From: Ochrobactrum teleogrylli
GTDB taxonomy: Bacteria > Pseudomonadota > Alphaproteobacteria > Rhizobiales > Rhizobiaceae
NCBI RefSeq assembly: GCF_006376685.1
Contig: NZ_VEWL01000012.1
Span: forward strand, 1 to 64,000
Reading direction: 5' to 3'
DNA length: 64,000 bases
Shown here: positions 1 through 64,000 of the stretch, piece by piece
Layout: every line of letters starts with the position of its first letter
Position numbering within the stretch: position 1 is the first letter of the stretch
Program-made: the position numbers and the translations under genes
Notes under the pieces: model-generated
Seen by the model: only the letters and a program-made list of their open reading frames with translations
Databases searched by the model: none
What the model was told of the DNA's origin: nothing

Positions 1-63
1 AGAAGTCGAGGTCGCCGGCCCTGCTTCACGCAGAGCCGTCACATTGCCAGTCGAAGCTGTCAT
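1..63 (-). CDS. 5' end of an unidentified gene, probably the next ABC transporter component (partial)
   Basis: An ATG at 63-61 follows an AGAGG Shine-Dalgarno at 76-72 with 8 nt spacing, 13 nt after the stop of the binding-protein gene on the same strand. The frame stays open for 21 codons to the window edge. The first residues (MTASTGNVTALREAG) are not diagnostic. Binding-protein genes of the branched-chain amino-acid type are usually followed by permease and ATPase genes, so one of those is my inference from context only. Confidence 0.5.
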   Translation of the reverse strand, partial: MTASTGNVTALREAGPATSTS

Positions 64-76
64 CCAAAAAGCCTCT

Positions 77-1279
77 TTACTGCGTCACAAGCGGGCAGCC
101 GCCCTTGTCGAGCGGACGGAATGCCTCGTCACCGGGGATGGTGCGCAGAACTTTGTAATAGTCCCACGGACCTTTGGATTCCTCAGGTGACTTGACCTGA
201 ACGAGATACATGTCGTGAACCATACGACCGTCGGCGCGCAGCTTTGCATTGCGAGCGAAGAAGTCACTGATATCCATCGTGCGCATCTTGTCGAGCACGG
301 CCTTGCCGCTGGTGGATTTTGCCGCTTCGGACGCCTTGAGGTAATTCATGACAGACGAATAAACGCCTGCATGAACCATCGTCGGCATTTTACCGTTCAT
401 CCGTTCCCCGAAACGCTTCGACCAGGCACGGGTCTGATCATCATAATCCCAGTAAAAGCCGGTGGTCAGCGTCAGGCCTTTTGCAGTTTCGAGGCCAACG
501 CTATGAACGTCAGAGAGAAACAGCAACATGCCTGCGATCTTCTGGCCGCCCTGGGTAATACCATATTCACTGGCTTGCTTGAGGGCGGTCATCGTATCGC
601 CCGACGAATTTGCAAGAGCAATCACGTCAGCGCCCGATGCTTGCGCCTGTAGCAGGAAGGAGGAAAAATCAGTGGTTTCACGCGGATGACGCACCGCGCC
701 CACCACTTCGCCACCGCTTGCCTTGACGGCTTCCGCTGTATCGCGTTCCAGCGCATGGCCGAAGGTATAGTCAACGGTAATGAAGTACCACTTCTTGCCG
801 CCCTCCTGCGTCATGGCGCGACCGGTGCCATTGGCGAGCGAATAGGTGTCCCAGGTCCATTGCGCCGTCGTTGGCGAACAGGCTTTGCCGGTCAGGTCCG
901 AGGAACCTGCCGTGGACGCCAGAAACGCTATGTCCTTGTCACGCGTGATCTCTTGAACCGCCATGGCGACCGATGATGTCGGCACGTCGATAATGGCTTT
1001 GACGTTCTTCTCGTCGATCCAGCTGCGCGCCAGCGTCGAACCGATATCCGGCTTGTTCTGATGGTCGCCGACGATGACCTCGATGGGCTCCCCATTCAGC
1101 TTTCCGCCGAAATCCTCCACCGCCATTTTTGCGGCCACGACCGAACCGTCGCCGGCAAGGTCGAAGTTCATGCCGGACATATCCGTCAGCACGCCCAGTC
1201 GAACCGGTTCTGCCAAAGCCGGGCTTGCGAGCACCATGGTGGCAAACGCACCCGAAAGCATCATTGATTTCATTTTCAT
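77..1279 (-). CDS. ABC transporter substrate-binding protein, branched-chain amino-acid (LivJ-like) family
   Basis: This is a periplasmic solute receptor of about 400 residues. It has a cleavable signal peptide (hydrophobic MMLSGAFATMVLASPALA, then mature EPVRLG) and the two-lobe Peripla_BP_6 type fold, with openings such as VRLGVLTDMSG. I start it at ATG 1279 because GGAGGAGG lies 4-5 nt upstream; a longer frame to 1336 has no ribosome site. It sits 28 bp downstream of the enoyl-CoA hydratase gene and is probably cotranscribed with it. Many LivJ-like receptors next to CoA ligases and hydratases bind aromatic or aliphatic carboxylates rather than amino acids. Such a ligand is likely here but is inferred only from neighbours. 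Confidence 0.88.
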   Translation of the reverse strand: MKMKSMMLSGAFATMVLASPALAEPVRLGVLTDMSGMNFDLAGDGSVVAAKMAVEDFGGKLNGEPIEVIVGDHQNKPDIGSTLARSWIDEKNVKAIIDVPTSSVAMAVQEITRDKDIAFLASTAGSSDLTGKACSPTTAQWTWDTYSLANGTGRAMTQEGGKKWYFITVDYTFGHALERDTAEAVKASGGEVVGAVRHPRETTDFSSFLLQAQASGADVIALANSSGDTMTALKQASEYGITQGGQKIAGMLLFLSDVHSVGLETAKGLTLTTGFYWDYDDQTRAWSKRFGERMNGKMPTMVHAGVYSSVMNYLKASEAAKSTSGKAVLDKMRTMDISDFFARNAKLRADGRMVHDMYLVQVKSPEESKGPWDYYKVLRTIPGDEAFRPLDKGGCPLVTQ

Positions 1280-1307
1280 GTTTTCCTCCTCCCAAATTAT
1301 AACGGTG

Positions 1308-2048
1308 TCAGCCCGACTGGCTGCTGCTTTCCGCAATCAGTCTCGCCAGATAAAACTGGTCGGCTTCATAAGGCGCAGCCCAGTTGGCGCGGTGTTCTTG
1401 ATCAATGGCTCTTTTCGTCATCCGCAAGGCCAAGGGTGGACATTCGGCGATGGTCTGCGCGAAGAGTGTGGCGGTTTCGACTGCACCGCCCGCCGGGGCA
1501 ATCTTGTCGCAAAGACCCATATGAAGCGCGTCCTGTTCGCCGATCCGGTCATTAGCGAAAAGCGCCCGCTTGGCGCGCGTCGGGCCGATTAGCGATGACA
1601 GGAGGGGCAGCCCGCCCCAACCCAGCGTCATGCCCAGACGGACTTCCGGAAACTGAAAGAAGGCCCCCGCCGCCATAACGCGGAAATCTGCTGCCAAGGC
1701 CAGGATGCCGCCACCACCAACTGCCGGACCTTCAACCGCTGCAATGGTGATCTGCGGCAACAACCGCCACCGATCGCACATGACGCCGCCGAGCGACATG
1801 GCCGTGTGGCGTGCAACGGCGCCCGCACTGGTGCGCCACAGGTTCTCGTCTTTCAGATCGACGCCGCCGGAAAAGCGGCTTTCGGTTCCGGCGATGATAA
1901 CGACCTGAACACTGTCATCCGCCGATAATTCGTCCGCTGCCTGGATGAGCGCCTTGATCGATTCTTCATTGAGAGCATTGGCCTTGCCGCCACGGTCATA
2001 GCGCGCCACCGCAATCGGTCCCTCGCGCTTGATATCGACTATGGCCAT
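1308..2048 (-). CDS. enoyl-CoA hydratase/isomerase family protein
   Basis: A crotonase-fold protein of 246 residues that should hydrate or isomerise a 2-enoyl-CoA in the cytosol. Visible features are the N-terminal GPIAVARYDR strand, the oxyanion-hole region ESRFSGGVDLKD, and the second oxyanion glycine stretch AVEGPAVGGGGILAL. The catalytic Glu pair of classical hydratases is not clearly present (AGAFFQFPEVRLGM has one Glu). The exact reaction is therefore open. Two in-frame ATGs exist: GGGAGG abuts the one at 2054 but is correctly spaced (6 nt) from the one at 2048, which I chose. It is divergent from the acyl-CoA synthetase gene, with a shared palindromic operator between them. Confidence 0.85.
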   Translation of the reverse strand: MAIVDIKREGPIAVARYDRGGKANALNEESIKALIQAADELSADDSVQVVIIAGTESRFSGGVDLKDENLWRTSAGAVARHTAMSLGGVMCDRWRLLPQITIAAVEGPAVGGGGILALAADFRVMAAGAFFQFPEVRLGMTLGWGGLPLLSSLIGPTRAKRALFANDRIGEQDALHMGLCDKIAPAGGAVETATLFAQTIAECPPLALRMTKRAIDQEHRANWAAPYEADQFYLARLIAESSSQSG

Positions 2049-2076
2049 TTCCATCCTCCCAGATGTTTTCGCTTTG

Positions 2077-2094
2077 ACATACTACCGAGTATGT
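2077..2094. promoter_or_regulatory. palindromic operator, ACATACT-ACCG-AGTATGT
   Basis: A perfect inverted repeat with 7-bp arms and a 4-bp centre lies between the divergent enoyl-CoA hydratase and acyl-CoA synthetase genes. The core CATACT-N4-AGTATG recurs at 8110-8125 beside the tetR-type gene. I infer that it is the binding site of that TetR regulator. Confidence 0.7.
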
Positions 2095-2168
2095 TGCATA
2101 TTCCAAACAGGTTTGCAACTGCCCTCTTTTGAAGGTTTAGTTGTGGCCGGGTAGGAGGAATTCAGAAC

Positions 2169-3761
2169 ATGACGCCAGACCAGCGCGCGCTCAACCGTAA
2201 CCATTCCGTGTTGCGATATCTTCTCGATCAATATGCAGCCGAGCGCCCCACGGCACCATTCGTGCATTTTTGGCCGTCGACGGAGTGGGATTACAAGACG
2301 ACCCGCGACCGAGTTCGCCAGCGCGCGGCAACGCTGCAATCCCATGGCGTAAAACGCGGCGATCACGTGCTTTGTTTTATGGGCAATGGCCCGGATCTGC
2401 TCACCACCTGGTTCGCAATCAACTATATCGGCGCAGTCTATGTGCCAATCAACACCGCAGCACTCGGTCGCCCTCTGGAACATATTCTGGACGATGCGGA
2501 TGCACCGTTGATGATCGCCCACGCCGATCTGGTGGAACGATTGCTGGATGTCGCACCCGGCAAACTGCGCAAGGTTCTGGTGGTCGAAGGCTCTGTTAGC
2601 TGTGCAGTCGATGGTGTGGAAATTCTGCCTTTGTCTGACGTGGAAACAGTCAGCGAAACCGAACTTGTTCTCGACAAGCCGATTGAGCCGTGGGACACGC
2701 TTGCCATCATGTACACCTCGGGTACGACGGGCAACGCCAAGGGCGTCGTAACCTCTTATGTGCAGCTTTATACGATGGGCCCGGACGCCTTTGACTGCGT
2801 CGATGAAACGGATCGCTGCATGATCTGCGGTCCGATCTTCCATTGCGGCTCTACCCTTTACGTCTACGCCATGCTGGCACGAGGCCTTTCCATCGGCATG
2901 ATGCGCGAGTTCAAAACCCAGCATTTCTGGCAGGCCGTTCGGGATACCAACTCGACCTATTGCCTGTTGCTGGGCGTCATGGCGAGTTTCCTTCTGAAAC
3001 AGCCGGTTTCATCGGATGATCGCAACCACCCGCTGCGGCGCGCCTTCATTACCCCGTTCGGCGAGGATGGCCCATTATTTGCGGAAAGATTCGGCGTCGA
3101 GGCATGGACCATCTACAACATGACCGAAATTGCCAGTCCGCTTGTTGCTGGACCCGGCATCACGCAAAACGGAATCGCCGGAAAGCCGCGCCCCTGGTAT
3201 CAGCTGCGCGTGGTTGACGAAAACGACATCGACGTGCCGGATGGCACGGCTGGTGAACTGGTCATCCGCTCCGACCGCCCCTGGGCGTTGATGAAAGGTT
3301 ATTACAACAATCCGAAAGCTACCGTCGAAGCCATGCGCAATGGCTGGTTTCACACTGGAGACAGCTTTCGCAAGGATGAAAACGGTGTCTATTTCTTCGT
3401 GGATCGCCTGAAAGACGTCATCCGGCGGCGCGGTGAAAATATCTCGTCCTTCGCTTTGGAGGCCGAAGTGCTTTTCCACGACACCGTCAAGGAATGCGCA
3501 GCCATCGCAGTCCCGAGTGAACTGAGTGAGGATGAAGTTCTGATCGCCGTAACCCCTGTCGAAGGGCAGGAAATCGTTGCGGGGGAACTGCTGGAGTTTC
3601 TCGCAGGTCGTCTGCCCCGCTTCATGGTGCCGCGCTATGTACGAATTTTGGAATCTCTTCCAAAAACCTCGAGCGGTAAAATTCAGAAACATGTACTACG
3701 CAGCGAAGGCATTACCGGAGATACGATTGATCGCGAGCTCAAGGTGAAGCGCGCGAGTTGA
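2169..3761 (+). CDS. class I acyl-CoA synthetase (AMP-forming)
   Basis: A 530-residue ANL-family enzyme that should activate a carboxylic acid to its CoA thioester through an acyl-adenylate. The adenylation P-loop (MYTSGTTGNAKGVV), the YNMTE motif, the hinge region GWFHTGDSF...DRLKDVIRRRGENIS and the C-terminal catalytic Lys in KTSSGKIQK are all present, so the enzyme looks intact. The overall pattern resembles crotonobetaine/carnitine-CoA ligase (CaiC-like) and medium or aromatic acid ligases, but substrate cannot be read from sequence. Start ATG 2169 follows AGGAGG by about 10 nt. It leads a two-gene operon with the alcohol dehydrogenase 28 bp downstream. The operator at 2077 lies in its promoter region. 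Confidence 0.9.
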   Translation: MTPDQRALNRNHSVLRYLLDQYAAERPTAPFVHFWPSTEWDYKTTRDRVRQRAATLQSHGVKRGDHVLCFMGNGPDLLTTWFAINYIGAVYVPINTAALGRPLEHILDDADAPLMIAHADLVERLLDVAPGKLRKVLVVEGSVSCAVDGVEILPLSDVETVSETELVLDKPIEPWDTLAIMYTSGTTGNAKGVVTSYVQLYTMGPDAFDCVDETDRCMICGPIFHCGSTLYVYAMLARGLSIGMMREFKTQHFWQAVRDTNSTYCLLLGVMASFLLKQPVSSDDRNHPLRRAFITPFGEDGPLFAERFGVEAWTIYNMTEIASPLVAGPGITQNGIAGKPRPWYQLRVVDENDIDVPDGTAGELVIRSDRPWALMKGYYNNPKATVEAMRNGWFHTGDSFRKDENGVYFFVDRLKDVIRRRGENISSFALEAEVLFHDTVKECAAIAVPSELSEDEVLIAVTPVEGQEIVAGELLEFLAGRLPRFMVPRYVRILESLPKTSSGKIQKHVLRSEGITGDTIDRELKVKRAS

Positions 3762-3789
3762 TCTATCAAAATCGAAAGACCTGAACATC

Positions 3790-4947
3790 ATGGAAAATTT
3801 TATCTTCAACACAACGCCATCCATCGTGCTGCAAACCGGCGGGCTGGCGAAGATTGTCGATATTGCCGGACACCTATTGGGCAAGCGCGTTGTTATCGTC
3901 ACCGACAAAGGATTGCGCAAGCTCGGACTGCTGACCCCGGCCACAAACGCCTTGGAGCAGGCGGGCATTGCCGTTTCGATCTTCGATGATGTGCAGGCCG
4001 ACCCGCCGGAAAGCAATGTTCTGGCACTGAGGGACCAGATCGTCGCGCACGAAGCGACTGGCGTTCTCGCCATCGGCGGTGGCTCATCAATGGATGTTGC
4101 AAAGGTTGCCGCCCTGTTGGCAAAAAGCGGTGAAACGCTGAACGACATTTACGGCGTCAACATCGCGCGCGGGCCACGCCTGCCGCTCGTGCTGGTGCCA
4201 ACGACGGCGGGTACGGGGTCGGAAGTCACACCGATATCAATCATCACCACTGGAGCATCGGAGAAGAAGGGCGTTGTCTCGCCCCTTCTATTGCCGGACA
4301 TGGCGATTCTGGACGCGGATTTGACTGTCGGCTTGCCAGCAGCGGTAACCGCTGCCACCGGCATCGATGCGATGGTCCATGCCATCGAGGCTTATGCTTC
4401 AGCTTCGGCCAACAACAATCCTTTGTCGCGTTCGCTGGCGCGCAACGCCCTGCAACTGCTCGGCGCCAATATTCGCACTGCGGTCTTTGAGGGCGGCAAC
4501 CGCGACGCACGCGCCGCTATGTTGCTCGGATCGTTGCTTGCCGGTCAGGCCTTTGCCAATTCTCCGGTTGCTGCTGTGCATGCACTCGCATACCCGATTG
4601 GCGGGCATTTCCATGTGCCGCACGGCTTGTCCAACGCGCTCGTGCTTGCGCATGTATTGCGCTTCAACTTGCCGGAAGCCAGCCACATTTATGCGGAAAT
4701 TGCAGCAGACGTTTTTCCGGAACTGAGCACCGTGTCGGCAGAAAAACGTGCTGAAGCCTTTGTCGAAAAACTGGTGGATCTCAGCCGTGAGCTCGGCGTG
4801 CCGCAGACATTGCGCGAAGTGAATATTACGGAAGACGATCTGCCCCTGCTTGCGCGCGACGCAATGAAACAGACGCGGCTTCTGGTCAACAATCCGCGCA
4901 AAGTCACTGAGGCGGATGCCTTGGCGATTTATAAAGCCGCTTATTGA
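3790..4947 (+). CDS. iron-containing alcohol dehydrogenase
   Basis: A group III (Fe-ADH) NAD(P)-dependent oxidoreductase of 385 residues. The nucleotide-binding GGGSSMD lies at residues 96-102. The expected metal ligands D193, H197 (in GIDAMVHAIEAY), H264 and H278 (in HGLSNALVLAH) are all visible. It probably interconverts an alcohol or hydroxy-acid with its carbonyl. The operon with the CoA ligase suggests that it prepares the substrate acid or handles a side product. The upstream ribosome site is weak. The gene ends just before a strong bidirectional terminator. Confidence 0.88.
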   Translation: MENFIFNTTPSIVLQTGGLAKIVDIAGHLLGKRVVIVTDKGLRKLGLLTPATNALEQAGIAVSIFDDVQADPPESNVLALRDQIVAHEATGVLAIGGGSSMDVAKVAALLAKSGETLNDIYGVNIARGPRLPLVLVPTTAGTGSEVTPISIITTGASEKKGVVSPLLLPDMAILDADLTVGLPAAVTAATGIDAMVHAIEAYASASANNNPLSRSLARNALQLLGANIRTAVFEGGNRDARAAMLLGSLLAGQAFANSPVAAVHALAYPIGGHFHVPHGLSNALVLAHVLRFNLPEASHIYAEIAADVFPELSTVSAEKRAEAFVEKLVDLSRELGVPQTLREVNITEDDLPLLARDAMKQTRLLVNNPRKVTEADALAIYKAAY

Positions 4948-4969
4948 TAGCGCCGCTGGTAACATCATG

Positions 4970-4996
4970 AAAAAGGCCGGTTTGACCGGCCTTTTT
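4970..4996. terminator. bidirectional rho-independent terminator
   Basis: An 11-bp perfect stem AAAAAGGCCGG / CCGGCCTTTTT with a 5-nt loop is flanked by an A-run on one side and a T-run on the other. It sits between the convergent alcohol dehydrogenase and thiolase genes and can end both transcripts. Confidence 0.9.
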
Positions 4997-5004
4997 CGTA
5001 TCTA

Positions 5005-6207
5005 TCAGCAAATTTCGAACAGGCCCGCAGCGCCCATGCCGCCGCCAACGCACATGGTCACCACCACGTAACGTCCATTGCGCCGCTTGCCTTCGATGAG
5101 GGCATGCCCGGTCATACGCGCGCCCGACATTCCATAAGGATGGCCAATCGAAATAGCGCCGCCACTTACATTCAGTTTTTCATTGTCGATACCAAGCTTG
5201 TCGCGGCAATAAAGCACCTGTGCCGCAAAGGCTTCGTTCAGTTCCCACAGATCGATATCATCGACCGTCAGGCCATGCTGTTTTAGCAGTTTCGGTACGG
5301 CATAAACCGGGCCGATACCCATCTCGTCAGGTTCGCATCCGGCGACCGCCATTCCGCGATAAATACCAAGCGGAGATAGGCCCCGCTTTTCCGCTTCCTT
5401 TGCTTCCATCAAAACAGATGCCGAAGCACCATCAGACAATTGCGAGGCGTTGCCAGCGGTAATAAAGCCACCCTGCGCTATTGTCTGCCCCCCGGAAAAG
5501 ACCGGCTTCAACCCGCGCAAACCTTCCAGTGTGGTTTCGGGGCGATTGCCTTCGTCCATGGCCAGCTCAACGCTTTTTGCGGAGACCTCGCCCGTGGCCT
5601 TGTCCTTGACCAGCATGGTGGACTGGATCGGGACAATCTCGGCGTTCAGGCGGCCTGCGGCCTGTGCAGCCGCGGTGCGTTGCTGCGATTGCAGCGCATA
5701 TTCATCCTGCGCCTCACGCGATATACCATAACGCGCTGAAACGATCTCCACCGTCTCAATCATGCTGATATAAGTGGCGGGCAGATGCTCCGTCAGCCAG
5801 GGATCACGCCAGCGATAGACATTCATATGCTCGTTCTGCACGAGTGAAATCTGCTCCACACCACCGCCAATAGCAATCGTCATACCATCGCCGGTGATCT
5901 GCTTGGCTGCTGTTGCGATAGCCATCAGCCCCGACGCGCATTGACGATCCATAGACTGACCCGGAACTGAAACCGGAAGGCCAGCCCGCAACAAGGACGT
6001 GCGGGCGATATTCATGTGGGTCGTGCCTTGCTGAAGCGCAGCACCAAGAACCACATCCTCTACTTCCGCGCCATCAATGCCCGCGCGCTCAACCGCAGCG
6101 GCAATCGCGTGACCCGCCAGCGCTGGCGCAGACGTGTCGTTGAAAGCTCCGCGATAGGCTTTGCCAATCGGTGTGCGCGCAGTTGATACTATGACAGCTT
6201 CTCTCAT
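5005..6207 (-). CDS. acetyl-CoA acyltransferase (thiolase)
   Basis: A 400-residue thiolase that should catalyse thiolytic cleavage of a 3-ketoacyl-CoA in a degradative pathway. The nucleophilic Cys is C90 in DRQCASG, the general-base His is H356 in IGHPYG, and the second Cys is C386 in CVGGGMG, so the triad is complete. The start is ATG 6207, coupled to the thioesterase gene by a TGATG overlap and preceded by TGGAGGAG. It is the last gene of the maoC-SDR-thioesterase-thiolase operon. Confidence 0.93.
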
Positions 6208-6674
6208 CAAAACTCCTCCACTGACGCCGAAACGTAAAGCCTGTCGGCCAATTCTTTCAATTCCGGAGTCAGCGGAACCGGCCGTCGCGTGTCTCGGTCT
6301 ACATAGACATGCACATATTCACTTACAGCGGCGGTCAACTCTTCGTCATCCTTGAAGATGCCAAAACCCCACAGCAGACTGGTATTGCCGATATGCTCGA
6401 CGCGAACCCCGACAACGACATTGTCAGGATAGGAAATTTCGGAGAAATAATTCGTTGAATTGCGCGCAACGATACCAATTGGTGTAGAGCCGTTCAACTC
6501 CAGAGCACCAGACGCAATCAGCGACCGGTTCAATGCCGCATCGCAATATTGCATATAGACGACATTGTTGACGTGGCCATAAATGTCCATGTCGCTCCAG
6601 CGCGTCTGCATATCGTAGAACTCCCGATAGGCTGACCGGGGTTCAGCCTTCGGACGGGGTTTTGATGCCGTCAT
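6207..6674 (-). CDS. acyl-CoA thioesterase, 4HBT hotdog family
   Basis: A 155-residue single-hotdog protein predicted to hydrolyse an acyl-CoA thioester. It has the family signature [14 protein letters not shown], in which the first Asp and the GHVNN helix start correspond to the active site of 4-hydroxybenzoyl-CoA-type thioesterases. It overlaps the SDR gene upstream by ATGA and the thiolase gene downstream by TGATG, which indicates translational coupling. Its role may be release of free acid or relief of CoA sequestration; the substrate is unknown. Confidence 0.88.
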
Positions 6675-7585
6675 TCGATAACCTCATGAGCGCGGGACGT
6701 CGCGATGATGCGATCCACATGCGCCAAACCGGCATCCGTCTCGATGAAATTAGTCATGTCATCGATCTTTGAGAAAGCAGCCGCAACGGCTTCCGGTGTC
6801 CGCTCGCCTTTCGGCAGATAAACGCCTTCACTTTCCACAATCGCCATACGGGCCACAGTTCCCGCACCAGCCAGAAGCACAGTGCGGCTTGGCGCCTGTT
6901 CACTGACGAGGAAGAGAGCAGCCGGAACGACGTTTTCGGGTGCGAGGCGCACCAGCATCTCGTCATCCAGCACATCGCCGGTCATGCGCGTTGCAGCAGT
7001 CGGGGCAATCGCATTGACATGAATGTCGTATTTGTCGCCTTCAAAATGCAACACATTCATCAGGCCGACGAGGCCTGCCTTGGCCGCACCATAGTTGGAC
7101 TGGCCGAAATTCCCATAAACGCCAGACGTAGAGGTCGTCATCAGGATGCGGCCATAGTTCTGGCCTTTCATGACGTCCCACACCGCCCGGCTGGCATTGG
7201 CCGAGCCAATAAGATGCACGTCAACCACGGCGCGAAAATCGGCCATATCCATCTTCGCGAAGCTCTTGTCGCGCAAGATCCCGGCATTGTTGATGAGAAT
7301 ATCGATGCGACCGAATTCTTCGACCGTGCGCTTCGCCAGCGCCTGCATGTCTTCGAACTTCGTGACGTTGCCGGCGTCGGCAATGGCGACACCGCCCTTG
7401 GATCGAATTTCCGCAACGACCTTTTCGGCTGCCTCCGATGCCCCCCCGGTGCCGTCGCGGCTGCCACCGAAATCGTTCACGACGACCTTTGCGCCGCGCG
7501 CTGCCAGTTCGAGGGCATAAGCGCGCCCAAGCCCGCCGCCCGCACCCGTTACAATTGCAACACGATTTTCAAAAGAAATGGCCAT
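6671..7585 (-). CDS. short-chain dehydrogenase, MFE-2-type 3-hydroxyacyl-CoA dehydrogenase
   Basis: A 304-residue SDR with a Rossmann TGAGGGLG at 13-20, a NNAG at about 99-102, and the catalytic Ser (152/154), Tyr165 and Lys169 in SNYGAAK. The segment VVVNDFGGSRDGTG after the second strand is characteristic of the dehydrogenase domain of peroxisomal multifunctional enzyme 2 and its bacterial relatives. It is paired with a MaoC-type hydratase, the partner domain in MFE-2. It should therefore oxidise a 3-hydroxyacyl-CoA before thiolysis. It lies 7 bp after the maoC gene and overlaps the thioesterase gene by 4 bp. Confidence 0.9.
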   Translation of the reverse strand: MAISFENRVAIVTGAGGGLGRAYALELAARGAKVVVNDFGGSRDGTGGASEAAEKVVAEIRSKGGVAIADAGNVTKFEDMQALAKRTVEEFGRIDILINNAGILRDKSFAKMDMADFRAVVDVHLIGSANASRAVWDVMKGQNYGRILMTTSTSGVYGNFGQSNYGAAKAGLVGLMNVLHFEGDKYDIHVNAIAPTAATRMTGDVLDDEMLVRLAPENVVPAALFLVSEQAPSRTVLLAGAGTVARMAIVESEGVYLPKGERTPEAVAAAFSKIDDMTNFIETDAGLAHVDRIIATSRAHEVIE

Positions 7586-7592
7586 GTGATCT

Positions 7593-8057
7593 TCAACCTA
7601 CTGTCAGTATGAGCCAGTCAGCGGCGAGTGCTGGCTTGGTTTCGTCTTTGATTTCAACGGTCGCTGCAAGAGTCTGGAGCTGACCGTTACCCTTCGGCTG
7701 CACCGATTTGGAACTGAACACGCCACGGATGGAAGAACCCACCTTCACCGGCGAAAGGAAGCGGACTTTGTCGAAACCATAGTTGATTTCAACCGTACCG
7801 GCTGCAACTTCCGGCAAAACCTCGCGGCTGAGCTTGGTCAACAGGCCGAGCACAAGAAACCCGTGTGCGATGGTGCCACCGAACACACTTTCAGTCGCTG
7901 CGCGTTCGGGGTCTGTATGAATGAATTGATGATCGTCGATCACATCCGCAAACCGATCCACAAGCTGCTGATCGATCTTGATCCAGTCCGAGTACAGGAG
8001 CTGGCTTTCTGCGTTTGCGGACCGCGCAGACGCAGCAGAATTAGGCTGTATTTCCAA
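7593..8057 (-). CDS. MaoC-like (R)-specific enoyl-CoA hydratase
   Basis: A hotdog-fold dehydratase of about 154 residues. The hydratase-2 active-site region is clear (FADVIDDHQFIHTDPERAA, with Asp and His, and GGTIAHGFL). It probably hydrates a trans-2-enoyl-CoA to the (R)-3-hydroxy form used by the neighbouring MFE-2-type SDR. I prefer a TTG start at 8057 because TTGGAGG lies 8 nt upstream. An ATG at 8099 is in frame but has no ribosome site and falls close to the operator at 8110. It is the first gene of a four-gene operon. Confidence 0.87.
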   Translation of the reverse strand: MEIQPNSAASARSANAESQLLYSDWIKIDQQLVDRFADVIDDHQFIHTDPERAATESVFGGTIAHGFLVLGLLTKLSREVLPEVAAGTVEINYGFDKVRFLSPVKVGSSIRGVFSSKSVQPKGNGQLQTLAATVEIKDETKPALAADWLILTVG

Positions 8058-8109
8058 ATTTATGTCCTCCAAGCGCTGAAAAATGGAACGCGGTCGCATT
8101 AATCAACAA

Positions 8110-8125
8110 CATACTGAGTAGTATG
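8110..8125. promoter_or_regulatory. palindromic operator, CATACT-GAGT-AGTATG
   Basis: A perfect 6-bp-arm inverted repeat lies between the divergent maoC operon and the TetR regulator gene. It has the same arms and spacing as the palindrome at 2078-2093, so both divergent promoter regions probably answer to one regulator. Confidence 0.72.
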
Positions 8126-8215
8126 CACTTGAACATCGCTTTGTCTAGTGGCATTTTCCTTACGAAATTTGCTAGGCTTGGTTGCCGCTTACCTACGCAT
8201 AAATCGGAGTAGCAG

Positions 8216-8845
8216 ATGGCTGACAGCCGCCGATCTAACCGCACGGACAGTACAGGGAATGTCGTGATCCTGGAAACAGCCGCCCAGTGTTTCATGGAAC
8301 AAGGCTTTTCGACCACAAGCATTGATGATGTGGCGCGCAGGATGGGCTCCACCAAGGGGCGTATCTATCACTACTATTCTTCCAAGACGGATTTGTTCTT
8401 CGACGTGCACCGCGAAGGCATGGAACGACTGTTCAAGGCCGTTGAGCCGGTTATGACGCTGAATGGCTCAGGCCTGTACCGGCTTGAAGAGATGCTCACC
8501 GCTCACGCGCTTGCCATGATGAACAACGTCGCTTTCGAAGCGGTGGTGGTGCAAGGCGTTCACATGCACAAGCTCGCGGCGACCACACCCGACCAGCGCA
8601 GAACGCTCAACGAGCTGATCTCGATCAGACGCCGGTTTGAGGATTTGTTCAAGCAGGTCATTCGCGAAGGCATCGAGGACGGCAGCATTCGCCATGTCGA
8701 CGTGTCGATAGCGGCCAAGGCCGTGCTCGGCGCCATCAACTGGCTGTCGATCTGGTATCAACCCAGAAGCGTCGATACCGACGCCGACAGGATTGCCCTG
8801 GCCAAAGAAATTGTGGGCATACAGATCAAAGGGCTGCATTCGTAA
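8216..8845 (+). CDS. TetR/AcrR family transcriptional regulator
   Basis: A 209-residue regulator with an N-terminal TetR helix-turn-helix (FSTTSIDDVARRMGSTKG then IYHYYSSKTDLF, about residues 34-65) and a variable ligand-binding C-terminal part. A GGAG site sits 6 nt before ATG 8216. It is divergent from the maoC operon with a palindromic operator between them. The same palindrome recurs before the CoA ligase gene. I infer a repressor of the whole acyl-CoA cassette, released by an acyl-CoA or by the free acid. Confidence 0.9.
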   Translation: MADSRRSNRTDSTGNVVILETAAQCFMEQGFSTTSIDDVARRMGSTKGRIYHYYSSKTDLFFDVHREGMERLFKAVEPVMTLNGSGLYRLEEMLTAHALAMMNNVAFEAVVVQGVHMHKLAATTPDQRRTLNELISIRRRFEDLFKQVIREGIEDGSIRHVDVSIAAKAVLGAINWLSIWYQPRSVDTDADRIALAKEIVGIQIKGLHS

Positions 8846-8908
8846 GAGACGACCGACCGCCTCCCACGAATGCGCCATCAATTGCTTTAAGAGCTGAACT
8901 GGCGAATT

Positions 8909-9829
8909 TCATTTCGTTGTGACAAAACGATCCAGTTTGCCGAGTGTCTCCATCCCCAGCTCGATCGCTCCGAAGCCCTTGGCATCCTGGAATTCAGCCG
9001 CTGTACTGAAGACCATTCCCAGGGTCACTTTCGTAAACCCGTCCTGATCCTCGAACGCGGCCCATGCATCGGCATGTTTCGGCCCGTTCTCACCCCACAA
9101 AAGCGTATAGCCCAGCCGTTCCTCCGGCCTGACCTCACAATAGCGGTGGTGGTTCGGATAGGCTGTGCCGTCCGGGCCGATCATGTCGAAAACCCATTCG
9201 CCGCCCTGACGAAGATCGATCCTCTTTGTGCGACACGAAAAACCTTCCGGCCCCCACCAAAGCGGCAACGTCTCGGGGTTCATCCATGCCTTCCAGACAA
9301 CCGCTCGCGGCGCCCGTATGATTTTCTGCAACACCATGGTGCGCTCGGCGGCTTGTGCCAGATTGTCTAGACCCGCGCCGAAGCCTTCGCTATAGCCCGC
9401 CTCCATATTCCCGGCCAGCGAAGACAGCTGAACCGTCACCGCCACACTGCTGCGTTCTCCCTTATCGGCAAAGGTGGCCGTGACCAATGCTGCCGATTGC
9501 TTCACGCCTTCGCTGGAGATCACTTCGTAATTCACGCTGCGCAACGCGGGCTGCAATTCGAGCCAGCCACATTCGCAGCGAATGTCGGGCTGACCTTTCA
9601 CCCTGCATAGCGAAACCTCGCGACCGCCGATCCGGGTGTCGGCTTCCAGAAATTCCACTTCGACGGCAGAGTTTGGCGCAGCCCAGACCGCCCGTGCGGC
9701 GGGAGCGGTCCACGCCTGCCACAGAACGGATACCGGCGCCGCCACGTTCCGCTCAAAGGTAAGCGTTGCAAAACGACTGTCATCTGTTGCCGCTACGCCC
9801 ATGCTACCGGGCTTCTCAATCCGTGTCAT
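8909..9829 (-). CDS. tandem SRPBCC (AHSA1-like) domain protein
   Basis: A 306-residue protein made of two START-like SRPBCC domains. The first is at about 20-140 (FERNVAAPVSVLWQAWT...) and the second at about 165-305 (KIIRAPRAVVWKAWMNPE, LPLWWGPEGF). Single-domain relatives are ligand-binding proteins commonly paired with ArsR regulators. Its start codon (9829) overlaps the ArsR gene by 14 bp, and its GGAGGAG site lies inside that gene, so the two are translationally coupled. The ligand is unknown. The duplicated domain is less usual than the one-domain form. Confidence 0.85.
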   Translation of the reverse strand: MTRIEKPGSMGVAATDDSRFATLTFERNVAAPVSVLWQAWTAPAARAVWAAPNSAVEVEFLEADTRIGGREVSLCRVKGQPDIRCECGWLELQPALRSVNYEVISSEGVKQSAALVTATFADKGERSSVAVTVQLSSLAGNMEAGYSEGFGAGLDNLAQAAERTMVLQKIIRAPRAVVWKAWMNPETLPLWWGPEGFSCRTKRIDLRQGGEWVFDMIGPDGTAYPNHHRYCEVRPEERLGYTLLWGENGPKHADAWAAFEDQDGFTKVTLGMVFSTAAEFQDAKGFGAIELGMETLGKLDRFVTTK

Positions 9830-10166
9830 TCTTGCGCTCCTCCATCACATTCATCACAAACGCATCCAGCCGATCCAGACGTGCTTCCCAAATGGCGCGC
9901 TGTTCATCCATCCAACTGCGCGCTGGCTCCATAGCTTCAGGGCGGATAGCGCAAGTGCGTATTCGTCCATCCTTCGATGACACGATCAAACCAGCCTCTT
10001 CCAGCACGGAAAGGTGTCGCATCACCGTCGGCAGGCGCAGCCCCGTCGGACCAGCCAATTCCGTCACCGCTGACGGCCCACCAGCCAAACGGGTCAGGAT
10101 CGACCGTCGTGTCGGGTCTGCCAACGCGTGGAACAATAATGAAAGATCTGGATCATGCTTAGCCAT
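9816..10166 (-). CDS. ArsR/SmtB family transcriptional regulator
   Basis: A 116-residue winged-helix regulator (LFHALADPTRRSILTRLAGG, then LPTVMRHLSVLEEAGLI as the recognition region). It lacks the ELCVC-type metal site of arsenic sensors. It belongs to the sub-group that forms operons with AHSA1/SRPBCC proteins, as here. Regulation of its own operon is the usual arrangement. No clear operator was identified apart from AT-rich DNA upstream of 10166. Confidence 0.87.
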   Translation of the reverse strand: MAKHDPDLSLLFHALADPTRRSILTRLAGGPSAVTELAGPTGLRLPTVMRHLSVLEEAGLIVSSKDGRIRTCAIRPEAMEPARSWMDEQRAIWEARLDRLDAFVMNVMEERKNDTD

Positions 10167-10195
10167 ATTGCTAACTATTCAGATATCGGAACAAT

Positions 10196-10239
10196 GCGCA
10201 AGAGAAAACTTCGCCAATCAGCTAAGTTTTCTCTTGCGC
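10196..10239. repeat. perfect 16-bp inverted repeat (hairpin)
   Basis: The arms GCGCAAGAGAAAACTT (10196-10211) and AAGTTTTCTCTTGCGC (10224-10239) are exact reverse complements around a 12-nt loop. The element lies between the 3' end of the I78-type gene and the ArsR promoter, both on the minus strand. It could terminate the lipoprotein transcript, although no T-run follows, or act as a regulator site. It may also be a remnant of a small mobile repeat. Confidence 0.75.
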
Positions 10240-10270
10240 TGTTACTTTGCGTCCCGGCTATGAGAAACAG

Positions 10271-10576
10271 CTAGCCGCAATATGCGCGACTGATTTTGCC
10301 GGTCGTGGCGTCTGTTTCGATGGTGATGCGCTCCTGCCTGAAATCCATTGTAACCGGGTCGCCGGGCTTCACTTGGCGGACGATGGTTGCGCCTGTCAGC
10401 TGCATGGCGGCGTCGTCGGTAAGTCTATCCATGCCAGCGAGGGTTTCTGCGACATCTTTTTTGCAAATTCCAGCCTGAGCTTCGGGCGCAGCCGGGACTT
10501 GTTCTTTTTGACATGCGGATACCGCAAGCACCAACACCGCACCGGACAACAAAAATGAGCGACGCATGAAATCCAT
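10271..10576 (-). CDS. lipoprotein with I78-type peptidase-inhibitor domain
   Basis: A roughly 101-residue protein with a lipoprotein signal (hydrophobic stretch ending in VSAC, Cys about residue 21). The C-terminal domain reads VRQVKPGDPVTMDFRQERI...GKISRAYCG, matching the Inhibitor_I78 family pattern (PG-x-VTMDxRxxR and a terminal CG). It would be anchored in the cell envelope and might inhibit serine proteases. That activity is known only for some family members. I use ATG 10576, preceded by AAGGA at about 10 nt; a TTG at 10582 is also possible. It is transcribed alone. Confidence 0.78.
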   Translation of the reverse strand: MDFMRRSFLLSGAVLVLAVSACQKEQVPAAPEAQAGICKKDVAETLAGMDRLTDDAAMQLTGATIVRQVKPGDPVTMDFRQERITIETDATTGKISRAYCG

Positions 10577-10766
10577 GATCAAGATATCCTTTCAGAACGA
10601 ACCATCTGCCACCGGAATAGCGCTATTGCGAAACACCAGCAGCCTTATGACCGTTGATAATCTCGCTCAGATGACTGGAACCTGAACGCAGGACGATTTC
10701 CTGTTGGCGCAGCAAATCAGTATCGATATGTTTTGCCGGAATAGCGATCGGTATCAGGATGGAACT

Positions 10767-12323
10767 ATGAACCTGCATAATGGAAGCATATGGGCGCGGT
10801 TCCGCTCTGCCTTGCTCCCATTTATCATATGGCTTCTGCTTAATCTTCTGGTAATCGGCGGCCTTGCAGTCTATCAGCGATCCGAATTGTTGTCCGAACT
10901 CCAGGCAGCCAGTTTCACGTTACATCGTGAAGCTTCTCAACGTGCGGTTCAGCATGATGCCCATTTGACTGCGCTTTCGACGATAGCGCAATCCAAGGTG
11001 CGGACTGCCGAACTCTCACAAGACGACGTGTTTCTCGAAGTCGCTACGACCATCACACGTTTCTATCCACGGATCGATGAAATTCAACTTGTGCCGATCG
11101 ACCCGTCAGCGCCTGTCACTGGCACAAGACGGCTGGAACCGGAGCTGACCGCAACCATACGAGCGGCGGCACTTTCATCGAGCGGCATTCCGAAATTGAT
11201 CACACCAGCGGCGCGTCCCGGGCATTACATGATTGTAAAGCGCAGCCCGAATAACGACGATCCCCACGATGGGCTGGCGCTATCGATAAATGCTGACGCC
11301 CTGATCAGCTCGGACGATGCATTCTGGCGTCGCAGCGGTGTTGCGCGCCGACTTCTGATGCCGGATGGAACAATTCTTTTCAGCAACCCAGTATCATTTG
11401 GCGCAGCGCTCTTTTCCAAGCAATTGGGAAGCGCCTCTCAACCGCTTCTTTTCGAAACTGCCATGAATGTGGGATGGGCGGCTCTGCTGCCTCTGGACCA
11501 GTTGATTCCGATCCTCGTTCTCACAAACCTGCTTTTCTTCGGGGGGCTGGTCATCATTCGCCAAATCAAACGCACACGCCATGCGGAGCGTCGCGCCGAA
11601 CTGAGCGGCCTTGAAGCCCGCCTGGCCCATGCATCGCGCGTCAACACGATGGGTGAAATGGCAAGCGGCATGGCGCATGAATTGACGCAGCCGCTGACGG
11701 CGCTTCTCGCTGGGGCGCAGGCCGGACGCCGCCTGTTGAGCCGCAACAACACAACAGCGCTTGCGAGTGCGCTTGACGATATGGTGGATCAGGCGCGCCG
11801 CGCGTCGGCCATTCTGGATCGGTTGCGCAACTGGTCGCGTCCGCAACGCAGGGAAAACATCAAAGCCGACCTGCGCCTTTCACTGCAAAATGTACAAACC
11901 TTGCTGGCCTCAGAAGCAAAACGGCAAAGTGTCGGGTTAGACCTCCTGATGCCTGAAAGCCCTTTGTTGGCCGCAGTAGACCCGGTGGAAATGGAGCAGG
12001 TAATGTTCAATCTTCTGCGCAACGCCATCGAGTCTTTTCGTGACACCGACGATGATCGTGATCGGCACGTAACAGCGTCGCTTAAAACGGAAGGAACCAT
12101 GGCGGTTCTGGAGGTTCAGGATAACGGCACAGGTGTCGCGCCCGAACTGCTGCCTCGCCTTTTCACGCCGTTTACGACAACCCGCCCCGAGGGGACCGGC
12201 CTTGGACTTGCGCTGAGCCAACGTCTGGTTGAACGCTTCGGCGGCGAGATTTCCTATATCCCACAGGAACACGGCGCGCTATTTCGCGTGGTGCTTCCGA
12301 TGGCTGCCGACAGAGAAAGTTGA
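10767..12323 (+). CDS. membrane sensor histidine kinase
   Basis: A 518-residue kinase with a transmembrane segment at about 15-36 and a periplasmic sensing region of roughly 190 residues. A second membrane segment (LIPILVLTNLLFFGGLVII) and the kinase core follow. The phosphoacceptor is H304 in MASGMAHELTQP. The N box (VMFNLLRNAIES), the DNGTG and the GTGLGLALSQ boxes follow. The sensor domain is not one I recognise. ATG 10767 is chosen because AGGA lies 7 nt upstream; a TTG at 10704 has no site. The response regulator gene begins 5 bp after its stop, so they form one two-component system. Confidence 0.9.
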   Translation: MNLHNGSIWARFRSALLPFIIWLLLNLLVIGGLAVYQRSELLSELQAASFTLHREASQRAVQHDAHLTALSTIAQSKVRTAELSQDDVFLEVATTITRFYPRIDEIQLVPIDPSAPVTGTRRLEPELTATIRAAALSSSGIPKLITPAARPGHYMIVKRSPNNDDPHDGLALSINADALISSDDAFWRRSGVARRLLMPDGTILFSNPVSFGAALFSKQLGSASQPLLFETAMNVGWAALLPLDQLIPILVLTNLLFFGGLVIIRQIKRTRHAERRAELSGLEARLAHASRVNTMGEMASGMAHELTQPLTALLAGAQAGRRLLSRNNTTALASALDDMVDQARRASAILDRLRNWSRPQRRENIKADLRLSLQNVQTLLASEAKRQSVGLDLLMPESPLLAAVDPVEMEQVMFNLLRNAIESFRDTDDDRDRHVTASLKTEGTMAVLEVQDNGTGVAPELLPRLFTPFTTTRPEGTGLGLALSQRLVERFGGEISYIPQEHGALFRVVLPMAADRES

Positions 12324-12328
12324 AATTA

Positions 12329-12937
12329 ATGGTTCAGCCTGTTTACCTCGTCGATGACGATGCAGCAGTCAGAAAGGCCCTCAGCCTTCTGCTCTCGACC
12401 ATAGATATCGAGGTTAAAACTTTTGCCGATCCGTCTGCATTTCTGGCGCAATTGCCACGACTGACGCCCGGATGCCTGATTTTCGACATTCGTATGCCGG
12501 TGATGACGGGCCTTAAACTGCAGGAGGTTTTGGCTGCGCAGGAAATCGACTGGCCTGTGATCATTATTTCCGGCCATGGCGACATCGAAGCCTGTCGCCG
12601 CGCTTTTCGCAATGGCGCTGTAGATTATCTATCCAAACCCGTCGATGAGCAGGACCTGATCGATGCGATCCAGAAAGCCCAGCAATTGCTGGACCACAAG
12701 CTGGGCAGCAAGGCGCTGAGAGCCGAAACGCTTGCCTTGCTCGATATGTTGACAGCACGCGAGCGCGAGGTGCTGGACCGTATTGCGCAAGGCTTCACCA
12801 CCCGGCAGATTGCGGATGGTCTTGGGTTATCTCCACGCACCATCGACAGTCACCGTGCAGCCATTGGCGTGAAACTGGGCACCACATCGCAAGCGGAAAT
12901 GACTCGCCTGTGGCTCGAAGGAAGTGCAAATCCGTAG
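12329..12937 (+). CDS. FixJ/NarL-type response regulator
   Basis: A 202-residue regulator. The receiver domain contains the acidic pair in VDDD, the phospho-acceptor D53 in IFDIRMP, and the conserved Lys in YLSKPV. A LuxR-type helix-turn-helix follows (LTAREREVLDRIAQG, LSPRTIDSHRAAIG). It is partner to the upstream kinase. Its stop codon lies inside an inverted repeat (12930-12947) that I take as its own binding site for activating the downstream secreted-protein gene. Confidence 0.92.
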   Translation: MVQPVYLVDDDAAVRKALSLLLSTIDIEVKTFADPSAFLAQLPRLTPGCLIFDIRMPVMTGLKLQEVLAAQEIDWPVIIISGHGDIEACRRAFRNGAVDYLSKPVDEQDLIDAIQKAQQLLDHKLGSKALRAETLALLDMLTAREREVLDRIAQGFTTRQIADGLGLSPRTIDSHRAAIGVKLGTTSQAEMTRLWLEGSANP

Positions 12938-12968
12938 AACTACGGATAAGATCGCAAAGGCTACGGAT
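12930..12968. promoter_or_regulatory. inverted repeat plus third half-site upstream of the HbpS/GlcG-like gene
   Basis: ATCCGTAG (12930-12937), a 2-nt gap, and CTACGGAT (12940-12947) form a perfect 8-bp-arm palindrome. CTACGGAT occurs again at 12961-12968, exactly 21 bp (two helical turns) further on. The array overlaps the regulator stop codon and precedes the next gene by about 55 bp. It is a plausible dimer-plus-half-site operator for the LuxR-type regulator. The binding is inferred. Confidence 0.68.
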
Positions 12969-13022
12969 TCAGTTTCAGGGCGGGCAGAGTTAGATCACAC
13001 CCATCGAAACCGAGGAACGACC

Positions 13023-13505
13023 ATGATCCGCAAACTTGCTATTATCGCTCTGTCGCTGGCTCCGGCTACCGCTTTCGCTCAGACCCTTCCCACGACGCCC
13101 TATCTGCCGCTCGATCTGGCAACCAAAGCCGCTCAGGCTGCACTCGATGCATGTGTCGCCAAGGGCAACAATGTGAGCGTCGCAGTTGTTGCGCGTGATG
13201 GATCGACGAAGGTGCTGCTGAAAGCCGATCTTTCCGGCCCGCACACTGGCAACAGCGCTACAGGAAAAGCGTTCACGGCGGCAGCTCTTGGCCGTGACTC
13301 CGGCGAACTCGCAGAATTTATCGCGTCGAAGCCAGCCAATAGCGGCATGCGGGATATGGATTCACGCTTCGTCATCCAGGCGGGCGGGCTGCCGATCAAG
13401 ATCGGCGATGCGCTAGTGGGCGGAATTGGCGTCGGCGGCGCACCGTCGGGCGCAACGGATGCCGAATGCGCACTTGCCGGTATCCAGGCAATCGTTGCAA
13501 AATAA
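13023..13505 (+). CDS. secreted HbpS/GlcG-like (DUF336) protein
   Basis: A 160-residue protein with a signal peptide (MIRKLAIIALSLAPATAFA, cleavage near AFA-Q) and a single GlcG/HbpS-type domain. The domain shows LAAQAALDACVAKG-like helix content, VAVVARDGSTKVLLKAD, and a C-terminal glycine-rich LVGGIGVGGAPSG. Members of this fold include the haem-binding HbpS and the orphan GlcG. HbpS is known to modulate a two-component sensor in Streptomyces. Its position next to a kinase/regulator pair is therefore suggestive of an accessory sensor or a target. GAGG lies 7-8 nt before ATG 13023. Confidence 0.82.
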   Translation: MIRKLAIIALSLAPATAFAQTLPTTPYLPLDLATKAAQAALDACVAKGNNVSVAVVARDGSTKVLLKADLSGPHTGNSATGKAFTAAALGRDSGELAEFIASKPANSGMRDMDSRFVIQAGGLPIKIGDALVGGIGVGGAPSGATDAECALAGIQAIVAK

Positions 13506-13515
13506 AGAACAGTCG

Positions 13516-13544
13516 GGGCCGCAGCTAAGCGGCCCTAATCTTTT
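13516..13544 (+). terminator. rho-independent terminator
   Basis: The stem GGGCCGC / GCGGCCC with a 6-nt loop is followed by TAATCTTTT, just after the HbpS/GlcG-like gene. Confidence 0.8.
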
Positions 13545-13639
13545 CTGGCAGGTGAGCCACTGTTGCCTTGAAACAAGGTTCCTTTTCATAGATGAAAGCG
13601 GGATAATCCGCGCCTACGGACTCTGAACGGGAAACTTTG

Positions 13640-14047
13640 ATGACTGTTACGATTTACCACAATCCGAAATGTGGCACCTCTCGCAACACACTGGCTATGA
13701 TCCGCGCCAGCGGAGAAGAGCCGGTCATCATCGAATATGTTCAAAATCCGCCTTCACGCGAACGACTTGCTGAGTTGCTCACCGCAATGCAGATGACACC
13801 CCGCCAGCTCCTTCGGGAAAAAGGCACGCCCTATGCAGAATTGGACCTCTCCGATCCAAAATGGACGGATGATGAGCTGATCGATTTCATGATGGCGCAT
13901 CCGATCCTGATCAATCGCCCGATCGTTGAAACGCCACTTGGCGCCAAACTCTGCCGTCCATCAGAACTGGTCCTCGATATTCTCGAAAGCCCGATTGCGT
14001 CCTTTACCAAGGAAGACGGCGAACAGATCACCTATCAAAGAAAATAA
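13640..14047 (+). CDS. arsC: glutaredoxin-dependent arsenate reductase
   Basis: A 135-residue ArsC-family thioredoxin-fold protein that reduces arsenate to arsenite with glutaredoxin/GSH. The catalytic Cys is C11 in HNPKCGTSRNTL. The three arginines that bind arsenate in the E. coli enzyme have counterparts at TPRQLLR, INRPIV and LCRPSE. Start ATG 13640 rather than the TTG 3 nt earlier. No ars operon partners are adjacent, so it stands alone. Some family members (YffB/Spx-like) are not arsenate reductases, but the full Cys/Arg set supports this one. Confidence 0.86.
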   Translation: MTVTIYHNPKCGTSRNTLAMIRASGEEPVIIEYVQNPPSRERLAELLTAMQMTPRQLLREKGTPYAELDLSDPKWTDDELIDFMMAHPILINRPIVETPLGAKLCRPSELVLDILESPIASFTKEDGEQITYQRK

Positions 14048-14386
14048 CGGTCAACGTCGAACGTTGCTGAAGCCATGCCGGATTTGTGCGACATTTCACC
14101 CGAGCATCTTGATAAAAAAAGCCACTTTGGTACTAAAAGAAGGCCATTACACAATCAGGATGTGATCAAGAATTTTGATATGACGAATATTTTTCAAATC
14201 TTGCTCAATATTTCCAACGGTTTGAAGAATGTGTCGGCATTTCCTCTCATGATGGATGCCAGATCAGACGATGCCATTGGGTTGCTGCACATCTAGGTTT
14301 GCAGCGACCCCGACACTCCCATCACTAAGAAACATCTAGTTCGCACTGGCAGGGCCAGTCGTTCTTTTCAACGTTTGGGTTTTTAA
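14048..14386. other. 339-bp intergenic stretch without a convincing gene
   Basis: This AT-richer segment holds only short open frames without ribosome sites or protein-like composition. A 6-bp hairpin ACTGGC-AGG-GCCAGT (14345-14359) followed by CGTTCTTTT may be a weak terminator. It lies only about 28 bp before the next start codon and could equally be a leader structure. Confidence 0.5.
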
Positions 14387-15112
14387 ATGGCTATCTGGAC
14401 TGAGTTGGCGCGCGCCGGCAATGCCGCTGGCGACGAAATATTGTTGCGACAAAGAGGCGATATCTACGAAATTCGATATAACGGGTTGGAATTGATGTCG
14501 AACGTCAATTTCCAATCGGAGATTTTTCTCGCTGAACGTTCACTGCGCTTCCTAAATCACACGCCCAAGAGAATTCTCATCGGTGGGCTTGGCATGGGTT
14601 TCACGCTTCGAGCAGCGCTCGATTTTGTTCCGCAGGACGCGCAGATAACCGTGTGTGAACTCGTTCCTGAAATTGTCGAATGGAACCGTTCCCTCATCGG
14701 TCATCTGGCCGACCATCCAATTCGGGATCATCGTGTTGAACTTCAGGTTGGCGACGTCATGGAGACGTTACGACAGCGGCCCGCGGCATATGATTTGATT
14801 TTGATGGATACCGATAATGGTCCTGATTTTCTCGTAAGAGAACAGAACAATGCGATTTATTCTGGAAGCGGCCTCGCCGTCCTGGGAAGAGCTCTGATCC
14901 CGACAGGGGCGGCAAGTTTCTGGTCGGCAACCACATCGTCAAAGTTCGAGAGAATGCTTGATGCGGAACAGTGGAGCTGGAACCGTCACGATATATGCCT
15001 GATAGGTGGCAGAGCCGATGCATTTCATTATGTTTATTCTGTCAATCGAAGCGCAGAAACGGTTCTACAATCCCAAAAGAATAGCAGCCCGCGTCAACCA
15101 GTCAGCGCCTGA
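14387..15112 (+). CDS. spermidine-synthase-like SAM-binding-fold protein
   Basis: A 241-residue protein with the Rossmann-type core of the spermidine synthase/methyltransferase superfamily. It shows the glycine loop ILIGGLGMGFTLRAAL, the acidic end of strand 2 in TVCELVPEIVEWNR, and VGDV...YDLILMDTDNGP near strand 4. The aspartates of true polyamine synthases are only partly matched, since LMDTDNGP replaces the usual DxxDP. The product is uncertain. ATG 14387 follows an AT-rich leader. It is monocistronic, with a stem-loop after its stop (about 15123-15155). Confidence 0.75.
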   Translation: MAIWTELARAGNAAGDEILLRQRGDIYEIRYNGLELMSNVNFQSEIFLAERSLRFLNHTPKRILIGGLGMGFTLRAALDFVPQDAQITVCELVPEIVEWNRSLIGHLADHPIRDHRVELQVGDVMETLRQRPAAYDLILMDTDNGPDFLVREQNNAIYSGSGLAVLGRALIPTGAASFWSATTSSKFERMLDAEQWSWNRHDICLIGGRADAFHYVYSVNRSAETVLQSQKNSSPRQPVSA

Positions 15113-15136
15113 CAATTCCATAGGGAGGAAGGCGGC

Positions 15137-15283
15137 TTACCGCTGTCTTCCTTCCATCATCTGCATATCTCGCACTGCTGCAAAGGCGAGGTCGGCGAGC
15201 GGCCCGGTCGCAAATTCTACTTCCACAGTATAATACGCTAGGCGTTCAGCGCATCGGATGCTAAATCCTCCATAGAAAGACAT
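15137..15283 (-). CDS. candidate 48-residue protein (unrecognised)
   Basis: A minus-strand frame from ATG 15283 to TAA 15137 encodes 48 residues with protein-like composition in its second half (YYTVEVEFATGPLADLAFAA, then VRDMQMMEG). It overlaps the first bases of the DUF1643 gene on the opposite strand and has no clear ribosome site. It may be a real micro-gene, a decayed fragment of a longer protein, or chance. It is adjacent to a GGAAGGCGG/CCGCTGTCTTCC stem-loop. Confidence 0.25.
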   Translation of the reverse strand: MSFYGGFSIRCAERLAYYTVEVEFATGPLADLAFAAVRDMQMMEGRQR

Positions 15284-15857
15284 GACGACCACGGAAACTC
15301 GAGACGCAGCGATGATGAATCACGAATCCCATGACCCAGGCGGCAAGGTTCGCTTGAAGGTTAAACCGGAGATCAGAGGCGACGCAGTCTTTTCCGAATG
15401 CGGTCGATACCGTCGTCTTCTGACGCGCGAATGGGACGGTGGAGATAAAGACGGATATGTGCTCTGGATCGGCATGAACCCCAGCACTGCAGCCTATGAT
15501 GTGGACGATCCAACGGTTTTCAAAGAGCAGAAGTTTACGCGCCGCTGGGGCTACAGCCGCTATGTAAAATGCAACGTGATGGATTATCGCGCCACGCATC
15601 CAAAAATGTTGCTGGAAGAAGGTGTTGTTCCTTGCACCGAGGAGAATGTTCAGACAATTCTCGAACAGGCCAAACATGCAGCAATCGTGGTGATGGCCTA
15701 TGGATCACTGCACAAGAAGTTGGCGCATCATGGCGAGCTCATCACGAATGCGCTGCGCAACAACAATATTAAGCTCCATGCGCTGAAGATTACAAATAAT
15801 GGCTCGCCCGGCCACCCGCTTTATTTGAAGGATACGAGCGAATTGATCGCTTATTGA
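15282..15857 (+). CDS. DUF1643 family protein
   Basis: A 191-residue protein of the DUF1643 family. Recognisable are the YVLWIGMNPSTA motif followed by DDPTV, the TRRWGYSRYVKCNVMDYRAT segment, and the C-terminal GSPGHPLYL. The fold is thought to be uracil-DNA-glycosylase-like in related families, but no activity is established. AGAAAG precedes ATG 15282. It is transcribed alone. The length is typical. Confidence 0.82.
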   Translation: MTTTETRDAAMMNHESHDPGGKVRLKVKPEIRGDAVFSECGRYRRLLTREWDGGDKDGYVLWIGMNPSTAAYDVDDPTVFKEQKFTRRWGYSRYVKCNVMDYRATHPKMLLEEGVVPCTEENVQTILEQAKHAAIVVMAYGSLHKKLAHHGELITNALRNNNIKLHALKITNNGSPGHPLYLKDTSELIAY

Positions 15858-15958
15858 AACACGAACGATGTTCGGCTGGACACAAAAAATATTATCGATC
15901 CGGGGAGCGGTTGATGCGCAAAACCGGCACCACAGACCAACGATAGAAAGACGGAAAA

Positions 15959-17155
15959 TTGGCCAAGAACCCTCCCCGCAATCAGGCTGGTTTTGCAACG
16001 CGCGCGATCCATATCGGTCAGGAACCAGATCCTTTGACCGGAGCCGTGATCCCTCCGATCTACCATGCAACGACATATGTGCAGGACGGGATTGGAGCGA
16101 GCAAGGGTTTCGACTACACCCGCAGCGGCAATCCAACCCGAAATGGTCTGGAACGCTGCCTCGCAGACCTTGAAGGTGCAGAAGCCGCGTTCGTTTTTCC
16201 GAGCGGGCTTGCAGCAGCGGCGACATTAATTGAAGCGCTGCCGGCGGGATCGTCGATATTGGCGCATAACGATCTTTATGGCGGTGTCTATCGACTGCTT
16301 GCCGACGTCAAGCCGATCACGGCGGCGCATAATGTCAGTTTCGTGGATTTTTCCGACGAAGCCGCTCTTCGCCAGGCCGTCGCCGATCACAAGCCCGCTC
16401 TGCTCTGGTTTGAAACACCATCCAACCCAACGCTGCGCATCGTTGATCTTTCTCTGGTCGCAGAACTCGGCAACAAGGCTGGCGCGATTACGGTTTGCGA
16501 CAGCACCTTCTCCTCGCCAGCTGGCCAGCGCCCGATCGACTATGGAATTGATGTGGTCGTCCATTCGGCAACGAAAATGCTGAACGGGCATTCCGATCTT
16601 CTCGGCGGCGTGGTTGCGGTCTCTTCGAACGCTCCCGGCGGGTTTGCAGAACGCGTCAAATATTTGCAAAACGCGCTCGGTTCCGTGATGTCGCCGACCG
16701 ATTGCGCTCTTTTGCATCGCTCGCTGAAAACCTTGGAAATTCGCAGCATCCGGCAATCGGAAACCGCGCTGAAGCTTGCAACCCATCTCGAACAAAGAGC
16801 TCAAGAACTGGGGCTGACCAAGGTTGTATATCCCGGTCTGGAAAGCCACCCGCAGCATAAACTGGCGTCGGATCAGATGATCAATTTCGGTTGCGTCATC
16901 TCCATAGAAGTCGCAGGTGACCTTGCACGCGTCGAACGCATCTTGACTTCGACCCGCTATTTCCACTTCGCTGTCAGCCTCGGAAGTGTGGAAAGCCTCA
17001 TTCAGCATCCGTTTTCACTGACACATGCGGTGGTGCCAGAAGACCAGAAGAATGATCTGGGCATTGGCGCGCAGCTCATTCGCATCTCTATCGGTCTGGA
17101 AGACCCGGAAGATCTGGAAGCCGACCTTGTGCAGGCATTGATAAATAACCGCTGA
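15959..17155 (+). CDS. metC: cystathionine beta-lyase / gamma-synthase family PLP enzyme
   Basis: A 398-residue Cys/Met-metabolism PLP enzyme. The PLP-binding Lys lies in HSATKMLNGHSD. The active-site Tyr/Arg loop reads GFDYTRSGNPTRN, and LWFETPSNPTL is the strand that ends in the cofactor Asp region. It should cleave or form cystathionine in methionine biosynthesis, and metC-type lyase is the best guess from overall pattern. A TTG at 15959 is the only start that keeps the N-terminal domain complete, since an in-frame stop lies 15 nt upstream. An imperfect stem-loop after the gene may terminate it. Confidence 0.85.
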   Translation: MAKNPPRNQAGFATRAIHIGQEPDPLTGAVIPPIYHATTYVQDGIGASKGFDYTRSGNPTRNGLERCLADLEGAEAAFVFPSGLAAAATLIEALPAGSSILAHNDLYGGVYRLLADVKPITAAHNVSFVDFSDEAALRQAVADHKPALLWFETPSNPTLRIVDLSLVAELGNKAGAITVCDSTFSSPAGQRPIDYGIDVVVHSATKMLNGHSDLLGGVVAVSSNAPGGFAERVKYLQNALGSVMSPTDCALLHRSLKTLEIRSIRQSETALKLATHLEQRAQELGLTKVVYPGLESHPQHKLASDQMINFGCVISIEVAGDLARVERILTSTRYFHFAVSLGSVESLIQHPFSLTHAVVPEDQKNDLGIGAQLIRISIGLEDPEDLEADLVQALINNR

Positions 17156-17170
17156 TCGGTTTTTCGAATA

Positions 17171-17219
17171 GAAGCAAAGTAGCGAGGCGGCCCCAGCAAT
17201 CCGCCCGCCATTTTGCTTC
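17171..17219 (+). terminator. imperfect stem-loop, probable terminator of the PLP-lyase gene
   Basis: GAAGCAAA (17171) pairs with TTTGCTTC (ending 17219), and GCGAGGCGG pairs with CCGCCCGC inside it. It lies 15 bp after the stop codon. No strong T-run follows. Confidence 0.5.
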
Positions 17220-17270
17220 ACTGACAATTAAAACCCGCATTAGCGGCTCTGTGGGTGCATCGCACCTGTC

Positions 17271-17295
17271 GGAACATTATTCCAGCGAGACTGTT
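17271..17295 (+). promoter_or_regulatory. EcfG-type promoter, GGAAC-N17-GTT
   Basis: GGAAC at 17271-17275 and GTT at 17293-17295 with a 17-bp spacer match the alphaproteobacterial general-stress sigma consensus. It is 35 bp upstream of the Pro-rich secreted protein gene. Confidence 0.8.
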
Positions 17296-17329
17296 GATCT
17301 ACTCATCTTGCAGCGATGAGGATAGAGCA

Positions 17330-17611
17330 ATGAAACAGTTCATTATCGCGATAGCTTTTGCAGTCGCCTCGACTGCAGCGTCTGCGCAAACACCCGGCAT
17401 GCCGACCCAATCGGGCGGACAGGAACCTGAGGTGCCGGGAAACCCGCCGCCTTCGTCCAATCAGCAGCCTGCTGCACCAGAGAACGTACCCGTTCCTGAA
17501 AAAGCGCAACCACCAAAACATGATCGTAAAGACCGGATTGAGAAGCACACAAAGTGTGTGCCAGGTCAGGACGCGAAGAAATGCAGGGACGAACAGCGCG
17601 GTCGCAAGTAA
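17330..17611 (+). CDS. small secreted Pro-rich stress protein (unknown function)
   Basis: A 93-residue protein with a signal peptide (MKQFIIAIAFAVASTAASAQ) and a mature part that is Pro/Gln-rich and then Lys/Arg-rich with two Cys (TKCVPGQDAKKCRDE). I do not recognise a family. ATG 17330 is preceded by GAGG at a good distance and lies 35 bp behind an exact EcfG promoter, so general-stress expression is expected. It opens the stress island. Confidence 0.72.
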   Translation: MKQFIIAIAFAVASTAASAQTPGMPTQSGGQEPEVPGNPPPSSNQQPAAPENVPVPEKAQPPKHDRKDRIEKHTKCVPGQDAKKCRDEQRGRK

Positions 17612-17636
17612 TCGGCTATCTGTCGTCATTCCTTTT

Positions 17637-17661
17637 GGAACAATCTCCGTATCGCGCGGTT
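17637..17661 (+). promoter_or_regulatory. EcfG-type promoter, GGAAC-N17-GTT
   Basis: GGAAC at 17637-17641 and GTT at 17659-17661 lie about 85 bp upstream of the DUF3008-like gene. Confidence 0.78.
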
Positions 17662-17745
17662 TGGTAGGGCTATTTCGCTTCGCGTCTGTGCGTAGCGGAC
17701 CAAGCACTCCATTCCAATGAGCGCATTGATGCCGGAGGAAAAGAC

Positions 17746-17934
17746 ATGCCCGCAAAATCGAAAGCACAGCAACAGGCCGCCGGGGCGGCCCTCGCCGCAA
17801 AACGCGGAGACAAAGCCAAAAGCAGCTTGCAAGGCGCGTCCAAGCAAATGGAAAAGTCCATGAGCGAGACGGAACTCGAGAAAATGGCTTCCACCAAGCA
17901 AAAGGGAAAGCCGAAACACGCATCCAAATCCTGA
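17746..17934 (+). CDS. DUF3008-like small basic protein
   Basis: A 62-residue, lysine-rich, alanine-rich protein beginning MPAKSKAQQQAAGAALAAKR and ending STKQKGKPKH. This matches the DUF3008 pattern found in many proteobacteria. It is likely helical and cytosolic. The function is unknown. A GGAGG site lies 7 nt before ATG 17746 and an exact EcfG promoter lies upstream. It is transcribed alone. Confidence 0.8.
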   Translation: MPAKSKAQQQAAGAALAAKRGDKAKSSLQGASKQMEKSMSETELEKMASTKQKGKPKHASKS

Positions 17935-17964
17935 ACGTCAACCTGCAAGAATTATCGGGACGAT

Positions 17965-17989
17965 GAAACATTTAGCGGCCTGATGGGTT
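17965..17989 (+). promoter_or_regulatory. EcfG-like promoter variant, GAAAC-N17-GTT
   Basis: GAAAC (17965-17969) and GTT (17987-17989) keep the 17-bp spacer with one mismatch to GGAAC. It is placed about 64 bp before the YciE-like gene. The same variant appears at 25570 and 33051. Confidence 0.5.
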
Positions 17990-18052
17990 GGGCAGGCCTG
18001 TCGCTGTAACGGAGCGGCACCTACGTCTGAAACACCAAAGGGAGAGTTGGAA

Positions 18053-18556
18053 ATGGCCAGAACCAAGCAACGCACACTTGAGGATCTCTTCTACGATACG
18101 CTGAAAGATATCTACTATGCTGAGCGCAAAATATTGAAAGCGCTACCAAAAATGGCACGCGCCGCCGAAGACGAAAAGCTCAAGAATGCTTTCATGAAAC
18201 ACTATGAGCAGACGGAAGGGCATGTCGAACGCTTGCAGCAATGTTTCGAGATCCTCGGAAAGCGCGCGCAGGGCAAAACATGCGAAGCGATTGAGGGTAT
18301 CATTGCCGAGGGCGAAGAGATTATGGATGAATTTTCCGAGACCCCCGCTCTGGATGCAGGCCTGATCTCTGCCGCGCAGGCGGTTGAGCACTATGAAATA
18401 ACCCGTTACGGCACCCTGAAGCGTTGGGCGCAAACATTGGGCTACAATGATGTGGCCAAGCTGCTCGATCAAACCTTGCAGGAAGAAGGCCAGACCGACA
18501 AGGACCTGACCCAGCTTGCTGAAACGTCAGCCAATCGTCACGCCGAAGCTGCCTGA
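18053..18556 (+). CDS. YciE/DUF892 ferritin-like stress protein
   Basis: A 167-residue all-helical protein of the DUF892 family (TLEDLFYDTLKDIYYAERKI at the N-terminus). It has metal-ligand-like acids and His in KHYEQTEGHVERLQ and AVEHYEITRYGTL, typical of a dimeric four-helix ferritin-like fold. Family members are induced by osmotic and general stress; the biochemical role is unsettled. ATG 18053 follows GGAG at 8 nt. It is first in a three-gene operon with the DUF3182-like gene (5 bp downstream) and a hydrolase. Confidence 0.88.
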   Translation: MARTKQRTLEDLFYDTLKDIYYAERKILKALPKMARAAEDEKLKNAFMKHYEQTEGHVERLQQCFEILGKRAQGKTCEAIEGIIAEGEEIMDEFSETPALDAGLISAAQAVEHYEITRYGTLKRWAQTLGYNDVAKLLDQTLQEEGQTDKDLTQLAETSANRHAEAA

Positions 18557-18561
18557 CTTTG

Positions 18562-19647
18562 ATGGACAGCTACGAGAAAATTTGCGTCGTCAGCCAGCCT
18601 TCCGACAGTCGGCATAATGTTGCCAGTGTCGAGGCCATCGCTGCACGGTTGGCGAAGCTGACAGGAATCCGTCTCGGTTCCACTGTGCAGCATTTCGACG
18701 ACGCAGTGCGGACATTCTTTGTGCCGACTTTCTCGCTTATCCGACAAAGCCACCCCGAACTCGATGCCGGTCAGTTTTGGGGTGGCTGTGTGGATCAGGA
18801 ATTCATGACGACCAAACTGGCGACACACCCCGCCTGGACCGAAGAAGACGCTCTGCCGACCGGCTGGATGCCCCAATTCGCGAAGGATCTGGAAGGTGCT
18901 GCCCTCTCCGGTTACTCCGTTTTTTCGCATGACCATGCTGCGCAAGCGGGTGCGTTTCTTCTCGGCAAGCGAAAGATCCGATTGAAAGACCCCTATGCAT
19001 CGGGCGGCAAAAAGCAAAGTGTCTTTCAAAACAACCACGAACTGGACCTGTTTCTTCAAACGCTTTCGGAAAGCGATATCGCTGGAGGAATGGTAATTGA
19101 GGAAGATATTGAAAACTCATCGACCTATTCGGTTGGGCAGGTCAGTCTTGCCGGTCTGACCATGAGCTATCTCGGTCGCCAATATACCGCGAGCGATCTC
19201 AATGGCGAGACCGTTTATGCGGGAAGTCGGCTCTATGTGGCACGCGGAGACTGGGATGCATTGCGAATGCGACTGCGCATGCCTGTCGCCCATCGAATTA
19301 TCGAAGGCGCGCAACGCTACGACACCGCCGCCGAACAGCATTTCGGCCTCGTCGCCTCGCGTAAAAACTATGACGTTCTGGTCGGACCCGTGACGGAAGA
19401 CGGCTTTTGCTGCGGGGTGCTAGAGCAATCATGGCGAGTGGGCGGGGCTTCTCCCGCGGAAATGCTCGCTCTGGAGGCGATGACTGCGGACAGTTCCGTC
19501 AGCGCATTGAAGGTTGTCGCACGCGAGACTTACGGTGCAGAACCCCGGTTCGCAGCCGATGATTTTGTTGTGTATGCGGGCGAGGACGATATCGGCCAGC
19601 CGCTCCATAAATATGCACGAATAGAGAAACTCTATCATGATCCGTAA
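18562..19647 (+). CDS. DUF3182-like protein, possible ATP-grasp fold
   Basis: A 361-residue protein that I assign to the DUF3182 type from its length and segments such as LLGKRKIRLKDPYASGGKKQ, GGMVIEEDIEN and FGLVASRKNYDVLVGPV. The KDPYASGG loop and the following GMVIEE strand resemble the nucleotide-binding parts of ATP-grasp ligases, which would suggest a peptide- or amide-bond-forming enzyme; this is inference. It starts at ATG 18562, 5 bp after the YciE-like gene and with no own ribosome site, so it is translationally coupled. Its 3' end overlaps the hydrolase gene by 11 bp. Confidence 0.65.
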   Translation: MDSYEKICVVSQPSDSRHNVASVEAIAARLAKLTGIRLGSTVQHFDDAVRTFFVPTFSLIRQSHPELDAGQFWGGCVDQEFMTTKLATHPAWTEEDALPTGWMPQFAKDLEGAALSGYSVFSHDHAAQAGAFLLGKRKIRLKDPYASGGKKQSVFQNNHELDLFLQTLSESDIAGGMVIEEDIENSSTYSVGQVSLAGLTMSYLGRQYTASDLNGETVYAGSRLYVARGDWDALRMRLRMPVAHRIIEGAQRYDTAAEQHFGLVASRKNYDVLVGPVTEDGFCCGVLEQSWRVGGASPAEMLALEAMTADSSVSALKVVARETYGAEPRFAADDFVVYAGEDDIGQPLHKYARIEKLYHDP

Positions 19648-20365
19648 TGCTACCACCATTGATGTAGACCAGGTCCAACTGGACGCCACGGTCATCTCAC
19701 CGGACACAACCATTCCAGGCGTTTTGTTTCTCCACGGCTGGGCTGGCAATCAAGAACGCGATATCGAGCGGGCTAAATCAATTTCGGAACTCGGTTGCGT
19801 TTGCCTGACATTCGACATGCGCGGTCACGGACATACAGTCACCAGCAACAAGACCGTAACGCGGGGAGACAATCTGGACGACGTCATTGCCGCCTATGAC
19901 CGGCTGGCAAGCCTGAAGATCGTAGAGGATGGTTCGATTGTCGTCGTCGGAAGCAGCTATGGCGGTTATCTGGCGACGCTATTGACGGAATTTCGGCCCG
20001 TCAGGTGGTTGGCTCTCAGAGCCCCTGCCCTTTATCGCGACAGTTATTGGCAATTGCCGAAAGCGCAACTCGATAGGGTTGATCTCCAATCCTATCGCTC
20101 GGCGTTGATCGGAGCAGAGGACAATCGAGCGCTGCGTCAGGCCCGAGAGTTTCGCGGGGACGTCCTGCTCGTTGAGTCCGAACATGATACAATTGTACCC
20201 CATCCAACCATCGCCAGTTATCAAAGCGCTTTCATCCATTCTCATTCACTGACCCTGCGTATGCTGGATGGTGCAGACCACGCTCTTGAGGACGCTGTTC
20301 ACCAGAAGACTTATAACCATCTTCTGACACGCTGGATCAGGGAAATGGTTCTCGGCGCCCGTTAG
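19637..20365 (+). CDS. alpha/beta hydrolase
   Basis: A 242-residue alpha/beta hydrolase with an oxyanion HGWAGNQ, a nucleophile Ser in VGSSYGG, an acidic residue in VESEHD, and a catalytic His in DGADHAL. It is related to dienelactone-hydrolase/prolyl-oligopeptidase-like esterases. The substrate is unknown. It overlaps the DUF3182-like gene by 11 bp and closes the stress operon that begins with the YciE-like protein. A shared function with the putative ATP-grasp protein is likely. Confidence 0.85.
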   Translation: MIRNATTIDVDQVQLDATVISPDTTIPGVLFLHGWAGNQERDIERAKSISELGCVCLTFDMRGHGHTVTSNKTVTRGDNLDDVIAAYDRLASLKIVEDGSIVVVGSSYGGYLATLLTEFRPVRWLALRAPALYRDSYWQLPKAQLDRVDLQSYRSALIGAEDNRALRQAREFRGDVLLVESEHDTIVPHPTIASYQSAFIHSHSLTLRMLDGADHALEDAVHQKTYNHLLTRWIREMVLGAR

Positions 20366-20431
20366 AATACAGCGTAAAAGCAGAAACTTACGGCCATTAT
20401 CCAACTCTGTTGGATCAAAACACAAGGCAGT

Positions 20432-20456
20432 GGAACATCCTAGCCTCTCGCTGGTT
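20432..20456 (+). promoter_or_regulatory. EcfG-type promoter, GGAAC-N17-GTT
   Basis: GGAAC (20432-20436) and GTT (20454-20456) lie 33 bp upstream of the PepSY-like gene. The promoter probably serves the four-gene operon ending in the UdgX-type gene. Confidence 0.8.
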
Positions 20457-20488
20457 AGGACACCTCTCACGATGAAGGGAGGAATTCC

Positions 20489-20806
20489 ATGAAAAGCTCA
20501 GTCCGATATCCAGCAGCCGCTGCTTTTGTTCTTATTGCCACCACTGCCTTCGCCCAAACGGCGCCCTCTGATGAGCCGCAAACCCCTGCGGTTACAACGC
20601 CAGGCGAGACCAATCCGAACGCACCCGTTCCGGGCAAGAACAGTTTTACCGAAGAGCAGGCAAAGCAGCGTTTCACCGACGCAGGTTACACCAACATCAT
20701 GAACCTCAAACTGGGTGAAGATGGCATCTGGCGCGCCGAAGCGGCGCGTGATGGACAGCCCTTTAAAGTTCAGCTCGACTTTCAGGGCAACGTAACCACG
20801 CAATAA
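20489..20806 (+). CDS. small periplasmic PepSY-like protein
   Basis: A 105-residue protein with a signal peptide (ending TTAFAQ), a Pro-rich linker, and a C-terminal domain of PepSY type (EEQAKQRFTDAGYTNIMNL then KVQLDFQGNV). It is likely periplasmic, possibly a protease modulator or ligand binder as proposed for PepSY domains. GGGAGG is well placed before ATG 20489. It is first of the operon behind an exact EcfG promoter. Confidence 0.8.
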   Translation: MKSSVRYPAAAAFVLIATTAFAQTAPSDEPQTPAVTTPGETNPNAPVPGKNSFTEEQAKQRFTDAGYTNIMNLKLGEDGIWRAEAARDGQPFKVQLDFQGNVTTQ

Positions 20807-20839
20807 TAACGCAGCCCAAAACGAACGAAGGAGATGACA

Positions 20840-21445
20840 ATGGTACATGTCACCGGTCTTTTCGATAATCATGACGAAGCGCTCGACGCTGTCCGGGCAC
20901 TGCAAGAAGCAGGTATTTCAGCGGACGATATCAGCCTCATATCCAATAACACCAATGGGCAATATGTCGATGACGCGGTCCAGGAAGATCAATCCACCAT
21001 CACGGGCGTGGAAACTGGCGCTGGTGTCGGAGCTGTTGCGGGTGGCGGAGCCGGACTGCTGACGGGGCTGGGTCTGCTTGCAATTCCCGGTGTCGGGCCC
21101 GTCGTTGCCGGCGGTTGGCTGACAGCCACCCTCGTCGGGCTGGTCGGTGGTGCAGCTGCAGGCGGCGTTGCAGGAGGCATTGTCGGAGCGCTGATGGAAA
21201 GCGGCATTCCGGAGGAAGAAGCGCAAGCCTATTCCGAAGCGATCCGCCGGGGCAGCACGCTGGTCGTCGTTCGGTGCGACGAAGAGGACCGTCAGAAAGT
21301 GGAAGCGATTTTCGACGAGTGGGCGCGTGTGGACATCCGGAAAAGGCGCAATGCTTATGTCGATGAAGGTTGGGAAGGATTCAGCGCTTCTGGCGCGCCT
21401 TACACATCCGACCAGATCGAGCAAGAACGCCGCCGATGGACATAA
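20840..21445 (+). CDS. general-stress-protein-17M-like glycine-zipper membrane protein
   Basis: A 201-residue protein. An N-terminal GSP17M-like domain (VTGLFDNHDEALDAVRAL, ADDISLISNN) is followed by a long Gly/Ala-rich glycine-zipper region (about 60-125) that may insert in membranes. A C-terminal repeat of the ferredoxin-like half (STLVVVRCDEEDRQKVEAIF) follows. Such proteins are stress-induced; the role is unknown. AAGGAG is 6 nt before ATG 20840, so I prefer it to the ATG at 20834. It is the second gene of the stress operon. Confidence 0.82.
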   Translation: MVHVTGLFDNHDEALDAVRALQEAGISADDISLISNNTNGQYVDDAVQEDQSTITGVETGAGVGAVAGGGAGLLTGLGLLAIPGVGPVVAGGWLTATLVGLVGGAAAGGVAGGIVGALMESGIPEEEAQAYSEAIRRGSTLVVVRCDEEDRQKVEAIFDEWARVDIRKRRNAYVDEGWEGFSASGAPYTSDQIEQERRRWT

Positions 21446-21466
21446 TTTAGAAGTGGAGCAGCCAGC

Positions 21467-21682
21467 ATGAAGGAGGTTACTCCCAAGGATGCCCGGCAAG
21501 GCCGGAAGGGAAGCCGGATTTTCCTGATACTTATTGTCAGTCTCGTGCTGGCGATGATTGTCTGGGCGGCGGTCGAATCTTACGGCCAGTTGACCCCCGG
21601 CAGGGGTTTCATGGATGACAACAGCAAGCCGCCCGCATCCACGGAATCGAAACCTCCTGCTTCGGCAACGGGCGCGCAATGA
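21467..21682 (+). CDS. small single-pass membrane protein
   Basis: A 71-residue protein with a basic N-terminus, one transmembrane helix (IFLILIVSLVLAMIVWAAV, about 18-36) and a Pro/Ser-rich tail. No family was recognised. GGAG precedes ATG 21467. Its stop overlaps the UdgX-type start by ATGA, so the two are translated together. Confidence 0.75.
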   Translation: MKEVTPKDARQGRKGSRIFLILIVSLVLAMIVWAAVESYGQLTPGRGFMDDNSKPPASTESKPPASATGAQ

Positions 21683-22293
21683 CACGTCCGGCAACAAAAA
21701 TTACGGAGGCTACCCTGGCCTCCGTCCGGCATGAAGCGCTTAGCTGCAGGCGTTGCGAGCTATACAAAAATGCGACGCAAACAGTCTTTGGCGAAGGGCC
21801 GGTGGGAGCCGGTATCATGTTCGTTGCAGAACAGCCGGGAGATAAGGAGGATCAAGGGGGGCGCCCCTTGATCGGTCCGGCAGGGCAGATGTTTGAACGC
21901 TGCCTCGCGGAAGTAGGCCTTTCACGCGATCGTTGCTATCTCACCAACGCGGTCAAACATTTCCGACATATTCAGCGGGGCAAGAAAAGGCTCCATCAGC
22001 GCCCTTCTACCAGCCATATTGAGGCGTGTCGCTGGTGGCTCGAGCAGGAGATCGAACTGGTCCACCCGCAACTTATTGTGGCGCTGGGAGCGACTGCCGC
22101 GCAATCCCTGTTGGGGAAGCCAGTTCGGATAGCGGACATGCGCGGGCGCTTGCTCGCTTACGGTGAGCATATCCAATTGCTCGTCACCATCCACCCTTCC
22201 TACCTGCTGCGGCTACGAAGCCGACCGGATTTCGAGAAAGAACGCGCCTTGTTCCTCAAAGAGCTCGCGATGGCTGCGGATTTTGCCAATTAA
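21679..22293 (+). CDS. udgX: UdgX-type uracil-DNA glycosylase
   Basis: A 204-residue UDG superfamily protein with the family-4-like motif FGEGPVGAGIMFVAEQPGD, the Fe-S cysteines C23 and C26 (CRRC) with C86 and C117 as likely partners, and motif B TIHPSYLL. The insert at about 100-110 reads RGKKRLHQRP. This corresponds to the KRRIH loop of UdgX, whose His covalently traps the uracil-site sugar; here it is H106 with KKRLH. It should bind and crosslink to uracil-containing DNA rather than turn over freely. It is the last gene of an EcfG-driven operon. Confidence 0.85.
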   Translation: MTRPATKITEATLASVRHEALSCRRCELYKNATQTVFGEGPVGAGIMFVAEQPGDKEDQGGRPLIGPAGQMFERCLAEVGLSRDRCYLTNAVKHFRHIQRGKKRLHQRPSTSHIEACRWWLEQEIELVHPQLIVALGATAAQSLLGKPVRIADMRGRLLAYGEHIQLLVTIHPSYLLRLRSRPDFEKERALFLKELAMAADFAN

Positions 22294-22336
22294 TCCGAAC
22301 TCTGGACAAACGTGAAGTTTGTTACAACGACAGCAC

Positions 22337-22361
22337 GGAACATCGGCGCGCCGGTCGGGTT
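22337..22361 (+). promoter_or_regulatory. EcfG-type promoter, GGAAC-N17-GTT
   Basis: GGAAC (22337-22341) and GTT (22359-22361) lie 64 bp upstream of the HEQHV-repeat protein gene. Readthrough could reach the sigma factor gene. Confidence 0.8.
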
Positions 22362-22424
22362 AGGCTTATGTCACGCGCGACACAACAACCTTGGAAAGCA
22401 TGAAACCCACCGGAAGGAAAGATA

Positions 22425-22613
22425 ATGGCCCAGAGTCATACACCAAGCCATACCCAGGGTGGCACCCACGAACAACATGTCAAGGCTGGTCAGCAAAGCC
22501 ATAAGAACGACGGCAAGCAGGCTAGCGGTGGCAATAATCAGCAGTCTTCCTCACGCGGCGGCTCACACGAGCAGCATGTGATGGCGGGGCAGCAAAGCCA
22601 CAAGAACTCGTGA
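22425..22613 (+). CDS. small hydrophilic repeat protein (HEQHVxAGQQSHKN twice)
   Basis: A 62-residue, highly hydrophilic protein. Its two halves repeat GG[TS]HEQHV[KM]AGQQSHKN, separated by a Gly/Asn/Ser linker. The composition resembles stress-induced KGG/hydrophilin-type proteins, which are disordered and protect against desiccation, but the repeat itself is not the KGG motif. Six histidines could bind metal. GGAAGGA precedes ATG 22425, behind an exact EcfG promoter. Confidence 0.75.
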   Translation: MAQSHTPSHTQGGTHEQHVKAGQQSHKNDGKQASGGNNQQSSSRGGSHEQHVMAGQQSHKNS

Positions 22614-22640
22614 CAAAAAAGGGGCGGCATAAGCCGCCCC
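22614..22640. terminator. GC-rich hairpin after the repeat protein
   Basis: GGGGCGGC (22621-22628), loop ATAA, GCCGCCCC (22633-22640). The run of A lies before it, so only the minus-strand reading has a T-tract. On the plus strand it would be a strong stem without U-run, possibly attenuating entry into the sigma factor gene. Confidence 0.55.
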
Positions 22641-22678
22641 ACACTCAAACCGAACCGTGGTTCGGAAAGGTCAGACTG

Positions 22679-23179
22679 ATGTCTTGCCCCCTCCATTCCG
22701 ACTACACGTTGGAACCGGACGAGCTTGTTGATATGATCCCGGCATTGCGCGCATTTGCGCGCACTTTTTATAGCCAACGGGAAGATGCCGAAGATCTCGT
22801 ACAGGAAACGCTCGTTAAAGCCCTGGCAAACCGGGAGAAATATATCCCTTATTCCCCGCTGAAATCCTGGCTTTTCACCATTATGCGCAACACATTTTGC
22901 ACCCGCATCCGGTTGCAAAAGCGAGAAGCGCCCGGTGTTGCCGAATGTATATCGCCGACCGCAAGCGTCGGTGCTTCACAGGAATATACGCTCGAAGCAC
23001 ATGATGTGCAGATCGCGCTTGAAACCTTGCCACAGAAATATCGCCGTGTGCTTTCGCTGGTGGTGCTGGAAGGTAAAAGCTATGAACGTACAGCTGAAAT
23101 TTGCGCTTGTTCGATTGGTACAGTGAAAAGCCGTCTGCATCGCGCCCGCCATAAGCTGCACGATATCGTCGATAGTTGA
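22679..23179 (+). CDS. ECF-family RNA polymerase sigma factor
   Basis: A 166-residue group IV sigma factor. Region 2 reads QREDAEDLVQETLVKALANREKY followed by SPLKSWLFTIMRNTF. Region 4 contains LPQKYRRVLSLVVLEG and the helix-turn-helix ACSIGTVKSRLHRARHKL. The overall pattern fits the EcfG-like group of alphaproteobacteria, making it a candidate paralogue of the general-stress sigma. No anti-sigma (NepR) or PhyR lies beside it. I use ATG 22679 with AAAGG 8 nt upstream. A 7-bp-arm palindrome CCGAACC-GT-GGTTCGG (22650-22665) sits just before the ribosome site. Confidence 0.85.
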   Translation: MSCPLHSDYTLEPDELVDMIPALRAFARTFYSQREDAEDLVQETLVKALANREKYIPYSPLKSWLFTIMRNTFCTRIRLQKREAPGVAECISPTASVGASQEYTLEAHDVQIALETLPQKYRRVLSLVVLEGKSYERTAEICACSIGTVKSRLHRARHKLHDIVDS

Positions 23180-23312
23180 TGAACGAAAAACTGTCGAACT
23201 GCCTATTCATAGCGTTTTGATTGAAGCGCAAAACCATCGCCCGATATCTTGCGTTTTGCCTTCGGACATGACTAACTAACTACTTGTTATGATAAGTCTA
23301 AATGATAGGGCC

Positions 23313-23681
23313 ATGTATTCATTTTCGGGCAAGCGCATTCTCGTTTTCGAAGACAGTTTTCTTCTTTCGGAGGAAACCGGTCGCAAACTTGGTGCGATTG
23401 GTGCTGTAATTCTTGGCCCCGTCAACACGACCGAGCAAGCGCTCCATTTTCTCCAAAACGAAGAAGTCGACGCCGCTATACTTGATGTGGCGCTGGAGCC
23501 GGCAACTGTATTGCCGCTTGTCGATGCGCTTGAAACGCGATCGACGCCGTTCATTTTCGCCCTGTCCATGAATCCGGCGAGTGATAACAAGGGCTTTACC
23601 GGCTTCGTGCTGAGTAATCGTGACAATGATCTGTCGGTCATTGCCGAAGCTCTTTTTCGTCGTCGCGGTCTGGAACAGTAG
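23313..23681 (+). CDS. stand-alone response regulator receiver domain
   Basis: A receiver-only protein of about 122 residues (KRILVFEDSFLLSEETGRKL, with the acceptor Asp in AILDVAL). The end of strand 5 lacks the usual Lys-Pro (FALSMNPASDNKG), so phosphotransfer output may be altered. No output domain is attached. Two starts are possible, ATG 23313 and ATG 23289, and neither has a good ribosome site. It lies between the sigma factor and a stress SDR and may link a histidine kinase to the stress response. Confidence 0.78.
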   Translation: MYSFSGKRILVFEDSFLLSEETGRKLGAIGAVILGPVNTTEQALHFLQNEEVDAAILDVALEPATVLPLVDALETRSTPFIFALSMNPASDNKGFTGFVLSNRDNDLSVIAEALFRRRGLEQ

Positions 23682-23718
23682 TCCCGAACGTCACGGACAC
23701 ATTCTACGCCACATGATG

Positions 23719-23743
23719 GGAACACCGGAGGATTCCGGTGGTT
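23719..23743 (+). promoter_or_regulatory. EcfG-type promoter, GGAAC-N17-GTT
   Basis: GGAAC (23719-23723) and GTT (23741-23743) lie 41 bp upstream of the stress SDR gene. Confidence 0.8.
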
Positions 23744-23784
23744 AGATCCGAAGCGATAATAATGCTGAGGAAGGACAACCCTTT

Positions 23785-24645
23785 ATGAATAAACAATATC
23801 CCACCCCTCCCTTCGATACGCCGCATCAGGCCATGCCAGGCTTGACGGAAAAGATGAATCCCAAGCCTGATCATGGCGAAGCAAGCTACAAGGGTTCCGG
23901 CAAGTTGGAAGGACGAAAAGCCATCATCACGGGCGGCGATAGCGGGATCGGACGCGCCGTAGCTATCGCCTTTGCACGAGAAGGTGCTGATGTTCTGATC
24001 GCCTATCTTCAGGAAGAGGCCGATGCGCTTGAAACGCGGTCGCTGATCGAGGCAGAGGGCCGCAAGGCCGTTTTGATGAAATGCGATATTCAGCGTTCCC
24101 AGACCTGCCGGGAAATTGCAGAGCGCGCCGCCAAAGAATTTGGGCAGATCGATATCCTGGTCAATAATGCCGCGCATCAGGCCAGTTTTAACGCGTTGGA
24201 AGATATCAGCGATGAAGAATGGGATCTGACCTTCCGTGTGAACATCCATGCAATGTTCTATCTGACAAAGGCCGCCCTGCCTCATATGAAACCGGGATCC
24301 GCGATCATCAACACGGCTTCGATCAATTCGGACATGCCCAACCCGACCTTGCTGGCTTATGCAACGACAAAGGGCGCCATCCAGAATTTCACTGCTGGCC
24401 TTGCGCAATTGCTGGCTGAAAAAGGCATTCGCGCCAATGCGGTTGCGCCGGGGCCGGTCTGGACGCCCCTGATCCCTTCCACACTGCCGGAAGAGGCTGT
24501 TGCATCATTCGGCAAACAGACGCCGATGAAACGACCCGCCCAGCCTGCGGAACTTGCCTCCGCCTATGTCATGCTGGCAGATCCACTATCGAGCTATACG
24601 TCAGGCGCAACCATTGCAGTCACGGGCGGAAAGCCAATCCTCTAA
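23785..24645 (+). CDS. SDR oxidoreductase, YghA/YhdF (stress) type
   Basis: A 286-residue classical SDR with an N-terminal extension of about 40 residues (NPKPDHGEASYKGSGKLEGR) seen in the YghA/general-stress-protein-39-like group. The cofactor motif TGGDSGIG is at 49-56, NNAA follows, and the catalytic YATTK is present. The substrate is unknown, and quinone or aldehyde reduction under stress is plausible. GGAAGG lies about 10 nt before ATG 23785. It is followed by a stem-loop terminator. Confidence 0.88.
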   Translation: MNKQYPTPPFDTPHQAMPGLTEKMNPKPDHGEASYKGSGKLEGRKAIITGGDSGIGRAVAIAFAREGADVLIAYLQEEADALETRSLIEAEGRKAVLMKCDIQRSQTCREIAERAAKEFGQIDILVNNAAHQASFNALEDISDEEWDLTFRVNIHAMFYLTKAALPHMKPGSAIINTASINSDMPNPTLLAYATTKGAIQNFTAGLAQLLAEKGIRANAVAPGPVWTPLIPSTLPEEAVASFGKQTPMKRPAQPAELASAYVMLADPLSSYTSGATIAVTGGKPIL

Positions 24646-24649
24646 AAGA

Positions 24650-24674
24650 AAGCGCCCGCTTTAAGCGGGCGCTT
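24650..24674 (+). terminator. stem-loop terminator after the SDR
   Basis: AAGCGCCCGCTT (24650-24661) and AAGCGGGCGCTT (24663-24674) form a near-continuous palindrome. Its right end coincides with the stop of the minus-strand micro-gene, so it may end both transcripts. Confidence 0.75.
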
Positions 24675-24808
24675 CAATCGGGAGGATCTGTCTGTAAAGA
24701 ATGGGGCGAAGGCTGCGTTCCAGCATCGTCATCGGTGGAAGGATAAAAGAGAGACCCTACCACCAGAAGCAACACCACACCGATGGCCAATAGAAGGAGC
24801 GTTCTCAT
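24674..24808 (-). CDS. 44-residue single-pass membrane protein
   Basis: ATG 24808 to TGA 24674 encodes 44 residues with one hydrophobic helix (LLLLAIGVVLLLVVGSLF) and an acidic, Ser/Pro-rich tail (STDDDAGTQPSPHSLQ). Its start overlaps the stop of the preceding 55-residue gene as ATGA, a classic coupled pair. It has no separate ribosome site, which fits coupling. I do not know a family. It is expected to be stress-induced through the shared EcfG promoter. Confidence 0.7.
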   Translation of the reverse strand: MRTLLLLAIGVVLLLVVGSLFYPSTDDDAGTQPSPHSLQTDPPD

Positions 24809-24972
24809 TTGTCTGGCACGCGTTGCGCGTAGAGCCAATGCTCCTTGTCACCGCGGTCCTTCGGACGGTCGGTAGCCTTCTGGTCCTTCGACTTTTCTGA
24901 AGTCTTATCAGGCATTGTTGATGCCTTTCTATGCTCTTGTCGGAGTTGCTTGGGGATATGATGATCGTCCAT
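24805..24972 (-). CDS. 55-residue charged hydrophilic protein
   Basis: ATG 24972 is preceded by AAAGGAGAACGAG, an ideal ribosome site. The product is very charged (RQEHRKAST, DKTSEKSKDQKATDRPKDRG) and ends in a hydrophobic-aromatic patch (EHWLYAQRVPDK). It is probably disordered. An exact EcfG promoter lies 45 bp upstream. It overlaps the downstream membrane micro-gene by 4 bp, so the two products are made together and may interact. Confidence 0.75.
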   Translation of the reverse strand: MDDHHIPKQLRQEHRKASTMPDKTSEKSKDQKATDRPKDRGDKEHWLYAQRVPDK

Positions 24973-25016
24973 CTCGTTCTCCTTTGGGCCAGTTTTTTGG
25001 GCTCAGACCGGCACCT

Positions 25017-25041
25017 AACCGACAAGCGCAGTTTATGTTCC
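25017..25041 (-). promoter_or_regulatory. EcfG-type promoter, GGAAC-N17-GTT (minus strand)
   Basis: GGAAC is read at 25041-25037 and GTT at 25019-25017 with a 17-bp spacer. It drives the two coupled micro-genes. It lies immediately after the NUDIX stop codon. Confidence 0.8.
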
Positions 25042-25048
25042 CACAAAA

Positions 25049-25510
25049 TTAGGCTCGATGATCGGTATCGAGGGACGCAATGAGGCTTATCAATTGCGGC
25101 TCGTCCACCAGCAGACCCGCCTCATCCGGCGAAAGCCATTTGCGCTGGCGCTGCTTCTGTTCTGGCCAACGGGCGTTTTCGCATTGAACATGCAACGGAT
25201 AGACCCTCACCTTAACCGGGATGAAAACTCTTTTCAGGCGCTTCCAATACAGATAGTGGCCGATCGTAGAACGGCTGACTTTTCCTTCAATCCCCGCTTC
25301 TTCGAGGGCTTCAATACGTGCAGCGTCGGCGAGACTGCGCTTTTTCATCGGCCAGCCTTTCGGCAAGGTGAAGCGATGTGTGCTGCGCGACGTGACCAGC
25401 ATGATCTTGAGGTGGCCATTTTCAAACCGATAGGGAAGTGCTGCCGCCTGCTCCAGCTCGTGGCCAGCCTTGGCCCGACGGATTCGCTTTTTCCATTTTC
25501 CACTAGCCAT
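25049..25510 (-). CDS. NUDIX hydrolase
   Basis: A 153-residue NUDIX-fold protein. The NUDIX box reads GWPMKKRSLADAARIEALEE followed by AGI. The EE pair and final AGI are kept, but the first Glu of the canonical box is Arg and the central Arg is Ile, a pattern I associate with alphaproteobacterial diphosphoinositol-polyphosphate-phosphatase-like members. It may hydrolyse a nucleoside diphosphate-X. I start it at ATG 25510 because AGGAGGAG is 6 nt upstream and the EcfG promoter at 25541-25565 lies inside the longer frame. Confidence 0.85.
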   Translation of the reverse strand: MASGKWKKRIRRAKAGHELEQAAALPYRFENGHLKIMLVTSRSTHRFTLPKGWPMKKRSLADAARIEALEEAGIEGKVSRSTIGHYLYWKRLKRVFIPVKVRVYPLHVQCENARWPEQKQRQRKWLSPDEAGLLVDEPQLISLIASLDTDHRA

Positions 25511-25540
25511 CGGCTCTCCTCCTGGAGCATCCCGATGCAT

Positions 25541-25565
25541 AACCGCAAAAATACGCTTCTGTTCC
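25541..25565 (-). promoter_or_regulatory. EcfG-type promoter, GGAAC-N17-GTT (minus strand)
   Basis: GGAAC at 25565-25561 and GTT at 25543-25541, upstream of the NUDIX gene. Its position fixes the NUDIX start downstream of it. Confidence 0.8.
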
Positions 25566-25569
25566 ATTT

Positions 25570-25594
25570 GAAACAATAACGCCATTTCATGGTT
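25570..25594 (+). promoter_or_regulatory. EcfG-like promoter variant, GAAAC-N17-GTT
   Basis: GAAAC (25570-25574) and GTT (25592-25594) lie 34 bp upstream of the Cys-rich protein. It is back to back with the exact promoter on the minus strand, only 4 bp away. Confidence 0.55.
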
Positions 25595-25628
25595 TGGGGT
25601 TCGAACATGTCAAAGGAGGAACGGGAAA

Positions 25629-25967
25629 ATGCACGACGCAAAGCAGACTGAATGCATCACCGCCTGTCTCGACTGCTATCGCATCTGCACCGAAATGGCG
25701 TCCGACCATTGTCTGGAACGTGGAGGCGCACATGTCGAACCAAAACATTTCAGAACCATGCTGGGCTGCGCCGAACTTTGTCGTACTGCGGCGCACGTGA
25801 TGATGCTTAAGAGCCCCATCCACAATGAGCTATGCAGGCTCTGCGCCCGGATATGCGACGACTGCGCGGAAAGCTGTCGCGCGCTGGATGGTATGGAAGA
25901 ATGTGTGGCGGCTTGCCAACGCTGCGCCGCATCCTGCAGGGAGATGGCAAATCATCCTGTGGAATGA
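25629..25967 (+). CDS. Cys-rich four-helix-bundle copper-binding protein (DUF326/Csp-like)
   Basis: A 112-residue cytosolic protein with 16 cysteines, many spaced CxxxC or CxxC along helices (TECITACLDCYRIC, ELCRLCARICDDCAESC). This is the pattern of the copper storage proteins, which line a four-helix bundle with Cys to hold many Cu(I) ions. No signal peptide, so it belongs to the cytosolic type. GGAGG precedes ATG 25629. It would buffer copper or protect against oxidative damage during stress. Confidence 0.85.
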   Translation: MHDAKQTECITACLDCYRICTEMASDHCLERGGAHVEPKHFRTMLGCAELCRTAAHVMMLKSPIHNELCRLCARICDDCAESCRALDGMEECVAACQRCAASCREMANHPVE

Positions 25968-25974
25968 GTGGCCT

Positions 25975-26520
25975 CTACAGCGGCTTCTCCTGCGGTATCC
26001 AGTGGATCGCGTCGGGATTAATCCCCAGAAGCAACGCCACGGCTACCGCACGGGCCTTCAGTTCCTCGGTGAGAACTGTGGATCGGGAAAGCACCCAGAA
26101 ATAGTTGCGGCTTGACCCGACGATGATCGCCCACTCGTAATTCTCATCAAGATCAACAATGTTATAACCGCCATAGAATGGGCCGAAGAAGGACACTTTC
26201 AACGCACCTTCGTCGGACGCGCCTACAAATTTTGCAGTACCGGTCGCACTTGTCGAACGGCCTTTCCATGGATCAAACCCGCTATTGACGACGCGGACGG
26301 TTCCATCAGGGTTCAGAGAATATTCCGCCGTTGTGCGCGTGAGACCGCGTTCGAAGCGGTTTTCAATACGGCCAAGCTCAAACCATTTTCCAAGATAGCG
26401 GGAAAGATCGAACGGTTTCACCGGCACAACGCCTTTGGGCACTTGCGGCGATGCTGCTCTTGCCAGAGCAAATCCCAGTGCTAACCCCGAAATTCCGAGC
26501 AGAAACTTGGCCGTTTTCAT
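25975..26520 (-). CDS. blc: Blc-type lipocalin
   Basis: A 181-residue bacterial lipocalin with an N-terminal signal/anchor (FLLGISGLALGFALARAAS) and no lipobox Cys, so it is probably secreted rather than lipidated. The lipocalin signature DLSRYLGKWFELGRIENRFE is clear, as are YNIVDLDENYEWAIIVGSSR and the final helix. It likely binds lysophospholipids or fatty acids released by membrane damage, as E. coli Blc does. It is convergent with the Cys-rich gene (7 bp apart) and preceded by an exact EcfG promoter. Confidence 0.9.
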   Translation of the reverse strand: MKTAKFLLGISGLALGFALARAASPQVPKGVVPVKPFDLSRYLGKWFELGRIENRFERGLTRTTAEYSLNPDGTVRVVNSGFDPWKGRSTSATGTAKFVGASDEGALKVSFFGPFYGGYNIVDLDENYEWAIIVGSSRNYFWVLSRSTVLTEELKARAVAVALLLGINPDAIHWIPQEKPL

Positions 26521-26550
26521 AATTGCGTCCTTCCTTGTCAGTTCATGACT

Positions 26551-26575
26551 AACCAGATGCGGGAGAAATAGTTCC
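26551..26575 (-). promoter_or_regulatory. EcfG-type promoter, GGAAC-N17-GTT (minus strand)
   Basis: GGAAC at 26575-26571 and GTT at 26553-26551, 31 bp upstream of the lipocalin start and just after the topoisomerase stop. Confidence 0.8.
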
Positions 26576-26580
26576 GTTAT

Positions 26581-27606
26581 TCAGGCATTCGCCATCAGCC
26601 ATTTCAGCGTGTTGCGTTCGGCTTTGCTCAGCCGAGGCGCCACAAGCCGGTTCGCCCCGGCGGCCTCCACTTCGCCAGCTAGCGTACCCTGCTCCCAATG
26701 CTCGATAACACCCGGATGAATATAGGCGCTGCGACAAACCGCCCGCGTATTGCCAAGCGATTGCGCGATACCGTCAATCACTTGATTGAGCACGCGCTTT
26801 CTGGCCGCTTCGCTTTCAGGTAATTCCGTCGAGCAGAGTGCTTCAACTGCCTCTGCGGTCGCAGCCCAGGTGCGAAAATGCTTGGAGGTAAATTCTGCCC
26901 CCATGGCGTCTCGCAGATAATCGTTGATATCTTGCGAGCAAACGGCACGCCGGGCTCCCTCGTCATCGATATATTGGAACAGTTGCTGCCCCGGCAGCTC
27001 CTGTACTGACCGCACAATCCGTGCAATCCGCCTGTCGGACAGTTTCAGGTTCCAGCTCTTGCCCGACTTGCCCGTGAAAACCAGACGCAAGCCTGCTCCG
27101 TCGTCCTTGACATGGCGATTGCGCAACGTGGTGATACCAAAACTGTTGTTCTCCCGCGCATAGTTAGGGTTGCCAACGCGCAGCAACAGTCTGTCCATCA
27201 TCCAGATGACGGTTGCGACTACCTTTTCCCGACCGAGGGAACGTCGCCGCATGTCTGCGTCGATCTTTTGCCGGAGACCGCTGAGCTTCTGACCGAAAGC
27301 CTGCAAGCTTGAAAACTTGCTCTGTCCACGCTCTGCCATCCACGCAGGATGATAGATATACTGCTTCCTGCCGCGTGCGTCGCGGCCTGTAGCCTGTGTG
27401 TGGCCATACTGGTCGAGACATATCCAGACGTCCTTCCATGCGGGCGGAATGGCCAAGGCCGCTATCCGCACCTTTTCCCTCGCGCTGACCGCATGTCGAT
27501 GGCAATCGACATAACGAAAGCCCGTACCGCAACGAATGCGCTTTAGGCCCGGCTCGGTATCAGTGACATGGATCAGGCGATGCGGGATCGGCGGTTTTTC
27601 GAGCAA
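26581..27606 (-). CDS. DNA topoisomerase IB (poxvirus-type)
   Basis: A 341-residue type IB topoisomerase that relaxes supercoils through a 3'-phosphotyrosine. The catalytic elements are visible: the Arg/Lys region SKHFRTWAATA with His and Arg, and the nucleophile Tyr295 in SAYIHP. The start is uncertain. A TTG at 27660 is in frame, but an EcfG-type promoter overlaps it (27651-27676), so its transcript would begin downstream. A TTG at 27606 with GGGGA 7 nt upstream fits better and keeps the whole domain. Divergent from ku. Confidence 0.87.
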   Translation of the reverse strand: MLEKPPIPHRLIHVTDTEPGLKRIRCGTGFRYVDCHRHAVSAREKVRIAALAIPPAWKDVWICLDQYGHTQATGRDARGRKQYIYHPAWMAERGQSKFSSLQAFGQKLSGLRQKIDADMRRRSLGREKVVATVIWMMDRLLLRVGNPNYARENNSFGITTLRNRHVKDDGAGLRLVFTGKSGKSWNLKLSDRRIARIVRSVQELPGQQLFQYIDDEGARRAVCSQDINDYLRDAMGAEFTSKHFRTWAATAEAVEALCSTELPESEAARKRVLNQVIDGIAQSLGNTRAVCRSAYIHPGVIEHWEQGTLAGEVEAAGANRLVAPRLSKAERNTLKWLMANA

Positions 27607-27650
27607 TGGTGTTTCCCCGAAATGGCTGTGGCGGGATTTCCTTCGCTGAT

Positions 27651-27676
27651 AACCACCCAAACGCCTAACGAGTTCC
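27651..27676 (-). promoter_or_regulatory. EcfG-type promoter, GGAAC-N18-GTT (minus strand)
   Basis: GGAAC at 27676-27672 and GTT at 27653-27651 with an 18-bp spacer. It serves the topoisomerase gene and lies back to back with the ku promoter. Confidence 0.65.
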
Positions 27677-27693
27677 AGCGCGGCTCTGAAACC

Positions 27694-27718
27694 GGAACCT
27701 TCCGGCCTTCAACTGGTT
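27694..27718 (+). promoter_or_regulatory. EcfG-type promoter, GGAAC-N17-GTT
   Basis: GGAAC (27694-27698) and GTT (27716-27718) lie 28 bp before the GTG start of the stand-alone ku gene. Confidence 0.8.
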
Positions 27719-27745
27719 ATCTTCCACTCGGAAGGGGATGAAACG

Positions 27746-28549
27746 GTGCCGCACGCATTCTGGAAAGGCTACCTGAAACTGTCGCTCGTCACTTGTGCCG
27801 TGGAGTTGATGCCAGCGACCAGCGACAGCGAGAAAGTGCGCTTTCACACGCTCAACGCCAAAACAGGCAATCGGGTCATCAGCCGCTATGTCGATTCAGT
27901 GACGCACAAGCCTGTGCGCGATCAGGACGAGATCAAGGGCTTTGAGAAAGCGGAAGGCGACTATATCCTCCTTGAAGATGATGAGCTGGAAGCGGTGGCC
28001 CTCGAAAGCACACGCACCATCGATATCGATAAATTCGTAGAACGCGATAGCATCGGTTGGATCTGGTACGACAAGCCCCATTATCTCTCACCCGCTGACA
28101 AGGTTGGGCAGGAAGCCTTTGCCGTCATTCGGGAAGCGATGGACAAAAGCGGCGTCTGCGGCTTGGCGCGACTGGTGATGTACCGGCGCGAACGAGCCGT
28201 TCTTCTGGAGCCACGTGGACCAGGTATTGTCTTATGGACCTTGCATTTCGGCGATGAAGTGCGAAAACCTGAGGATTATTTTTCAAATATCGGGGGCGAA
28301 AAGCCCGATAAAAAGCTGTTTTCCATGGTTCGTAAGCTGATCAAGGATAAGACGGAAGACTGGAATCCGGATTTGCTGAAGGACCCGGTTCAGAGGAATC
28401 TGAAATCGATGATCGCCGCCAAGAAGAAGAAAACAAAAGCACCCGCAAAGGCTAAATCCAGCGCCACGCCCCCGCCGACCAGCGGCAATGTTATCAACAT
28501 CATGGATGCTTTGCGCAAAAGTCTCGCCAACGAGAAAAAACAGCGCTAA
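27746..28549 (+). CDS. ku: Ku protein (NHEJ), stand-alone copy
   Basis: A 267-residue bacterial Ku that should dimerise and encircle broken DNA ends to recruit LigD. It starts AFWKGYLKLSLVTCAVELMP and shows FHTLNAKTGNRVISRYVDS and YYLSP-like YLSPADKVGQEAFAV. It ends in a Lys-rich tail (AAKKKKTKAPAKAK) and the C-terminal NIMDALRKSL. The start is GTG 27746 with AGGGG 8 nt upstream. It is convergent with ligD (22 bp between stops) and transcribed alone from an EcfG promoter. It is a paralogue of the ku at 31067. Confidence 0.92.
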   Translation: MPHAFWKGYLKLSLVTCAVELMPATSDSEKVRFHTLNAKTGNRVISRYVDSVTHKPVRDQDEIKGFEKAEGDYILLEDDELEAVALESTRTIDIDKFVERDSIGWIWYDKPHYLSPADKVGQEAFAVIREAMDKSGVCGLARLVMYRRERAVLLEPRGPGIVLWTLHFGDEVRKPEDYFSNIGGEKPDKKLFSMVRKLIKDKTEDWNPDLLKDPVQRNLKSMIAAKKKKTKAPAKAKSSATPPPTSGNVINIMDALRKSLANEKKQR

Positions 28550-28571
28550 CTACTTATTTTGGCGCGTTCCC

Positions 28572-31067
28572 TTACCGCTTCGGTAAAGGTTTTGCCGCTT
28601 TGCTGAAATCCTCCCAAGGGTCGTTCTTTAAAGCCGCAAGCCGCGTCGGCGTATTCAATATGGTGAAATGGGTCGGGCCGATTGCCGGGCTCACTTCGTT
28701 CCATGCGAGCGGCATGGAAACCGCTGCCCCCGGACGAGCGCGAGGCGAATATGGCGCAACCGCAGTCATACCGCGTTGATTGCGCAAGTAATCAATGAGG
28801 ATTTTGCCTTTGCGTTTGGCTTTGGAAATAGTCGATACGTAGCGATCAGGACTATCCGCCGCCATCTCGTCGGCGATTGCCTTGGTGAAAGCCTTCAGAC
28901 TTTCCCAGTCGGCCTTCGGTTTTAACGGCACAACGACATGCAGCCCCTTGCCGCCCGACGTTTTTACAAAGGTGGTGAGGCCGTGTTTCTCAAGCCGCTC
29001 CTTTGTTTCAAAAGCGCCTTCGACGACGCGCTCCCAGGCGACACCGTCTCCGGGATCAAGATCCATCGTCAATATATCTGGCAGTTCCCAGTTTTTAAGG
29101 GTCGATCCCCATGGATGTATTTCCAGCGTGGCGGCCTGCACCAAACCGATCAGACCGTCGAAATCCTTGATTGCTATGTACGGTTCTTCATCCTTCTCAG
29201 ACGGATCATCAACCTCAAAAATATGTTCGTTCGGACCCTTCCACGCGTGTTTCTGGAAGAAGTGCTGGCCGTCGATGCCTGTGGGACAGCGCAGCAAAGC
29301 CAGTGGCCGATTGATGATAAACGGCTCAATGCGCGGCCAGACCTCGGCGTAATAATCCGCCAATCCCTGTTTGGTGATACCCTCTTTCGGCCAGTATACA
29401 CGGTCCGGGTGGGTGAGCTTCACATCGGCTTCTTCGGAAGCTGCTTTTTCGGGCCGGGCTGGCATGGCACTTTTCTCCAAGATGACCTCCTTCGCGGCCT
29501 TGTCGTCCCGCAGGCCGCGGAAAGACGCGTGGCGCAATCTCCTGTCTGCGGTCCATGCGCGAAACTCGATCTCTGCGACGAGCTGCGGTTTGACGAATAT
29601 CGCGCCGCGCTTTTCTTCAGCTGTCAGCGTCGTGGCAAAGGGGCTTTTCTCCTGACGCATCGCGTTGAGCTTTTTATAAAGATCTTTGGCCAGTTTGACC
29701 GAAAATCCGGTTCCGACCCTCCCGACCGAAACGAGACCTCTCTTTTCCTGAACGCCCAGCAACAACGAACCGATTGCATCGCGCGTTGCGCTGGAAGGTA
29801 CAAAGCCCGCAATGACAAATTCCTGTCGTCCGATGCATTTCGATTTGCGCCAGTCTTTGCTGCGTCCCGAACTATAAAGACCCTCGCTCAGCTTCGAGAC
29901 GATGCCTTCCAGCCCCAGACCGCAGGCATTGTTCAACACAGCTTCCCCGTCGGCATCAAAAGCCTCGCTATAGCGTAATGTGGCCATCGAAGGGGAGATA
30001 AGCTTTGCCAGCAGCGCCTTGCGCTCGACCAACGGCACCTGACGCAGATCGTTGCCATTAAAATAGAGGAGATCAAAGAGATAATAGGCGAAGCGATCCG
30101 AACGCCCCTCGCTCAAATCGCTTTGCAACGCGGAAAAATCCGACAAGCCCGCGCCGCTTTCCACCACAATTTCGCCGTCCAAAATGGCATTGTCGACGCC
30201 GGTCGCCAGAATATCTTTTGTGATCGCTTGGCCGAATTTTTCGGTCCAATCCAGCCCACTGCGCGAATAAAGCACGACATTGCCGTTTAAAACGTGCGCT
30301 TGAATACGATAGCCATCAAACTTGATTTCGTGAATCCAGCGGCTCCCTTCTGGAGCAGCGGATACCAACGTCGCCAATTGCGGTTCGATGAACTGCGGCA
30401 TCGCAGCCTTTTTGGCGAGCTTCGGCAGAGGTTGCGCCTTTTCTTTGGCAACGCGGGTTTTAGCGATAGGCCCGGTTTTGGATGACCAGCCCGGCGCTTC
30501 ATCTTCCACCTCGGCAATAACCCGCCCGGTTTTTACCGATTGCGGTTCTTCCTCGAGAATATCCGGATCGTTTGCCTCCCGCGCAAACTCATCCTCCCCC
30601 TTTATGAGCAGCCAGTTTTCGCGCTTTTCACCGGGCTTTCCATGCATTCGAACGAGATGCCAACGGCCCTTGAGCTTTTCGCCATTCAGTTCGAATTCCA
30701 TGTGCCCCTTATTGTACTGTTTGTGTGGATCGCCGATTGGCTTCCACTGCCCATTGTCCCAGACAATGACTGTGCCGCCGCCATATTCGCCCTTGGGGAT
30801 TGTGCCTTCAAAACCGGCATATTCGAGAGGATGATCCTCCACATGGACAGCCAGACGCTTTTCACCGGGCACCAGACTTGGTCCGCGCGTGACCGCCCAG
30901 CTTTTCAACACGCCGTCCATTTCGAGCCTGAAATCATAGTGCAACCGGCGCGCGTCGTGTTTCTGCACCACAAAAAGGTCGCCCTTGCTCCGCCCAGCCT
31001 TGCCGCGCGGCTCTTTCGTCAGGCTGAAGTCGCGTTTCTTGTGATAAGTTTCAAGCGGCTGTCCCAT
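28572..31067 (-). CDS. ligD: ATP-dependent DNA ligase LigD (phosphoesterase-ligase-polymerase)
   Basis: An 831-residue multifunctional NHEJ enzyme. The 3'-phosphoesterase domain is at about 30-160 (RLHYDFRLEMDG, EDHPLEY). The ligase domain follows with the adenylated K249 in EIKFDGYRI and an OB fold. The primase-like polymerase domain is C-terminal (LTHPDRVYWPKEGITK, GQHFFQKHAWKG, MDLDPGDG). The order PE-LIG-POL resembles Pseudomonas LigD. Its start overlaps the ku stop (TAATG), so ku and ligD form a coupled operon. It is full length. Confidence 0.95.
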   Translation of the reverse strand: MGQPLETYHKKRDFSLTKEPRGKAGRSKGDLFVVQKHDARRLHYDFRLEMDGVLKSWAVTRGPSLVPGEKRLAVHVEDHPLEYAGFEGTIPKGEYGGGTVIVWDNGQWKPIGDPHKQYNKGHMEFELNGEKLKGRWHLVRMHGKPGEKRENWLLIKGEDEFAREANDPDILEEEPQSVKTGRVIAEVEDEAPGWSSKTGPIAKTRVAKEKAQPLPKLAKKAAMPQFIEPQLATLVSAAPEGSRWIHEIKFDGYRIQAHVLNGNVVLYSRSGLDWTEKFGQAITKDILATGVDNAILDGEIVVESGAGLSDFSALQSDLSEGRSDRFAYYLFDLLYFNGNDLRQVPLVERKALLAKLISPSMATLRYSEAFDADGEAVLNNACGLGLEGIVSKLSEGLYSSGRSKDWRKSKCIGRQEFVIAGFVPSSATRDAIGSLLLGVQEKRGLVSVGRVGTGFSVKLAKDLYKKLNAMRQEKSPFATTLTAEEKRGAIFVKPQLVAEIEFRAWTADRRLRHASFRGLRDDKAAKEVILEKSAMPARPEKAASEEADVKLTHPDRVYWPKEGITKQGLADYYAEVWPRIEPFIINRPLALLRCPTGIDGQHFFQKHAWKGPNEHIFEVDDPSEKDEEPYIAIKDFDGLIGLVQAATLEIHPWGSTLKNWELPDILTMDLDPGDGVAWERVVEGAFETKERLEKHGLTTFVKTSGGKGLHVVVPLKPKADWESLKAFTKAIADEMAADSPDRYVSTISKAKRKGKILIDYLRNQRGMTAVAPYSPRARPGAAVSMPLAWNEVSPAIGPTHFTILNTPTRLAALKNDPWEDFSKAAKPLPKR

Positions 31068-31897
31068 TATCCAGCCTTTCGGGGCTTCGCTTTGCTGGTC
31101 GCGGTTTTCGCCGCTTTTTTCTTGGGCGCGCTCATGGCTGCGCTCTTACGCAAGGCTTCCTTCAGATCGATCACGTCAGCAGTCTTTGGAGCGGCAGGCT
31201 TTTTGAGCGGCTTGCCTTCGATCTTCGCTTTTATCAGCTCGGCAAGCGCCGCGTCATAACGGTCGTCGAAGCTTGAGGGATCGAAACGGCCCATCTTGGT
31301 GTCGATGATATGCTTGGCCAGATCGAGCATTTCCCGGTCGAATTTGAATGCTTCGAGATTTGAAAAAGCTTCGTTCGCAGAACGAACTTCATAATCAAAA
31401 TTAAGCGTCGTTGCGATCAATCCATCGCCCTCCGCGCGGATAAGAATTTTGCGCGCGCGGCGGAAAAGCACCGCCTCTGCGACCGCCGCAACGTTTTCGG
31501 CTTTTATACCGTCGCTAAAAAGCGAGAAGACCTCGTCATCATCAACAGGCGCCAGATAATAGGGGCGGTCCAGATAGACATCATCGATATCACCACATTT
31601 GACAAAATGAGTGACGTTCAACGTTTTGTTGCTGTCTGGGATGGTCGACTGGATTTCATCATCATCGAAACTGACATAACGACCAGAAGAGATTTCATAT
31701 CCCTTGATCTGCTCTTCGCGCGGAACAGGTTTGCCTGTATCGCTGTCGACAAATTCGCGGCTGAGACGATTGCCCGTTTTGCGATTGACCAGATGGAACG
31801 AAACCCGCTCGGAGGTTGACACCGCCGTATAAAGACCGACAGGCATCAAAAGCTGCTCGACTTTCAACTGGCCTTTCCAGTTTGCGCGGATAGCCAT
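31067..31897 (-). CDS. ku: Ku protein (NHEJ), ligD-linked copy
   Basis: A 276-residue Ku starting MAIRANWKGQLKVEQLLMPV, with SFHLVNRKTGNRLSREFVDS and YYLAPVDDDEVFSLF, and a Lys-rich tail. ATG 31897 has GAGG at 5-6 nt. A longer frame to 32038 has no ribosome site and runs over another small gene. Being in an operon with ligD, it is the obvious LigD partner. An EcfG-type promoter with an 18-bp spacer lies 38 bp upstream. Confidence 0.93.
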   Translation of the reverse strand: MAIRANWKGQLKVEQLLMPVGLYTAVSTSERVSFHLVNRKTGNRLSREFVDSDTGKPVPREEQIKGYEISSGRYVSFDDDEIQSTIPDSNKTLNVTHFVKCGDIDDVYLDRPYYLAPVDDDEVFSLFSDGIKAENVAAVAEAVLFRRARKILIRAEGDGLIATTLNFDYEVRSANEAFSNLEAFKFDREMLDLAKHIIDTKMGRFDPSSFDDRYDAALAELIKAKIEGKPLKKPAAPKTADVIDLKEALRKSAAMSAPKKKAAKTATSKAKPRKAG

Positions 31898-31934
31898 GGC
31901 TTCCTCATTCCGTGTCAGATTACCTGCTCGGGTA

Positions 31935-31960
31935 AACTCGCAGAACCGCGAACTTGTTCC
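31935..31960 (-). promoter_or_regulatory. EcfG-type promoter, GGAAC-N18-GTT (minus strand)
   Basis: GGAAC at 31960-31956 and GTT at 31937-31935 with an 18-bp spacer, placed for the ku-ligD operon. Confidence 0.6.
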
Positions 31961-31985
31961 GGACAGCCGCTTCCCGAAAGCTGCG

Positions 31986-32159
31986 CTAGCTCTCCGCCTT
32001 GAACTTTTTGGCCTCTGCGAGAAGCTTCTGCCGGTCACGGTGTCCCAAACGTTCGATCAGTTCCCGCGCCTGTAGTGGCGAAAGATCCGAGTTCTCGGCG
32101 AGAAACTTGATATCCTCATCTTCAGTCAATGGAGCCGGGTTTTGCTCTTGCTCAGTCAT
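31986..32159 (-). CDS. 57-residue conserved-looking helical small protein
   Basis: ATG 32159 (GAGGAAACCATC upstream, a good ribosome site) to TAG 31986. The product is acidic at the N-terminus (TEQEQNPAPLTEDEDI) and then helical and charged (LSPLQARELIERLGHDR-like, LAEAKKFKAES), suggesting a small helix-hairpin-helix or SAP-like domain that might touch nucleic acid; this is inference. It lies between a membrane micro-gene and the ku-ligD operon, all on the same strand. Confidence 0.72.
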   Translation of the reverse strand: MTEQEQNPAPLTEDEDIKFLAENSDLSPLQARELIERLGHRDRQKLLAEAKKFKAES

Positions 32160-32214
32160 GATGGTTTCCTCAATCGATTGGCTTTTGATAAGCTTGTGCG
32201 GCTGGGCTTCCTCG

Positions 32215-32388
32215 TCATATCCAGAACGTAGTGGCGTAACCGATGCAGATGATCGCGAGAATGACCATCCACCAGATCAGATAGATACGGCCTTCCTGCA
32301 ATCCACGGCGCCGTTCAGATTCCGCTTTCTGACCGCCCGGCGCTCGATAGACACGGGCACTATCGGTGGTTTTGTTGGGTGTAATCAT
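32215..32388 (-). CDS. 57-residue C-tail-anchored membrane protein
   Basis: A polar N-terminal half (TPNKTTDSARVYRAPGGQKA, ESERRRG) is followed by one C-terminal transmembrane helix (IYLIWWMVILAIICIGYA). ATG 32388 is 9 nt after GGGAGG. The exact EcfG promoter at 32410-32434 lies inside the longer frame that begins at TTG 32478, so the shorter start is right. The function is unknown. The 57-residue helical gene follows 55 bp downstream and may be cotranscribed. Confidence 0.75.
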   Translation of the reverse strand: MITPNKTTDSARVYRAPGGQKAESERRRGLQEGRIYLIWWMVILAIICIGYATTFWI

Positions 32389-32409
32389 CGCCATAAACCT
32401 CCCTGGCCC

Positions 32410-32434
32410 AACGATCTCGTAGAGCAAATGTTCC
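32410..32434 (-). promoter_or_regulatory. EcfG-type promoter, GGAAC-N17-GTT (minus strand)
   Basis: GGAAC at 32434-32430 and GTT at 32412-32410, about 22 bp before the membrane micro-gene start. Confidence 0.8.
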
Positions 32435-32509
32435 GGCGACCTCTTGCTGATTTCTTCCGGAGCCTCGGAATTCGACAACGCCGTTTTACTTTATAGACTT
32501 CGCCACGAA

Positions 32510-32534
32510 GGAACCGATCCCGGTCAAATAAGTT
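32510..32534 (+). promoter_or_regulatory. EcfG-type promoter, GGAAC-N17-GTT
   Basis: GGAAC (32510-32514) and GTT (32532-32534) lie 49 bp upstream of the low-affinity iron permease-like gene. Confidence 0.8.
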
Positions 32535-32582
32535 TCAATGGAGCGCTGTGTCGGCTTCCACTATCCTGGAGGAGGAATTGCC

Positions 32583-33008
32583 ATGGAAAAGTTCTTCACT
32601 CGTCTCTCCCAGACCATCGCTGAACTGGCAGGGACATCCTATGCGTTCGGTGTTGCTTTGGGTTTCATTCTCATATGGGCCTGTTCGGGTCCGATATTTG
32701 GCTTTTCCGACACCTGGCAGCTTGTCATCAACACGGCCACAACAATCATCACTTTCCTGATGGTTTTTTTGATCCAGAATTCGCAAAATCGCGATTCCAC
32801 GGCGGTGGAGGCGAAACTGGACGAAGTCATTCGTTGTCTGGAAGGGGCGCGTTCACAGCTTATCGGTATTGAGCACCTCACCGAAAGCGAAGTCGAAGCG
32901 ATACGGACGGCAATTGAGGACGAAAACGGAGATCAAACTACCAAAGTGAATGTTGAGGAATTGCTGCGTAATGCGACCCGAAGAGCAAAACAATACCGCC
33001 CGAAATAG
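32583..33008 (+). CDS. low-affinity iron permease family protein
   Basis: A 141-residue protein with two transmembrane helices (YAFGVALGFILIWACSGP and VINTATTIITFLMVFLI) followed by the IQNSQNRDSTAVEAKLDE motif and a coiled cytosolic tail. This is the PF04120-type Iron_permease family. Despite the name, bacterial members are stress proteins of unproven transport function. ATG 32583 follows GGAGG. Exact EcfG promoter upstream. It is transcribed alone. Confidence 0.88.
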   Translation: MEKFFTRLSQTIAELAGTSYAFGVALGFILIWACSGPIFGFSDTWQLVINTATTIITFLMVFLIQNSQNRDSTAVEAKLDEVIRCLEGARSQLIGIEHLTESEVEAIRTAIEDENGDQTTKVNVEELLRNATRRAKQYRPK

Positions 33009-33050
33009 ACTGCGTTCCCGCAAGCCCTTCGACAGAAACCGATTTGGTTC

Positions 33051-33075
33051 GAAACATATGTGGTTTTGAGAAGTT
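33051..33075 (+). promoter_or_regulatory. EcfG-like promoter variant, GAAAC-N17-GTT
   Basis: GAAAC (33051-33055) and GTT (33073-33075), 30 bp before the small hydrophilic protein gene. Confidence 0.5.
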
Positions 33076-33104
33076 AGACCTCCCCAATTAATGGAGGCTG
33101 AACA

Positions 33105-33323
33105 ATGGCAAATCCTTCACCGAAGCCCGGAACGACCGATCAAAAACCAAAATGGGAAGGTCCACCGGAAAACCGACCGCGCGGTTATGACCCGGCGGAA
33201 GATAATCCCGACAAACAACGCGATGCAGCGGGACACAGCCTGTCAGATCCCGACCGCAGAAATCTCTCCGATGCTTTAAGCGAGCCAAAGTCCAACACGA
33301 CGAAGAAAAAAGGAGATGCGTAA
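33105..33323 (+). CDS. small hydrophilic protein, unknown function
   Basis: A 72-residue, Pro/Asp/Lys-rich protein (TTDQKPKWEGPPENRPRGYD, DPDRRNLSDALSEPKS) without hydrophobic core, so it is likely disordered, like other small stress proteins here. GGAGG lies 7 nt before ATG 33105. Its stop overlaps the flavoprotein start (TAATG), so the two genes are coupled. No family was recognised. Confidence 0.72.
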   Translation: MANPSPKPGTTDQKPKWEGPPENRPRGYDPAEDNPDKQRDAAGHSLSDPDRRNLSDALSEPKSNTTKKKGDA

Positions 33324-33960
33324 TGACGACGACTTCTCCAATCCCCATCCCTCTCAAGGCGCTCGCGCTGAATGCGACATTGAAAGGCAAGGCGGATCAT
33401 ACGCCGTCCTCGACCGATGAACTGTTACGCTATCTGGATTCTCATCTCATTCCATATGGGGTAGAGACCGAACATCTGCGATTGAGCGCATTCAATATCG
33501 AGCCGGGTGTGACATCCCGCGAAAGCGACGAGGATGAATGGCCCATGGTGCGGCAGAAGATTTTAGATTCGGACATTTTTATTCTCGGCACCCCGATCTG
33601 GCTCGGACAGCCATCCAGCATCTGTAAGCGTGTTTTGGAACGCATGGATGCCTTTCTTTCCGAAACAGACGACAAGAACCGGATGCCTTCCTATGACTGT
33701 GTTGCTGCGGTGGTTGTGGTTGGCAATGAGGATGGAGCTCATCACGTATCCGCCGAGCTATATCAGGCTTTGAACGATGTTGGTTTTACCTTGCCAGCGA
33801 ATGCCGTCACCTATTGGGTGGCGAGGCGATGCAATCAACCAACTTCGTCGATCTCAACACAATTCCCGAAGTCGTTGTTTCAACGACGAAAATGGTCGCC
33901 GCAAATTGTGTCCATCTTGCCCATTTATTGAAGAACCACCCCTATCCAGGTAGCCATTAA
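33323..33960 (+). pseudogene. NAD(P)H-dependent flavodoxin-like oxidoreductase, frameshifted near its 3' end
   Basis: The first roughly 165 residues are a flavodoxin-fold FMN reductase (LKALALNATLKG, then SDIFILGTPIWLGQPSS as the flavin loop, AAVVVVGNEDGAHH). After TYWV at about 33816-33823 the reading frame shifts. In the plus-one alternative frame, assuming one missing G in GGGTGG-CGAGG, the protein continues GEAMQSTNFVDLNTIPEV, then STTKMVAANCVHLAHLLK, and stops at 33960, matching the usual C-terminus of the family. As written, the frame ends at 33931 with an unrelated tail. This is either a sequencing slip or a recent inactivating deletion. Confidence 0.8.
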
Positions 33961-34208
33961 AACATCATGGGCTGGCTTGGGTTGTCCGGTTCCGGCGAAG
34001 GTGGCCCGGGATCGGGAAGCGGCGGTATTTGTTCCGGTTCGTCAGGACCAATGGGATCTCCATCGGGCTGTGGTATGGTCTCCGGCGGCTGCTGGGGGAC
34101 TTTTTCGGGCTCAGGCGATGGTATCTCCGGGGGATCGCCCGATTGCAATTCCAGAGCGTTCTTCTTGAATTGGGCAGCGTTTGCGGTATCGGGTTGCAGC
34201 GTTTTCAT
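33957..34208 (-). CDS. proline-rich acidic small protein
   Basis: An 83-residue protein whose second half is a Pro/Glu/Asp-rich repeat (PEIPSPEPEKVPQQPPETIP, PLPDPGPPSPEPDNP), certainly extended or disordered. Good ribosome site (GGAAGGA) before ATG 34208 and an exact EcfG promoter 32 bp upstream. Its stop codon overlaps the restored stop of the convergent flavoprotein gene (33957-33960), which supports that gene's original length. The function is unknown. Confidence 0.7.
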   Translation of the reverse strand: MKTLQPDTANAAQFKKNALELQSGDPPEIPSPEPEKVPQQPPETIPQPDGDPIGPDEPEQIPPLPDPGPPSPEPDNPSQPMMF

Positions 34209-34239
34209 CGGATTTCCTTCCTCTTTTCCAGAAGGGCCG

Positions 34240-34264
34240 AACCTGTCGCAGAGGCGATTGTTCC
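34240..34264 (-). promoter_or_regulatory. EcfG-type promoter, GGAAC-N17-GTT (minus strand)
   Basis: GGAAC at 34264-34260 and GTT at 34242-34240, upstream of the Pro-rich gene. Confidence 0.8.
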
Positions 34265-34273
34265 GCCAGCTGT

Positions 34274-34561
34274 TTAACGTTTCTCCGGCTTTCCGTAAGC
34301 ACTGCGCAATTCAGTTTTCGCCAGCTCCAATATTCGTTTGCGCTCTTTCGGCAGCTTTGTGCCAGCACGATTGATATAAAAAGTCAGCATCGACATCGCC
34401 GATTGGAATGGAGTGGTTTTGCGCTTTCGACTGTGATCGGCCGAACGTTTCAGGGAGAGCGCGATCTTCTTCGGATCATTATCTTCGAAAATATGCGGTT
34501 CCAGTGTCAGCGCATCGCTATGCTCGGTCACTTCTGCCGACCACTTTTTGGACTTGGTCAT
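34274..34561 (-). CDS. DUF3175 family protein
   Basis: A 95-residue protein matching DUF3175: KWSAEVTEHSDALTLEPHIF, DPKKIALSLKRSADHSRKRK, and the strongly conserved SAMSMLTFYINRAGTKL. It is cytosolic, basic and helical; the function is unknown. GAGG before ATG 34561 and an exact EcfG promoter 42 bp upstream make it another single-gene stress unit. Confidence 0.88.
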   Translation of the reverse strand: MTKSKKWSAEVTEHSDALTLEPHIFEDNDPKKIALSLKRSADHSRKRKTTPFQSAMSMLTFYINRAGTKLPKERKRILELAKTELRSAYGKPEKR

Positions 34562-34602
34562 GCCTGCACCTCGATGATTTTAAGGGAACTGTTTGCCCTC
34601 AA

Positions 34603-34627
34603 AACCTATTACCATGGCAGATGTTCC
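34603..34627 (-). promoter_or_regulatory. EcfG-type promoter, GGAAC-N17-GTT (minus strand)
   Basis: GGAAC at 34627-34623 and GTT at 34605-34603, upstream of the DUF3175 gene. Confidence 0.8.
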
Positions 34628-34711
34628 AGCTTTTTTAGTCCGCGATCAGATCAATGGCTGCCACAAACGCTCATAAATCCCGTTTTCACGTATCTTTGGA
34701 GGAGATTGTTC

Positions 34712-35941
34712 ATGGCAGATCATGATGCTGCAACCCGCAAAGACAAGTTGCGAACCGGAATTCCCTTCTGGATAAAAACTCCGAATTCCACGGTGCAAGT
34801 GGACCGGCATCTTCCCGATCAGTCTTTTGACGTTACCGTCATCGGCGCAGGCATCTCCGGGGCTTTGATGGCGGAAGCACTGACCCGCAGTGGAAAAAGC
34901 GTGTTGATCGTTGACCGCAGGCCACCTGTACGCGGATCAACTTCGGCGTCCACATCAATGATCCAGCATGAAATCGACATACCTCTCACGCAACTGCGCA
35001 GGAAAATCGGCGCCGCACCAGCCAATGCGGCCTGGCTCCGATCAGCGCAGGCTGTTCAGGACTTGATCGATTTGTCCGCCCGGCTTGAGATCAATTGTCA
35101 AATGCATCGCAAGTCAGCGCTCTATCTCGCAGGCAACAAGATGAGCGCTCAAGCATTGGCCAAGGAGGAGGAGGCGCGCAACGAGATCGGCATCAAAGCC
35201 GACTATCTCAACCGCGCAGCTCTGATTGCGCGCTTCGGACTGGATCGTCCCGCCGCGATTTTGTCGGATGTTTCCGCATCTGCCAATCCAGCACAGCTGA
35301 CCGCCGGGCTTCTGCACAAGGCGCTGACGCGCAATGCCCATATTGTTTCTCCTGTCGAGATCACCGATATGGCTGAGATGCCCTCCGGCGTAGCTCTGGC
35401 GACCCGAAAGGGCGAAGTTCTGGTTGCGGAACATGCCGTGTTTTGCACCGGTTATGAATATCTCCCCCAGATGGAAACCAAATGGCACAGCATCACATCG
35501 ACCTGGGCGATCGCTTCTAAGCCTATGTCTGGTGTGCCCCGTTGGATGCGCAACTTGCTCGTCTGGGAAGCTGCTGATCCCTATCTTTATTTGAGAACTG
35601 ATGCATTTGGGCGCATCATCGCCGGGGGTGAAGACGAGCAGGCGCAAGAAAGCAGCCACGATCCAAAGAAGCTGGCATATAAAGCGGCCATCATCGCGAA
35701 AAAGCTGAAAGACCTCACCGGAATTGCGATCGATAAGCCAGATTATATCTGGTCCTCGCCATTCGGAATTACGAAAGATGGCTTGCCGATCATCGACCGT
35801 GTACCGGGATATGAACGCATATTCGCAGCCATGGGTTTCGGTGGCAACGGAATTACCTTTGCCATGATCGCATCGCAAAACATCACAGCCGCGATAACCG
35901 GCAAGCCGGTTCCTGATGGTGAACTTTTCCGATATCGCTGA
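34712..35941 (+). CDS. FAD-dependent oxidoreductase (DAO family)
   Basis: A 409-residue D-amino-acid-oxidase-fold enzyme. The FAD dinucleotide motif is VTVIGAGISGALMAEAL, followed by VLIVDRRPPVRGSTSASTSM as the second FAD contact. A C-terminal GFGGNGITFAMIAS closes the FAD site. The substrate is probably an amine or amino acid; it cannot be told from sequence. GGAGG precedes ATG 34712. No EcfG promoter is visible, unlike its neighbours. A cupredoxin-like fragment follows directly after its stop. Confidence 0.85.
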   Translation: MADHDAATRKDKLRTGIPFWIKTPNSTVQVDRHLPDQSFDVTVIGAGISGALMAEALTRSGKSVLIVDRRPPVRGSTSASTSMIQHEIDIPLTQLRRKIGAAPANAAWLRSAQAVQDLIDLSARLEINCQMHRKSALYLAGNKMSAQALAKEEEARNEIGIKADYLNRAALIARFGLDRPAAILSDVSASANPAQLTAGLLHKALTRNAHIVSPVEITDMAEMPSGVALATRKGEVLVAEHAVFCTGYEYLPQMETKWHSITSTWAIASKPMSGVPRWMRNLLVWEAADPYLYLRTDAFGRIIAGGEDEQAQESSHDPKKLAYKAAIIAKKLKDLTGIAIDKPDYIWSSPFGITKDGLPIIDRVPGYERIFAAMGFGGNGITFAMIASQNITAAITGKPVPDGELFRYR

Positions 35942-36185
35942 CGCGCGGACCTACAAAGGTATATCATAACGGAAGTGGGGAACCGAGCATTGTCAAAGTA
36001 AAGGCAGGCTGGACCGTTGAGTGGACAAATAAGGACCCGATGGCTCCTACCGCTGCAGTTCAAGGTGGATGGGAAATCATGATACCACCCGGGAAACGGG
36101 CGAGTAGGGTCATCACGGACAAAGCCAACATTGATTACTATTGCCGGTTTCATCCCAATATGAAGGGGCGAATTGAAGTCGTGTA
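35942..36185 (+). pseudogene. cupredoxin-like remnant without a start codon
   Basis: The frame from just after the oxidoreductase stop to TAG 36185 reads like a small blue-copper domain: IVKVKAGWTVEWTNKD, PPGKRASRVITDKANIDYYC and RFHPNMKGRIEVV. The Cys-x2-His-x2-Met copper loop is intact, but the first His ligand position (normally PHT) is replaced (MAPTAA). There is no in-frame ATG, GTG or TTG before the domain and no signal peptide. It is probably a decayed copy whose 5' part was lost. Confidence 0.7.
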
Positions 36186-36542
36186 GCTAAAACCCGCTTG
36201 TGCCAGTCCCTTTGATATCGTTGAGCCTGTTCAAATATAACGAGGGTGAACACAGTGCTGGAAACAGGCTGGGTTTACCCAAAAACTATCCCGTATAGAG
36301 GTTATTCTCGGCTTTCGTGCCCGCCGATCTGCGGAGGCGACTTTACCGTAACGTACTTCCCGTTCCGAATTTCATCATGCAGCCTCGGGTGACCGACCAT
36401 AATCCCAGTGTTTGAACGCCCTCTGCATTTAGCGATGAAGTCAAGCAGCCTATGTTCTGGGCAATTGGTTTTTTGAACCGCCGCTCCAATAGTTCAACTT
36501 TCAACATCTGGCAAAAAGCCAAGCGCAATGAATCAAAGTGAA
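36186..36542. other. intergenic stretch without a convincing gene
   Basis: About 360 bp with only short frames lacking ribosome sites. It lies between the cupredoxin remnant and the hydrolase terminator. Together with the remnant, this looks like a decayed right boundary of the stress island. No repeats or integrase fragments were seen. Confidence 0.5.
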
Positions 36543-36566
36543 ATGCGCCGGAAAATACCGGCGCAT
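36543..36566 (-). terminator. terminator of the hydrolase gene
   Basis: A 9-bp stem ATGCGCCGG / CCGGCGCAT with a 6-nt loop, followed on the minus strand by TTTCACTTT, just after the hydrolase stop. Confidence 0.75.
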
Positions 36567-36573
36567 CTATCGT

Positions 36574-37410
36574 TTAGCTGCGAATAAAGGCGAGCAAATC
36601 GGCGTTAATCACATCTGCATTGACCGTTAGCATTCCGTGCGAGAAACCCGGATAGATGATCAACTTGCTGTTTTGCAGCAGCTTGTCTTGCATAAGCGCG
36701 GCAGTTTTATAGGGAACGACTTGGTCATCATCGCCCTGAAGCACTAGGGTCGGGACTGTAATCGCTTTCAAGTCCGCAGTCTGGTCAGTTTCCGAGAAGG
36801 CTTTTATGCCTTCATAATGCGCCTTGGCGCTGCCCATCATGCCCTGCCGCCACCAATTATCTATCACGCCTTGTGAAGGCTCCGCTCCCGTGCGGTTGAA
36901 GCCATAGAAAGGGCCGGCCGGCACATCGATGAAAAACTGAGCGCGATTGGCGGCGAGAGCGGCGCGAAAGCCATCGAACACCTCGATCGGAGTACCCTCA
37001 GGATTATTCTCTGTCTTCACCATCAGTGGTGGAACAGAGCTGACCAGCACGGCTTTGGCGACACGACCTTGTGGCTGGCCGTGTTGGGCGACATAACGAG
37101 CGACTTCGCCGCCGCCGGTTGAGTGGCCTATATGAATGGCATTGCGAAGATCGAGATGTTCCGCGACGGCCGAAGCATCGGCCGCGTAGTGATCCATATC
37201 GTGCCCTTCGCTGACCTGGCTCGACCGGCCATGGCCGCGACGATCGTGAGCAACAACGCGGAAGCCTTCCTTTAGGAAGAATAGCATCTGATTATCCCAA
37301 TCGTCGGCGCTTAATGGCCAACCATGGTGGAAATGAATCGGCTGCGCATCCTTCGGGCCCCAATCCTTGTAAAAAATCTCTGTTCCATCCTTGGCTTTAA
37401 CAAAAGTCAC
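36574..37410 (-). CDS. alpha/beta hydrolase, non-haem chloroperoxidase type
   Basis: A 278-residue hydrolase of the bromoperoxidase/arylesterase-like group. Oxyanion HFHHGWPLSADDW, Ser nucleophile in GHSTGGGE, Asp in LQGDDDQVVP, His in PGFSHGML. Such enzymes are esterases that can also perhydrolyse acids; the natural substrate is unknown. I choose GTG 37410 with AAAGGAG 7 nt upstream, which gives the usual N-terminus (TFVKAKDGTEIFYKDWG); the longer frame to 37473 has no site. Confidence 0.87.
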   Translation of the reverse strand: MTFVKAKDGTEIFYKDWGPKDAQPIHFHHGWPLSADDWDNQMLFFLKEGFRVVAHDRRGHGRSSQVSEGHDMDHYAADASAVAEHLDLRNAIHIGHSTGGGEVARYVAQHGQPQGRVAKAVLVSSVPPLMVKTENNPEGTPIEVFDGFRAALAANRAQFFIDVPAGPFYGFNRTGAEPSQGVIDNWWRQGMMGSAKAHYEGIKAFSETDQTADLKAITVPTLVLQGDDDQVVPYKTAALMQDKLLQNSKLIIYPGFSHGMLTVNADVINADLLAFIRS

Positions 37411-37990
37411 GGCAATTCTCCTTTGTTGTCGGGGATGATAAAGACGCATGCTATTCAGTTTTATGCACTGCACCGCAATTCAAACGTCATCCACCAAGAA
37501 CAAGTCGCGGATGAATGGAGCTCAATGATTGTGTTGGTGCCAGTTGGTAGTGCGTACGCTACCCGCCCGACGGCGGACCGTCAGCGAAACTCTCAAGCCG
37601 ATTTGAACCAATTATCTGTGACGCAAGCTCAGTTTGAGCTTTCATGCTTTGGTCCTCCGGTCAGGTATATACCTTTGATATAGAGCGGATAGATGCAGCA
37701 TTCCCTTATTTAAGCTACACCACATAAATTGAAATTGGCAAGAGTGACATTAATTAATTGCAAAACTGACACAATCAACGAAGGCTCCCGCCTTCATTGC
37801 GCAGTAATTAAACTATATTTTATGGATTCCACCAAAATATATTTAAAATATAATAATTGATCAATAAATATTATACATGCTGCTATTTCCGGAAAAGCAA
37901 ATATATCGGAATATGTACGTCTGGGGCAGACGCAGCAGAAAAATCCGTACTCAATGCAAACTTACGACGGAATTCACCCCAAACGGTCGA
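37411..37990. other. 580-bp intergenic stretch, strongly AT-rich at 37,700-37,930
   Basis: No frame here looks coding. The part around 37800-37880 is mostly A/T (runs such as AATATATTTAAAATATAATA), well below the surrounding GC content. It separates the stress side from the apiose operon. It may be a recombination boundary, a promoter/bend region or decayed DNA. No inverted-repeat ends or tRNA fragment were seen. Confidence 0.5.
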
Positions 37991-38695
37991 TCACTTCACA
38001 TATAAGTCGCGTGAACGCTTCAGATGCGCCAGCATTGCCGCCTCGGCGCCTTCAGCGTCATTTTCGGCCAAACGGTCTAGAATTTCGGTGTGCTCGGCAA
38101 GCGTGTATTTTTCCTTGCCGGTCCAGATCAGCATGTGTGTGTGGTATTCTTTCAGCCACGCCAGCATGGCTTCGCTGACCGCCACAAAGATCGGATTATC
38201 CAGTATCTTTGCTATGCGAATATGAAACTCCATATCCGCGGCGATGAACGCATTGGCATCACCCAATGACTGCCGTTGCCGTTCAATGATATCCCGCAAT
38301 TCGGAAATATCGCGCGCAGTCACCTTCTGCGCCGCCTCACGTGCAACGCCGCGTTCAAAAAATATACGCGCGCTCTTCAGATGCTCGAGCGTCTCCATCG
38401 ACTGCGCAAGCATGATCTTCGCGGTTGGGTCCACCTGTTGAAATATCGACCTTGCGGTGAGCTTGAGAACCTTCGCGCGCTCTCCATGCGAAATGCTGAC
38501 CAAACCCATTTTTGCAAGCGACTGCATTGCCTCGCGGATTGCCGGACGCCCCACACCGAAGCGTTCCATCAAAACCCGTTCGGATGGCATTTCATCGCCC
38601 GGCAGCAATTCGCCCGACGTGATCATGGTTTCAAGCCGGTCAAAAACTTCGTCTGACAATTTACGGCGAACGATAGGTTCGATTGGCTGGGTCAT
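37991..38695 (-). CDS. GntR/FadR-subfamily transcriptional regulator
   Basis: A 234-residue regulator with an N-terminal winged helix (EVFDRLETMITSGELLPGDE, MPSERVLMERFGVGRPAIRE) and a C-terminal FCD ligand-binding domain (FHIRIAKILDNPIF, AEHTEILDRL). It is divergent from the apiose operon. The ACTGGT-TAT-ACCAGT palindrome at 41506 and its half-degenerate relative at 38813 fit the FadR-type TGGT-N3-ACCA operator, so it is the likely local repressor, with a pathway metabolite as inducer. Confidence 0.9.
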   Translation of the reverse strand: MTQPIEPIVRRKLSDEVFDRLETMITSGELLPGDEMPSERVLMERFGVGRPAIREAMQSLAKMGLVSISHGERAKVLKLTARSIFQQVDPTAKIMLAQSMETLEHLKSARIFFERGVAREAAQKVTARDISELRDIIERQRQSLGDANAFIAADMEFHIRIAKILDNPIFVAVSEAMLAWLKEYHTHMLIWTGKEKYTLAEHTEILDRLAENDAEGAEAAMLAHLKRSRDLYVK

Positions 38696-38812
38696 GGCAT
38701 CTCACTAGTCATGAGCTTTGTTCCCTTATGCATCTTCAACGGCGCAGATGAAAGCCGTTACCCACACCCACATGCAGGGGCTAACAATTTTTCCTCTTGC
38801 ACATGTTGGAAT

Positions 38813-38827
38813 ACTCATTATACCAGT
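38813..38827. promoter_or_regulatory. GntR-type operator, ACTCAT-TAT-ACCAGT
   Basis: One arm (ACCAGT) is identical to the operator at 41506-41520 and the other is degenerate. GGAATACTCATT occurs just upstream at both places. It lies in the promoter region of the RuBisCO-like gene. Confidence 0.6.
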
Positions 38828-38890
38828 TTGCATTCAAACGCCATGCGCTTTTCGCTGGCGCGAGTAAAACAGCGAGTGACGGCAATTCCG

Positions 38891-40150
38891 ATGAACATCC
38901 GCTTGACCTATCGCATAGAAAGCACCGGCAACATTGAGAAGATGGCGGCCAAGATCGCCAGCGATCAATCCACCGGCACTTTTGTTGCTGTTCCCGGTGA
39001 AACGGAGGAATTGAAGGCCCGCGTCGCCGCCAAGGTGCTGGATATCCGCCCTTTGGAAGACGCGCAGGTTCCAGCCTGGCCGGAACTGGAATGCGATCAC
39101 GGCCCGATCAGGCGCGCCGATGTTGATATTGCTTTTCCGCTTGATGCGGTCGGCACCGATCTCGCCGCGCTCATGACCATCGCCATTGGCGGGGTCTATT
39201 CGATCAAGGGCATGACCGGTATTCGCGTCGTCGATATGAAATTGCCGCAGGCATTCCGTAACGCCCATCCTGGCCCGCAATTCGGTATTGAGGGAAGCCG
39301 CAAGCTCACCGGCGTTGAAAAGCGTCCGATCATTGGCACCATCGTCAAGCCCGCGCTTGGCCTGCGTCCCCATGAAACGGCGGAATTGGTGGGTGAGTTG
39401 ATTGAATCCGGCGTGGATTTCATCAAGGACGATGAAAAACTGATGAGTCCTGCTTATTCCCCGCTGAAAGAACGCATTGCGGCAATCATGCCGCGCATTC
39501 TCGATCACGAACAGAAGACCGGCAAGAAGGTCATGTATGCCTTCGGCATCTCGCATGCAGACCCTGACGAGATGATGCGCAATCATGACCTGGTGCTCAA
39601 AGCGGGCGGCAATTGCGCCGTGATCAATATCAACTCCATCGGCTTCGGCGGCATGAGTTTCCTGCGCAAGCGCTCGGGTCTTGTTCTGCATGCGCATCGC
39701 AATGGCTGGGACGTTTTGACCCGCAATCCGGGTGTCGGCATGGATTTCCGCGTCTATCAGCAGTTCTGGCGCCTGCTCGGCGTCGATCAGTTCCAGATCA
39801 ACGGCATCCGCGTGAAATATTGGGAGCCGGACGAAAGCTTCGTCTCGTCGTTCAAGGCGATCAGTACACCGCTCTTCGATCCGTCCGATTGCCCGCTGCC
39901 GGTTGCAGGCTCCGGTCAATGGGGCGGGCAGGCACCGGAAACCTTTGCACGCACAGGCCGTACCACGGACCTCCTCTATTTGTGCGGCGGCGGCATTGTC
40001 AGCCATCCCGGCGGACCGGCAGCAGGGGTTCGCGCTGTACAGCAGGCGTGGGAGGCCGCAGTGGCCGACATCCCGCTTGAGGTTTACGCAAAAGACCACC
40101 CCGAACTCGCGGCCTCGCTGGCGAAATTCGGCAATGGAGGCGAAGGATGA
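38891..40150 (+). CDS. oiaX: RuBisCO-like protein, 3-oxo-isoapionate-4-phosphate transcarboxylase/hydrolase
   Basis: A 419-residue form-IV RuBisCO-like protein. Recognisable are QSTGTFVAVPGET, GTIVKPALGL with K153, and the metal/carbamate site FIKDDE with K179, all conserved as in true RuBisCO. In characterised D-apionate clusters this type converts 3-oxo-isoapionate 4-phosphate to 3-phosphoglycerate and glycolate. Its neighbours (kinase, oxidoisomerase, lactonase, apiose dehydrogenase) are exactly that pathway, so the assignment rests on context plus family. ATG 38891 gives the family N-terminus; an ATG at 38843 is too close to the operator. Its stop overlaps the kinase start (ATGA). Confidence 0.9.
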   Translation: MNIRLTYRIESTGNIEKMAAKIASDQSTGTFVAVPGETEELKARVAAKVLDIRPLEDAQVPAWPELECDHGPIRRADVDIAFPLDAVGTDLAALMTIAIGGVYSIKGMTGIRVVDMKLPQAFRNAHPGPQFGIEGSRKLTGVEKRPIIGTIVKPALGLRPHETAELVGELIESGVDFIKDDEKLMSPAYSPLKERIAAIMPRILDHEQKTGKKVMYAFGISHADPDEMMRNHDLVLKAGGNCAVININSIGFGGMSFLRKRSGLVLHAHRNGWDVLTRNPGVGMDFRVYQQFWRLLGVDQFQINGIRVKYWEPDESFVSSFKAISTPLFDPSDCPLPVAGSGQWGGQAPETFARTGRTTDLLYLCGGGIVSHPGGPAAGVRAVQQAWEAAVADIPLEVYAKDHPELAASLAKFGNGGEG

Positions 40151-41487
40151 CCAGCCTCGCTCCGCTGCTTTCCTATTACGGAGATGATCTGACCGGTTCC
40201 ACGGATGTGATGGAAGCGCTCAGTTCGAATGGCATCGAAACTGTCTTGTTCATGAACAAGCCGGATGACGCGCTTCTATCGCGCTTTGGACATTGCCGGG
40301 CCATTGGTCTTGCAGGCACCAGCCGCAGCGAAACCCCGGATTGGATGGATGCGCATCTGACACCCGCCTTCGCCTGGCTGCGTAGCCTCAATGCCGCAAT
40401 TTGCCACTACAAGGTCTGTTCCACTTTCGATTCCGCGCCGCATGTCGGCAATATCGGCAAGGCGAGCGAGATCGGCAAATCGGTCTTTCAGCAGGCTTAT
40501 GTTCCGCTGATCGTCGGTGCGCCGCAACTCAAGCGCTACACATCCTTCGGCAATCTCTTTGCAGCCTATCAGGGTGAGACCTACCGGATTGATCGCCATC
40601 CGGTGATGAGCCGTCATCCGGTGACGCCGATGCATGAAGCAGATCTGCGTTTGCATCTGGCCCAACAAACGACATTGAAAGCCGAATTGGTTGATAGTGC
40701 AGCGCTGGCCGCATCTGAAGCGGATAAGCGTATCGACGCGATCACGCAAAAGGCGACCGGCATGGTGCTGTTCGATGTGGATAGCACCGAAAGCCAGTTG
40801 CGCGCAGGGGAACAACTCTGGCGTTTACGTGCCCCTCAGGGCTGGTTTGTTGCCGGTTCCTCGGGCATCGAATATGCGCTGCTTGCCGCATGGCGGGAGG
40901 CGGGCCTGATCGGCGCGCGGAAAGATTTTCCGCTGCCGGGCAAAGTGGATCGTATCGCCGTGGTGTCGGGCAGCGTTTCGCCGACAACAGAAAGACAAAT
41001 CCGCACCGCAACCGCAGCCGGTTTTGTCGGCATCGATCTCGATCCGCTCGAACTCCTTGGCGAAAATGCCGCGCGGGCGACTGAAACCGCCGTCGCACAT
41101 GCGCAAAAAACCTTGCAGGCTGGCAGAAGCGTCATTCTCAACACGGCGCTCGGCCCCTCTGCTGATCGCGGTCGCGAAATCGACCGTATCGCCGGGAGCC
41201 GCCATCGACTGGCGCGCATTCTGGGCTCGATCCTGCGCAGTCTGGTTGAGCGCGAAAAACTGCCGCGCGCCGTAATAGCTGGTGGCGACACGTCCAGTCA
41301 CGCCCTGCGCGAGCTGCATGTCGATGCGCTGACCACGCTGCTGCCGCTTCCGCAAACACCCGGCTCGCCGCTTTGCACTGCGCATGGTGGCGATACTGCG
41401 ACCAATGGCCTGCAAATCGCACTGAAAGGCGGACAGGTCGGCGCTGACAATTATTTCAGCCAAATACGCGACGGTTTACCCAACTGA
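40147..41487 (+). CDS. oiaK: four-carbon acid sugar kinase (DUF1537), 3-oxo-isoapionate kinase
   Basis: A 446-residue DUF1537-family kinase. The N-terminal substrate domain opens LLSYYGDDLTGSTDVMEAL, and the C-terminal nucleotide domain carries VVSGSVSPTTERQI, AVIAGGDTSSHAL and GSPLCTAHGGD. In D-apionate catabolism this enzyme phosphorylates 3-oxo-isoapionate at C4, giving the substrate of the RuBisCO-like protein next to it. It overlaps that gene by 4 bp. The next promoter/operator follows its stop by 19 bp. Confidence 0.88.
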   Translation: MTSLAPLLSYYGDDLTGSTDVMEALSSNGIETVLFMNKPDDALLSRFGHCRAIGLAGTSRSETPDWMDAHLTPAFAWLRSLNAAICHYKVCSTFDSAPHVGNIGKASEIGKSVFQQAYVPLIVGAPQLKRYTSFGNLFAAYQGETYRIDRHPVMSRHPVTPMHEADLRLHLAQQTTLKAELVDSAALAASEADKRIDAITQKATGMVLFDVDSTESQLRAGEQLWRLRAPQGWFVAGSSGIEYALLAAWREAGLIGARKDFPLPGKVDRIAVVSGSVSPTTERQIRTATAAGFVGIDLDPLELLGENAARATETAVAHAQKTLQAGRSVILNTALGPSADRGREIDRIAGSRHRLARILGSILRSLVEREKLPRAVIAGGDTSSHALRELHVDALTTLLPLPQTPGSPLCTAHGGDTATNGLQIALKGGQVGADNYFSQIRDGLPN

Positions 41488-41505
41488 AATCTGGAATACT
41501 CATTG

Positions 41506-41520
41506 ACTGGTTATACCAGT
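41506..41520. promoter_or_regulatory. GntR-type operator, ACTGGT-TAT-ACCAGT
   Basis: A perfect 6-bp-arm palindrome with TAT centre, 34 bp before the apnO start. TTGACT overlapping its left arm (41503-41508) could be a -35 element. It indicates an internal, regulated promoter for the second half of the apiose cluster. Confidence 0.7.
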
Positions 41521-41554
41521 TAAGTTACCAAAGACACCGGAGGAAAATTCAACC

Positions 41555-42382
41555 ATGACAGCAATCGCTTTGTTCGGCGCAGGCGGCAAGATGGGTTACC
41601 GTCTGGCCAAGAACTTGAAGGGCTCGCGCTTCGACGTCCGCCATATTGAAGTCAGCGATGCAGGCAAGGCGCGTCTGAAGAACGATCTGGGCATCGATAC
41701 AGTCGATGCCGATCAGGGCCTTGCAGGCGCCGAGGTTGTCATTCTGGCCGTGCCGGACACCCTCATCGGAAAAGTGGCCGCAGGCATTATCGACAAGCTG
41801 AAGCCCGGCACCATGGTGATCGCGCTTGACGCGGCAGCTCCCTTCGCAGGTCATCTGCCCGAACGCGCCGACCTGACCTATTTCGTCACCCACCCATGCC
41901 ATCCGCCGATCTTCAACGACGAGACGGACATGCAGGCAAAGAAGGATCATTTCGGTGGTCTTTTCGCCAAGCAGCATATCGTTTCGGCGCTCATGCAGGG
42001 GCCGGAAACGGATTACGTGCTGGGCGAAGAAATCGCAAAGGTGATCTGGGCCCCCGTCATGCGCTCGCATCGCGTCACGGTCGAACAGATGGCGATGCTG
42101 GAGCCGGGCCTTTCGGAAACCGTCTGCGCCTCGCTTCTCGTCGTCATGCGCCAGGCAATGGACGAATGCGTGCGGCGTGGCGTACCGGAAGAAGCGGCCC
42201 GCGATTTCCTGCTCGGCCATATGAATGTTCTGGGCGCGGTCATCTTCAAGGAAGTCGACGGCGTATTCTCGGATGCCTGCAACAAGGCAATCGAGTTCGG
42301 CATACCCGCGCTGATGCGCGACGACTGGAAAAACGTGTTTGAACCGCAGGAGATCGCCGAAAGCATTCGCCGTATCACCTGA
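41555..42382 (+). CDS. apnO: D-apionate oxidoisomerase
   Basis: A 275-residue NAD-binding protein with an N-terminal Rossmann motif (IALFGAGGKMGYRLAKNL) and a helical C-terminal domain of the phosphogluconate-dehydrogenase-like type (AIEFGIPALMRDDWKN). This family is the D-apionate oxidoisomerase that converts apionate to 3-oxo-isoapionate. The neighbouring kinase and RuBisCO-like protein take the next two steps. GGAGG lies about 10 nt before ATG 41555. A FadR-type operator precedes it. Confidence 0.87.
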   Translation: MTAIALFGAGGKMGYRLAKNLKGSRFDVRHIEVSDAGKARLKNDLGIDTVDADQGLAGAEVVILAVPDTLIGKVAAGIIDKLKPGTMVIALDAAAPFAGHLPERADLTYFVTHPCHPPIFNDETDMQAKKDHFGGLFAKQHIVSALMQGPETDYVLGEEIAKVIWAPVMRSHRVTVEQMAMLEPGLSETVCASLLVVMRQAMDECVRRGVPEEAARDFLLGHMNVLGAVIFKEVDGVFSDACNKAIEFGIPALMRDDWKNVFEPQEIAESIRRIT

Positions 42383-42391
42383 TAATCAACG

Positions 42392-42435
42392 GGAGGGTCA
42401 AGCGCCCTCCTTCACTGCCCTGCTGGGAACAGGGC
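42392..42435 (+). terminator. two consecutive short hairpins between apnO and the binding-protein gene
   Basis: GGAGGG/CCCTCC (42392-42410) and GCCCTG/CAGGGC (42417-42435). No T-run follows. They may slow readthrough or protect the mRNA 5' end of the binding-protein gene. Confidence 0.5.
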
Positions 42436-42438
42436 TGA

Positions 42439-43413
<975 letters not shown>

Positions 43414-43430
43414 GCCCCGGAAAGTTGAGA

Positions 43431-43454
43431 GCCGGGAGCCTTAATGCTCCCGGC
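43431..43454 (+). terminator. 9-bp hairpin after the binding-protein gene
   Basis: GCCGGGAGC (43431-43439), loop CTTAAT, GCTCCCGGC (43446-43454), without a T-run. It is probably a partial terminator or mRNA stabiliser. A structure of the same stem and loop length follows the erythritol binding-protein gene (53970-53993). Confidence 0.7.
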
Positions 43455-43480
43455 ATATTCCCCATACCGAGGATATCTTC

Positions 43481-44125
43481 ATGTCAGTGCTGAAGTCAGC
43501 GTCCATCGTTGTGCTGGCCTGTGGTGTTGCGCTTTCGGGCTGCAAGATCATCAAGACGCCAACAGCTGAGGAAGCCGCAGCTGCCCGCGGTGACAATTTC
43601 AACCCGGACCGCTCGGTTGCCGACATCTGGGATTCCAAGGTCAAACCGTTCTTCGCGGAAAAGACCGTGACGCTTGATGAAGTCATGACGGCAGCCAATA
43701 CCGACGCTGACGCGGCGGGAAACAAATTCGGCCACCGCGAAAAGCAGGGCAACGCGCCTTGGACCTTTGCAACCAGGCTGGAAGGTACGGTCGTTGGCGC
43801 CGAGACCAAATCGCGGGCTGCCTATGTCGATGTGGACAGCAATGGCGATGGCAAGGCGGATGCGCGTGTTCAGATCGGGCCAACCGTTCGCGGAACGGCC
43901 ATTCGCGACAGCTTGAGCTTTGTAAACTTCAACGAATTCCGCAACCAGATCGAATGGGCGCAGTTCGGGAAATCGTTCAATATCCGCGTCAACGACGAAG
44001 TTTTGTCGAAGCTGCCACGCGAAAATCTGGTCGGCATGAAAGTAAAGGCCAGTGGCGCCTTCGCCATGCCATCTAAGGGCCAGTTACCGCTTTTCACGCC
44101 CGTATCCATTGCGCTGGAGAAGTGA
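43481..44125 (+). CDS. DUF2291 lipoprotein of a sugar ABC transporter operon
   Basis: A 214-residue lipoprotein (lipobox VALSGC, Cys about 21) of the DUF2291 family. The conserved core reads ARVQIGPTVRGTAIRD, then FNEFRNQIEW and LVGMKVKASGAF, with an OB-fold-like look. No function is established, but it recurs in polyol/sugar ABC operons, including the second one in this window (57818). It lies 3 bp before the ATPase gene, so it is an intimate transporter partner, perhaps a periplasmic adaptor. Confidence 0.85.
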   Translation: MSVLKSASIVVLACGVALSGCKIIKTPTAEEAAAARGDNFNPDRSVADIWDSKVKPFFAEKTVTLDEVMTAANTDADAAGNKFGHREKQGNAPWTFATRLEGTVVGAETKSRAAYVDVDSNGDGKADARVQIGPTVRGTAIRDSLSFVNFNEFRNQIEWAQFGKSFNIRVNDEVLSKLPRENLVGMKVKASGAFAMPSKGQLPLFTPVSIALEK

Positions 44126-44128
44126 GCC

Positions 44129-45694
44129 ATGGAAACGGAACAGCCAACCAAAGACGATATCGTCCTCAAGCTTGAAGACGTATCGAAAGTCTATTCGGGG
44201 ATCGTCGCCGTCAAACGCGCCAATCTCGAATTGCGACGCGGATCGGTCAATGTGCTGGTGGGCGAGAACGGCGCTGGCAAATCCACATTGATGAAGATCA
44301 TCGCCGGTGTTGAGCGCCCGACCATGGGCAAGATCATTCTCGACGGTGAACCGGTGGTTTTCGACAGTCCTGCCGATGCGCAAAAGTGCGGCATCGCGAT
44401 GATCTTTCAGGAACTCAATCTGTTCGCCAATATGTCCGTGGCCGAGAATATTTTCGCCACCCGTGAGATCATGCGCGGAGTACGCGGCATCGATCACAAG
44501 GCGCAGGTCCAAAAGGCCAACGAATATCTCAAGCGTCTGGATGCTGGCATCGATGCCAATATGCTGGTTTCCGATCTTCCCATCGGCCAGCAGCAATTGG
44601 TGGAAATCGCCAAAGCCATTTCACTTGATGCGCGCATCGTCATCATGGACGAACCGACATCTGCGCTCTCAGCCGCCGAGGTCGATATTCTCTTCAAGGT
44701 CATCGCCGAACTCAAAAGCCAAGGCGTCGCCATCGTCTACATTTCGCATCGTCTGGAAGAACTGATGCGCATTGGCGATTACATCACTGTGCTGCGCGAT
44801 GGCAAGATCACCGGGCAGGAAGAAGTCAGGAACATCGATACGCAATGGATCGTGCGTTCCATGATCGGCTCCGATGCCAAGGATTTTGCCAAATCGGTGA
44901 ACCACACGATAGGCGAAGAGCGGTTCCGCGCCGAAAACATCACCCTGCCCCGCGCCACAGGCGGCCTTGCCGTCGATAATGTGTCCTTGTCGGTCCACGC
45001 CGGTGAAGTTCTGGGAATATACGGCCTTATGGGTGCGGGCCGTTCCGAGTTTTTTGAATGCGTCATGGGTCAGCACCGCCATTCGACCGGCCATATTTTC
45101 ATAGACGGGCAGGAAGTGACCGAGCGCGATACGACACGCCGCATAAGGCGTGGACTTGCGCTTATTCCCGAAGACCGTCAGCGCGAGGGTCTGGTGCAGG
45201 TTCTGTCGATTGCCAGCAACCTGACAATGGCCAGTCTCGATCGGCTTACGAAACTGTTCCACATTGCGCCGAAGCGTGAGAAGGAAGCCGTCAGGCAGGC
45301 CATCAAGGATCTCGCCATCAAAGCCCCGAACCCGGATTTCGAAGTGACTTCGATGTCGGGTGGCAACCAGCAGAAGGTTGTGATCGGCAAAGCGCTGATG
45401 ACCAATCCGAAAGTGCTTTTGATGGACGAGCCATCACGCGGCATCGACGTTGGCGCAAAAGCGGATGTTTTCCGCACCATGCGTCGCCTCGCTGGCGACG
45501 GCTTGGCCATCCTGTTTTCAACCTCCGATCTGGAAGAAGTCATGGCCTTATCCGACCGCATCGCCGTGCTCAGCAATGGCAAGCTGATTGCCATCTTTGA
45601 CCGCGAGCATGCGACGGAAGCCGATATCATAGCGGCCTCGGCCAAGGGCCACGGCCATAACCACGATCTGCAAACCAAGGAACTCGCGTCATGA
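44129..45694 (+). CDS. sugar ABC transporter ATP-binding protein, tandem (RbsA-like)
   Basis: A 521-residue protein with two nucleotide-binding domains. The first has Walker A GENGAGKSTLMKI, signature-like IGQQQLVEIAKA and Walker B IVIMDEPTSAL. The second has a degenerate Walker A (GLMGAGRSEF), an intact SGGNQQKVVIGKAL signature and VLLMDEPSRGID. This is the carbohydrate-uptake transporter-2 layout. It lies 3 bp after the DUF2291 gene and overlaps the permease gene by ATGA. Confidence 0.93.
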   Translation: METEQPTKDDIVLKLEDVSKVYSGIVAVKRANLELRRGSVNVLVGENGAGKSTLMKIIAGVERPTMGKIILDGEPVVFDSPADAQKCGIAMIFQELNLFANMSVAENIFATREIMRGVRGIDHKAQVQKANEYLKRLDAGIDANMLVSDLPIGQQQLVEIAKAISLDARIVIMDEPTSALSAAEVDILFKVIAELKSQGVAIVYISHRLEELMRIGDYITVLRDGKITGQEEVRNIDTQWIVRSMIGSDAKDFAKSVNHTIGEERFRAENITLPRATGGLAVDNVSLSVHAGEVLGIYGLMGAGRSEFFECVMGQHRHSTGHIFIDGQEVTERDTTRRIRRGLALIPEDRQREGLVQVLSIASNLTMASLDRLTKLFHIAPKREKEAVRQAIKDLAIKAPNPDFEVTSMSGGNQQKVVIGKALMTNPKVLLMDEPSRGIDVGAKADVFRTMRRLAGDGLAILFSTSDLEEVMALSDRIAVLSNGKLIAIFDREHATEADIIAASAKGHGHNHDLQTKELAS

Positions 45695-46758
45695 CAGCCA
45701 AAACCGCCACGGCAGCCACTGACCCAACCTTTTCGAGCGGATCGGCCTTGCTGACGCTGATGAAGCTGCGGACATTCATTGCGCTTTTTGCAGTTTTCAT
45801 CTTTTTCTCCTTCGCCGCACCGAACTTCCTCTCGACAGCCAATCTCATTTTGATGTCGAAACACGTGGCGCTGAACGCCTTTCTCGCCATGGGCATGACT
45901 TTCGTCATCATCACGGGCGGGATCGACTTGTCTGTCGGTTCGATTGTCGGCCTGTGCGGCATGGTCGCTGGTGGTCTTTTGATCTACGGCATCGATCTGG
46001 GGATCGGTTATACGATCTATTTCAATGTGATCGAGATATCGCTCATCACACTGGCTGTAGGTGTCGCGGTCGGCTTCATCAACGGGCTCCTGATTACCAG
46101 ACTCAACGTGGCGCCATTCATCGCAACACTTGGAACCCTATATGTCGCGCGCGGCCTTGCTCTGTTGTCATCTGACGGCCAGACCTTCCCGAACCTCGTC
46201 GGGCGAGAAGATCTCGGCACCACCGGCTTCGGCTTTCTCGGCGCGGGCAGCATCCTCGGCTTGCCGGTTTCCATCTGGCTTCTGATCGTCGTTGCATTGG
46301 GCGCAGCCTATGTCGCCCGGTACACGCCGTTGGGACGACAGATTTTCGCGGTGGGTGGCAATGAACGCGCAGCGCGCATGTCCGGTATCCGCGTCGACCG
46401 CGTAAAAATGTTCGTCTACATGTTTTCGGGCTTTTGCGCCGCCATTGCCGGTCTTATCATTTCGTCTGAACTGATGGCTTCGCACCCGGCAACTGGAAAC
46501 TCTTTTGAACTCAATGCCATCGCGGCGGCCGTTCTGGGTGGAACCTCCATGTCGGGCGGGCGCGGTACCATCGGTGGAACGATTATCGGCGCTTTCGTGA
46601 TCGGGATTCTTTCTGATGGTCTGGTCATGATGGGGGTGTCGTCCTTCTGGCAGATGGTCATCAAGGGGCTCGTCATCATCATCGCCGTGGTTGTAGACCA
46701 GGCACAGCGCCGCCTTCAGCAGCGCGTCACGCTCATGCAAATGGCAAAGGCAGGATAA
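45691..46758 (+). CDS. sugar ABC transporter permease (RbsC-like)
   Basis: A 355-residue inner-membrane protein with about eight to ten hydrophobic segments. It carries the class hallmark ITGGIDLSVGSIVGL, LGTLYVARGLALL, and the coupling-helix region GGNERAARMSGI. It pairs with the tandem ATPase. Overlaps: ATGA with the ATPase gene upstream, TAATG with the dehydrogenase gene downstream. Confidence 0.93.
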   Translation: MTAKTATAATDPTFSSGSALLTLMKLRTFIALFAVFIFFSFAAPNFLSTANLILMSKHVALNAFLAMGMTFVIITGGIDLSVGSIVGLCGMVAGGLLIYGIDLGIGYTIYFNVIEISLITLAVGVAVGFINGLLITRLNVAPFIATLGTLYVARGLALLSSDGQTFPNLVGREDLGTTGFGFLGAGSILGLPVSIWLLIVVALGAAYVARYTPLGRQIFAVGGNERAARMSGIRVDRVKMFVYMFSGFCAAIAGLIISSELMASHPATGNSFELNAIAAAVLGGTSMSGGRGTIGGTIIGAFVIGILSDGLVMMGVSSFWQMVIKGLVIIIAVVVDQAQRRLQQRVTLMQMAKAG

Positions 46759-47792
46759 TGACCGAATTCAAGGGCGCGCTCATCGGCTGCGGCTTCTTCG
46801 CAATCAACCAAATGCACGCCTGGAACGATGTTACCGGCGCAAAAATCGTGGCGATCTGCGACCGCGACCCCGAGCGACTGAAGATCGTTGGCGATCAGTT
46901 CGGGATCGAACGTCGCTATACCGATGCCGAGGCGCTGTTTGCCGATGGAAATATCGATTTTGTCGATATAGCCACGACAGTTGGAAGCCATCGCATGCTG
47001 GTTGAAATGGCCGCTGCACATAAAGTACCCGCCATCTGCCAAAAGCCCTTTGCCAAGAAGCTTGAGGACGCTAAGGCCATGGTGAGAACGTGCCAAGATG
47101 CCGGTGTTCCTTTGATGGTTCACGAGAATTTCCGCTGGCAGACACCGATACAGGCCGTTCGGAAAGCACTCGATAGCGGCGCGATAGGCGATCCCTTTTG
47201 GGGGCGTTTTTCCTTCCGCTCTGGCTTCGACGTCTTCTCAGGCCAGCCGTATCTTGCGGAAGGCGAGCGCTTCATCATCGAAGACCTCGGCATTCACACG
47301 CTCGATATTGCGCGCTTTATTCTCGGTGATGTAGCAAGCCTCGTCGCGCGGACCAAACGCGTGAACCCGAAGATTAAGGGCGAGGACGTCGCGACCATTT
47401 TGCTCGACCATGAAAATGGCGCCACATCCGTCGTCGATGTCAGCTATGCGACCAGACTTCAGGTTGACCCCTTCCCGGAAACCCTCATCGAACTGGATGG
47501 CACAGCAGGCTCAATCCGGCTTTATCAGGGATACCGTCTGGAAGTCATCAATGCCAGAGGCACAACCGTTTCGGACGTTTCACCCAAACTGCTGTCCTGG
47601 GCATCGCGTCCCTGGCACAATATTCAGGAGAGCGTCTTCGCGATCCAGCAACACTGGATCGACAAACTTGCCTCCGGCGCGGAAACATCAACGTCGGGTG
47701 CCGATAATCTCAAAACCTTCGCGCTGGTGGATGCAGCTTATGACAGTGCGGCCAGCGGCAACCGCGTCGATGTGAAGGCTATGCTGGGATGA
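46758..47792 (+). CDS. apsD: D-apiose dehydrogenase (Gfo/Idh/MocA family)
   Basis: A 344-residue NAD(P)-dependent dehydrogenase. N-terminal Rossmann GALIGCGFFAINQMHAW, the substrate-site Lys region CQKPFAKKL, and LGIHTLDIARFILGD in the C-terminal domain. The first step of apiose use is oxidation to D-apionolactone. The lactonase directly downstream (4-bp overlap) and the apionate genes upstream support that job over a general inositol-type role. Confidence 0.87.
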   Translation: MTEFKGALIGCGFFAINQMHAWNDVTGAKIVAICDRDPERLKIVGDQFGIERRYTDAEALFADGNIDFVDIATTVGSHRMLVEMAAAHKVPAICQKPFAKKLEDAKAMVRTCQDAGVPLMVHENFRWQTPIQAVRKALDSGAIGDPFWGRFSFRSGFDVFSGQPYLAEGERFIIEDLGIHTLDIARFILGDVASLVARTKRVNPKIKGEDVATILLDHENGATSVVDVSYATRLQVDPFPETLIELDGTAGSIRLYQGYRLEVINARGTTVSDVSPKLLSWASRPWHNIQESVFAIQQHWIDKLASGAETSTSGADNLKTFALVDAAYDSAASGNRVDVKAMLG

Positions 47793-49618
47793 GCAGCGTC
47801 GATCCGTTTCTGCTTTATGGCACGGAAGAAACCGATGCCCGGCCACTGCACCTGCAAGCTGGGCGTCTCGCAGTCGATCTGAGCGATGGGAATTTGCGCT
47901 GCATCACCTATGATGGTGTCGAAGTGCTGCGCGCGGTGTCTTATCTCGTACGCGACCGCGACTGGGGGACATATGCCCCTTCTATTCGCGACTTCACCGT
48001 AGAGAGAAACGCCGCTGGTTTTACTGTCGCCTATCAGGCCTATGTCAGCGGTCCCAGCGATAGCGAGCTATTGGTTGCTGTGACCATATCGGCAGATACT
48101 GGTGGCACACTAACATTCGACGCTGTGGCTACAACGACAACCGGCTTCGAAACCAACCGCTGCGGCTTTTGTATTCTGCATCCGATTGTCGGGCTTGCCG
48201 GTTCGCCGGTTACGGTGGAACATGTCGATGGAACGCATGTACAGAACCATCTGCCCGATCTCATCGAGCCGTGGCAACCATTTAAGGATATGCGCGCCAT
48301 CACCCATGAAGCCCTTCCGGGTGTGTTGGTCGAATGCCGTATGGAAGGCGATGTCTTCGAGATGGAGGATCAGCGCAACTGGTCCGATGCCTCCTATAAA
48401 ACCTATGTGCGCCCTCTCGCGCTGCCTTGGCCCTATCGGATTGAAGCCAACGAACCAATCCATCAGCGGGTCGTATTGACCATCCACGATAAGCGGTCGA
48501 GTGCATCCACTGCCGTCACTTCAAACACCGAACCAGTGTTCATTACGTCTGACGACGCGCGCGGCATCATGCCAAGTATCGGCATCATCATCACTCCGGA
48601 AGAAGCCAAGGCGAGCCTTGCTTCGTCCGGCCTGCTAAGCGAAATCTCTCCGCAGGATTTGCTGTTCCATTACGATCCACACGCCGGACATGACGCAACA
48701 GCATTTGCAGACTTTGCTGCTCTTGCCGCTGGATATAAGGGGCGCACATCGCTGGAGATCGCACTTCCCTGTGAAGGGTCACTCATCGACGAAACCACCC
48801 AGATTGCGACGCAAATGAAAGCAGCAGGCTTTGCGCCCGACGCTATCATTGTCTCACCGTCAATAGATCGCCAGTCCACGCCGCCCGGCAGCGCTTGGCC
48901 GCCTTGCCCACCACTGGAAGAAGTCTATAACGCCGCGCGCACCGCTTTTCCGGGTGCTAACCTCGGCGGCGGTATGCTGAGCTATTTCACGGAATTGAAC
49001 CGCAAGCGCGTGCCGGGCGCCCTGATCGATTTTGTGACGCATTGCACCAATCCAATCGTGCATGCCGCCGACGACCTGAGCGTCATGCAAACACTGGAGG
49101 CGCTGCCCTTCATTACGCGTTCGGTACGCGCCATTTATGGCGACAAACCCTACCGCATCGGCCCATCGACCATTCCCATGCGCCAGAATCCCTATGGGAG
49201 CCGGACAATGGACAACCCCGATGGCAAACGCATCGCCATGGCCAATCGCGATCCGCGCCATAACGGTAAATTCGCAGAAGCATTTGCCTTTGCCTATGCA
49301 GCGCGGGTGCTAGATGCAAATCTCGACTGTCTGACGCTATCAGCATTGACCGGCCCCTTCGGGCTGGTTGCGCATGAAAACGAACCCACGCCTGCGGGGC
49401 GTACACGCCCGATTTTCAACAGCGTGAAAGCCTTGTCCGCACTGGCCGGAAAAGAATGGCGCGCCTATCATTCATCCCGCCCGGCCCACGTTCTTGCCTT
49501 CGCGGTTGAGAGTGGACTTTGGCTCGTGAATGTCACGCCAGAAGAGCAGAGCGTCAGCATAGAAGGTAAGAGGGCGTTTTCGCTCGAACCCTATAGAGTT
49601 CTATCAATACCGCTTTAA
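47789..49618 (+). CDS. apnL: D-apionate lactonase
   Basis: A 609-residue protein of the D-apionolactonase type. It opens GTEETDARPLHLQAGRLAVD, contains YLVRDRDWGTYAP, NRCGFCILHPI and VEHVDGTHVQNHLP, and has a TIM-barrel-like middle. It hydrolyses apionolactone to apionate. It is last in the operon and coupled to apsD by ATGA. An 11-bp-stem terminator follows. The assignment rests on family resemblance and operon fit. Confidence 0.85.
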   Translation: MSSVDPFLLYGTEETDARPLHLQAGRLAVDLSDGNLRCITYDGVEVLRAVSYLVRDRDWGTYAPSIRDFTVERNAAGFTVAYQAYVSGPSDSELLVAVTISADTGGTLTFDAVATTTTGFETNRCGFCILHPIVGLAGSPVTVEHVDGTHVQNHLPDLIEPWQPFKDMRAITHEALPGVLVECRMEGDVFEMEDQRNWSDASYKTYVRPLALPWPYRIEANEPIHQRVVLTIHDKRSSASTAVTSNTEPVFITSDDARGIMPSIGIIITPEEAKASLASSGLLSEISPQDLLFHYDPHAGHDATAFADFAALAAGYKGRTSLEIALPCEGSLIDETTQIATQMKAAGFAPDAIIVSPSIDRQSTPPGSAWPPCPPLEEVYNAARTAFPGANLGGGMLSYFTELNRKRVPGALIDFVTHCTNPIVHAADDLSVMQTLEALPFITRSVRAIYGDKPYRIGPSTIPMRQNPYGSRTMDNPDGKRIAMANRDPRHNGKFAEAFAFAYAARVLDANLDCLTLSALTGPFGLVAHENEPTPAGRTRPIFNSVKALSALAGKEWRAYHSSRPAHVLAFAVESGLWLVNVTPEEQSVSIEGKRAFSLEPYRVLSIPL

Positions 49619-49638
49619 GCCAAAGCGCGGAAAGTAGT

Positions 49639-49669
49639 GGATACGCGACATTCTCCCAGTCGCGTATCC
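49639..49669. terminator. convergent terminator hairpin
   Basis: An 11-bp perfect stem GGATACGCGAC / GTCGCGTATCC with a 9-nt loop, between apnL and the convergent FAD dehydrogenase gene. Confidence 0.8.
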
Positions 49670-49677
49670 TTGGAAGT

Positions 49678-51405
49678 TCAGCGCCTCTTTGCGGGCCGCG
49701 CCGCCAAAATGACATTGTGGCGCTTGGCGAGTTCTGCGGTCACCGCTTCAATTTCCTCAGCCTTGCGGGCTTCGTCCCAACCCAGTTCCAGCGCCAGAAT
49801 ATCCGCAATCGCAGCCAGATTATCGGCGGTCAGCGCGCCGTCAATGGCAAGCGTTGTGCGACGCAGCACAACATCAGCCAAATGAACCACCAGTTCATTG
49901 CGAGCGATCCAGGCAATCTCGGCGCGGCTCACCGTATCCGTCTCGGGCAAATAGGTGACACCGACTTTGGCTTCGTCCCGGATGATGGAGCCCGCTGTCG
50001 TGCCGTAACGCTTGAGCAATAGCTCGACACGCGCAGCTTCAAGGCCCGTTGTACTTGCCTGTTTTGCGACCCACGCACGGCGCGCATTGTCATCCAGCGG
50101 GTAATCCTTACCGCCGCCGATTGCGAGATTGCGCGTCGAGCGGAGGCGCGTGCGTTGCAACCGTCGCAAGACCGTGTCCGCAACCTCTTCGGCAAACCCC
50201 CGGAACGTCGTCCATTTGCCCCCTACCAGCGAGATGATTGCGAATGGACGCGCCGCATCGGGCTCAATCACCGGCGCCGAGTGATCGCGGCTGATCAACC
50301 CCGGTTCTGAGGCACTGGACGCAGGCAGCGGGCGAATACCGCTATAGGTGTAGACAATCTGATTGCGGTCGAACTGCAATTTCGGCAGCAGTGAACGCAG
50401 GCTTTCAATGAAATAATCTGTCTCATCGTCCTCGCAGCGCACATTGTCCGGATCGTCGGAAGGAATGTCGGTCGAACCGACCAGCGCAAGACCATGATAG
50501 TCGTAAACAAGGCAGATACGACCGTCATCGGCCTCGAAATAAATCATCCTTCCAGCAAGGCTTTTCACCAGTTCGGGATGGTCGATCAGAATATGCGATC
50601 CCTTGGTGCCGCCGATCATCTTGGTGGGTTTACCAAGCGCAGAATTCACCCGGTCAATCCACGGGCCGGCCGCGTTGATCACAAGCTTCGGCCTGACTGA
50701 GAATGCCGCGCCGTCTGGACCTTCAAAGCTGATTGCCCCATCACCGGCTTTGACCAAGGCTGTGAAATTCGCAGCTGCACTTTTTGAATTGGCCTGAAGT
50801 CCGTCACTGACCAGTTCATAGACCAGCCGCTCGGGTCGGCTGACCTTGGCGTCATGATAGATACCGCCCGCAACAATCGCGGGCGTTATGTACGGCATTT
50901 CCTGCGTTGCGGTCTTCTTCAGGAGAAAACGGTGGTGCGGCATGACGCGCTCACGCGCACCGAAATAATCATAGAGGCCAAGGCCGATCTTGATCAGCAC
51001 GGCACCGCGACTGCGCGGCGCAGTCGTGGAACCGAACAATGTGCGCAAGGCCGCGGTGATCCCTTTGGTCCACGAGAACACAGGAATAAACGTCGGCAGC
51101 GGCTCAACATTATGCGGCGCGTTTTTCAAAAGCAGGTTTCGTTCCAGAGTGGATTGCGCAACCAGACCGAATTCCCCGGTTTCCAGATATTTCAAACCAC
51201 CATGGATCAGCCGCGACGGCGCAGCACTGGTGCCCGATCCAAAATCGCCTTTGTCGACGATAAGGCAGTTCACGCCTTGTTCGCACAAATCCCGGTACAG
51301 CCCCGCACCGTTGATGCCCGCGCCAAGAATAAGGACGTCAACACCGTCCGCTTCCAGTTGGGCGATGCGGTTCTTCATTTCGGCAGGGCCTACGAAACTG
51401 TTCAT
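49678..51405 (-). CDS. FAD-dependent glycerol-3-phosphate dehydrogenase family protein
   Basis: A 575-residue GlpD/GlpA-like flavoprotein. FAD motif VLILGAGINGAGLYRDLCEQ, then VDKGDFGSGTSAAPSRLIHGG, GGTKGSHILIDHPEL and YTYSGIRPLP, plus a C-terminal GlpD-type cap. It should oxidise a polyol phosphate and feed electrons to quinone. It follows an FGGY kinase (57 bp) as eryB follows eryA, so it may act on the product of that kinase rather than on glycerol 3-phosphate. ATG 51405 is my choice; ATG 51447 has no ribosome site. Confidence 0.83.
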   Translation of the reverse strand: MNSFVGPAEMKNRIAQLEADGVDVLILGAGINGAGLYRDLCEQGVNCLIVDKGDFGSGTSAAPSRLIHGGLKYLETGEFGLVAQSTLERNLLLKNAPHNVEPLPTFIPVFSWTKGITAALRTLFGSTTAPRSRGAVLIKIGLGLYDYFGARERVMPHHRFLLKKTATQEMPYITPAIVAGGIYHDAKVSRPERLVYELVSDGLQANSKSAAANFTALVKAGDGAISFEGPDGAAFSVRPKLVINAAGPWIDRVNSALGKPTKMIGGTKGSHILIDHPELVKSLAGRMIYFEADDGRICLVYDYHGLALVGSTDIPSDDPDNVRCEDDETDYFIESLRSLLPKLQFDRNQIVYTYSGIRPLPASSASEPGLISRDHSAPVIEPDAARPFAIISLVGGKWTTFRGFAEEVADTVLRRLQRTRLRSTRNLAIGGGKDYPLDDNARRAWVAKQASTTGLEAARVELLLKRYGTTAGSIIRDEAKVGVTYLPETDTVSRAEIAWIARNELVVHLADVVLRRTTLAIDGALTADNLAAIADILALELGWDEARKAEEIEAVTAELAKRHNVILAARPAKRR

Positions 51406-51462
51406 TTCACCGTCTTTACATCTGTTGTCTGCGCAATCGCGCAACATGCGTTCGTTCTGTCG

Positions 51463-52977
51463 TCAATCCGAAAGAGCTTCAATTTTCGGCCATAATGGCC
51501 CAAGCGCCGAGGCAATTTCCTTGAACAGTGCGAAGCGTTTTTTATATTGCGTGCTGCGCTCCACATCTGGAGTATAAGTGCAGCCGATGGCATCGAGATC
51601 GCGCGGATCGCTATAAACGTCAGCAAAAACACCCGCACCTTTGCCCGCGCAAAGCGCTGCGCCCCAAGCTGCTGCCTCATCCGTCTCAGTGACGGTCACC
51701 GGCATCCCAAGCACATTGGCAAACATTTGCGCAAAGGCCGGGCTGCGCGATACGCCGCCCGTCAACCGCGCAGCGGAGATGGCGAACCCTTCCTTGAGAT
51801 GATCGACATGGATGCGGTGATTAAAGGCAATCCCTTCCCATACGGCGCGCAGCATATCACCGCGTTCCTGCCAGCCGCGCAGACCAAAAAAAGCGCCGCT
51901 TGCCATGGCGCCATAAGGCGAACCAAAAAGATAAGGATGGAACAATGCTGTTGAGGGCTTTGCCAGTGCAGCATCTATTTCCGGGCGCAACATGTCGTGG
52001 ATCGAGCGACCTGTCTCTTCCGATAGACGCCGCTCGGATGGGCAGAGCTTATCGAGAAACCAGTCGTAATTTGCCGTTGACGCTGGCGAGATCGACATGT
52101 TGTTCCATTCCCCCGGCGCGATACCGTTGCGGCAAAACCAGTTCGGATTCACATGCGGTTCGGAGGATAGTGTCTCGTTGATCGAATAGGTTCCCGCGAC
52201 CACCGCCACAGTGCCCATCTTCAGCCCGCCGACGCCAAGCGCCGATGCCGTAACATCGTGCAAACCACCGACAACCGGCGTTCCGGCAACAAGACCGGTG
52301 CGCGCCGCGCAAGCCGCAGAAACGCCACCCACGATCTCGTCCGAACGCGACATGGGTGGCAACGCGTTCCAAAGGGCTTCCAGTCCGAACAATGCAAGCG
52401 CGTCGCGTGAATAATCCTGTCTCTGCACATCCGTGAAGGAGGTGGACGCTTCGGTCCGATCCGTTCCAACCTCGCCGGTCAGGCAGAACCGGAGCCAGTC
52501 CTTGCAGGCGATGACATGTGCGATACGACTGAAGCGCTCAGGCTCGTTTTCTTTCACCCAGGCGAGAATGGCCGAAGGTGCGGAAGCATGCGGCAATTGT
52601 CCGGTAATGGCGATGGACTGTTCTGCGACGGCACCGTTCACCCAGTTTTCCGCAATATCGACAGCGCGGCTATCCAGCGACAGAATGCCCGCGCCGAGCG
52701 GGCGGTGTTCACTGTCGAGCATATAAATACCGTCGCCATGAGCAGTGGTGGCGATGGCCAGAATATCGGAAGCAGGCCTGCCGCTCGTGGCAATCGCTTC
52801 GGCAATCGCGTCCGCGGTGGCATTCCAGAATTCGTCCATGTCACGCTCGACGTGACGGGGATGCGGAAACGACTGGGCGACACGGCGGCGCGCGACTGAC
52901 AGCGTCCTGCCGTCAATGTCGAACAATACGGCTTTCGTGACGGTCAGTCCGCTATCGATTCCCAACAGGCAGGGCAT
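51463..52977 (-). CDS. FGGY-family carbohydrate kinase
   Basis: A 504-residue FGGY kinase. Phosphate-1 motif LLGIDSGLTVTKAVLFD, the substrate Asp region ITGQLPHASAPSAILAW, GGLHDVTASALG and the adenosine loop LTGGVSRSPAFAQMFANVL. It is only distantly like the EryA in this window, and its sequence is closer in style to L-xylulose-type kinases. The phosphorylated substrate is unknown. AGGA about 8 nt before ATG 52977 fixes the start. Its neighbours are a DeoR regulator and a GlpD-type dehydrogenase. Confidence 0.87.
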   Translation of the reverse strand: MPCLLGIDSGLTVTKAVLFDIDGRTLSVARRRVAQSFPHPRHVERDMDEFWNATADAIAEAIATSGRPASDILAIATTAHGDGIYMLDSEHRPLGAGILSLDSRAVDIAENWVNGAVAEQSIAITGQLPHASAPSAILAWVKENEPERFSRIAHVIACKDWLRFCLTGEVGTDRTEASTSFTDVQRQDYSRDALALFGLEALWNALPPMSRSDEIVGGVSAACAARTGLVAGTPVVGGLHDVTASALGVGGLKMGTVAVVAGTYSINETLSSEPHVNPNWFCRNGIAPGEWNNMSISPASTANYDWFLDKLCPSERRLSEETGRSIHDMLRPEIDAALAKPSTALFHPYLFGSPYGAMASGAFFGLRGWQERGDMLRAVWEGIAFNHRIHVDHLKEGFAISAARLTGGVSRSPAFAQMFANVLGMPVTVTETDEAAAWGAALCAGKGAGVFADVYSDPRDLDAIGCTYTPDVERSTQYKKRFALFKEIASALGPLWPKIEALSD

Positions 52978-53035
52978 GGATCGTATTCCTGGTATGGTAA
53001 TGCAGGCTCGGCAAAACGCGTTCGCCGCGATTTTG

Positions 53036-53893
53036 TTATTCTTTCTGACCGCCCGAACGGGCGATGACGACATTTATTTCCTGTGACTGCATATGTTCGA
53101 TATGCGCCTCGGGCGTGTTTTCATCGACGATAACCACATCGAAATCGCTCAGAGCGCCGAAATTGTGCAAAGCGCGCCGTTCGAATTTCGTGTGGTCGGC
53201 CAGAAGCACACTTTTCGCCGCGCATTCGCGCATCGCTCTTTTGGTTTCAACCATTTCGGTCGATTGATGAAACAACAGATCGTCGGTGATCGCGGCGATC
53301 GAGATGAACGCCACATCGGCACGCAGGCGACGGATTTCATGGATCGTCATGCCGCCGACAAAGGCATTGCACCAGTTGTAAAGCTGCCCACCCAGACCGA
53401 TCAGCGTTATGTCCTGCATATCGCGAACTTCGTTCATCAGGATCAGCGAATTGGTAATAACAGTCAACGGCGTCTTGGCCTGAAGATGCGGCACCATTTG
53501 CAGAACAGTGGTCGAGTCATCCAGAAAGATGGCTTGCCCCGGTTCGACAAATTGCATCGCGGCTTCCGCGATCAGTTTCTTTTCTTCCGACTGCCGCGAC
53601 ACCCGGTAAAGATCGCTTGCTTCGATCAGGCTGGTGGGTGCTGCGGAAACGACCCCGCGCGTCTTGCGAAAAAGTCCCCGGCTGACAAGTTCATCGACAT
53701 CACGATGCGCCGTCATCAGGCTGATGCCGAAACGCTCGGTCAAATCTTCGATCCGCATCGACCCCTCGGCCATCACAGTCTCCGCGATCTGCTGGCGGCG
53801 AACCAGCTGACGCGCATGCCGACTGTCGTTCGGCACTTGATCTGTCATCAGATTGTCAATGCTTGCCTTGTTGCTCACCGTCATGCCTGCCAT
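53036..53893 (-). CDS. DeoR-family transcriptional regulator
   Basis: A 285-residue DeoR regulator with an N-terminal winged helix (RRQQIAETVMAEGSMRIEDL, TERFGISLMTAHRDVDELVS) and a sugar-phosphate sensor domain (FLDDSTTVLQMV, GLGGQLYNWCNAFVGGMT). It likely responds to a phosphorylated sugar. It sits between the erythritol binding-protein gene and the FGGY kinase on the same strand and could control either. ATG 53893 or 53884 are both possible. Confidence 0.87.
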   Translation of the reverse strand: MAGMTVSNKASIDNLMTDQVPNDSRHARQLVRRQQIAETVMAEGSMRIEDLTERFGISLMTAHRDVDELVSRGLFRKTRGVVSAAPTSLIEASDLYRVSRQSEEKKLIAEAAMQFVEPGQAIFLDDSTTVLQMVPHLQAKTPLTVITNSLILMNEVRDMQDITLIGLGGQLYNWCNAFVGGMTIHEIRRLRADVAFISIAAITDDLLFHQSTEMVETKRAMRECAAKSVLLADHTKFERRALHNFGALSDFDVVIVDENTPEAHIEHMQSQEINVVIARSGGQKE

Positions 53894-53969
53894 CCGTTCC
53901 CAGCCATTATTTCGTTGTCACTGACAGGTTCTGGCGGACTACGCCAGACAAAAAGGGGAACGATATCCA

Positions 53970-53993
53970 GAGCGCCGGTTAGAGCCGGCGCTC
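53970..53993 (-). terminator. 9-bp hairpin after the erythritol binding-protein gene
   Basis: GAGCGCCGG / CCGGCGCTC with a 6-nt loop (53970-53993), 12 bp after the stop on the minus strand. A T-run (CTTTTTG) appears about 20 nt later. Partial terminator or 3' stabiliser. Confidence 0.7.
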
Positions 53994-54005
53994 CGGTCTA
54001 TGCTC

Positions 54006-54953
54006 TTACTGCTCGAGAACGAACGGAGCCGTATATTTGTCGACATTATCCTTGGTGATCAGGAAGCAATCGAAAAGCTGCTTTTCCTGATCAACACCGG
54101 TCTTGCCGGTCTTGATGAAGCTGTCAGCCTGCTTGACGGCAGCTTCCGAGAAAATGGCAACCGGCTGCAGCACGGTGTACTGAAGCTCACCGGCCTTGAT
54201 CGCAGCGACCGCATCCGGCGAACCATCGAAACCGCCGACCTTGACCTGTTCCAGCTTGCCAGCCTTCTTCAGAGCAGCGATTGCACCAAGAGCCATTTCG
54301 TCGTTACCGGAGATGACACCGATAATGTCGGGATTGGCCTGCAACAGGGCCTGCATCTTGTCGTGGCCCTGAGTGCGGTTCCAGTTGGCAACGTCTTTAC
54401 CGGCCTTCACCAGATCTGGATACTGCGACAGGACCGTTTCGTAACCATTCGAGCGGGTTGCCGCATTGTTGTCCGATGGTGCACCGAACAATTCGACATA
54501 TTTGCCCTTGTCGCCAACGCTTTCAACCCACTGCGTTGCGCCGATTGCAGCGCCCTGCGCGTTGTTGGAAACGAGCTGTGCCTTGGCAAGACCTTCCTGA
54601 TTGATTTCGGCGTTGACGAGGAACACCGGAATGCCTGCTGCGACAGCGCGCTTGACCGCCCCAACCGAGCCGTCAGCATTTGCCGGATCAAGAATGATCG
54701 CAACCGACTTGTTGGTGATCGCAGTGTCGATCAGGTTGCTTTCGGTGTTGGTGTCGCCCTTGTGACCGCCAACGACAGCCGAATAGCCCAGGCCTTCAGC
54801 CGTCTTCTTGGCGATTTCACCTTCGGTGTACCAGTATGGGTTCGAAGGGTCGTTGACGATGATCGTCATCAGACCTTCGGCCCAGGCAGCGCTGGCGATA
54901 AGCGGCAGTGCCGCTGCAGCAGCGAACAGAACGCGCATACCCTTCTTAAACAT
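54006..54953 (-). CDS. eryG: erythritol-type sugar ABC transporter substrate-binding protein
   Basis: A 315-residue RbsB-class binding protein with signal peptide (VLFAAAAALPLIASAAWA, cleaved AWA-E). The mature start is GLMTIIVNDPSNPYWY, with VISGNDEMALGAI and VGGFDGSPDAVAAIKAGELQ. It lies downstream of the permease and ATPase genes and is divergent from eryABCD, which matches the eryEFG arrangement known in Brucella and Rhizobium. Erythritol is the expected ligand. A hairpin follows the gene. Confidence 0.88.
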   Translation of the reverse strand: MFKKGMRVLFAAAAALPLIASAAWAEGLMTIIVNDPSNPYWYTEGEIAKKTAEGLGYSAVVGGHKGDTNTESNLIDTAITNKSVAIILDPANADGSVGAVKRAVAAGIPVFLVNAEINQEGLAKAQLVSNNAQGAAIGATQWVESVGDKGKYVELFGAPSDNNAATRSNGYETVLSQYPDLVKAGKDVANWNRTQGHDKMQALLQANPDIIGVISGNDEMALGAIAALKKAGKLEQVKVGGFDGSPDAVAAIKAGELQYTVLQPVAIFSEAAVKQADSFIKTGKTGVDQEKQLFDCFLITKDNVDKYTAPFVLEQ

Positions 54954-55106
54954 GTCTCACTCCCGTAACATTTTTGTTTGTGTTGTGCCGGTTGCCCGGC
55001 GGGTATCATTTCCATTGGGCGAGGCTTTTGAGGTTGATCGCCGTCTTGGAACCTTTCGATACGCCCTTGGAATACGGCCCATCCGAAATCGGACCTGGCC
55101 CTATTC

Positions 55107-56147
55107 CTATCGTCGGGAGTATTGAATGCTGTTGAGCAGAACCGCGAGCACGATCACCGCGCCGGTAAAGACGGTCTGCCAATAGGAGGATACGCCGATG
55201 ATCACCAGACCGTCGGAGAGGAAGCCGATAACGAAGGCGCCGAGCAGCGTACCCTGAATGGTGCCGCGTCCGCCTGTCAGCGCCGCGCCCCCGATGACGA
55301 CAGCCGCGATTGCCGTCAATTCGTAGGTTGTACCGGCGGTTGGACCAGCAGAGGTCAGCTGCGACGACAGGACGAGACCGGCAATGGCAGCGCAGATGCC
55401 CGAAATCACATAAACGGAAATCTTGACCCGCTTGACCGGAACACCTGAAAGTTCTGCCGCCCGCTCGTTTCCGCCCGAAGCATAGAGCCAGCGACCGAAC
55501 GCAGTGCGATTGAGAACGACCGCGCAGATGATCGCCAGCACAGCCAGAACCAGAACGCCAATCGGAACGCCGAAAAGCGTGTTGAAACCGAGCCAATCAA
55601 AGCCGGTATTCCCCAGTTCCGGACGGCCACCAAGATTGTTGTAGGTCAGACCATTCGTCATCAGCAAGGCGACACCGCGAGCACAATAGAGCACGCCAAG
55701 CGTGGCCACGAAGGCTGGAACCCGCAGATAGGCAATCAGCACGCCATTAACAGCGCCGACAAACGCCCCCAATGCACAGGTGATGATGACCACGGCCCAG
55801 ACAGGGAAATACAGAATGATGCCGAATTCCTGCAGCGTCACGCCCTGCATCAGGAAACCCGCAACGACGCCTGCAAGCCCCAGTGTGGAACCGACGGAAA
55901 GATCGATGCCGCCATTCAGGATCACCAGCAACATGCCAATCGCCAGCAACCCGAAAATGGCCACATGCGAAGACATGATGAGGAAATTGTCGACCGTGAA
56001 ATAATAGGGCGATAGGAACGAAAAGGCAGCGATGATTGCGATCAAAGCAAAAAATGCACGACCTTCGAGCAGCAGATGCACGATATTGGTTTTCCGCTTT
56101 GCCCCGCCTGGGGTTGCCGCTTTGTCTTTTGTGCTCGTGACTGACAT
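55107..56147 (-). CDS. eryF: erythritol-type sugar ABC transporter permease
   Basis: A 346-residue RbsC-class membrane protein with LNGGIDLSVGSTLGLAGV, LGVLYCARGVALLMTN and GGNERAAELSGVPVKRV. It lies 114 bp after the ATPase gene and 153 bp before the binding-protein gene. The second gap reads protein-like in a shifted frame, which may reflect an older C-terminal extension. It forms the channel of the eryEFG-type transporter. Confidence 0.9.
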   Translation of the reverse strand: MSVTSTKDKAATPGGAKRKTNIVHLLLEGRAFFALIAIIAAFSFLSPYYFTVDNFLIMSSHVAIFGLLAIGMLLVILNGGIDLSVGSTLGLAGVVAGFLMQGVTLQEFGIILYFPVWAVVIITCALGAFVGAVNGVLIAYLRVPAFVATLGVLYCARGVALLMTNGLTYNNLGGRPELGNTGFDWLGFNTLFGVPIGVLVLAVLAIICAVVLNRTAFGRWLYASGGNERAAELSGVPVKRVKISVYVISGICAAIAGLVLSSQLTSAGPTAGTTYELTAIAAVVIGGAALTGGRGTIQGTLLGAFVIGFLSDGLVIIGVSSYWQTVFTGAVIVLAVLLNSIQYSRR

Positions 56148-56261
56148 TCTATCAGTGCTCCATAACTAAAGCATTCCAGCGATCTGGTAACATCAGATCA
56201 GGTGCTCGAACTTTTCGACTTGCGCATGCCCGCTCGAAAACCGAAGACATGCAGCAGTTTC

Positions 56262-57821
56262 TCAATGACCAACCATGGCTTCGCCCGAGGCGGCCATGAT
56301 CTTCTCCTTGGAGACATCCGAACCAAATTCGGCTGAGATGCGCCCGCGATGCATGACGATGATGCGATGAGCAATGCTGAGGCATTCACCAACTTCGGAA
56401 GTCGTATAAATGACCGCCAGCCCCTGCTTGGCTTTCTCGGCCAGCAACTTGAACACCTCGGCCTTCGCGCCGATGTCGATGCCCCGGCTCGGTTCATCCA
56501 GCAGGATCACTTCGGGCTCGGTGGCCAGCATCTTGCCGATCACGACCTTCTGCTGATTACCGCCGGACAACGACCCGATCGCCGCGTCACCCCCATCGGT
56601 CTTGATATGAACATTTTTGATCGACTGATCGATGATGTTCTTCTCGCTCTTTCGGGACGTGAAGAGGCCTTTGGTGATCTCGGCTATGCTGGCCAGTGAC
56701 AGGTTCTTTCCGACAGTCATCGTCTGGACCAGACCATCACGCTGGCGATCTTCCGGAACCAGAACCAGCCCCTTTTCGATGCGTTGGGCGATGGAAAGAC
56801 CCGAGACGTCGGTGCCCTTGAGAAGCACACGACCGTCACTGGCCTTCAAACGACCGGCAACCGTTTCCAGAAGCTCGGTGCGGCCCGCACCCATCAGCCC
56901 ATAGATGCAAACGATTTCGCCTGCCCGCACATTGAGCGACAGCCGGTCAACCAGCGCGAAATCCGCGCCTGCCGGATCTGGAACCGTCAGGTTCTCTACG
57001 GAAAGAGCAACATCCCCCCATTCATATCCTGTTGGCGGAGACCCAAGATCGAAGTTCTCGCCCACCATGTTACGAACGATCCATTCCAGATCGATTTCGT
57101 TGCGCGGCGCATAGGCCGTCATCGTTCCATCGCGCAGCACGACGGCATGATTGGTGATCTGTAGCGCTTCTTCGAGATGGTGCGAGATATAGACAATCGC
57201 AACGCCACGCGATGTCAGATCGCGGATGACCTTGAACAGCACCTCGACTTCCGATGCACTCAATGCGGAGGTCGGTTCATCCATGATGAGAATGCGGGAA
57301 TTGACCGAAAGGGCCCGGGCGATTTCCACAATCTGCTGCTGGCCGAGACGCAACTCTTCTACCGGTGTCAGCGGGTCGATATCTTCTTCCAGTTCCTTCA
57401 TGAGTTCGCGCGTGAGGCGTTCTTCTTCGGCGAAATTTACGCCAGTCGGCGTGCGGATTTCACGCCCCATGAAGATATTGTCACGCACATTCATGTTGGG
57501 TGCGAGGCTCAGTTCCTGATGGATGATCGAGATGCCTCGGTCACGCGCTTCCGTCGACGAATTGAATGTCACCGGTTCGCCGTCCAGCACAATCGTGCCG
57601 GATGTCGGCTGAATAACTCCCGACAGCACCTTCATCAAAGTCGACTTGCCGGCGCCGTTTTCGCCGAAAAGCGTGGTGACCTGGCCGCGACGTATCTCGA
57701 AATTCACACCCTTGAGAGCGTGAATGCGGCCATAGGATTTGGCGACATTCTGCGCGGCCAGAACGACATCACCGTTCTTGCCTTCAATTCCGGGATTTTC
57801 GATTGTTGGTGCCGCGCTCAT
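56262..57821 (-). CDS. eryE: erythritol-type sugar ABC transporter ATP-binding protein (tandem)
   Basis: A 519-residue tandem ATPase. Domain 1: GENGAGKSTLMKVLSG, LRLGQQQIVEIARAL, ILIMDEPTSALSAS. Domain 2: degenerate GLMGAGRTELLE, SLSGGNQQKVVIGKML, ILLDEPSRGIDIG. It is coupled by ATGA to the DUF2291 gene upstream, which is the first gene of the operon. Its role is to power uptake of erythritol or a related polyol. Confidence 0.92.
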   Translation of the reverse strand: MSAAPTIENPGIEGKNGDVVLAAQNVAKSYGRIHALKGVNFEIRRGQVTTLFGENGAGKSTLMKVLSGVIQPTSGTIVLDGEPVTFNSSTEARDRGISIIHQELSLAPNMNVRDNIFMGREIRTPTGVNFAEEERLTRELMKELEEDIDPLTPVEELRLGQQQIVEIARALSVNSRILIMDEPTSALSASEVEVLFKVIRDLTSRGVAIVYISHHLEEALQITNHAVVLRDGTMTAYAPRNEIDLEWIVRNMVGENFDLGSPPTGYEWGDVALSVENLTVPDPAGADFALVDRLSLNVRAGEIVCIYGLMGAGRTELLETVAGRLKASDGRVLLKGTDVSGLSIAQRIEKGLVLVPEDRQRDGLVQTMTVGKNLSLASIAEITKGLFTSRKSEKNIIDQSIKNVHIKTDGGDAAIGSLSGGNQQKVVIGKMLATEPEVILLDEPSRGIDIGAKAEVFKLLAEKAKQGLAVIYTTSEVGECLSIAHRIIVMHRGRISAEFGSDVSKEKIMAASGEAMVGH

Positions 57822-58471
57822 TTGACTGCGAACTCTACTGGCGTCACGAGCCAGTTCTTTGGATTGACGAGCTTGAACACGCCGGTCACCGAAACCGTCT
57901 TGCCGACGAGATTATCGGCATCCACGCCTTGCAGAACCTGCTTCTTCATTTCGTTGTTGAGCGCAGAACCTGCATTCTGGAACTCGATCTGGTTCTTGAA
58001 CTGACCAAATTCGATTGTGCCGGTCGCATCGCGCAAATCCGTGCCATTGACGGCGGGACCGGTCTGGACCCGGATCGCCATGCCTTCAGGCAAGCCATCG
58101 ACCTTGATCACATTATAGTTCGATTTGCGCTCTTCAACCACGCCGGTGAACTTCACAGGAATGACCGGATTGACGCTGCCGACGCCATATTTTTTACCTG
58201 CCGCAGTCTTGTCGGCTGCCAGCGCCGTTCCAACTTCGGCTGCATCGGCGGCGCGTTCGATAATGCTCGACTTAACCTTCGGAAACTCTGAAGCGCCATA
58301 AGCCTCAGGCGAAAATGCCTGCTGACGCACATCGGAATCAGAACCGATCTTGACGATCTTCGTATCGAAGCCAATCGCGCCTATAACGACCACAGCCGCA
58401 ATCACACTCCAAAGAATGGCGCGGTTTTGCTTGGGCGAAGCTCGCGAAACTTGATTAGTCTGTGCACTCAT
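57818..58471 (-). CDS. DUF2291 membrane-anchored protein of the erythritol transporter operon
   Basis: A 217-residue DUF2291 protein. Instead of a lipobox it has an N-terminal membrane anchor (AILWSVIAAVVVIGAIGF) followed by a periplasmic domain. The core RVQTGPAVNGTDLRDATGTI, EFGQFKNQIEFQ and LVGKTVSVTGVF is clearly homologous to the apiose-operon copy. It is first in the operon and overlaps the ATPase gene by 4 bp. AGG precedes ATG 58471. The function is unknown; an accessory transporter subunit is inferred. Confidence 0.85.
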   Translation of the reverse strand: MSAQTNQVSRASPKQNRAILWSVIAAVVVIGAIGFDTKIVKIGSDSDVRQQAFSPEAYGASEFPKVKSSIIERAADAAEVGTALAADKTAAGKKYGVGSVNPVIPVKFTGVVEERKSNYNVIKVDGLPEGMAIRVQTGPAVNGTDLRDATGTIEFGQFKNQIEFQNAGSALNNEMKKQVLQGVDADNLVGKTVSVTGVFKLVNPKNWLVTPVEFAVK

Positions 58472-59147
58472 TATTCAAACCTGCCGAATTGTCGGAACGG
58501 ATCGCGGCCAGTTCTGACCGCCGTGAACACTCACCTGTTTGCGAATAGCCCTGCGGTCAGATCGGGCCAGCGAAATTCTCCACTCGCGCGGCAACCGGGA
58601 CAACGGACAAAATCATGACATCCTCCACGCGGTCCCAGGGCTCCGCTCCTCCGTGCCTACTGGAAACAGGCATCGCCCCATGCATTATGATAGCGACGTG
58701 TTATTAACTCCAATTATGATGTTATAAACATAGATAACTGTCAATCCGATGTTTTGGAACAGGCGGAGGAAGTTCGTGTTTCGGTGAGAAATCCGCCCGT
58801 TATGGCACCGGAAACGACTGTCTCAATCCACATATTTAAAAGCCATCGCGGCTGTTGACGACCGGATCTAGGCTTAAGCTTCGCTCAGATCGATTCATCC
58901 AAATATCATTATTTTTCAATATATTATACCATCCTACGCGAACGATTTCCTGCTGCCAAAGGGTCGAGAATCGCCTCACTTCTCGAAGTGGTTTCCCTTC
59001 GGCTAACAAGTTTGTGAAAAATAATTCGTACACATAAAAATTTTACAGACATTGCCGAACCGCTATGTTATCTCAGTTGAACGCGAATGCCCGATTTCAT
59101 TAAAAACAGGGTTGCGGCGACGCATTTCAGTCGCGGGAGGAATCCAG
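58472..59147. promoter_or_regulatory. divergent regulatory region between the erythritol transporter and eryABCD
   Basis: About 675 bp without a convincing gene, AT-richer than its surroundings. GTTA/TAAC elements cluster at 58700-58708 and 58721-58738 (GTTAT-N8-ATAAC). CACTTC-TC-GAAGTG lies at 58977-58990. These are candidate sites for EryD or the DeoR regulator. No sequence is confirmed as a promoter. Confidence 0.5.
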
Positions 59148-59183
59148 ATGTCGATAAATACGTGTAGCGGCCATGCGTCATAA
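59148..59183 (+). CDS. candidate 11-residue leader peptide overlapping eryA
   Basis: GGGAGGAATCCAG is an excellent ribosome site before ATG 59148, which opens MSINTCSGHAS and stops at 59183. The eryA ATG (59173) lies inside this mini-ORF in another frame and has no ribosome site of its own. Translation of the leader would bring ribosomes to eryA (coupling), and could be a control point. Confidence 0.5.
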   Translation: MSINTCSGHAS

Positions 59184-60726
59184 AGGTGATCTCATCATCG
59201 GGATCGATGCTGGCACATCCGTTCTCAAAGCAGTCGCGTTTGAGTTCAGCGGACGCCAGATCGAGTCTGCCGCCGTACGCAACAAATACGATACCGGCGA
59301 TCACGGTGCAGTGACCCAGTCCCTGTCACAAACCTGGAAAGATTGCGCCAGCGCCCTGCTCGGCCTTGCAGAAAAAGTTCCCAACCTGCGCGAGCGCGCG
59401 GCGGCGATCGCCGTCACCGGCCAGGGCGACGGCACTTGGCTTGTCGGCAAAAACAACCAGCCCGTTACCGATGCCTGGATCTGGCTCGACGCGCGCGCCG
59501 CCACAACGGTGACGCGGCTTGCCGCCGGCCCCATGAACCGCGCACGCTTCGAAGCGACAGGCACGGGGCTCAATACATGCCAACAAGGCTCGCAGATGGC
59601 GCATATGGATAGCGTTGCGCCAGAACTGCTCGACCAGACCGAGGTCGCGCTTCACTGCAAGGACTGGCTCTATCTGAATCTGACTGGCATTCGGGCCACC
59701 GACCCATCGGAAGCAAGCTTCACCTTCGGCAATTTTCGCAACCGCCAATATGACGATGTCGTCATTGAAGCACTGGGCCTGCAAAAACGCCGCAAGCTTC
59801 TGCCTGAAATCATCGACGGCACACAGACCATGCATCCGTTGAGTGCAGAGGCGGCAGCCGCAACCGGCTTGCTGGCCGGAACGCCCGTCAGCCTCGGCTA
59901 TGTGGACATGGCCATGACTGCACTCGGTGCTGGCGTTCGTGGCGGAGCCTCTGATGCCGGCTGCTCCACCATTGGCTCCACAGGCGTGCATATGCGCGCA
60001 AAGCGGGTCGCAGACATTCACCTCAATCGGGAAGGCACCGGCTATGTTATCGCATTGCCAATTCCCGGCATTGTGACGCAAGTTCAGACCAATATGGGCG
60101 CGACGATCAATATCGACTGGATATTGCAGGTGGCCGCCGACCTCATGTCCACACCGGACAAGCCTGTTTCGCTGAATGACCTTATCCCGCGCCTCGACGT
60201 ATGGTTCAATGCAAGCCGCCCGGGTGCAATCCTCTATCATCCGTATATTTCAGAGGCAGGAGAACGCGGACCTTTCGTCAATGCCAGCGCGCGCGCAAGC
60301 CTCATCGGTCTTTCGAGCCGTGATCGTTTCCCCGAACTGGTGCGATCCGTGGTCGAAGGACTGGGCATGGCAACGCGCGATTGTTATGCCGCCATGGGCG
60401 ACATGCCAGCCGAACTGCGCATCACGGGCGGCGCCGCGCGATCACGCGCTTTGCGCAGCACACTCAGCGCTTCCGTCAATGCGCCGGTTCGCGTTTCCTC
60501 CCGCGAGGAAGCTGGCGCCGCCGGTGCGGCGATGATGGCGGCTGTCGCCATTGGGGCCTATGCGACGATGGATGACTGTATCGCCGAATGGGTGGAGCCT
60601 CTGCTTGGACCCCCGGAAGCACCCGACGCTTCCCGCGCACGGCATTATGAAGAGCTTTATCTCGCCTATCGGGAATCCCGGCTGGCGCTGTCGCCGGTTT
60701 GGGACCAACTGGCCGCCGACAGGTAA
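59173..60726 (+). CDS. eryA: erythritol kinase
   Basis: A 517-residue FGGY kinase that phosphorylates erythritol to L-erythritol 4-phosphate, the first step of the Brucella-type pathway. Phosphate-1 motif LIIGIDAGTSVLKAVAFEFS, IAVTGQGDGTWLV, CKDWLYLNLTGIRATDPSE, and the adenosine loop ITGGAARSRALRS. It is followed at 64 bp by eryB and then eryC and eryD, the diagnostic order. The start lacks a ribosome site and overlaps a leader mini-ORF. Confidence 0.9.
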   Translation: MRHKGDLIIGIDAGTSVLKAVAFEFSGRQIESAAVRNKYDTGDHGAVTQSLSQTWKDCASALLGLAEKVPNLRERAAAIAVTGQGDGTWLVGKNNQPVTDAWIWLDARAATTVTRLAAGPMNRARFEATGTGLNTCQQGSQMAHMDSVAPELLDQTEVALHCKDWLYLNLTGIRATDPSEASFTFGNFRNRQYDDVVIEALGLQKRRKLLPEIIDGTQTMHPLSAEAAAATGLLAGTPVSLGYVDMAMTALGAGVRGGASDAGCSTIGSTGVHMRAKRVADIHLNREGTGYVIALPIPGIVTQVQTNMGATINIDWILQVAADLMSTPDKPVSLNDLIPRLDVWFNASRPGAILYHPYISEAGERGPFVNASARASLIGLSSRDRFPELVRSVVEGLGMATRDCYAAMGDMPAELRITGGAARSRALRSTLSASVNAPVRVSSREEAGAAGAAMMAAVAIGAYATMDDCIAEWVEPLLGPPEAPDASRARHYEELYLAYRESRLALSPVWDQLAADR

Positions 60727-60790
60727 GGCCGGGCGGATTGGCGCAATATGATGAGACGTGCCGAAACATCGGCATTCCAAGGAGCATGCT

Positions 60791-62299
60791 ATGGCTGAGA
60801 CGGAAACTTGTGACCTGTTTGTGATTGGCGGCGGCATCAATGGCTCAGGCGTTGCGCGCGATGCTGCCGGGCGCGGTCTCAAGGTTGTTCTGGCCGAAAA
60901 GGACGATCTGGCGGAAGGCACTTCGTCACGTTCCGGTAAACTTGTCCATGGCGGCCTGCGCTATCTGGAATATTACGAATTCCGTCTTGTTCGGGAAGCG
61001 CTGATCGAACGCGAAGTGCTGCTCAACGCGGCGCCGCACATCATCTGGCCGATGCGTTTCGTTTTGCCCCACAGCCCGCAGGATCGTCCGGCTTGGCTCG
61101 TGCGGCTTGGCTTGTTTCTCTACGATCATCTCGGCGGACGCAAGAAACTTCCCGGCACCCGCACGCTCGATCTCCGGCGCGACCCGGAAGGTACACCGAT
61201 CCTCGACCAATATACCAAGGGCTTTGAATATTCAGACTGTTGGGTCGATGACGCCCGCCTTGTCGCACTCAATGCGCTGGGTGCCGCTGAAAAAGGAGCG
61301 ACCATCCTCACCCGCACACCGGTTGTGTCGGCGCGCCGCGAAAAAGGCGGCTGGATCGTTGAAACGCGCAACCGTGACACTGGCGAAAACCGCAGCTTCC
61401 GCGCCCGCTGCATCGTTAATTGCGCAGGCCCATGGGTAACGGATGTTATCCACAATGTGGCCGGATCGAACTCAAGCCGGAATGTGCGTCTGGTCAAGGG
61501 TAGCCATATCATCGTGCCCAAATTCTGGGCCGGTTCGAATGCCTATCTCGTTCAGAACCACGACAAGCGCGTGATTTTCATCAACCCTTATGAAAGCGAC
61601 AAGGCGCTGATCGGCACCACAGACATTGCCTATGAGGGCCGCGCGGAAGACGTTGCCGCAGATGAAAAGGAAATCGATTATCTGCTCGCCGCGGTGAACC
61701 GCTATTTCAAGGAAAAGCTGCGCCGGGAAGATGTGTTGCACGCATTCTCAGGCGTGCGCCCATTGTTCGATGACGGCAAGGGCAACCCTTCGGCTGTCAC
61801 ACGCGACTATGTCTTCGACCTGGATGAAACCAACGATGCACCCCTTCTGAACGTGTTCGGCGGTAAAATCACGACATTCCGAGAATTGGCCGAGCGGGGC
61901 ATGCATCGCCTGAAGCATATTTTCCCCAATATGGGGGGCGACTGGACTCATGGCGCGCCGCTACCCGGCGGTGAAATACCCAACGCCGATTACGAAACCT
62001 TCGCCAATAGTTTGCGCGACAGCTATCCTTGGATGCCCCGTCAGCTTGTGCACCATTACGGTCGCCTTTATGGCGCGCGGACCAAGGATGTCGTCGCCGG
62101 TGCGGCTGGACTTTCAGGTCTTGGCCGCCATTTTGGCGGCAATCTTTACGAGGCCGAAATTCGCTATCTGGTCGCAAAGGAATGGGCGAAGACGGCACAA
62201 GATATTCTCTACCGCCGCACCAAGCATTACCTGCATCTGACTGAAGCCGAACGCGCCGCCGTCACGGAATGGTTCGACAACACACATATTGCTGCCTGA
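60791..62299 (+). CDS. eryB: erythritol-4-phosphate dehydrogenase (FAD)
   Basis: A 502-residue GlpD-like flavoprotein that oxidises L-erythritol 4-phosphate to L-3-tetrulose 4-phosphate. FAD motif LFVIGGGINGSGVARDAAG, EKDDLAEGTSSRSGKLVHGG, LVKGSHIIVPKFW and FSGVRPLFDD, with FGGKITTFRELAERGM near the C-terminus. AAGGAG lies 6-7 nt before ATG 60791, which I prefer to the frame start at 60758. Compare the second GlpD-type enzyme at 49678. Confidence 0.92.
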   Translation: MAETETCDLFVIGGGINGSGVARDAAGRGLKVVLAEKDDLAEGTSSRSGKLVHGGLRYLEYYEFRLVREALIEREVLLNAAPHIIWPMRFVLPHSPQDRPAWLVRLGLFLYDHLGGRKKLPGTRTLDLRRDPEGTPILDQYTKGFEYSDCWVDDARLVALNALGAAEKGATILTRTPVVSARREKGGWIVETRNRDTGENRSFRARCIVNCAGPWVTDVIHNVAGSNSSRNVRLVKGSHIIVPKFWAGSNAYLVQNHDKRVIFINPYESDKALIGTTDIAYEGRAEDVAADEKEIDYLLAAVNRYFKEKLRREDVLHAFSGVRPLFDDGKGNPSAVTRDYVFDLDETNDAPLLNVFGGKITTFRELAERGMHRLKHIFPNMGGDWTHGAPLPGGEIPNADYETFANSLRDSYPWMPRQLVHHYGRLYGARTKDVVAGAAGLSGLGRHFGGNLYEAEIRYLVAKEWAKTAQDILYRRTKHYLHLTEAERAAVTEWFDNTHIAA

Positions 62300-62306
62300 G
62301 GACGAC

Positions 62307-63239
62307 ATGGCCCTTACGCTCTCTTTGAACACCAACCCGCTGGTCAATCGCTTTGCCGAGCCTGATGATCTAATCGAAACAGTGGCCCGCGATCTCCGCC
62401 TGCGCGATCTTCAGCTGACCCATGAATTCATCAATCCCAGCTGGCAGGCCTCCACGATCCGTCGCCTGACGCGCACGATGGACAAAACCCTGCAGCGAAC
62501 AGGCGTTCGCGTAACATCGGGCATGACAGGGCCCTATGGTCGCCTCAATCACTTCGGCCATCCCGACCGCGAAGTGCGCCGCTATTATGTCGATTGGTTC
62601 AAGACCTTTGCCGATATTATCGGCGACCTTGGCGGCAAATCGGTCGGCACACAGTTTGCGATCTTCCCATATAAAGACTTTGACAATCCCGCGCGTCGCG
62701 AGGAGCTTATAGACATTGCAATCGACTGCTGGGCGGAAGTGGCGGACCATGCAGCCGGTGCCGGTTTGGATTATGTATTCTGGGAGCCGATGAGTATCGG
62801 TCGGGAATTCGGCGAAACCATCGCCGAATGCATGAAACTTCAGGATCGCCTGACCGCTGCACATATGACGATCCCGATGTGGATGATGGCGGATATCGAC
62901 CACGGCGATGTCACATCGGCCAATCCGGACGACTTTGACCCCTATGCCTGGGCACGCGCGGTGCCAAAAGTTTCGCCGATCATCCACATCAAGCAGAGCC
63001 TGATGGATAAGGGCGGCCATCGTCCGTTCACCGCGGCCTTCAACGCCAAGGGTCGCATTCAGCCGGAACCTTTGCTGAAGGCTTTCGCCGAGGGCGGTGC
63101 CCAAGACAATGAAATCTGCCTTGAACTTTCATTCAAGGAACGCGAACCGAACGACCGCGAAGTCATTCCGCAGATTGCGGAAAGTGTGGCTTTCTGGGCC
63201 CCGCACATTGACACCGGCGTCAAGGATTTGAAGATATAA
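62307..63239 (+). CDS. eryC: tetrulose-4-phosphate racemase (EryC, TIM-barrel)
   Basis: A 310-residue sugar-phosphate isomerase/epimerase-like TIM barrel. Features are RDLQLTHEFINPSWQ, WADVADH-like AEVADHAAGAGLDYVFWEPM and IHIKQSLMDKGGH, with the metal-binding Glu/Asp/His expected in the barrel. In the revised erythritol pathway EryC interconverts L- and D-3-tetrulose 4-phosphate. GAGG precedes ATG 62307, 7 bp after eryB. Confidence 0.9.
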   Translation: MALTLSLNTNPLVNRFAEPDDLIETVARDLRLRDLQLTHEFINPSWQASTIRRLTRTMDKTLQRTGVRVTSGMTGPYGRLNHFGHPDREVRRYYVDWFKTFADIIGDLGGKSVGTQFAIFPYKDFDNPARREELIDIAIDCWAEVADHAAGAGLDYVFWEPMSIGREFGETIAECMKLQDRLTAAHMTIPMWMMADIDHGDVTSANPDDFDPYAWARAVPKVSPIIHIKQSLMDKGGHRPFTAAFNAKGRIQPEPLLKAFAEGGAQDNEICLELSFKEREPNDREVIPQIAESVAFWAPHIDTGVKDLKI

Positions 63240-63317
63240 AGAACGGCAGAATCCGACCGAAGCACCACGACGTTCGACAGGATAATGCTTCAAGTGAAAG
63301 ACCTTAAGGCGCGCGCC

Positions 63318-63332
63318 TCTGATAAGATCAGA
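63318..63332. promoter_or_regulatory. palindrome TCTGAT-AAG-ATCAGA upstream of eryD
   Basis: A perfect 6-bp-arm inverted repeat with a 3-bp centre, flanked by GGCGCG and CGCGCC (63308-63343), 41 bp before eryD. It is a candidate EryD autoregulatory site or a processing hairpin. Confidence 0.5.
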
Positions 63333-63373
63333 TTAAAACGCGCCTGACCTGCGAAGGGACCGGACAGCTCGAA

Positions 63374-64000
63374 ATGGCAGATGCAGACGATTCCCTCGCC
63401 CTTCGTGCAGCCTGGCTCCACTTTGTTGCAGGCATGACCCAGTCGGCTGTTGCCAAGCGCCTCGGGCTACCTTCCGTGAAGGCGCATCGTCTCATCGCCA
63501 AGGCGGTTGCGGACGGTGCCGTCAAGGTCACCATCGACGGCGACATTACCGAGTGTATCGATCTGGAGAACCGTCTCGCAGATCGATACGATCTCGATTA
63601 TTGCGAAGTCGTACCCGATATTGGTGAGGAAGGCCTGCCCCTCACCGCGCTTGGCCACGCGGGCGCGGATTTTCTTCGCCGCGAAATCGAACATGGCGAC
63701 CATGAGGTAATCGGTATCGGCCATGGCCGCACCCTGTCGGCTGCGGTCAACTATATGCCGCGCGTTGTGGCAAATGATTTGCGCTTTGTCTCGCTTCTCG
63801 GCGGCCTTACACGCAATTTCGCCGCCAATCCCCATGACGTGATGCATCGCATCGCGGAAAAAACCGGCATGCCTGCTTATGTGATGCCGGTGCCGTTCTT
63901 CGCCAACACGGCTGAAGATCGCGAAGTGCTGCTTGCCCAGCGTGGCGTCACTGCTGTTTTCGATATGGGATGCCGTGCAGAATTGAAAATAGTCGGGATC
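63374..64000 (+). CDS. eryD: erythritol operon regulator (SorC/DeoR family), 3' end outside the window
   Basis: The first 209 residues of EryD. An N-terminal helix-turn-helix (LHFVAGMTQSAVAKRLGLPS, VKAHRLIAKAVADGAVKV) is followed by the SorC-type sugar-binding domain (EVIGIGHGRTLSAAV, FVSLLGGLTRN, YVMPVPFFANTAEDREVLL). EryD is the repressor of the ery operon and is released by erythritol in Brucella. It is the fourth gene of eryABCD. The gene runs off the window end. Confidence 0.92.
   Translation, partial: MADADDSLALRAAWLHFVAGMTQSAVAKRLGLPSVKAHRLIAKAVADGAVKVTIDGDITECIDLENRLADRYDLDYCEVVPDIGEEGLPLTALGHAGADFLRREIEHGDHEVIGIGHGRTLSAAVNYMPRVVANDLRFVSLLGGLTRNFAANPHDVMHRIAEKTGMPAYVMPVPFFANTAEDREVLLAQRGVTAVFDMGCRAELKIVGI

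What the first reader, a model, noticed from the sequence alone, without database searches (positions are those of the whole stretch)
17271..34627. Dense array of EcfG-type stress promoters on both strands
Ten exact GGAAC-N17-GTT elements (17271, 17637, 20432, 22337, 23719, 27694, 32510 plus; 25017, 25541, 26551, 32410, 34240, 34603 minus include the exact set), two with N18 (27651, 31935) and three GAAAC-N17-GTT variants (17965, 25570, 33051) each lie 20-85 bp before a start codon, in a 17-kb stretch. The fixed 17-bp spacer and their position at nearly every operon argue against chance. The stretch reads as a self-contained general-stress island with a local ECF sigma gene.
Basis: partly seen in the sequence, partly recalled or inferred. 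Interest (0 to 1): 0.75.

Follow-up and report, generated by a model that had tools for sequence, protein, structure and literature searches.

The report
Stress-gene island with own promoter dialect
A 17-kb stretch of a Brucella/Ochrobactrum-group genome gathers DNA-repair and stress-protection genes, most operons carrying the same kind of on-switch, around a spare copy of the master stress regulator; the switch is mostly spelled one letter differently from that of the main stress locus, which suggests that the spare regulator has its own set of genes.

Summary
In detail: 13 exact GGAAC-N17-GTT sites lie in 17271-34627 against 1 in the rest of the window (0.6 expected in the island from the genome rate). 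Genome-wide the motif is not in excess (190; reversed pattern 186), so the packing is what matters. Sites are conserved before leading genes (DUF892 19 of 19 orthologs, PepSY 17 of 17) and absent before operon-internal ones (RR 0 of 19, orf71 0 of 16); three sites are weakly conserved. The local sigma is a non-canonical EcfG; the phyR-nepR-ecfG locus is on another contig, so the island is not self-contained. Two or more N17 sites lie near non-canonical EcfG genes in 22 of 23 other alphaproteobacterial loci. New: the base before GTT. Canonical loci have C (46 of 52 distinct sites, G 1); Brucella/Ochrobactrum islands have G (99 of 180, C 17). In the DUF892 family, island-type copies have C in 0 of 14, other copies in 18 of 20. 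I infer that SigL-type sigmas read a GGTT dialect, a candidate for the undetermined promoter pattern of non-canonical EcfG. That link is inferred; recognition by canonical EcfG1 with tuned strength is the main rival.

The parts
17271..17295 (+). EcfG-type promoter (GGAAC-N17, TGTT) of the 93-aa ORF 17330-17611
   Evidence: 1 of 2 orthologs keep a site
17637..17661 (+). EcfG-type site (GGTT), 84 bp before the 62-aa lysine-rich ORF 17746-17934; weakly conserved
   Evidence: 3 of 13 orthologs within 160 bp, 5 of 13 within 350 bp
17965..17989 (+). GAAAC variant promoter (GGTT) of the DUF892 gene
   Evidence: motif (GGAAC or GAAAC) kept before 19 of 19 orthologs
18053..18556 (+). DUF892 protein; leads a run with DUF3182 (18562-19647) and an alpha/beta hydrolase (19637-20365)
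   Evidence: Pfam
20432..20456 (+). EcfG-type promoter (GGTT) of the PepSY-YflT-orf71-UDG run
   Evidence: 17 of 17 PepSY orthologs keep it; orf71 0 of 16, UDG 0 of 10
20489..22293 (+). PepSY protein, YflT-like protein, orf71, uracil-DNA glycosylase family protein
22337..22361 (+). EcfG-type promoter (GGTT) of the sigma operon
   Evidence: 16 of 16 orthologs of the leading small ORF keep it
22425..22613 (+). 62-aa hydrophilic repeat protein, first gene of the sigma operon
22679..23179 (+). SigL: non-canonical EcfG (ECF sigma factor), 166 aa
   Evidence: Pfam Sigma70_r2 and r4_2; tree
23289..23681 (+). single-domain receiver-like protein (RR), FATGUY-like but degenerate, downstream of SigL
   Evidence: weak NCBIfam PRK13435 match, below cut-off; found downstream of SigL in 19 of 19 fetched stretches with SigL; alignment A2
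23719..23743 (+). EcfG-type promoter (GGTT) of the SDR gene
   Evidence: 9 of 15 orthologs, control spacers 3 of 15
23785..24645 (+). short-chain dehydrogenase
   Evidence: Pfam
25017..25041 (-). EcfG-type promoter (GGTT) of a 55-aa ORF 24805-24972
   Evidence: 4 of 4 orthologs
25541..25565 (-). EcfG-type promoter (GGTT) of the NUDIX gene 25049-25510
   Evidence: 3 of 5 orthologs
25570..25594 (+). GAAAC variant promoter (GGTT), divergent from 25541, of the DUF326 gene 25629-25967
   Evidence: 3 of 3 orthologs, with TGTT
26551..26575 (-). EcfG-type promoter (GGTT) of the lipocalin gene 25975-26520
   Evidence: 3 of 3 orthologs; Pfam
27651..27676 (-). EcfG-type promoter with N18 spacer (GGTT) of the topoisomerase IB gene 26581-27606
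   Evidence: 9 of 9 orthologs, 8 of them with N18
27694..27718 (+). EcfG-type promoter (GGTT) of Ku gene A
   Evidence: 7 of 9 orthologs
27746..28549 (+). Ku (non-homologous end joining), copy A
   Evidence: TIGR02772 above cut-off
28572..31067 (-). DNA ligase D, downstream of KuB
   Evidence: 0 of 5 orthologs with a site of their own
31067..31897 (-). Ku, copy B, first gene of the KuB-LigD run
31935..31960 (-). EcfG-type promoter with N18 spacer (AGTT) of the KuB-LigD run
   Evidence: 3 of 9 orthologs within 160 bp, all N18; 9 of 9 within 350 bp, control spacers 3 of 9; N18 also before KuB in L039, L040, L041, L048
32410..32434 (-). EcfG-type site (CGTT) before a 59-aa ORF 32215-32394; weakly conserved
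   Evidence: 1 of 6 orthologs within 160 bp
32510..32534 (+). EcfG-type promoter (AGTT) of the low-affinity iron permease family gene 32583-33008
   Evidence: 1 of 1 ortholog
33051..33075 (+). GAAAC variant promoter (AGTT) of orf72 (33105-33323) and FMN reductase (33323-33931)
   Evidence: 8 of 9 orf72 orthologs; FMN reductase itself 0 of 7
34240..34264 (-). EcfG-type site (GGTT) before an 83-aa ORF 33957-34208; not conserved in close orthologs
   Evidence: 0 of 8 orthologs
34603..34627 (-). EcfG-type promoter (GGTT) of the DUF3175 gene 34274-34561
   Evidence: 9 of 9 orthologs, but control spacers also match in 7 of 9; Pfam

Best explanation
This is an accessory general-stress-response island. 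Most operons in it (NHEJ repair, DUF892, NUDIX, UDG family, topoisomerase IB, SDR, lipocalin, small hydrophilic proteins) have their own EcfG-type promoter, and the island carries its own non-canonical EcfG sigma factor, here called SigL, in an operon headed by the same kind of promoter. Shown by sequence: the promoters are conserved and correctly placed, and their -10 element is mostly GGTT where canonical EcfG promoters have CGTT. Inferred: stress activates PhyR, PhyR takes NepR off EcfG1, and EcfG1 (weakly) or SigL itself switches on the SigL operon; SigL then prefers the GGTT promoters around it and in the island of its sister paralogue on contig C6. The result would be a second, partly insulated layer of the stress response with positive feedback. 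The adjacent degenerate receiver may modulate it.
For: Clustering. Conservation before leading genes and absence before internal genes. Sites followed within 5-130 bp by an ORF with a Shine-Dalgarno-like sequence: 333 of 425, against 69 of 183 for control spacers. Around non-canonical EcfG in other alphas: 22 of 23 loci have two or more N17 sites (18 of 23 have four or more), 133 in all against 16 reversed. SigL and the C6 paralogue are sisters (98/92) apart from the canonical EcfG1 group. -10 dialect: G 114, C 15 of 199 in 22 stretches; canonical loci C 46, G 1 of 52; DUF892 island-type C 0 of 14, other copies 18 of 20. GGTT sites per Mb 10.9 in 22 SigL-bearing genomes, 7.8 in 13 without, with equal reversed controls.
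Against: No transcription data. Nearness to SigL does not prove that SigL reads the sites. In the window's own canonical locus the three sites have C, T and A. Sphingopyxis in vitro work used a GGTT promoter as a template for both its EcfG factors and found CGTT best among the boxes it mutated, GGTT not being among those in the passages I saw (PMC7083833); Methylobacterium EcfG1 targets have C/GGTT (PMC4814048, passages). In other alphas non-canonical islands are mixed (G 54, C 52). Two DUF892 copies with CGTT lie near a non-canonical EcfG: L233 about 2.6 kb from sigL in G193, and L200 in G170. CGTT is also slightly commoner in SigL-bearing genomes (11.7 against 10.7 per Mb, p 0.05). Genomes are related, so counts are not independent; by gene family the G:C contrast is weaker (29:7 against 33:31, p 0.005).
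Confidence: 0.6

Rival explanations
1. The canonical EcfG1 reads all island promoters; GGTT is only a weaker or tuned -10 box, and SigL is a minor or redundant amplifier.
For: EcfG regulons in other species include GGTT boxes (PMC4814048, PMC7083833, passages). SigU of Caulobacter is described as redundant with SigT (PMC8103513, passage).
Against: Strong split by locus and paralogue: canonical C 46, G 1 against islands G 99, C 17; summed over genomes, GGTT exceeds its reversed control only in those with SigL (ratio 1.23 against 0.88); reversed-pattern counts have more CGTT-type than GGTT-type matches, so the islands invert the background.
Confidence: 0.28
2. SigL is held by its own unidentified signal (for example through the degenerate receiver) and works apart from PhyR-NepR; the island is a separate stress regulon, not a layer of the general stress response.
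For: No NepR near it and only one NepR match in the genome. R. etli EcfG2 is partly independent of PhyR and EcfG1, and no NepR-EcfG2 interaction was seen in Caulobacter and Sphingomonas (PMC3892343). The receiver-like gene follows SigL in 19 of 19 stretches.
Against: The -35 GGAAC and the spacer are those of canonical EcfG promoters, so some cross-talk is likely; no output of the receiver is known.
Confidence: 0.2
3. The cluster is a chance or compositional effect.
For: Genome-wide the motif is no commoner than its reversed control.
Against: P about 2e-13 at the genome rate, spacer-specific, conserved in position in relatives.
Confidence: 0.01

Closest known systems
Alphaproteobacterial general stress response: PhyR-NepR-EcfG (ECF15) and its GGAAC-N16-CGTT promoters
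   Same: -35 GGAAC, same spacing, a sigma of the EcfG kind, stress-type targets
   Different: -10 mostly GGTT with C rare; the sigma has no NepR or PhyR beside it; targets are packed around the sigma gene
Non-canonical EcfG2 of Rhizobium etli (PMC3892343)
   Same: Accessory EcfG paralogue with no anti-sigma gene nearby; its own promoter responds to it in the reporter test
   Different: No promoter motif was found for it in that study; here a motif and a gene set are proposed. Orthology was not tested
EcfG paralogues of Sphingopyxis granuli (PMC7083833) and Methylobacterium extorquens (PMC4814048)
   Same: Several EcfG paralogues, GGAAC-type promoters, GGTT occurs as a -10 variant
   Different: There the paralogues are reported to share one kind of promoter; here the -10 differs by locus
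FATGUY single-domain response regulators MrrA and SdrG (PMC5964349)
   Same: Short receiver in a stress-response setting, PFxFA element, conserved Asp
   Different: Thr and Lys of the receiver replaced (FAL or FAF, Ser); in a run with a sigma gene

Membership tests
ECF sigma factor | Sigma70 region 2 and region 4_2 domains, short protein | tested here: met
   PF04542 and PF08281 above cut-off, 166-189 aa
EcfG (ECF15) | Groups with EcfG proteins rather than other ECF groups | tested here: met
   Tree: same large group as canonical EcfG and alphaproteobacterial paralogues, apart from actinobacterial and some other ECFs; no official ECF15 model was used, the root is a midpoint and some long branches are unsure
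Canonical EcfG | Gene next to nepR and phyR | tested here: not met
   Only NepR match in the genome is at G000:C2:152893; PhyR, NepR and EcfG domains there
Canonical EcfG | Targets with -10 CGTT | tested here: inconclusive
   Neighbouring sites have CGTT in 1 of 13 and GGTT in 10 of 13, but that they are SigL's targets is inferred
Canonical EcfG | Bound by NepR | not testable with these tools
   needs binding data
Non-canonical EcfG2 subgroup (R. etli type) | Orthologous to R. etli PF00052 | not tested
   the CFN42 protein was not compared
General-stress-response promoter | GGAAC, 17-18 bp to GTT, upstream of stress-type genes, conserved | tested here: met
General-stress-response promoter | -10 CGTT | tested here: not met
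   C in 15 of 199 N17 sites of 22 genus stretches
General-stress-response promoter | Transcription start just downstream, dependent on an EcfG | not testable with these tools
   needs RNA data
FATGUY response regulator | PFxFATG(G/Y) motif | tested here: not met
   PF[IV]FAL in 17 and FAF in 1 of 18 aligned sequences; Asp58 and Ser101 invariant
Bacterial NHEJ | Ku plus multi-domain LigD | tested here: met
   TIGR02772 twice, TIGR02776 above cut-off

The most novel reading that the evidence does not exclude
Non-canonical EcfG sigma factors of the Brucella/Ochrobactrum group read a private -10 dialect (GGTT, with CGTT avoided), so that one genome runs two general-stress regulons that share a -35 but differ by one base in the -10. 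Gene families carry the dialect of the layer they belong to, and islands of gene-plus-promoter units around spare EcfG genes are a way in which alphaproteobacteria extend their stress response. This would supply the missing promoter pattern of non-canonical EcfG, at least for this group.
Probability: 0.48. Interest if true: 0.72.

Novelty: new variant of a known kind. Interest (0 to 1): 0.57.

Why it matters
A 2021 review states that the promoter pattern of non-canonical EcfG is yet to be determined (PMC8103513, passage read). The islands give a concrete one-base prediction for it, with natural promoter pairs to test, and point to how an accessory stress layer, end-joining DNA repair included, is added to a genome and kept partly apart from the core response.

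Tried and rejected
Chance clustering was rejected. 'Self-contained island' was rejected. The idea that one loop change in SigL-type and C6-type sigmas (GT to [YF][SAG] at SigL residues 58-59) explains the dialect was left open: the change separates them from canonical EcfG and from all 23 other non-canonical sigmas aligned, but Szabonella (L059) has G in 5 of 6 ORF-supported sites with an ordinary GT. Genome-wide motif counts alone could not define a regulon. A background sample of the own genome was asked for, failed on region size and was not repeated. No structure of the receiver-like protein could be had because the machine was busy, so its fold rests on a weak NCBIfam match and on motif comparison.

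Limits of the counts. The 23 'non-canonical' loci are those alphaproteobacterial loci (L039-L052, L054, L055, L057-L061, L063, L065) whose sigma scored best against SigL; the three genus relatives L036-L038 are apart, and L071 (3 N17 sites), which the tree puts near L050 and L051, was left out. L053 and L073 are counted with the seven EcfG1-like loci by score, but the tree puts them, with weak support (87/69), in the other half. Canonical sites were kept if an ORF with a Shine-Dalgarno-like sequence follows; the 180 genus island sites only needed an ORF. Many canonical sites are the same few promoters in related species. L187 and L188 are near-identical genomes. 'Island-type' DUF892 means at least 84% identity, not location: L193 is from a genome without SigL and L234 is not on the contig of sigL. 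5 of 39 DUF892 rows (4 genes) had no site and are left out of the 14 and the 20; one of these genes (L201 and L207) is of the island type. Two of the 22 genomes counted as SigL-bearing (G166, G171) have partial matches; G170, with a different non-canonical EcfG (52% identity), is counted among the 13 without. Part of the GGTT excess is the islands themselves. The clusters of short proteins may mix families: it puts 14 loci with a site in the family of the 17746 ORF, but searches find only 3 and 5 of 13 orthologs with one.
Full report
1. The observation. Shuffles that keep dinucleotides give 1.5 on average. In the island spacer 17 stands alone (13, against 0-2 for each other spacer from 10 to 25); in the flanks nothing does. 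The whole genome (4.76 Mb, 43 contigs) holds 190 sites, against 186 for the same pattern read backwards, so the motif as such is not evidence of function; its packing here is. At the genome rate 0.62 sites are expected in the island.

2. Genes. Pfam and NCBIfam name DUF892, DUF3182, alpha/beta hydrolase, PepSY, YflT, UDG family, ECF sigma, SDR, NUDIX, DUF326, lipocalin, topoisomerase IB, two Ku proteins, LigD, iron permease family, FMN reductase and DUF3175. That EcfG-type regulators control Ku genes in Sinorhizobium is recalled; one search did not list that work.

3. The promoters are real by comparison. In 20 stretches from relatives and one stretch of contig C6, leading genes keep the motif within 160 bp: DUF892 19 of 19, PepSY 17 of 17, the 62-aa ORF of the sigma operon 16 of 16, topoisomerase IB 9 of 9, orf72 8 of 9, KuA 7 of 9, SDR 9 of 15, NUDIX 3 of 5, lipocalin 3 of 3, DUF326 3 of 3. 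Genes inside operons do not have it: RR 0 of 19, orf71 0 of 16, hydrolase 0 of 10, UDG 0 of 10, FMN reductase 0 of 7, LigD 0 of 5; DUF3182 has 1 of 11 and YflT 3 of 18. KuB has it in 3 of 9 within 160 bp and 9 of 9 within 350 bp (control spacers 3 of 9). Weak cases are 17637, 32410 and 34240; for 34603 control spacers match in 7 of 9 against 9 of 9. In more distant genera, at roughly 45-70% protein identity, Ku, DUF892, UDG, SDR and the sigma gene often have the motif, with N18 common in L039-L041 and L048. Over 426,949 bases in 22 stretches of the genus the N17 spacer counts 199, the others from 12 to 22 count 7-29. Of 425 N17 or N18 sites, 333 are followed within 5-130 bp by an ORF with a Shine-Dalgarno-like sequence, against 69 of 183 sites with control spacers.

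4. The sigma factor. SigL (22679-23179) is 42% identical to the EcfG beside NepR on contig C2 and 51% to a third EcfG on contig C6. The tree puts SigL and the C6 type together (98/92), apart from canonical EcfG. The own genome has one NepR match, in a locus with PhyR, EcfG and a HisKA_2 kinase. SigL-type genes occur in 22 of 35 genus genomes, two of them as partial matches; named relatives are Ochrobactrum sp. RH2CCR150, Brucella pituitosa and Falsochrobactrum shanghaiense. In ten relatives a C6-type paralogue lies within about 3-16 kb of a SigL gene, and in two more on the same contig 81 and 190 kb away. In the own genome it is on C6, in a second cluster of 7 sites with an HWE kinase, a long catalase, a methylpurine-DNA glycosylase and two Crp-type regulators. 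SigL is preceded by the small hydrophilic ORF and followed by a receiver-like gene in 19 of 19 stretches. That protein keeps the Asp but has FAL (17 of 18) or FAF (1 of 18) instead of FAT and Ser instead of Lys.

5. The architecture recurs. Among 23 loci of other Alphaproteobacteria with a non-canonical EcfG, 22 have two or more N17 sites and 18 four or more in up to about 20 kb, 133 in all against 16 reversed; loci of ECF genes from outside the Alphaproteobacteria have 0-2. Genome rates in 15 genomes, three of them of the window's genus, are 0.02-0.05 per kb.

6. The dialect. The base before GTT is G in 10 of 13 window sites and C in 1. In the genus stretches it is G 114, T 37, A 33, C 15 of 199 N17 sites. 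In 30 canonical phyR-nepR loci it is C 46, A 3, T 2, G 1 of 52 distinct sites; the window's own canonical locus has one each of C, T and A. In seven loci whose sigma scores closer to EcfG1 it is C 26, T 4, G 2, A 1; in the 23 other non-canonical loci G 54, C 52, T 24, A 15. In the passage of the Sinorhizobium table, seven of eight RpoE2-responsive sites have CGTT; that of rpoE5 has no GTT. By gene family the genus islands have G 29, C 7 of 56 and the other alphas G 33, C 31 of 87 (p 0.005). For DUF892, island-type copies have G 9, A 4, T 1 (14 sites) and other copies C 18, G 1, A 1 (20 sites); five of 39 rows had no site. In five of six genomes with sites before both kinds the island-type copy lacks C and the other has it; G187 is the exception (A and G). 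L233 and L200 have CGTT although they lie near a non-canonical EcfG. GGTT sites are 10.9 per Mb in 22 genomes with SigL and 7.8 in 13 without (p 2e-5), with reversed controls of 8.84 and 8.86; CGTT is 11.7 and 10.7 (p 0.05). These genomes are related, so the p-values are only guides.

7. Reading. Promoters and dialect are shown by sequence. That SigL reads them is inferred from location, co-occurrence and the split between paralogues. The main rival is that canonical EcfG1 reads both forms and that GGTT only tunes strength; Sphingopyxis and Methylobacterium data allow it. R. etli EcfG2 is a precedent for a separate regulon, but no motif could be found for it, and a review of 2021 calls the pattern yet to be determined. 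The searches (one search found no paper) listed no title on EcfG promoter islands or on a GGTT preference of non-canonical EcfG; only open-licence papers are held and most listed papers were not opened. Papers: PMC3892343 parts 2 and 3 of 6 and passages; PMC7083833, PMC4814048, PMC8103513, PMC6180224 and PMC5964349 passages only.

8. Verdict. A known kind of promoter in an unusual packing, with a one-letter difference, testable at once, that may mark a second layer of the general stress response. On checking, confidence was lowered slightly (0.62 to 0.60; novel case 0.50 to 0.48; interest 0.58 to 0.57) because the own canonical locus has C in one of three sites and because L200 joins L233 as an exception.

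Noticed in passing
L003 (G000:C6:30000-48000), sites 5637-14390: Second cluster of 7 GGAAC-N17-GTT sites (6 with GGTT, 1 with TGTT) around the sister EcfG paralogue, with HWE kinase, BON protein, isochorismatase family, two Crp-type regulators, methylpurine-DNA glycosylase and a long catalase.
   Followed up: partly
L174/L175, L177, L179, L181, L187, L188, L189, L190: In these relatives the two non-canonical EcfG genes lie within about 3-16 kb of each other; in the window's genome they are on separate contigs.
   Followed up: partly
L163 (G171) and L164 (G166): SigL matches are partial there, and the G166 match has a stop inside, so the sigma gene may be decaying; GGTT sites remain around the G166 copy.
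   Followed up: no
L039, L040, L041, L048: These Rhizobium/Neorhizobium/Pseudorhizobium islands hold more sites with an 18-bp than with a 17-bp spacer (6 and 5, 8 and 6, 8 and 5, 10 and 3).
   Followed up: no
L176, minus strand, and 14 loci outside the genus: A large family that reads like hybrid histidine kinases (by eye, no HMM run) is among the commonest directly behind these promoters, so the islands may also feed sensors into the stress response.
   Followed up: no
37991-40150: RuBisCO-large-chain-like protein (38711-40150) with a GntR-FCD regulator gene on the other strand just before it, next to the island.
   Followed up: no
G016:C5:169039, G194:C4:149730, G166:C1:1339367, G168:C34:133709: One nearly identical GGAAC-N17-GGTT site recurs in genomes with and without SigL; its gene was not looked at.
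   Followed up: no
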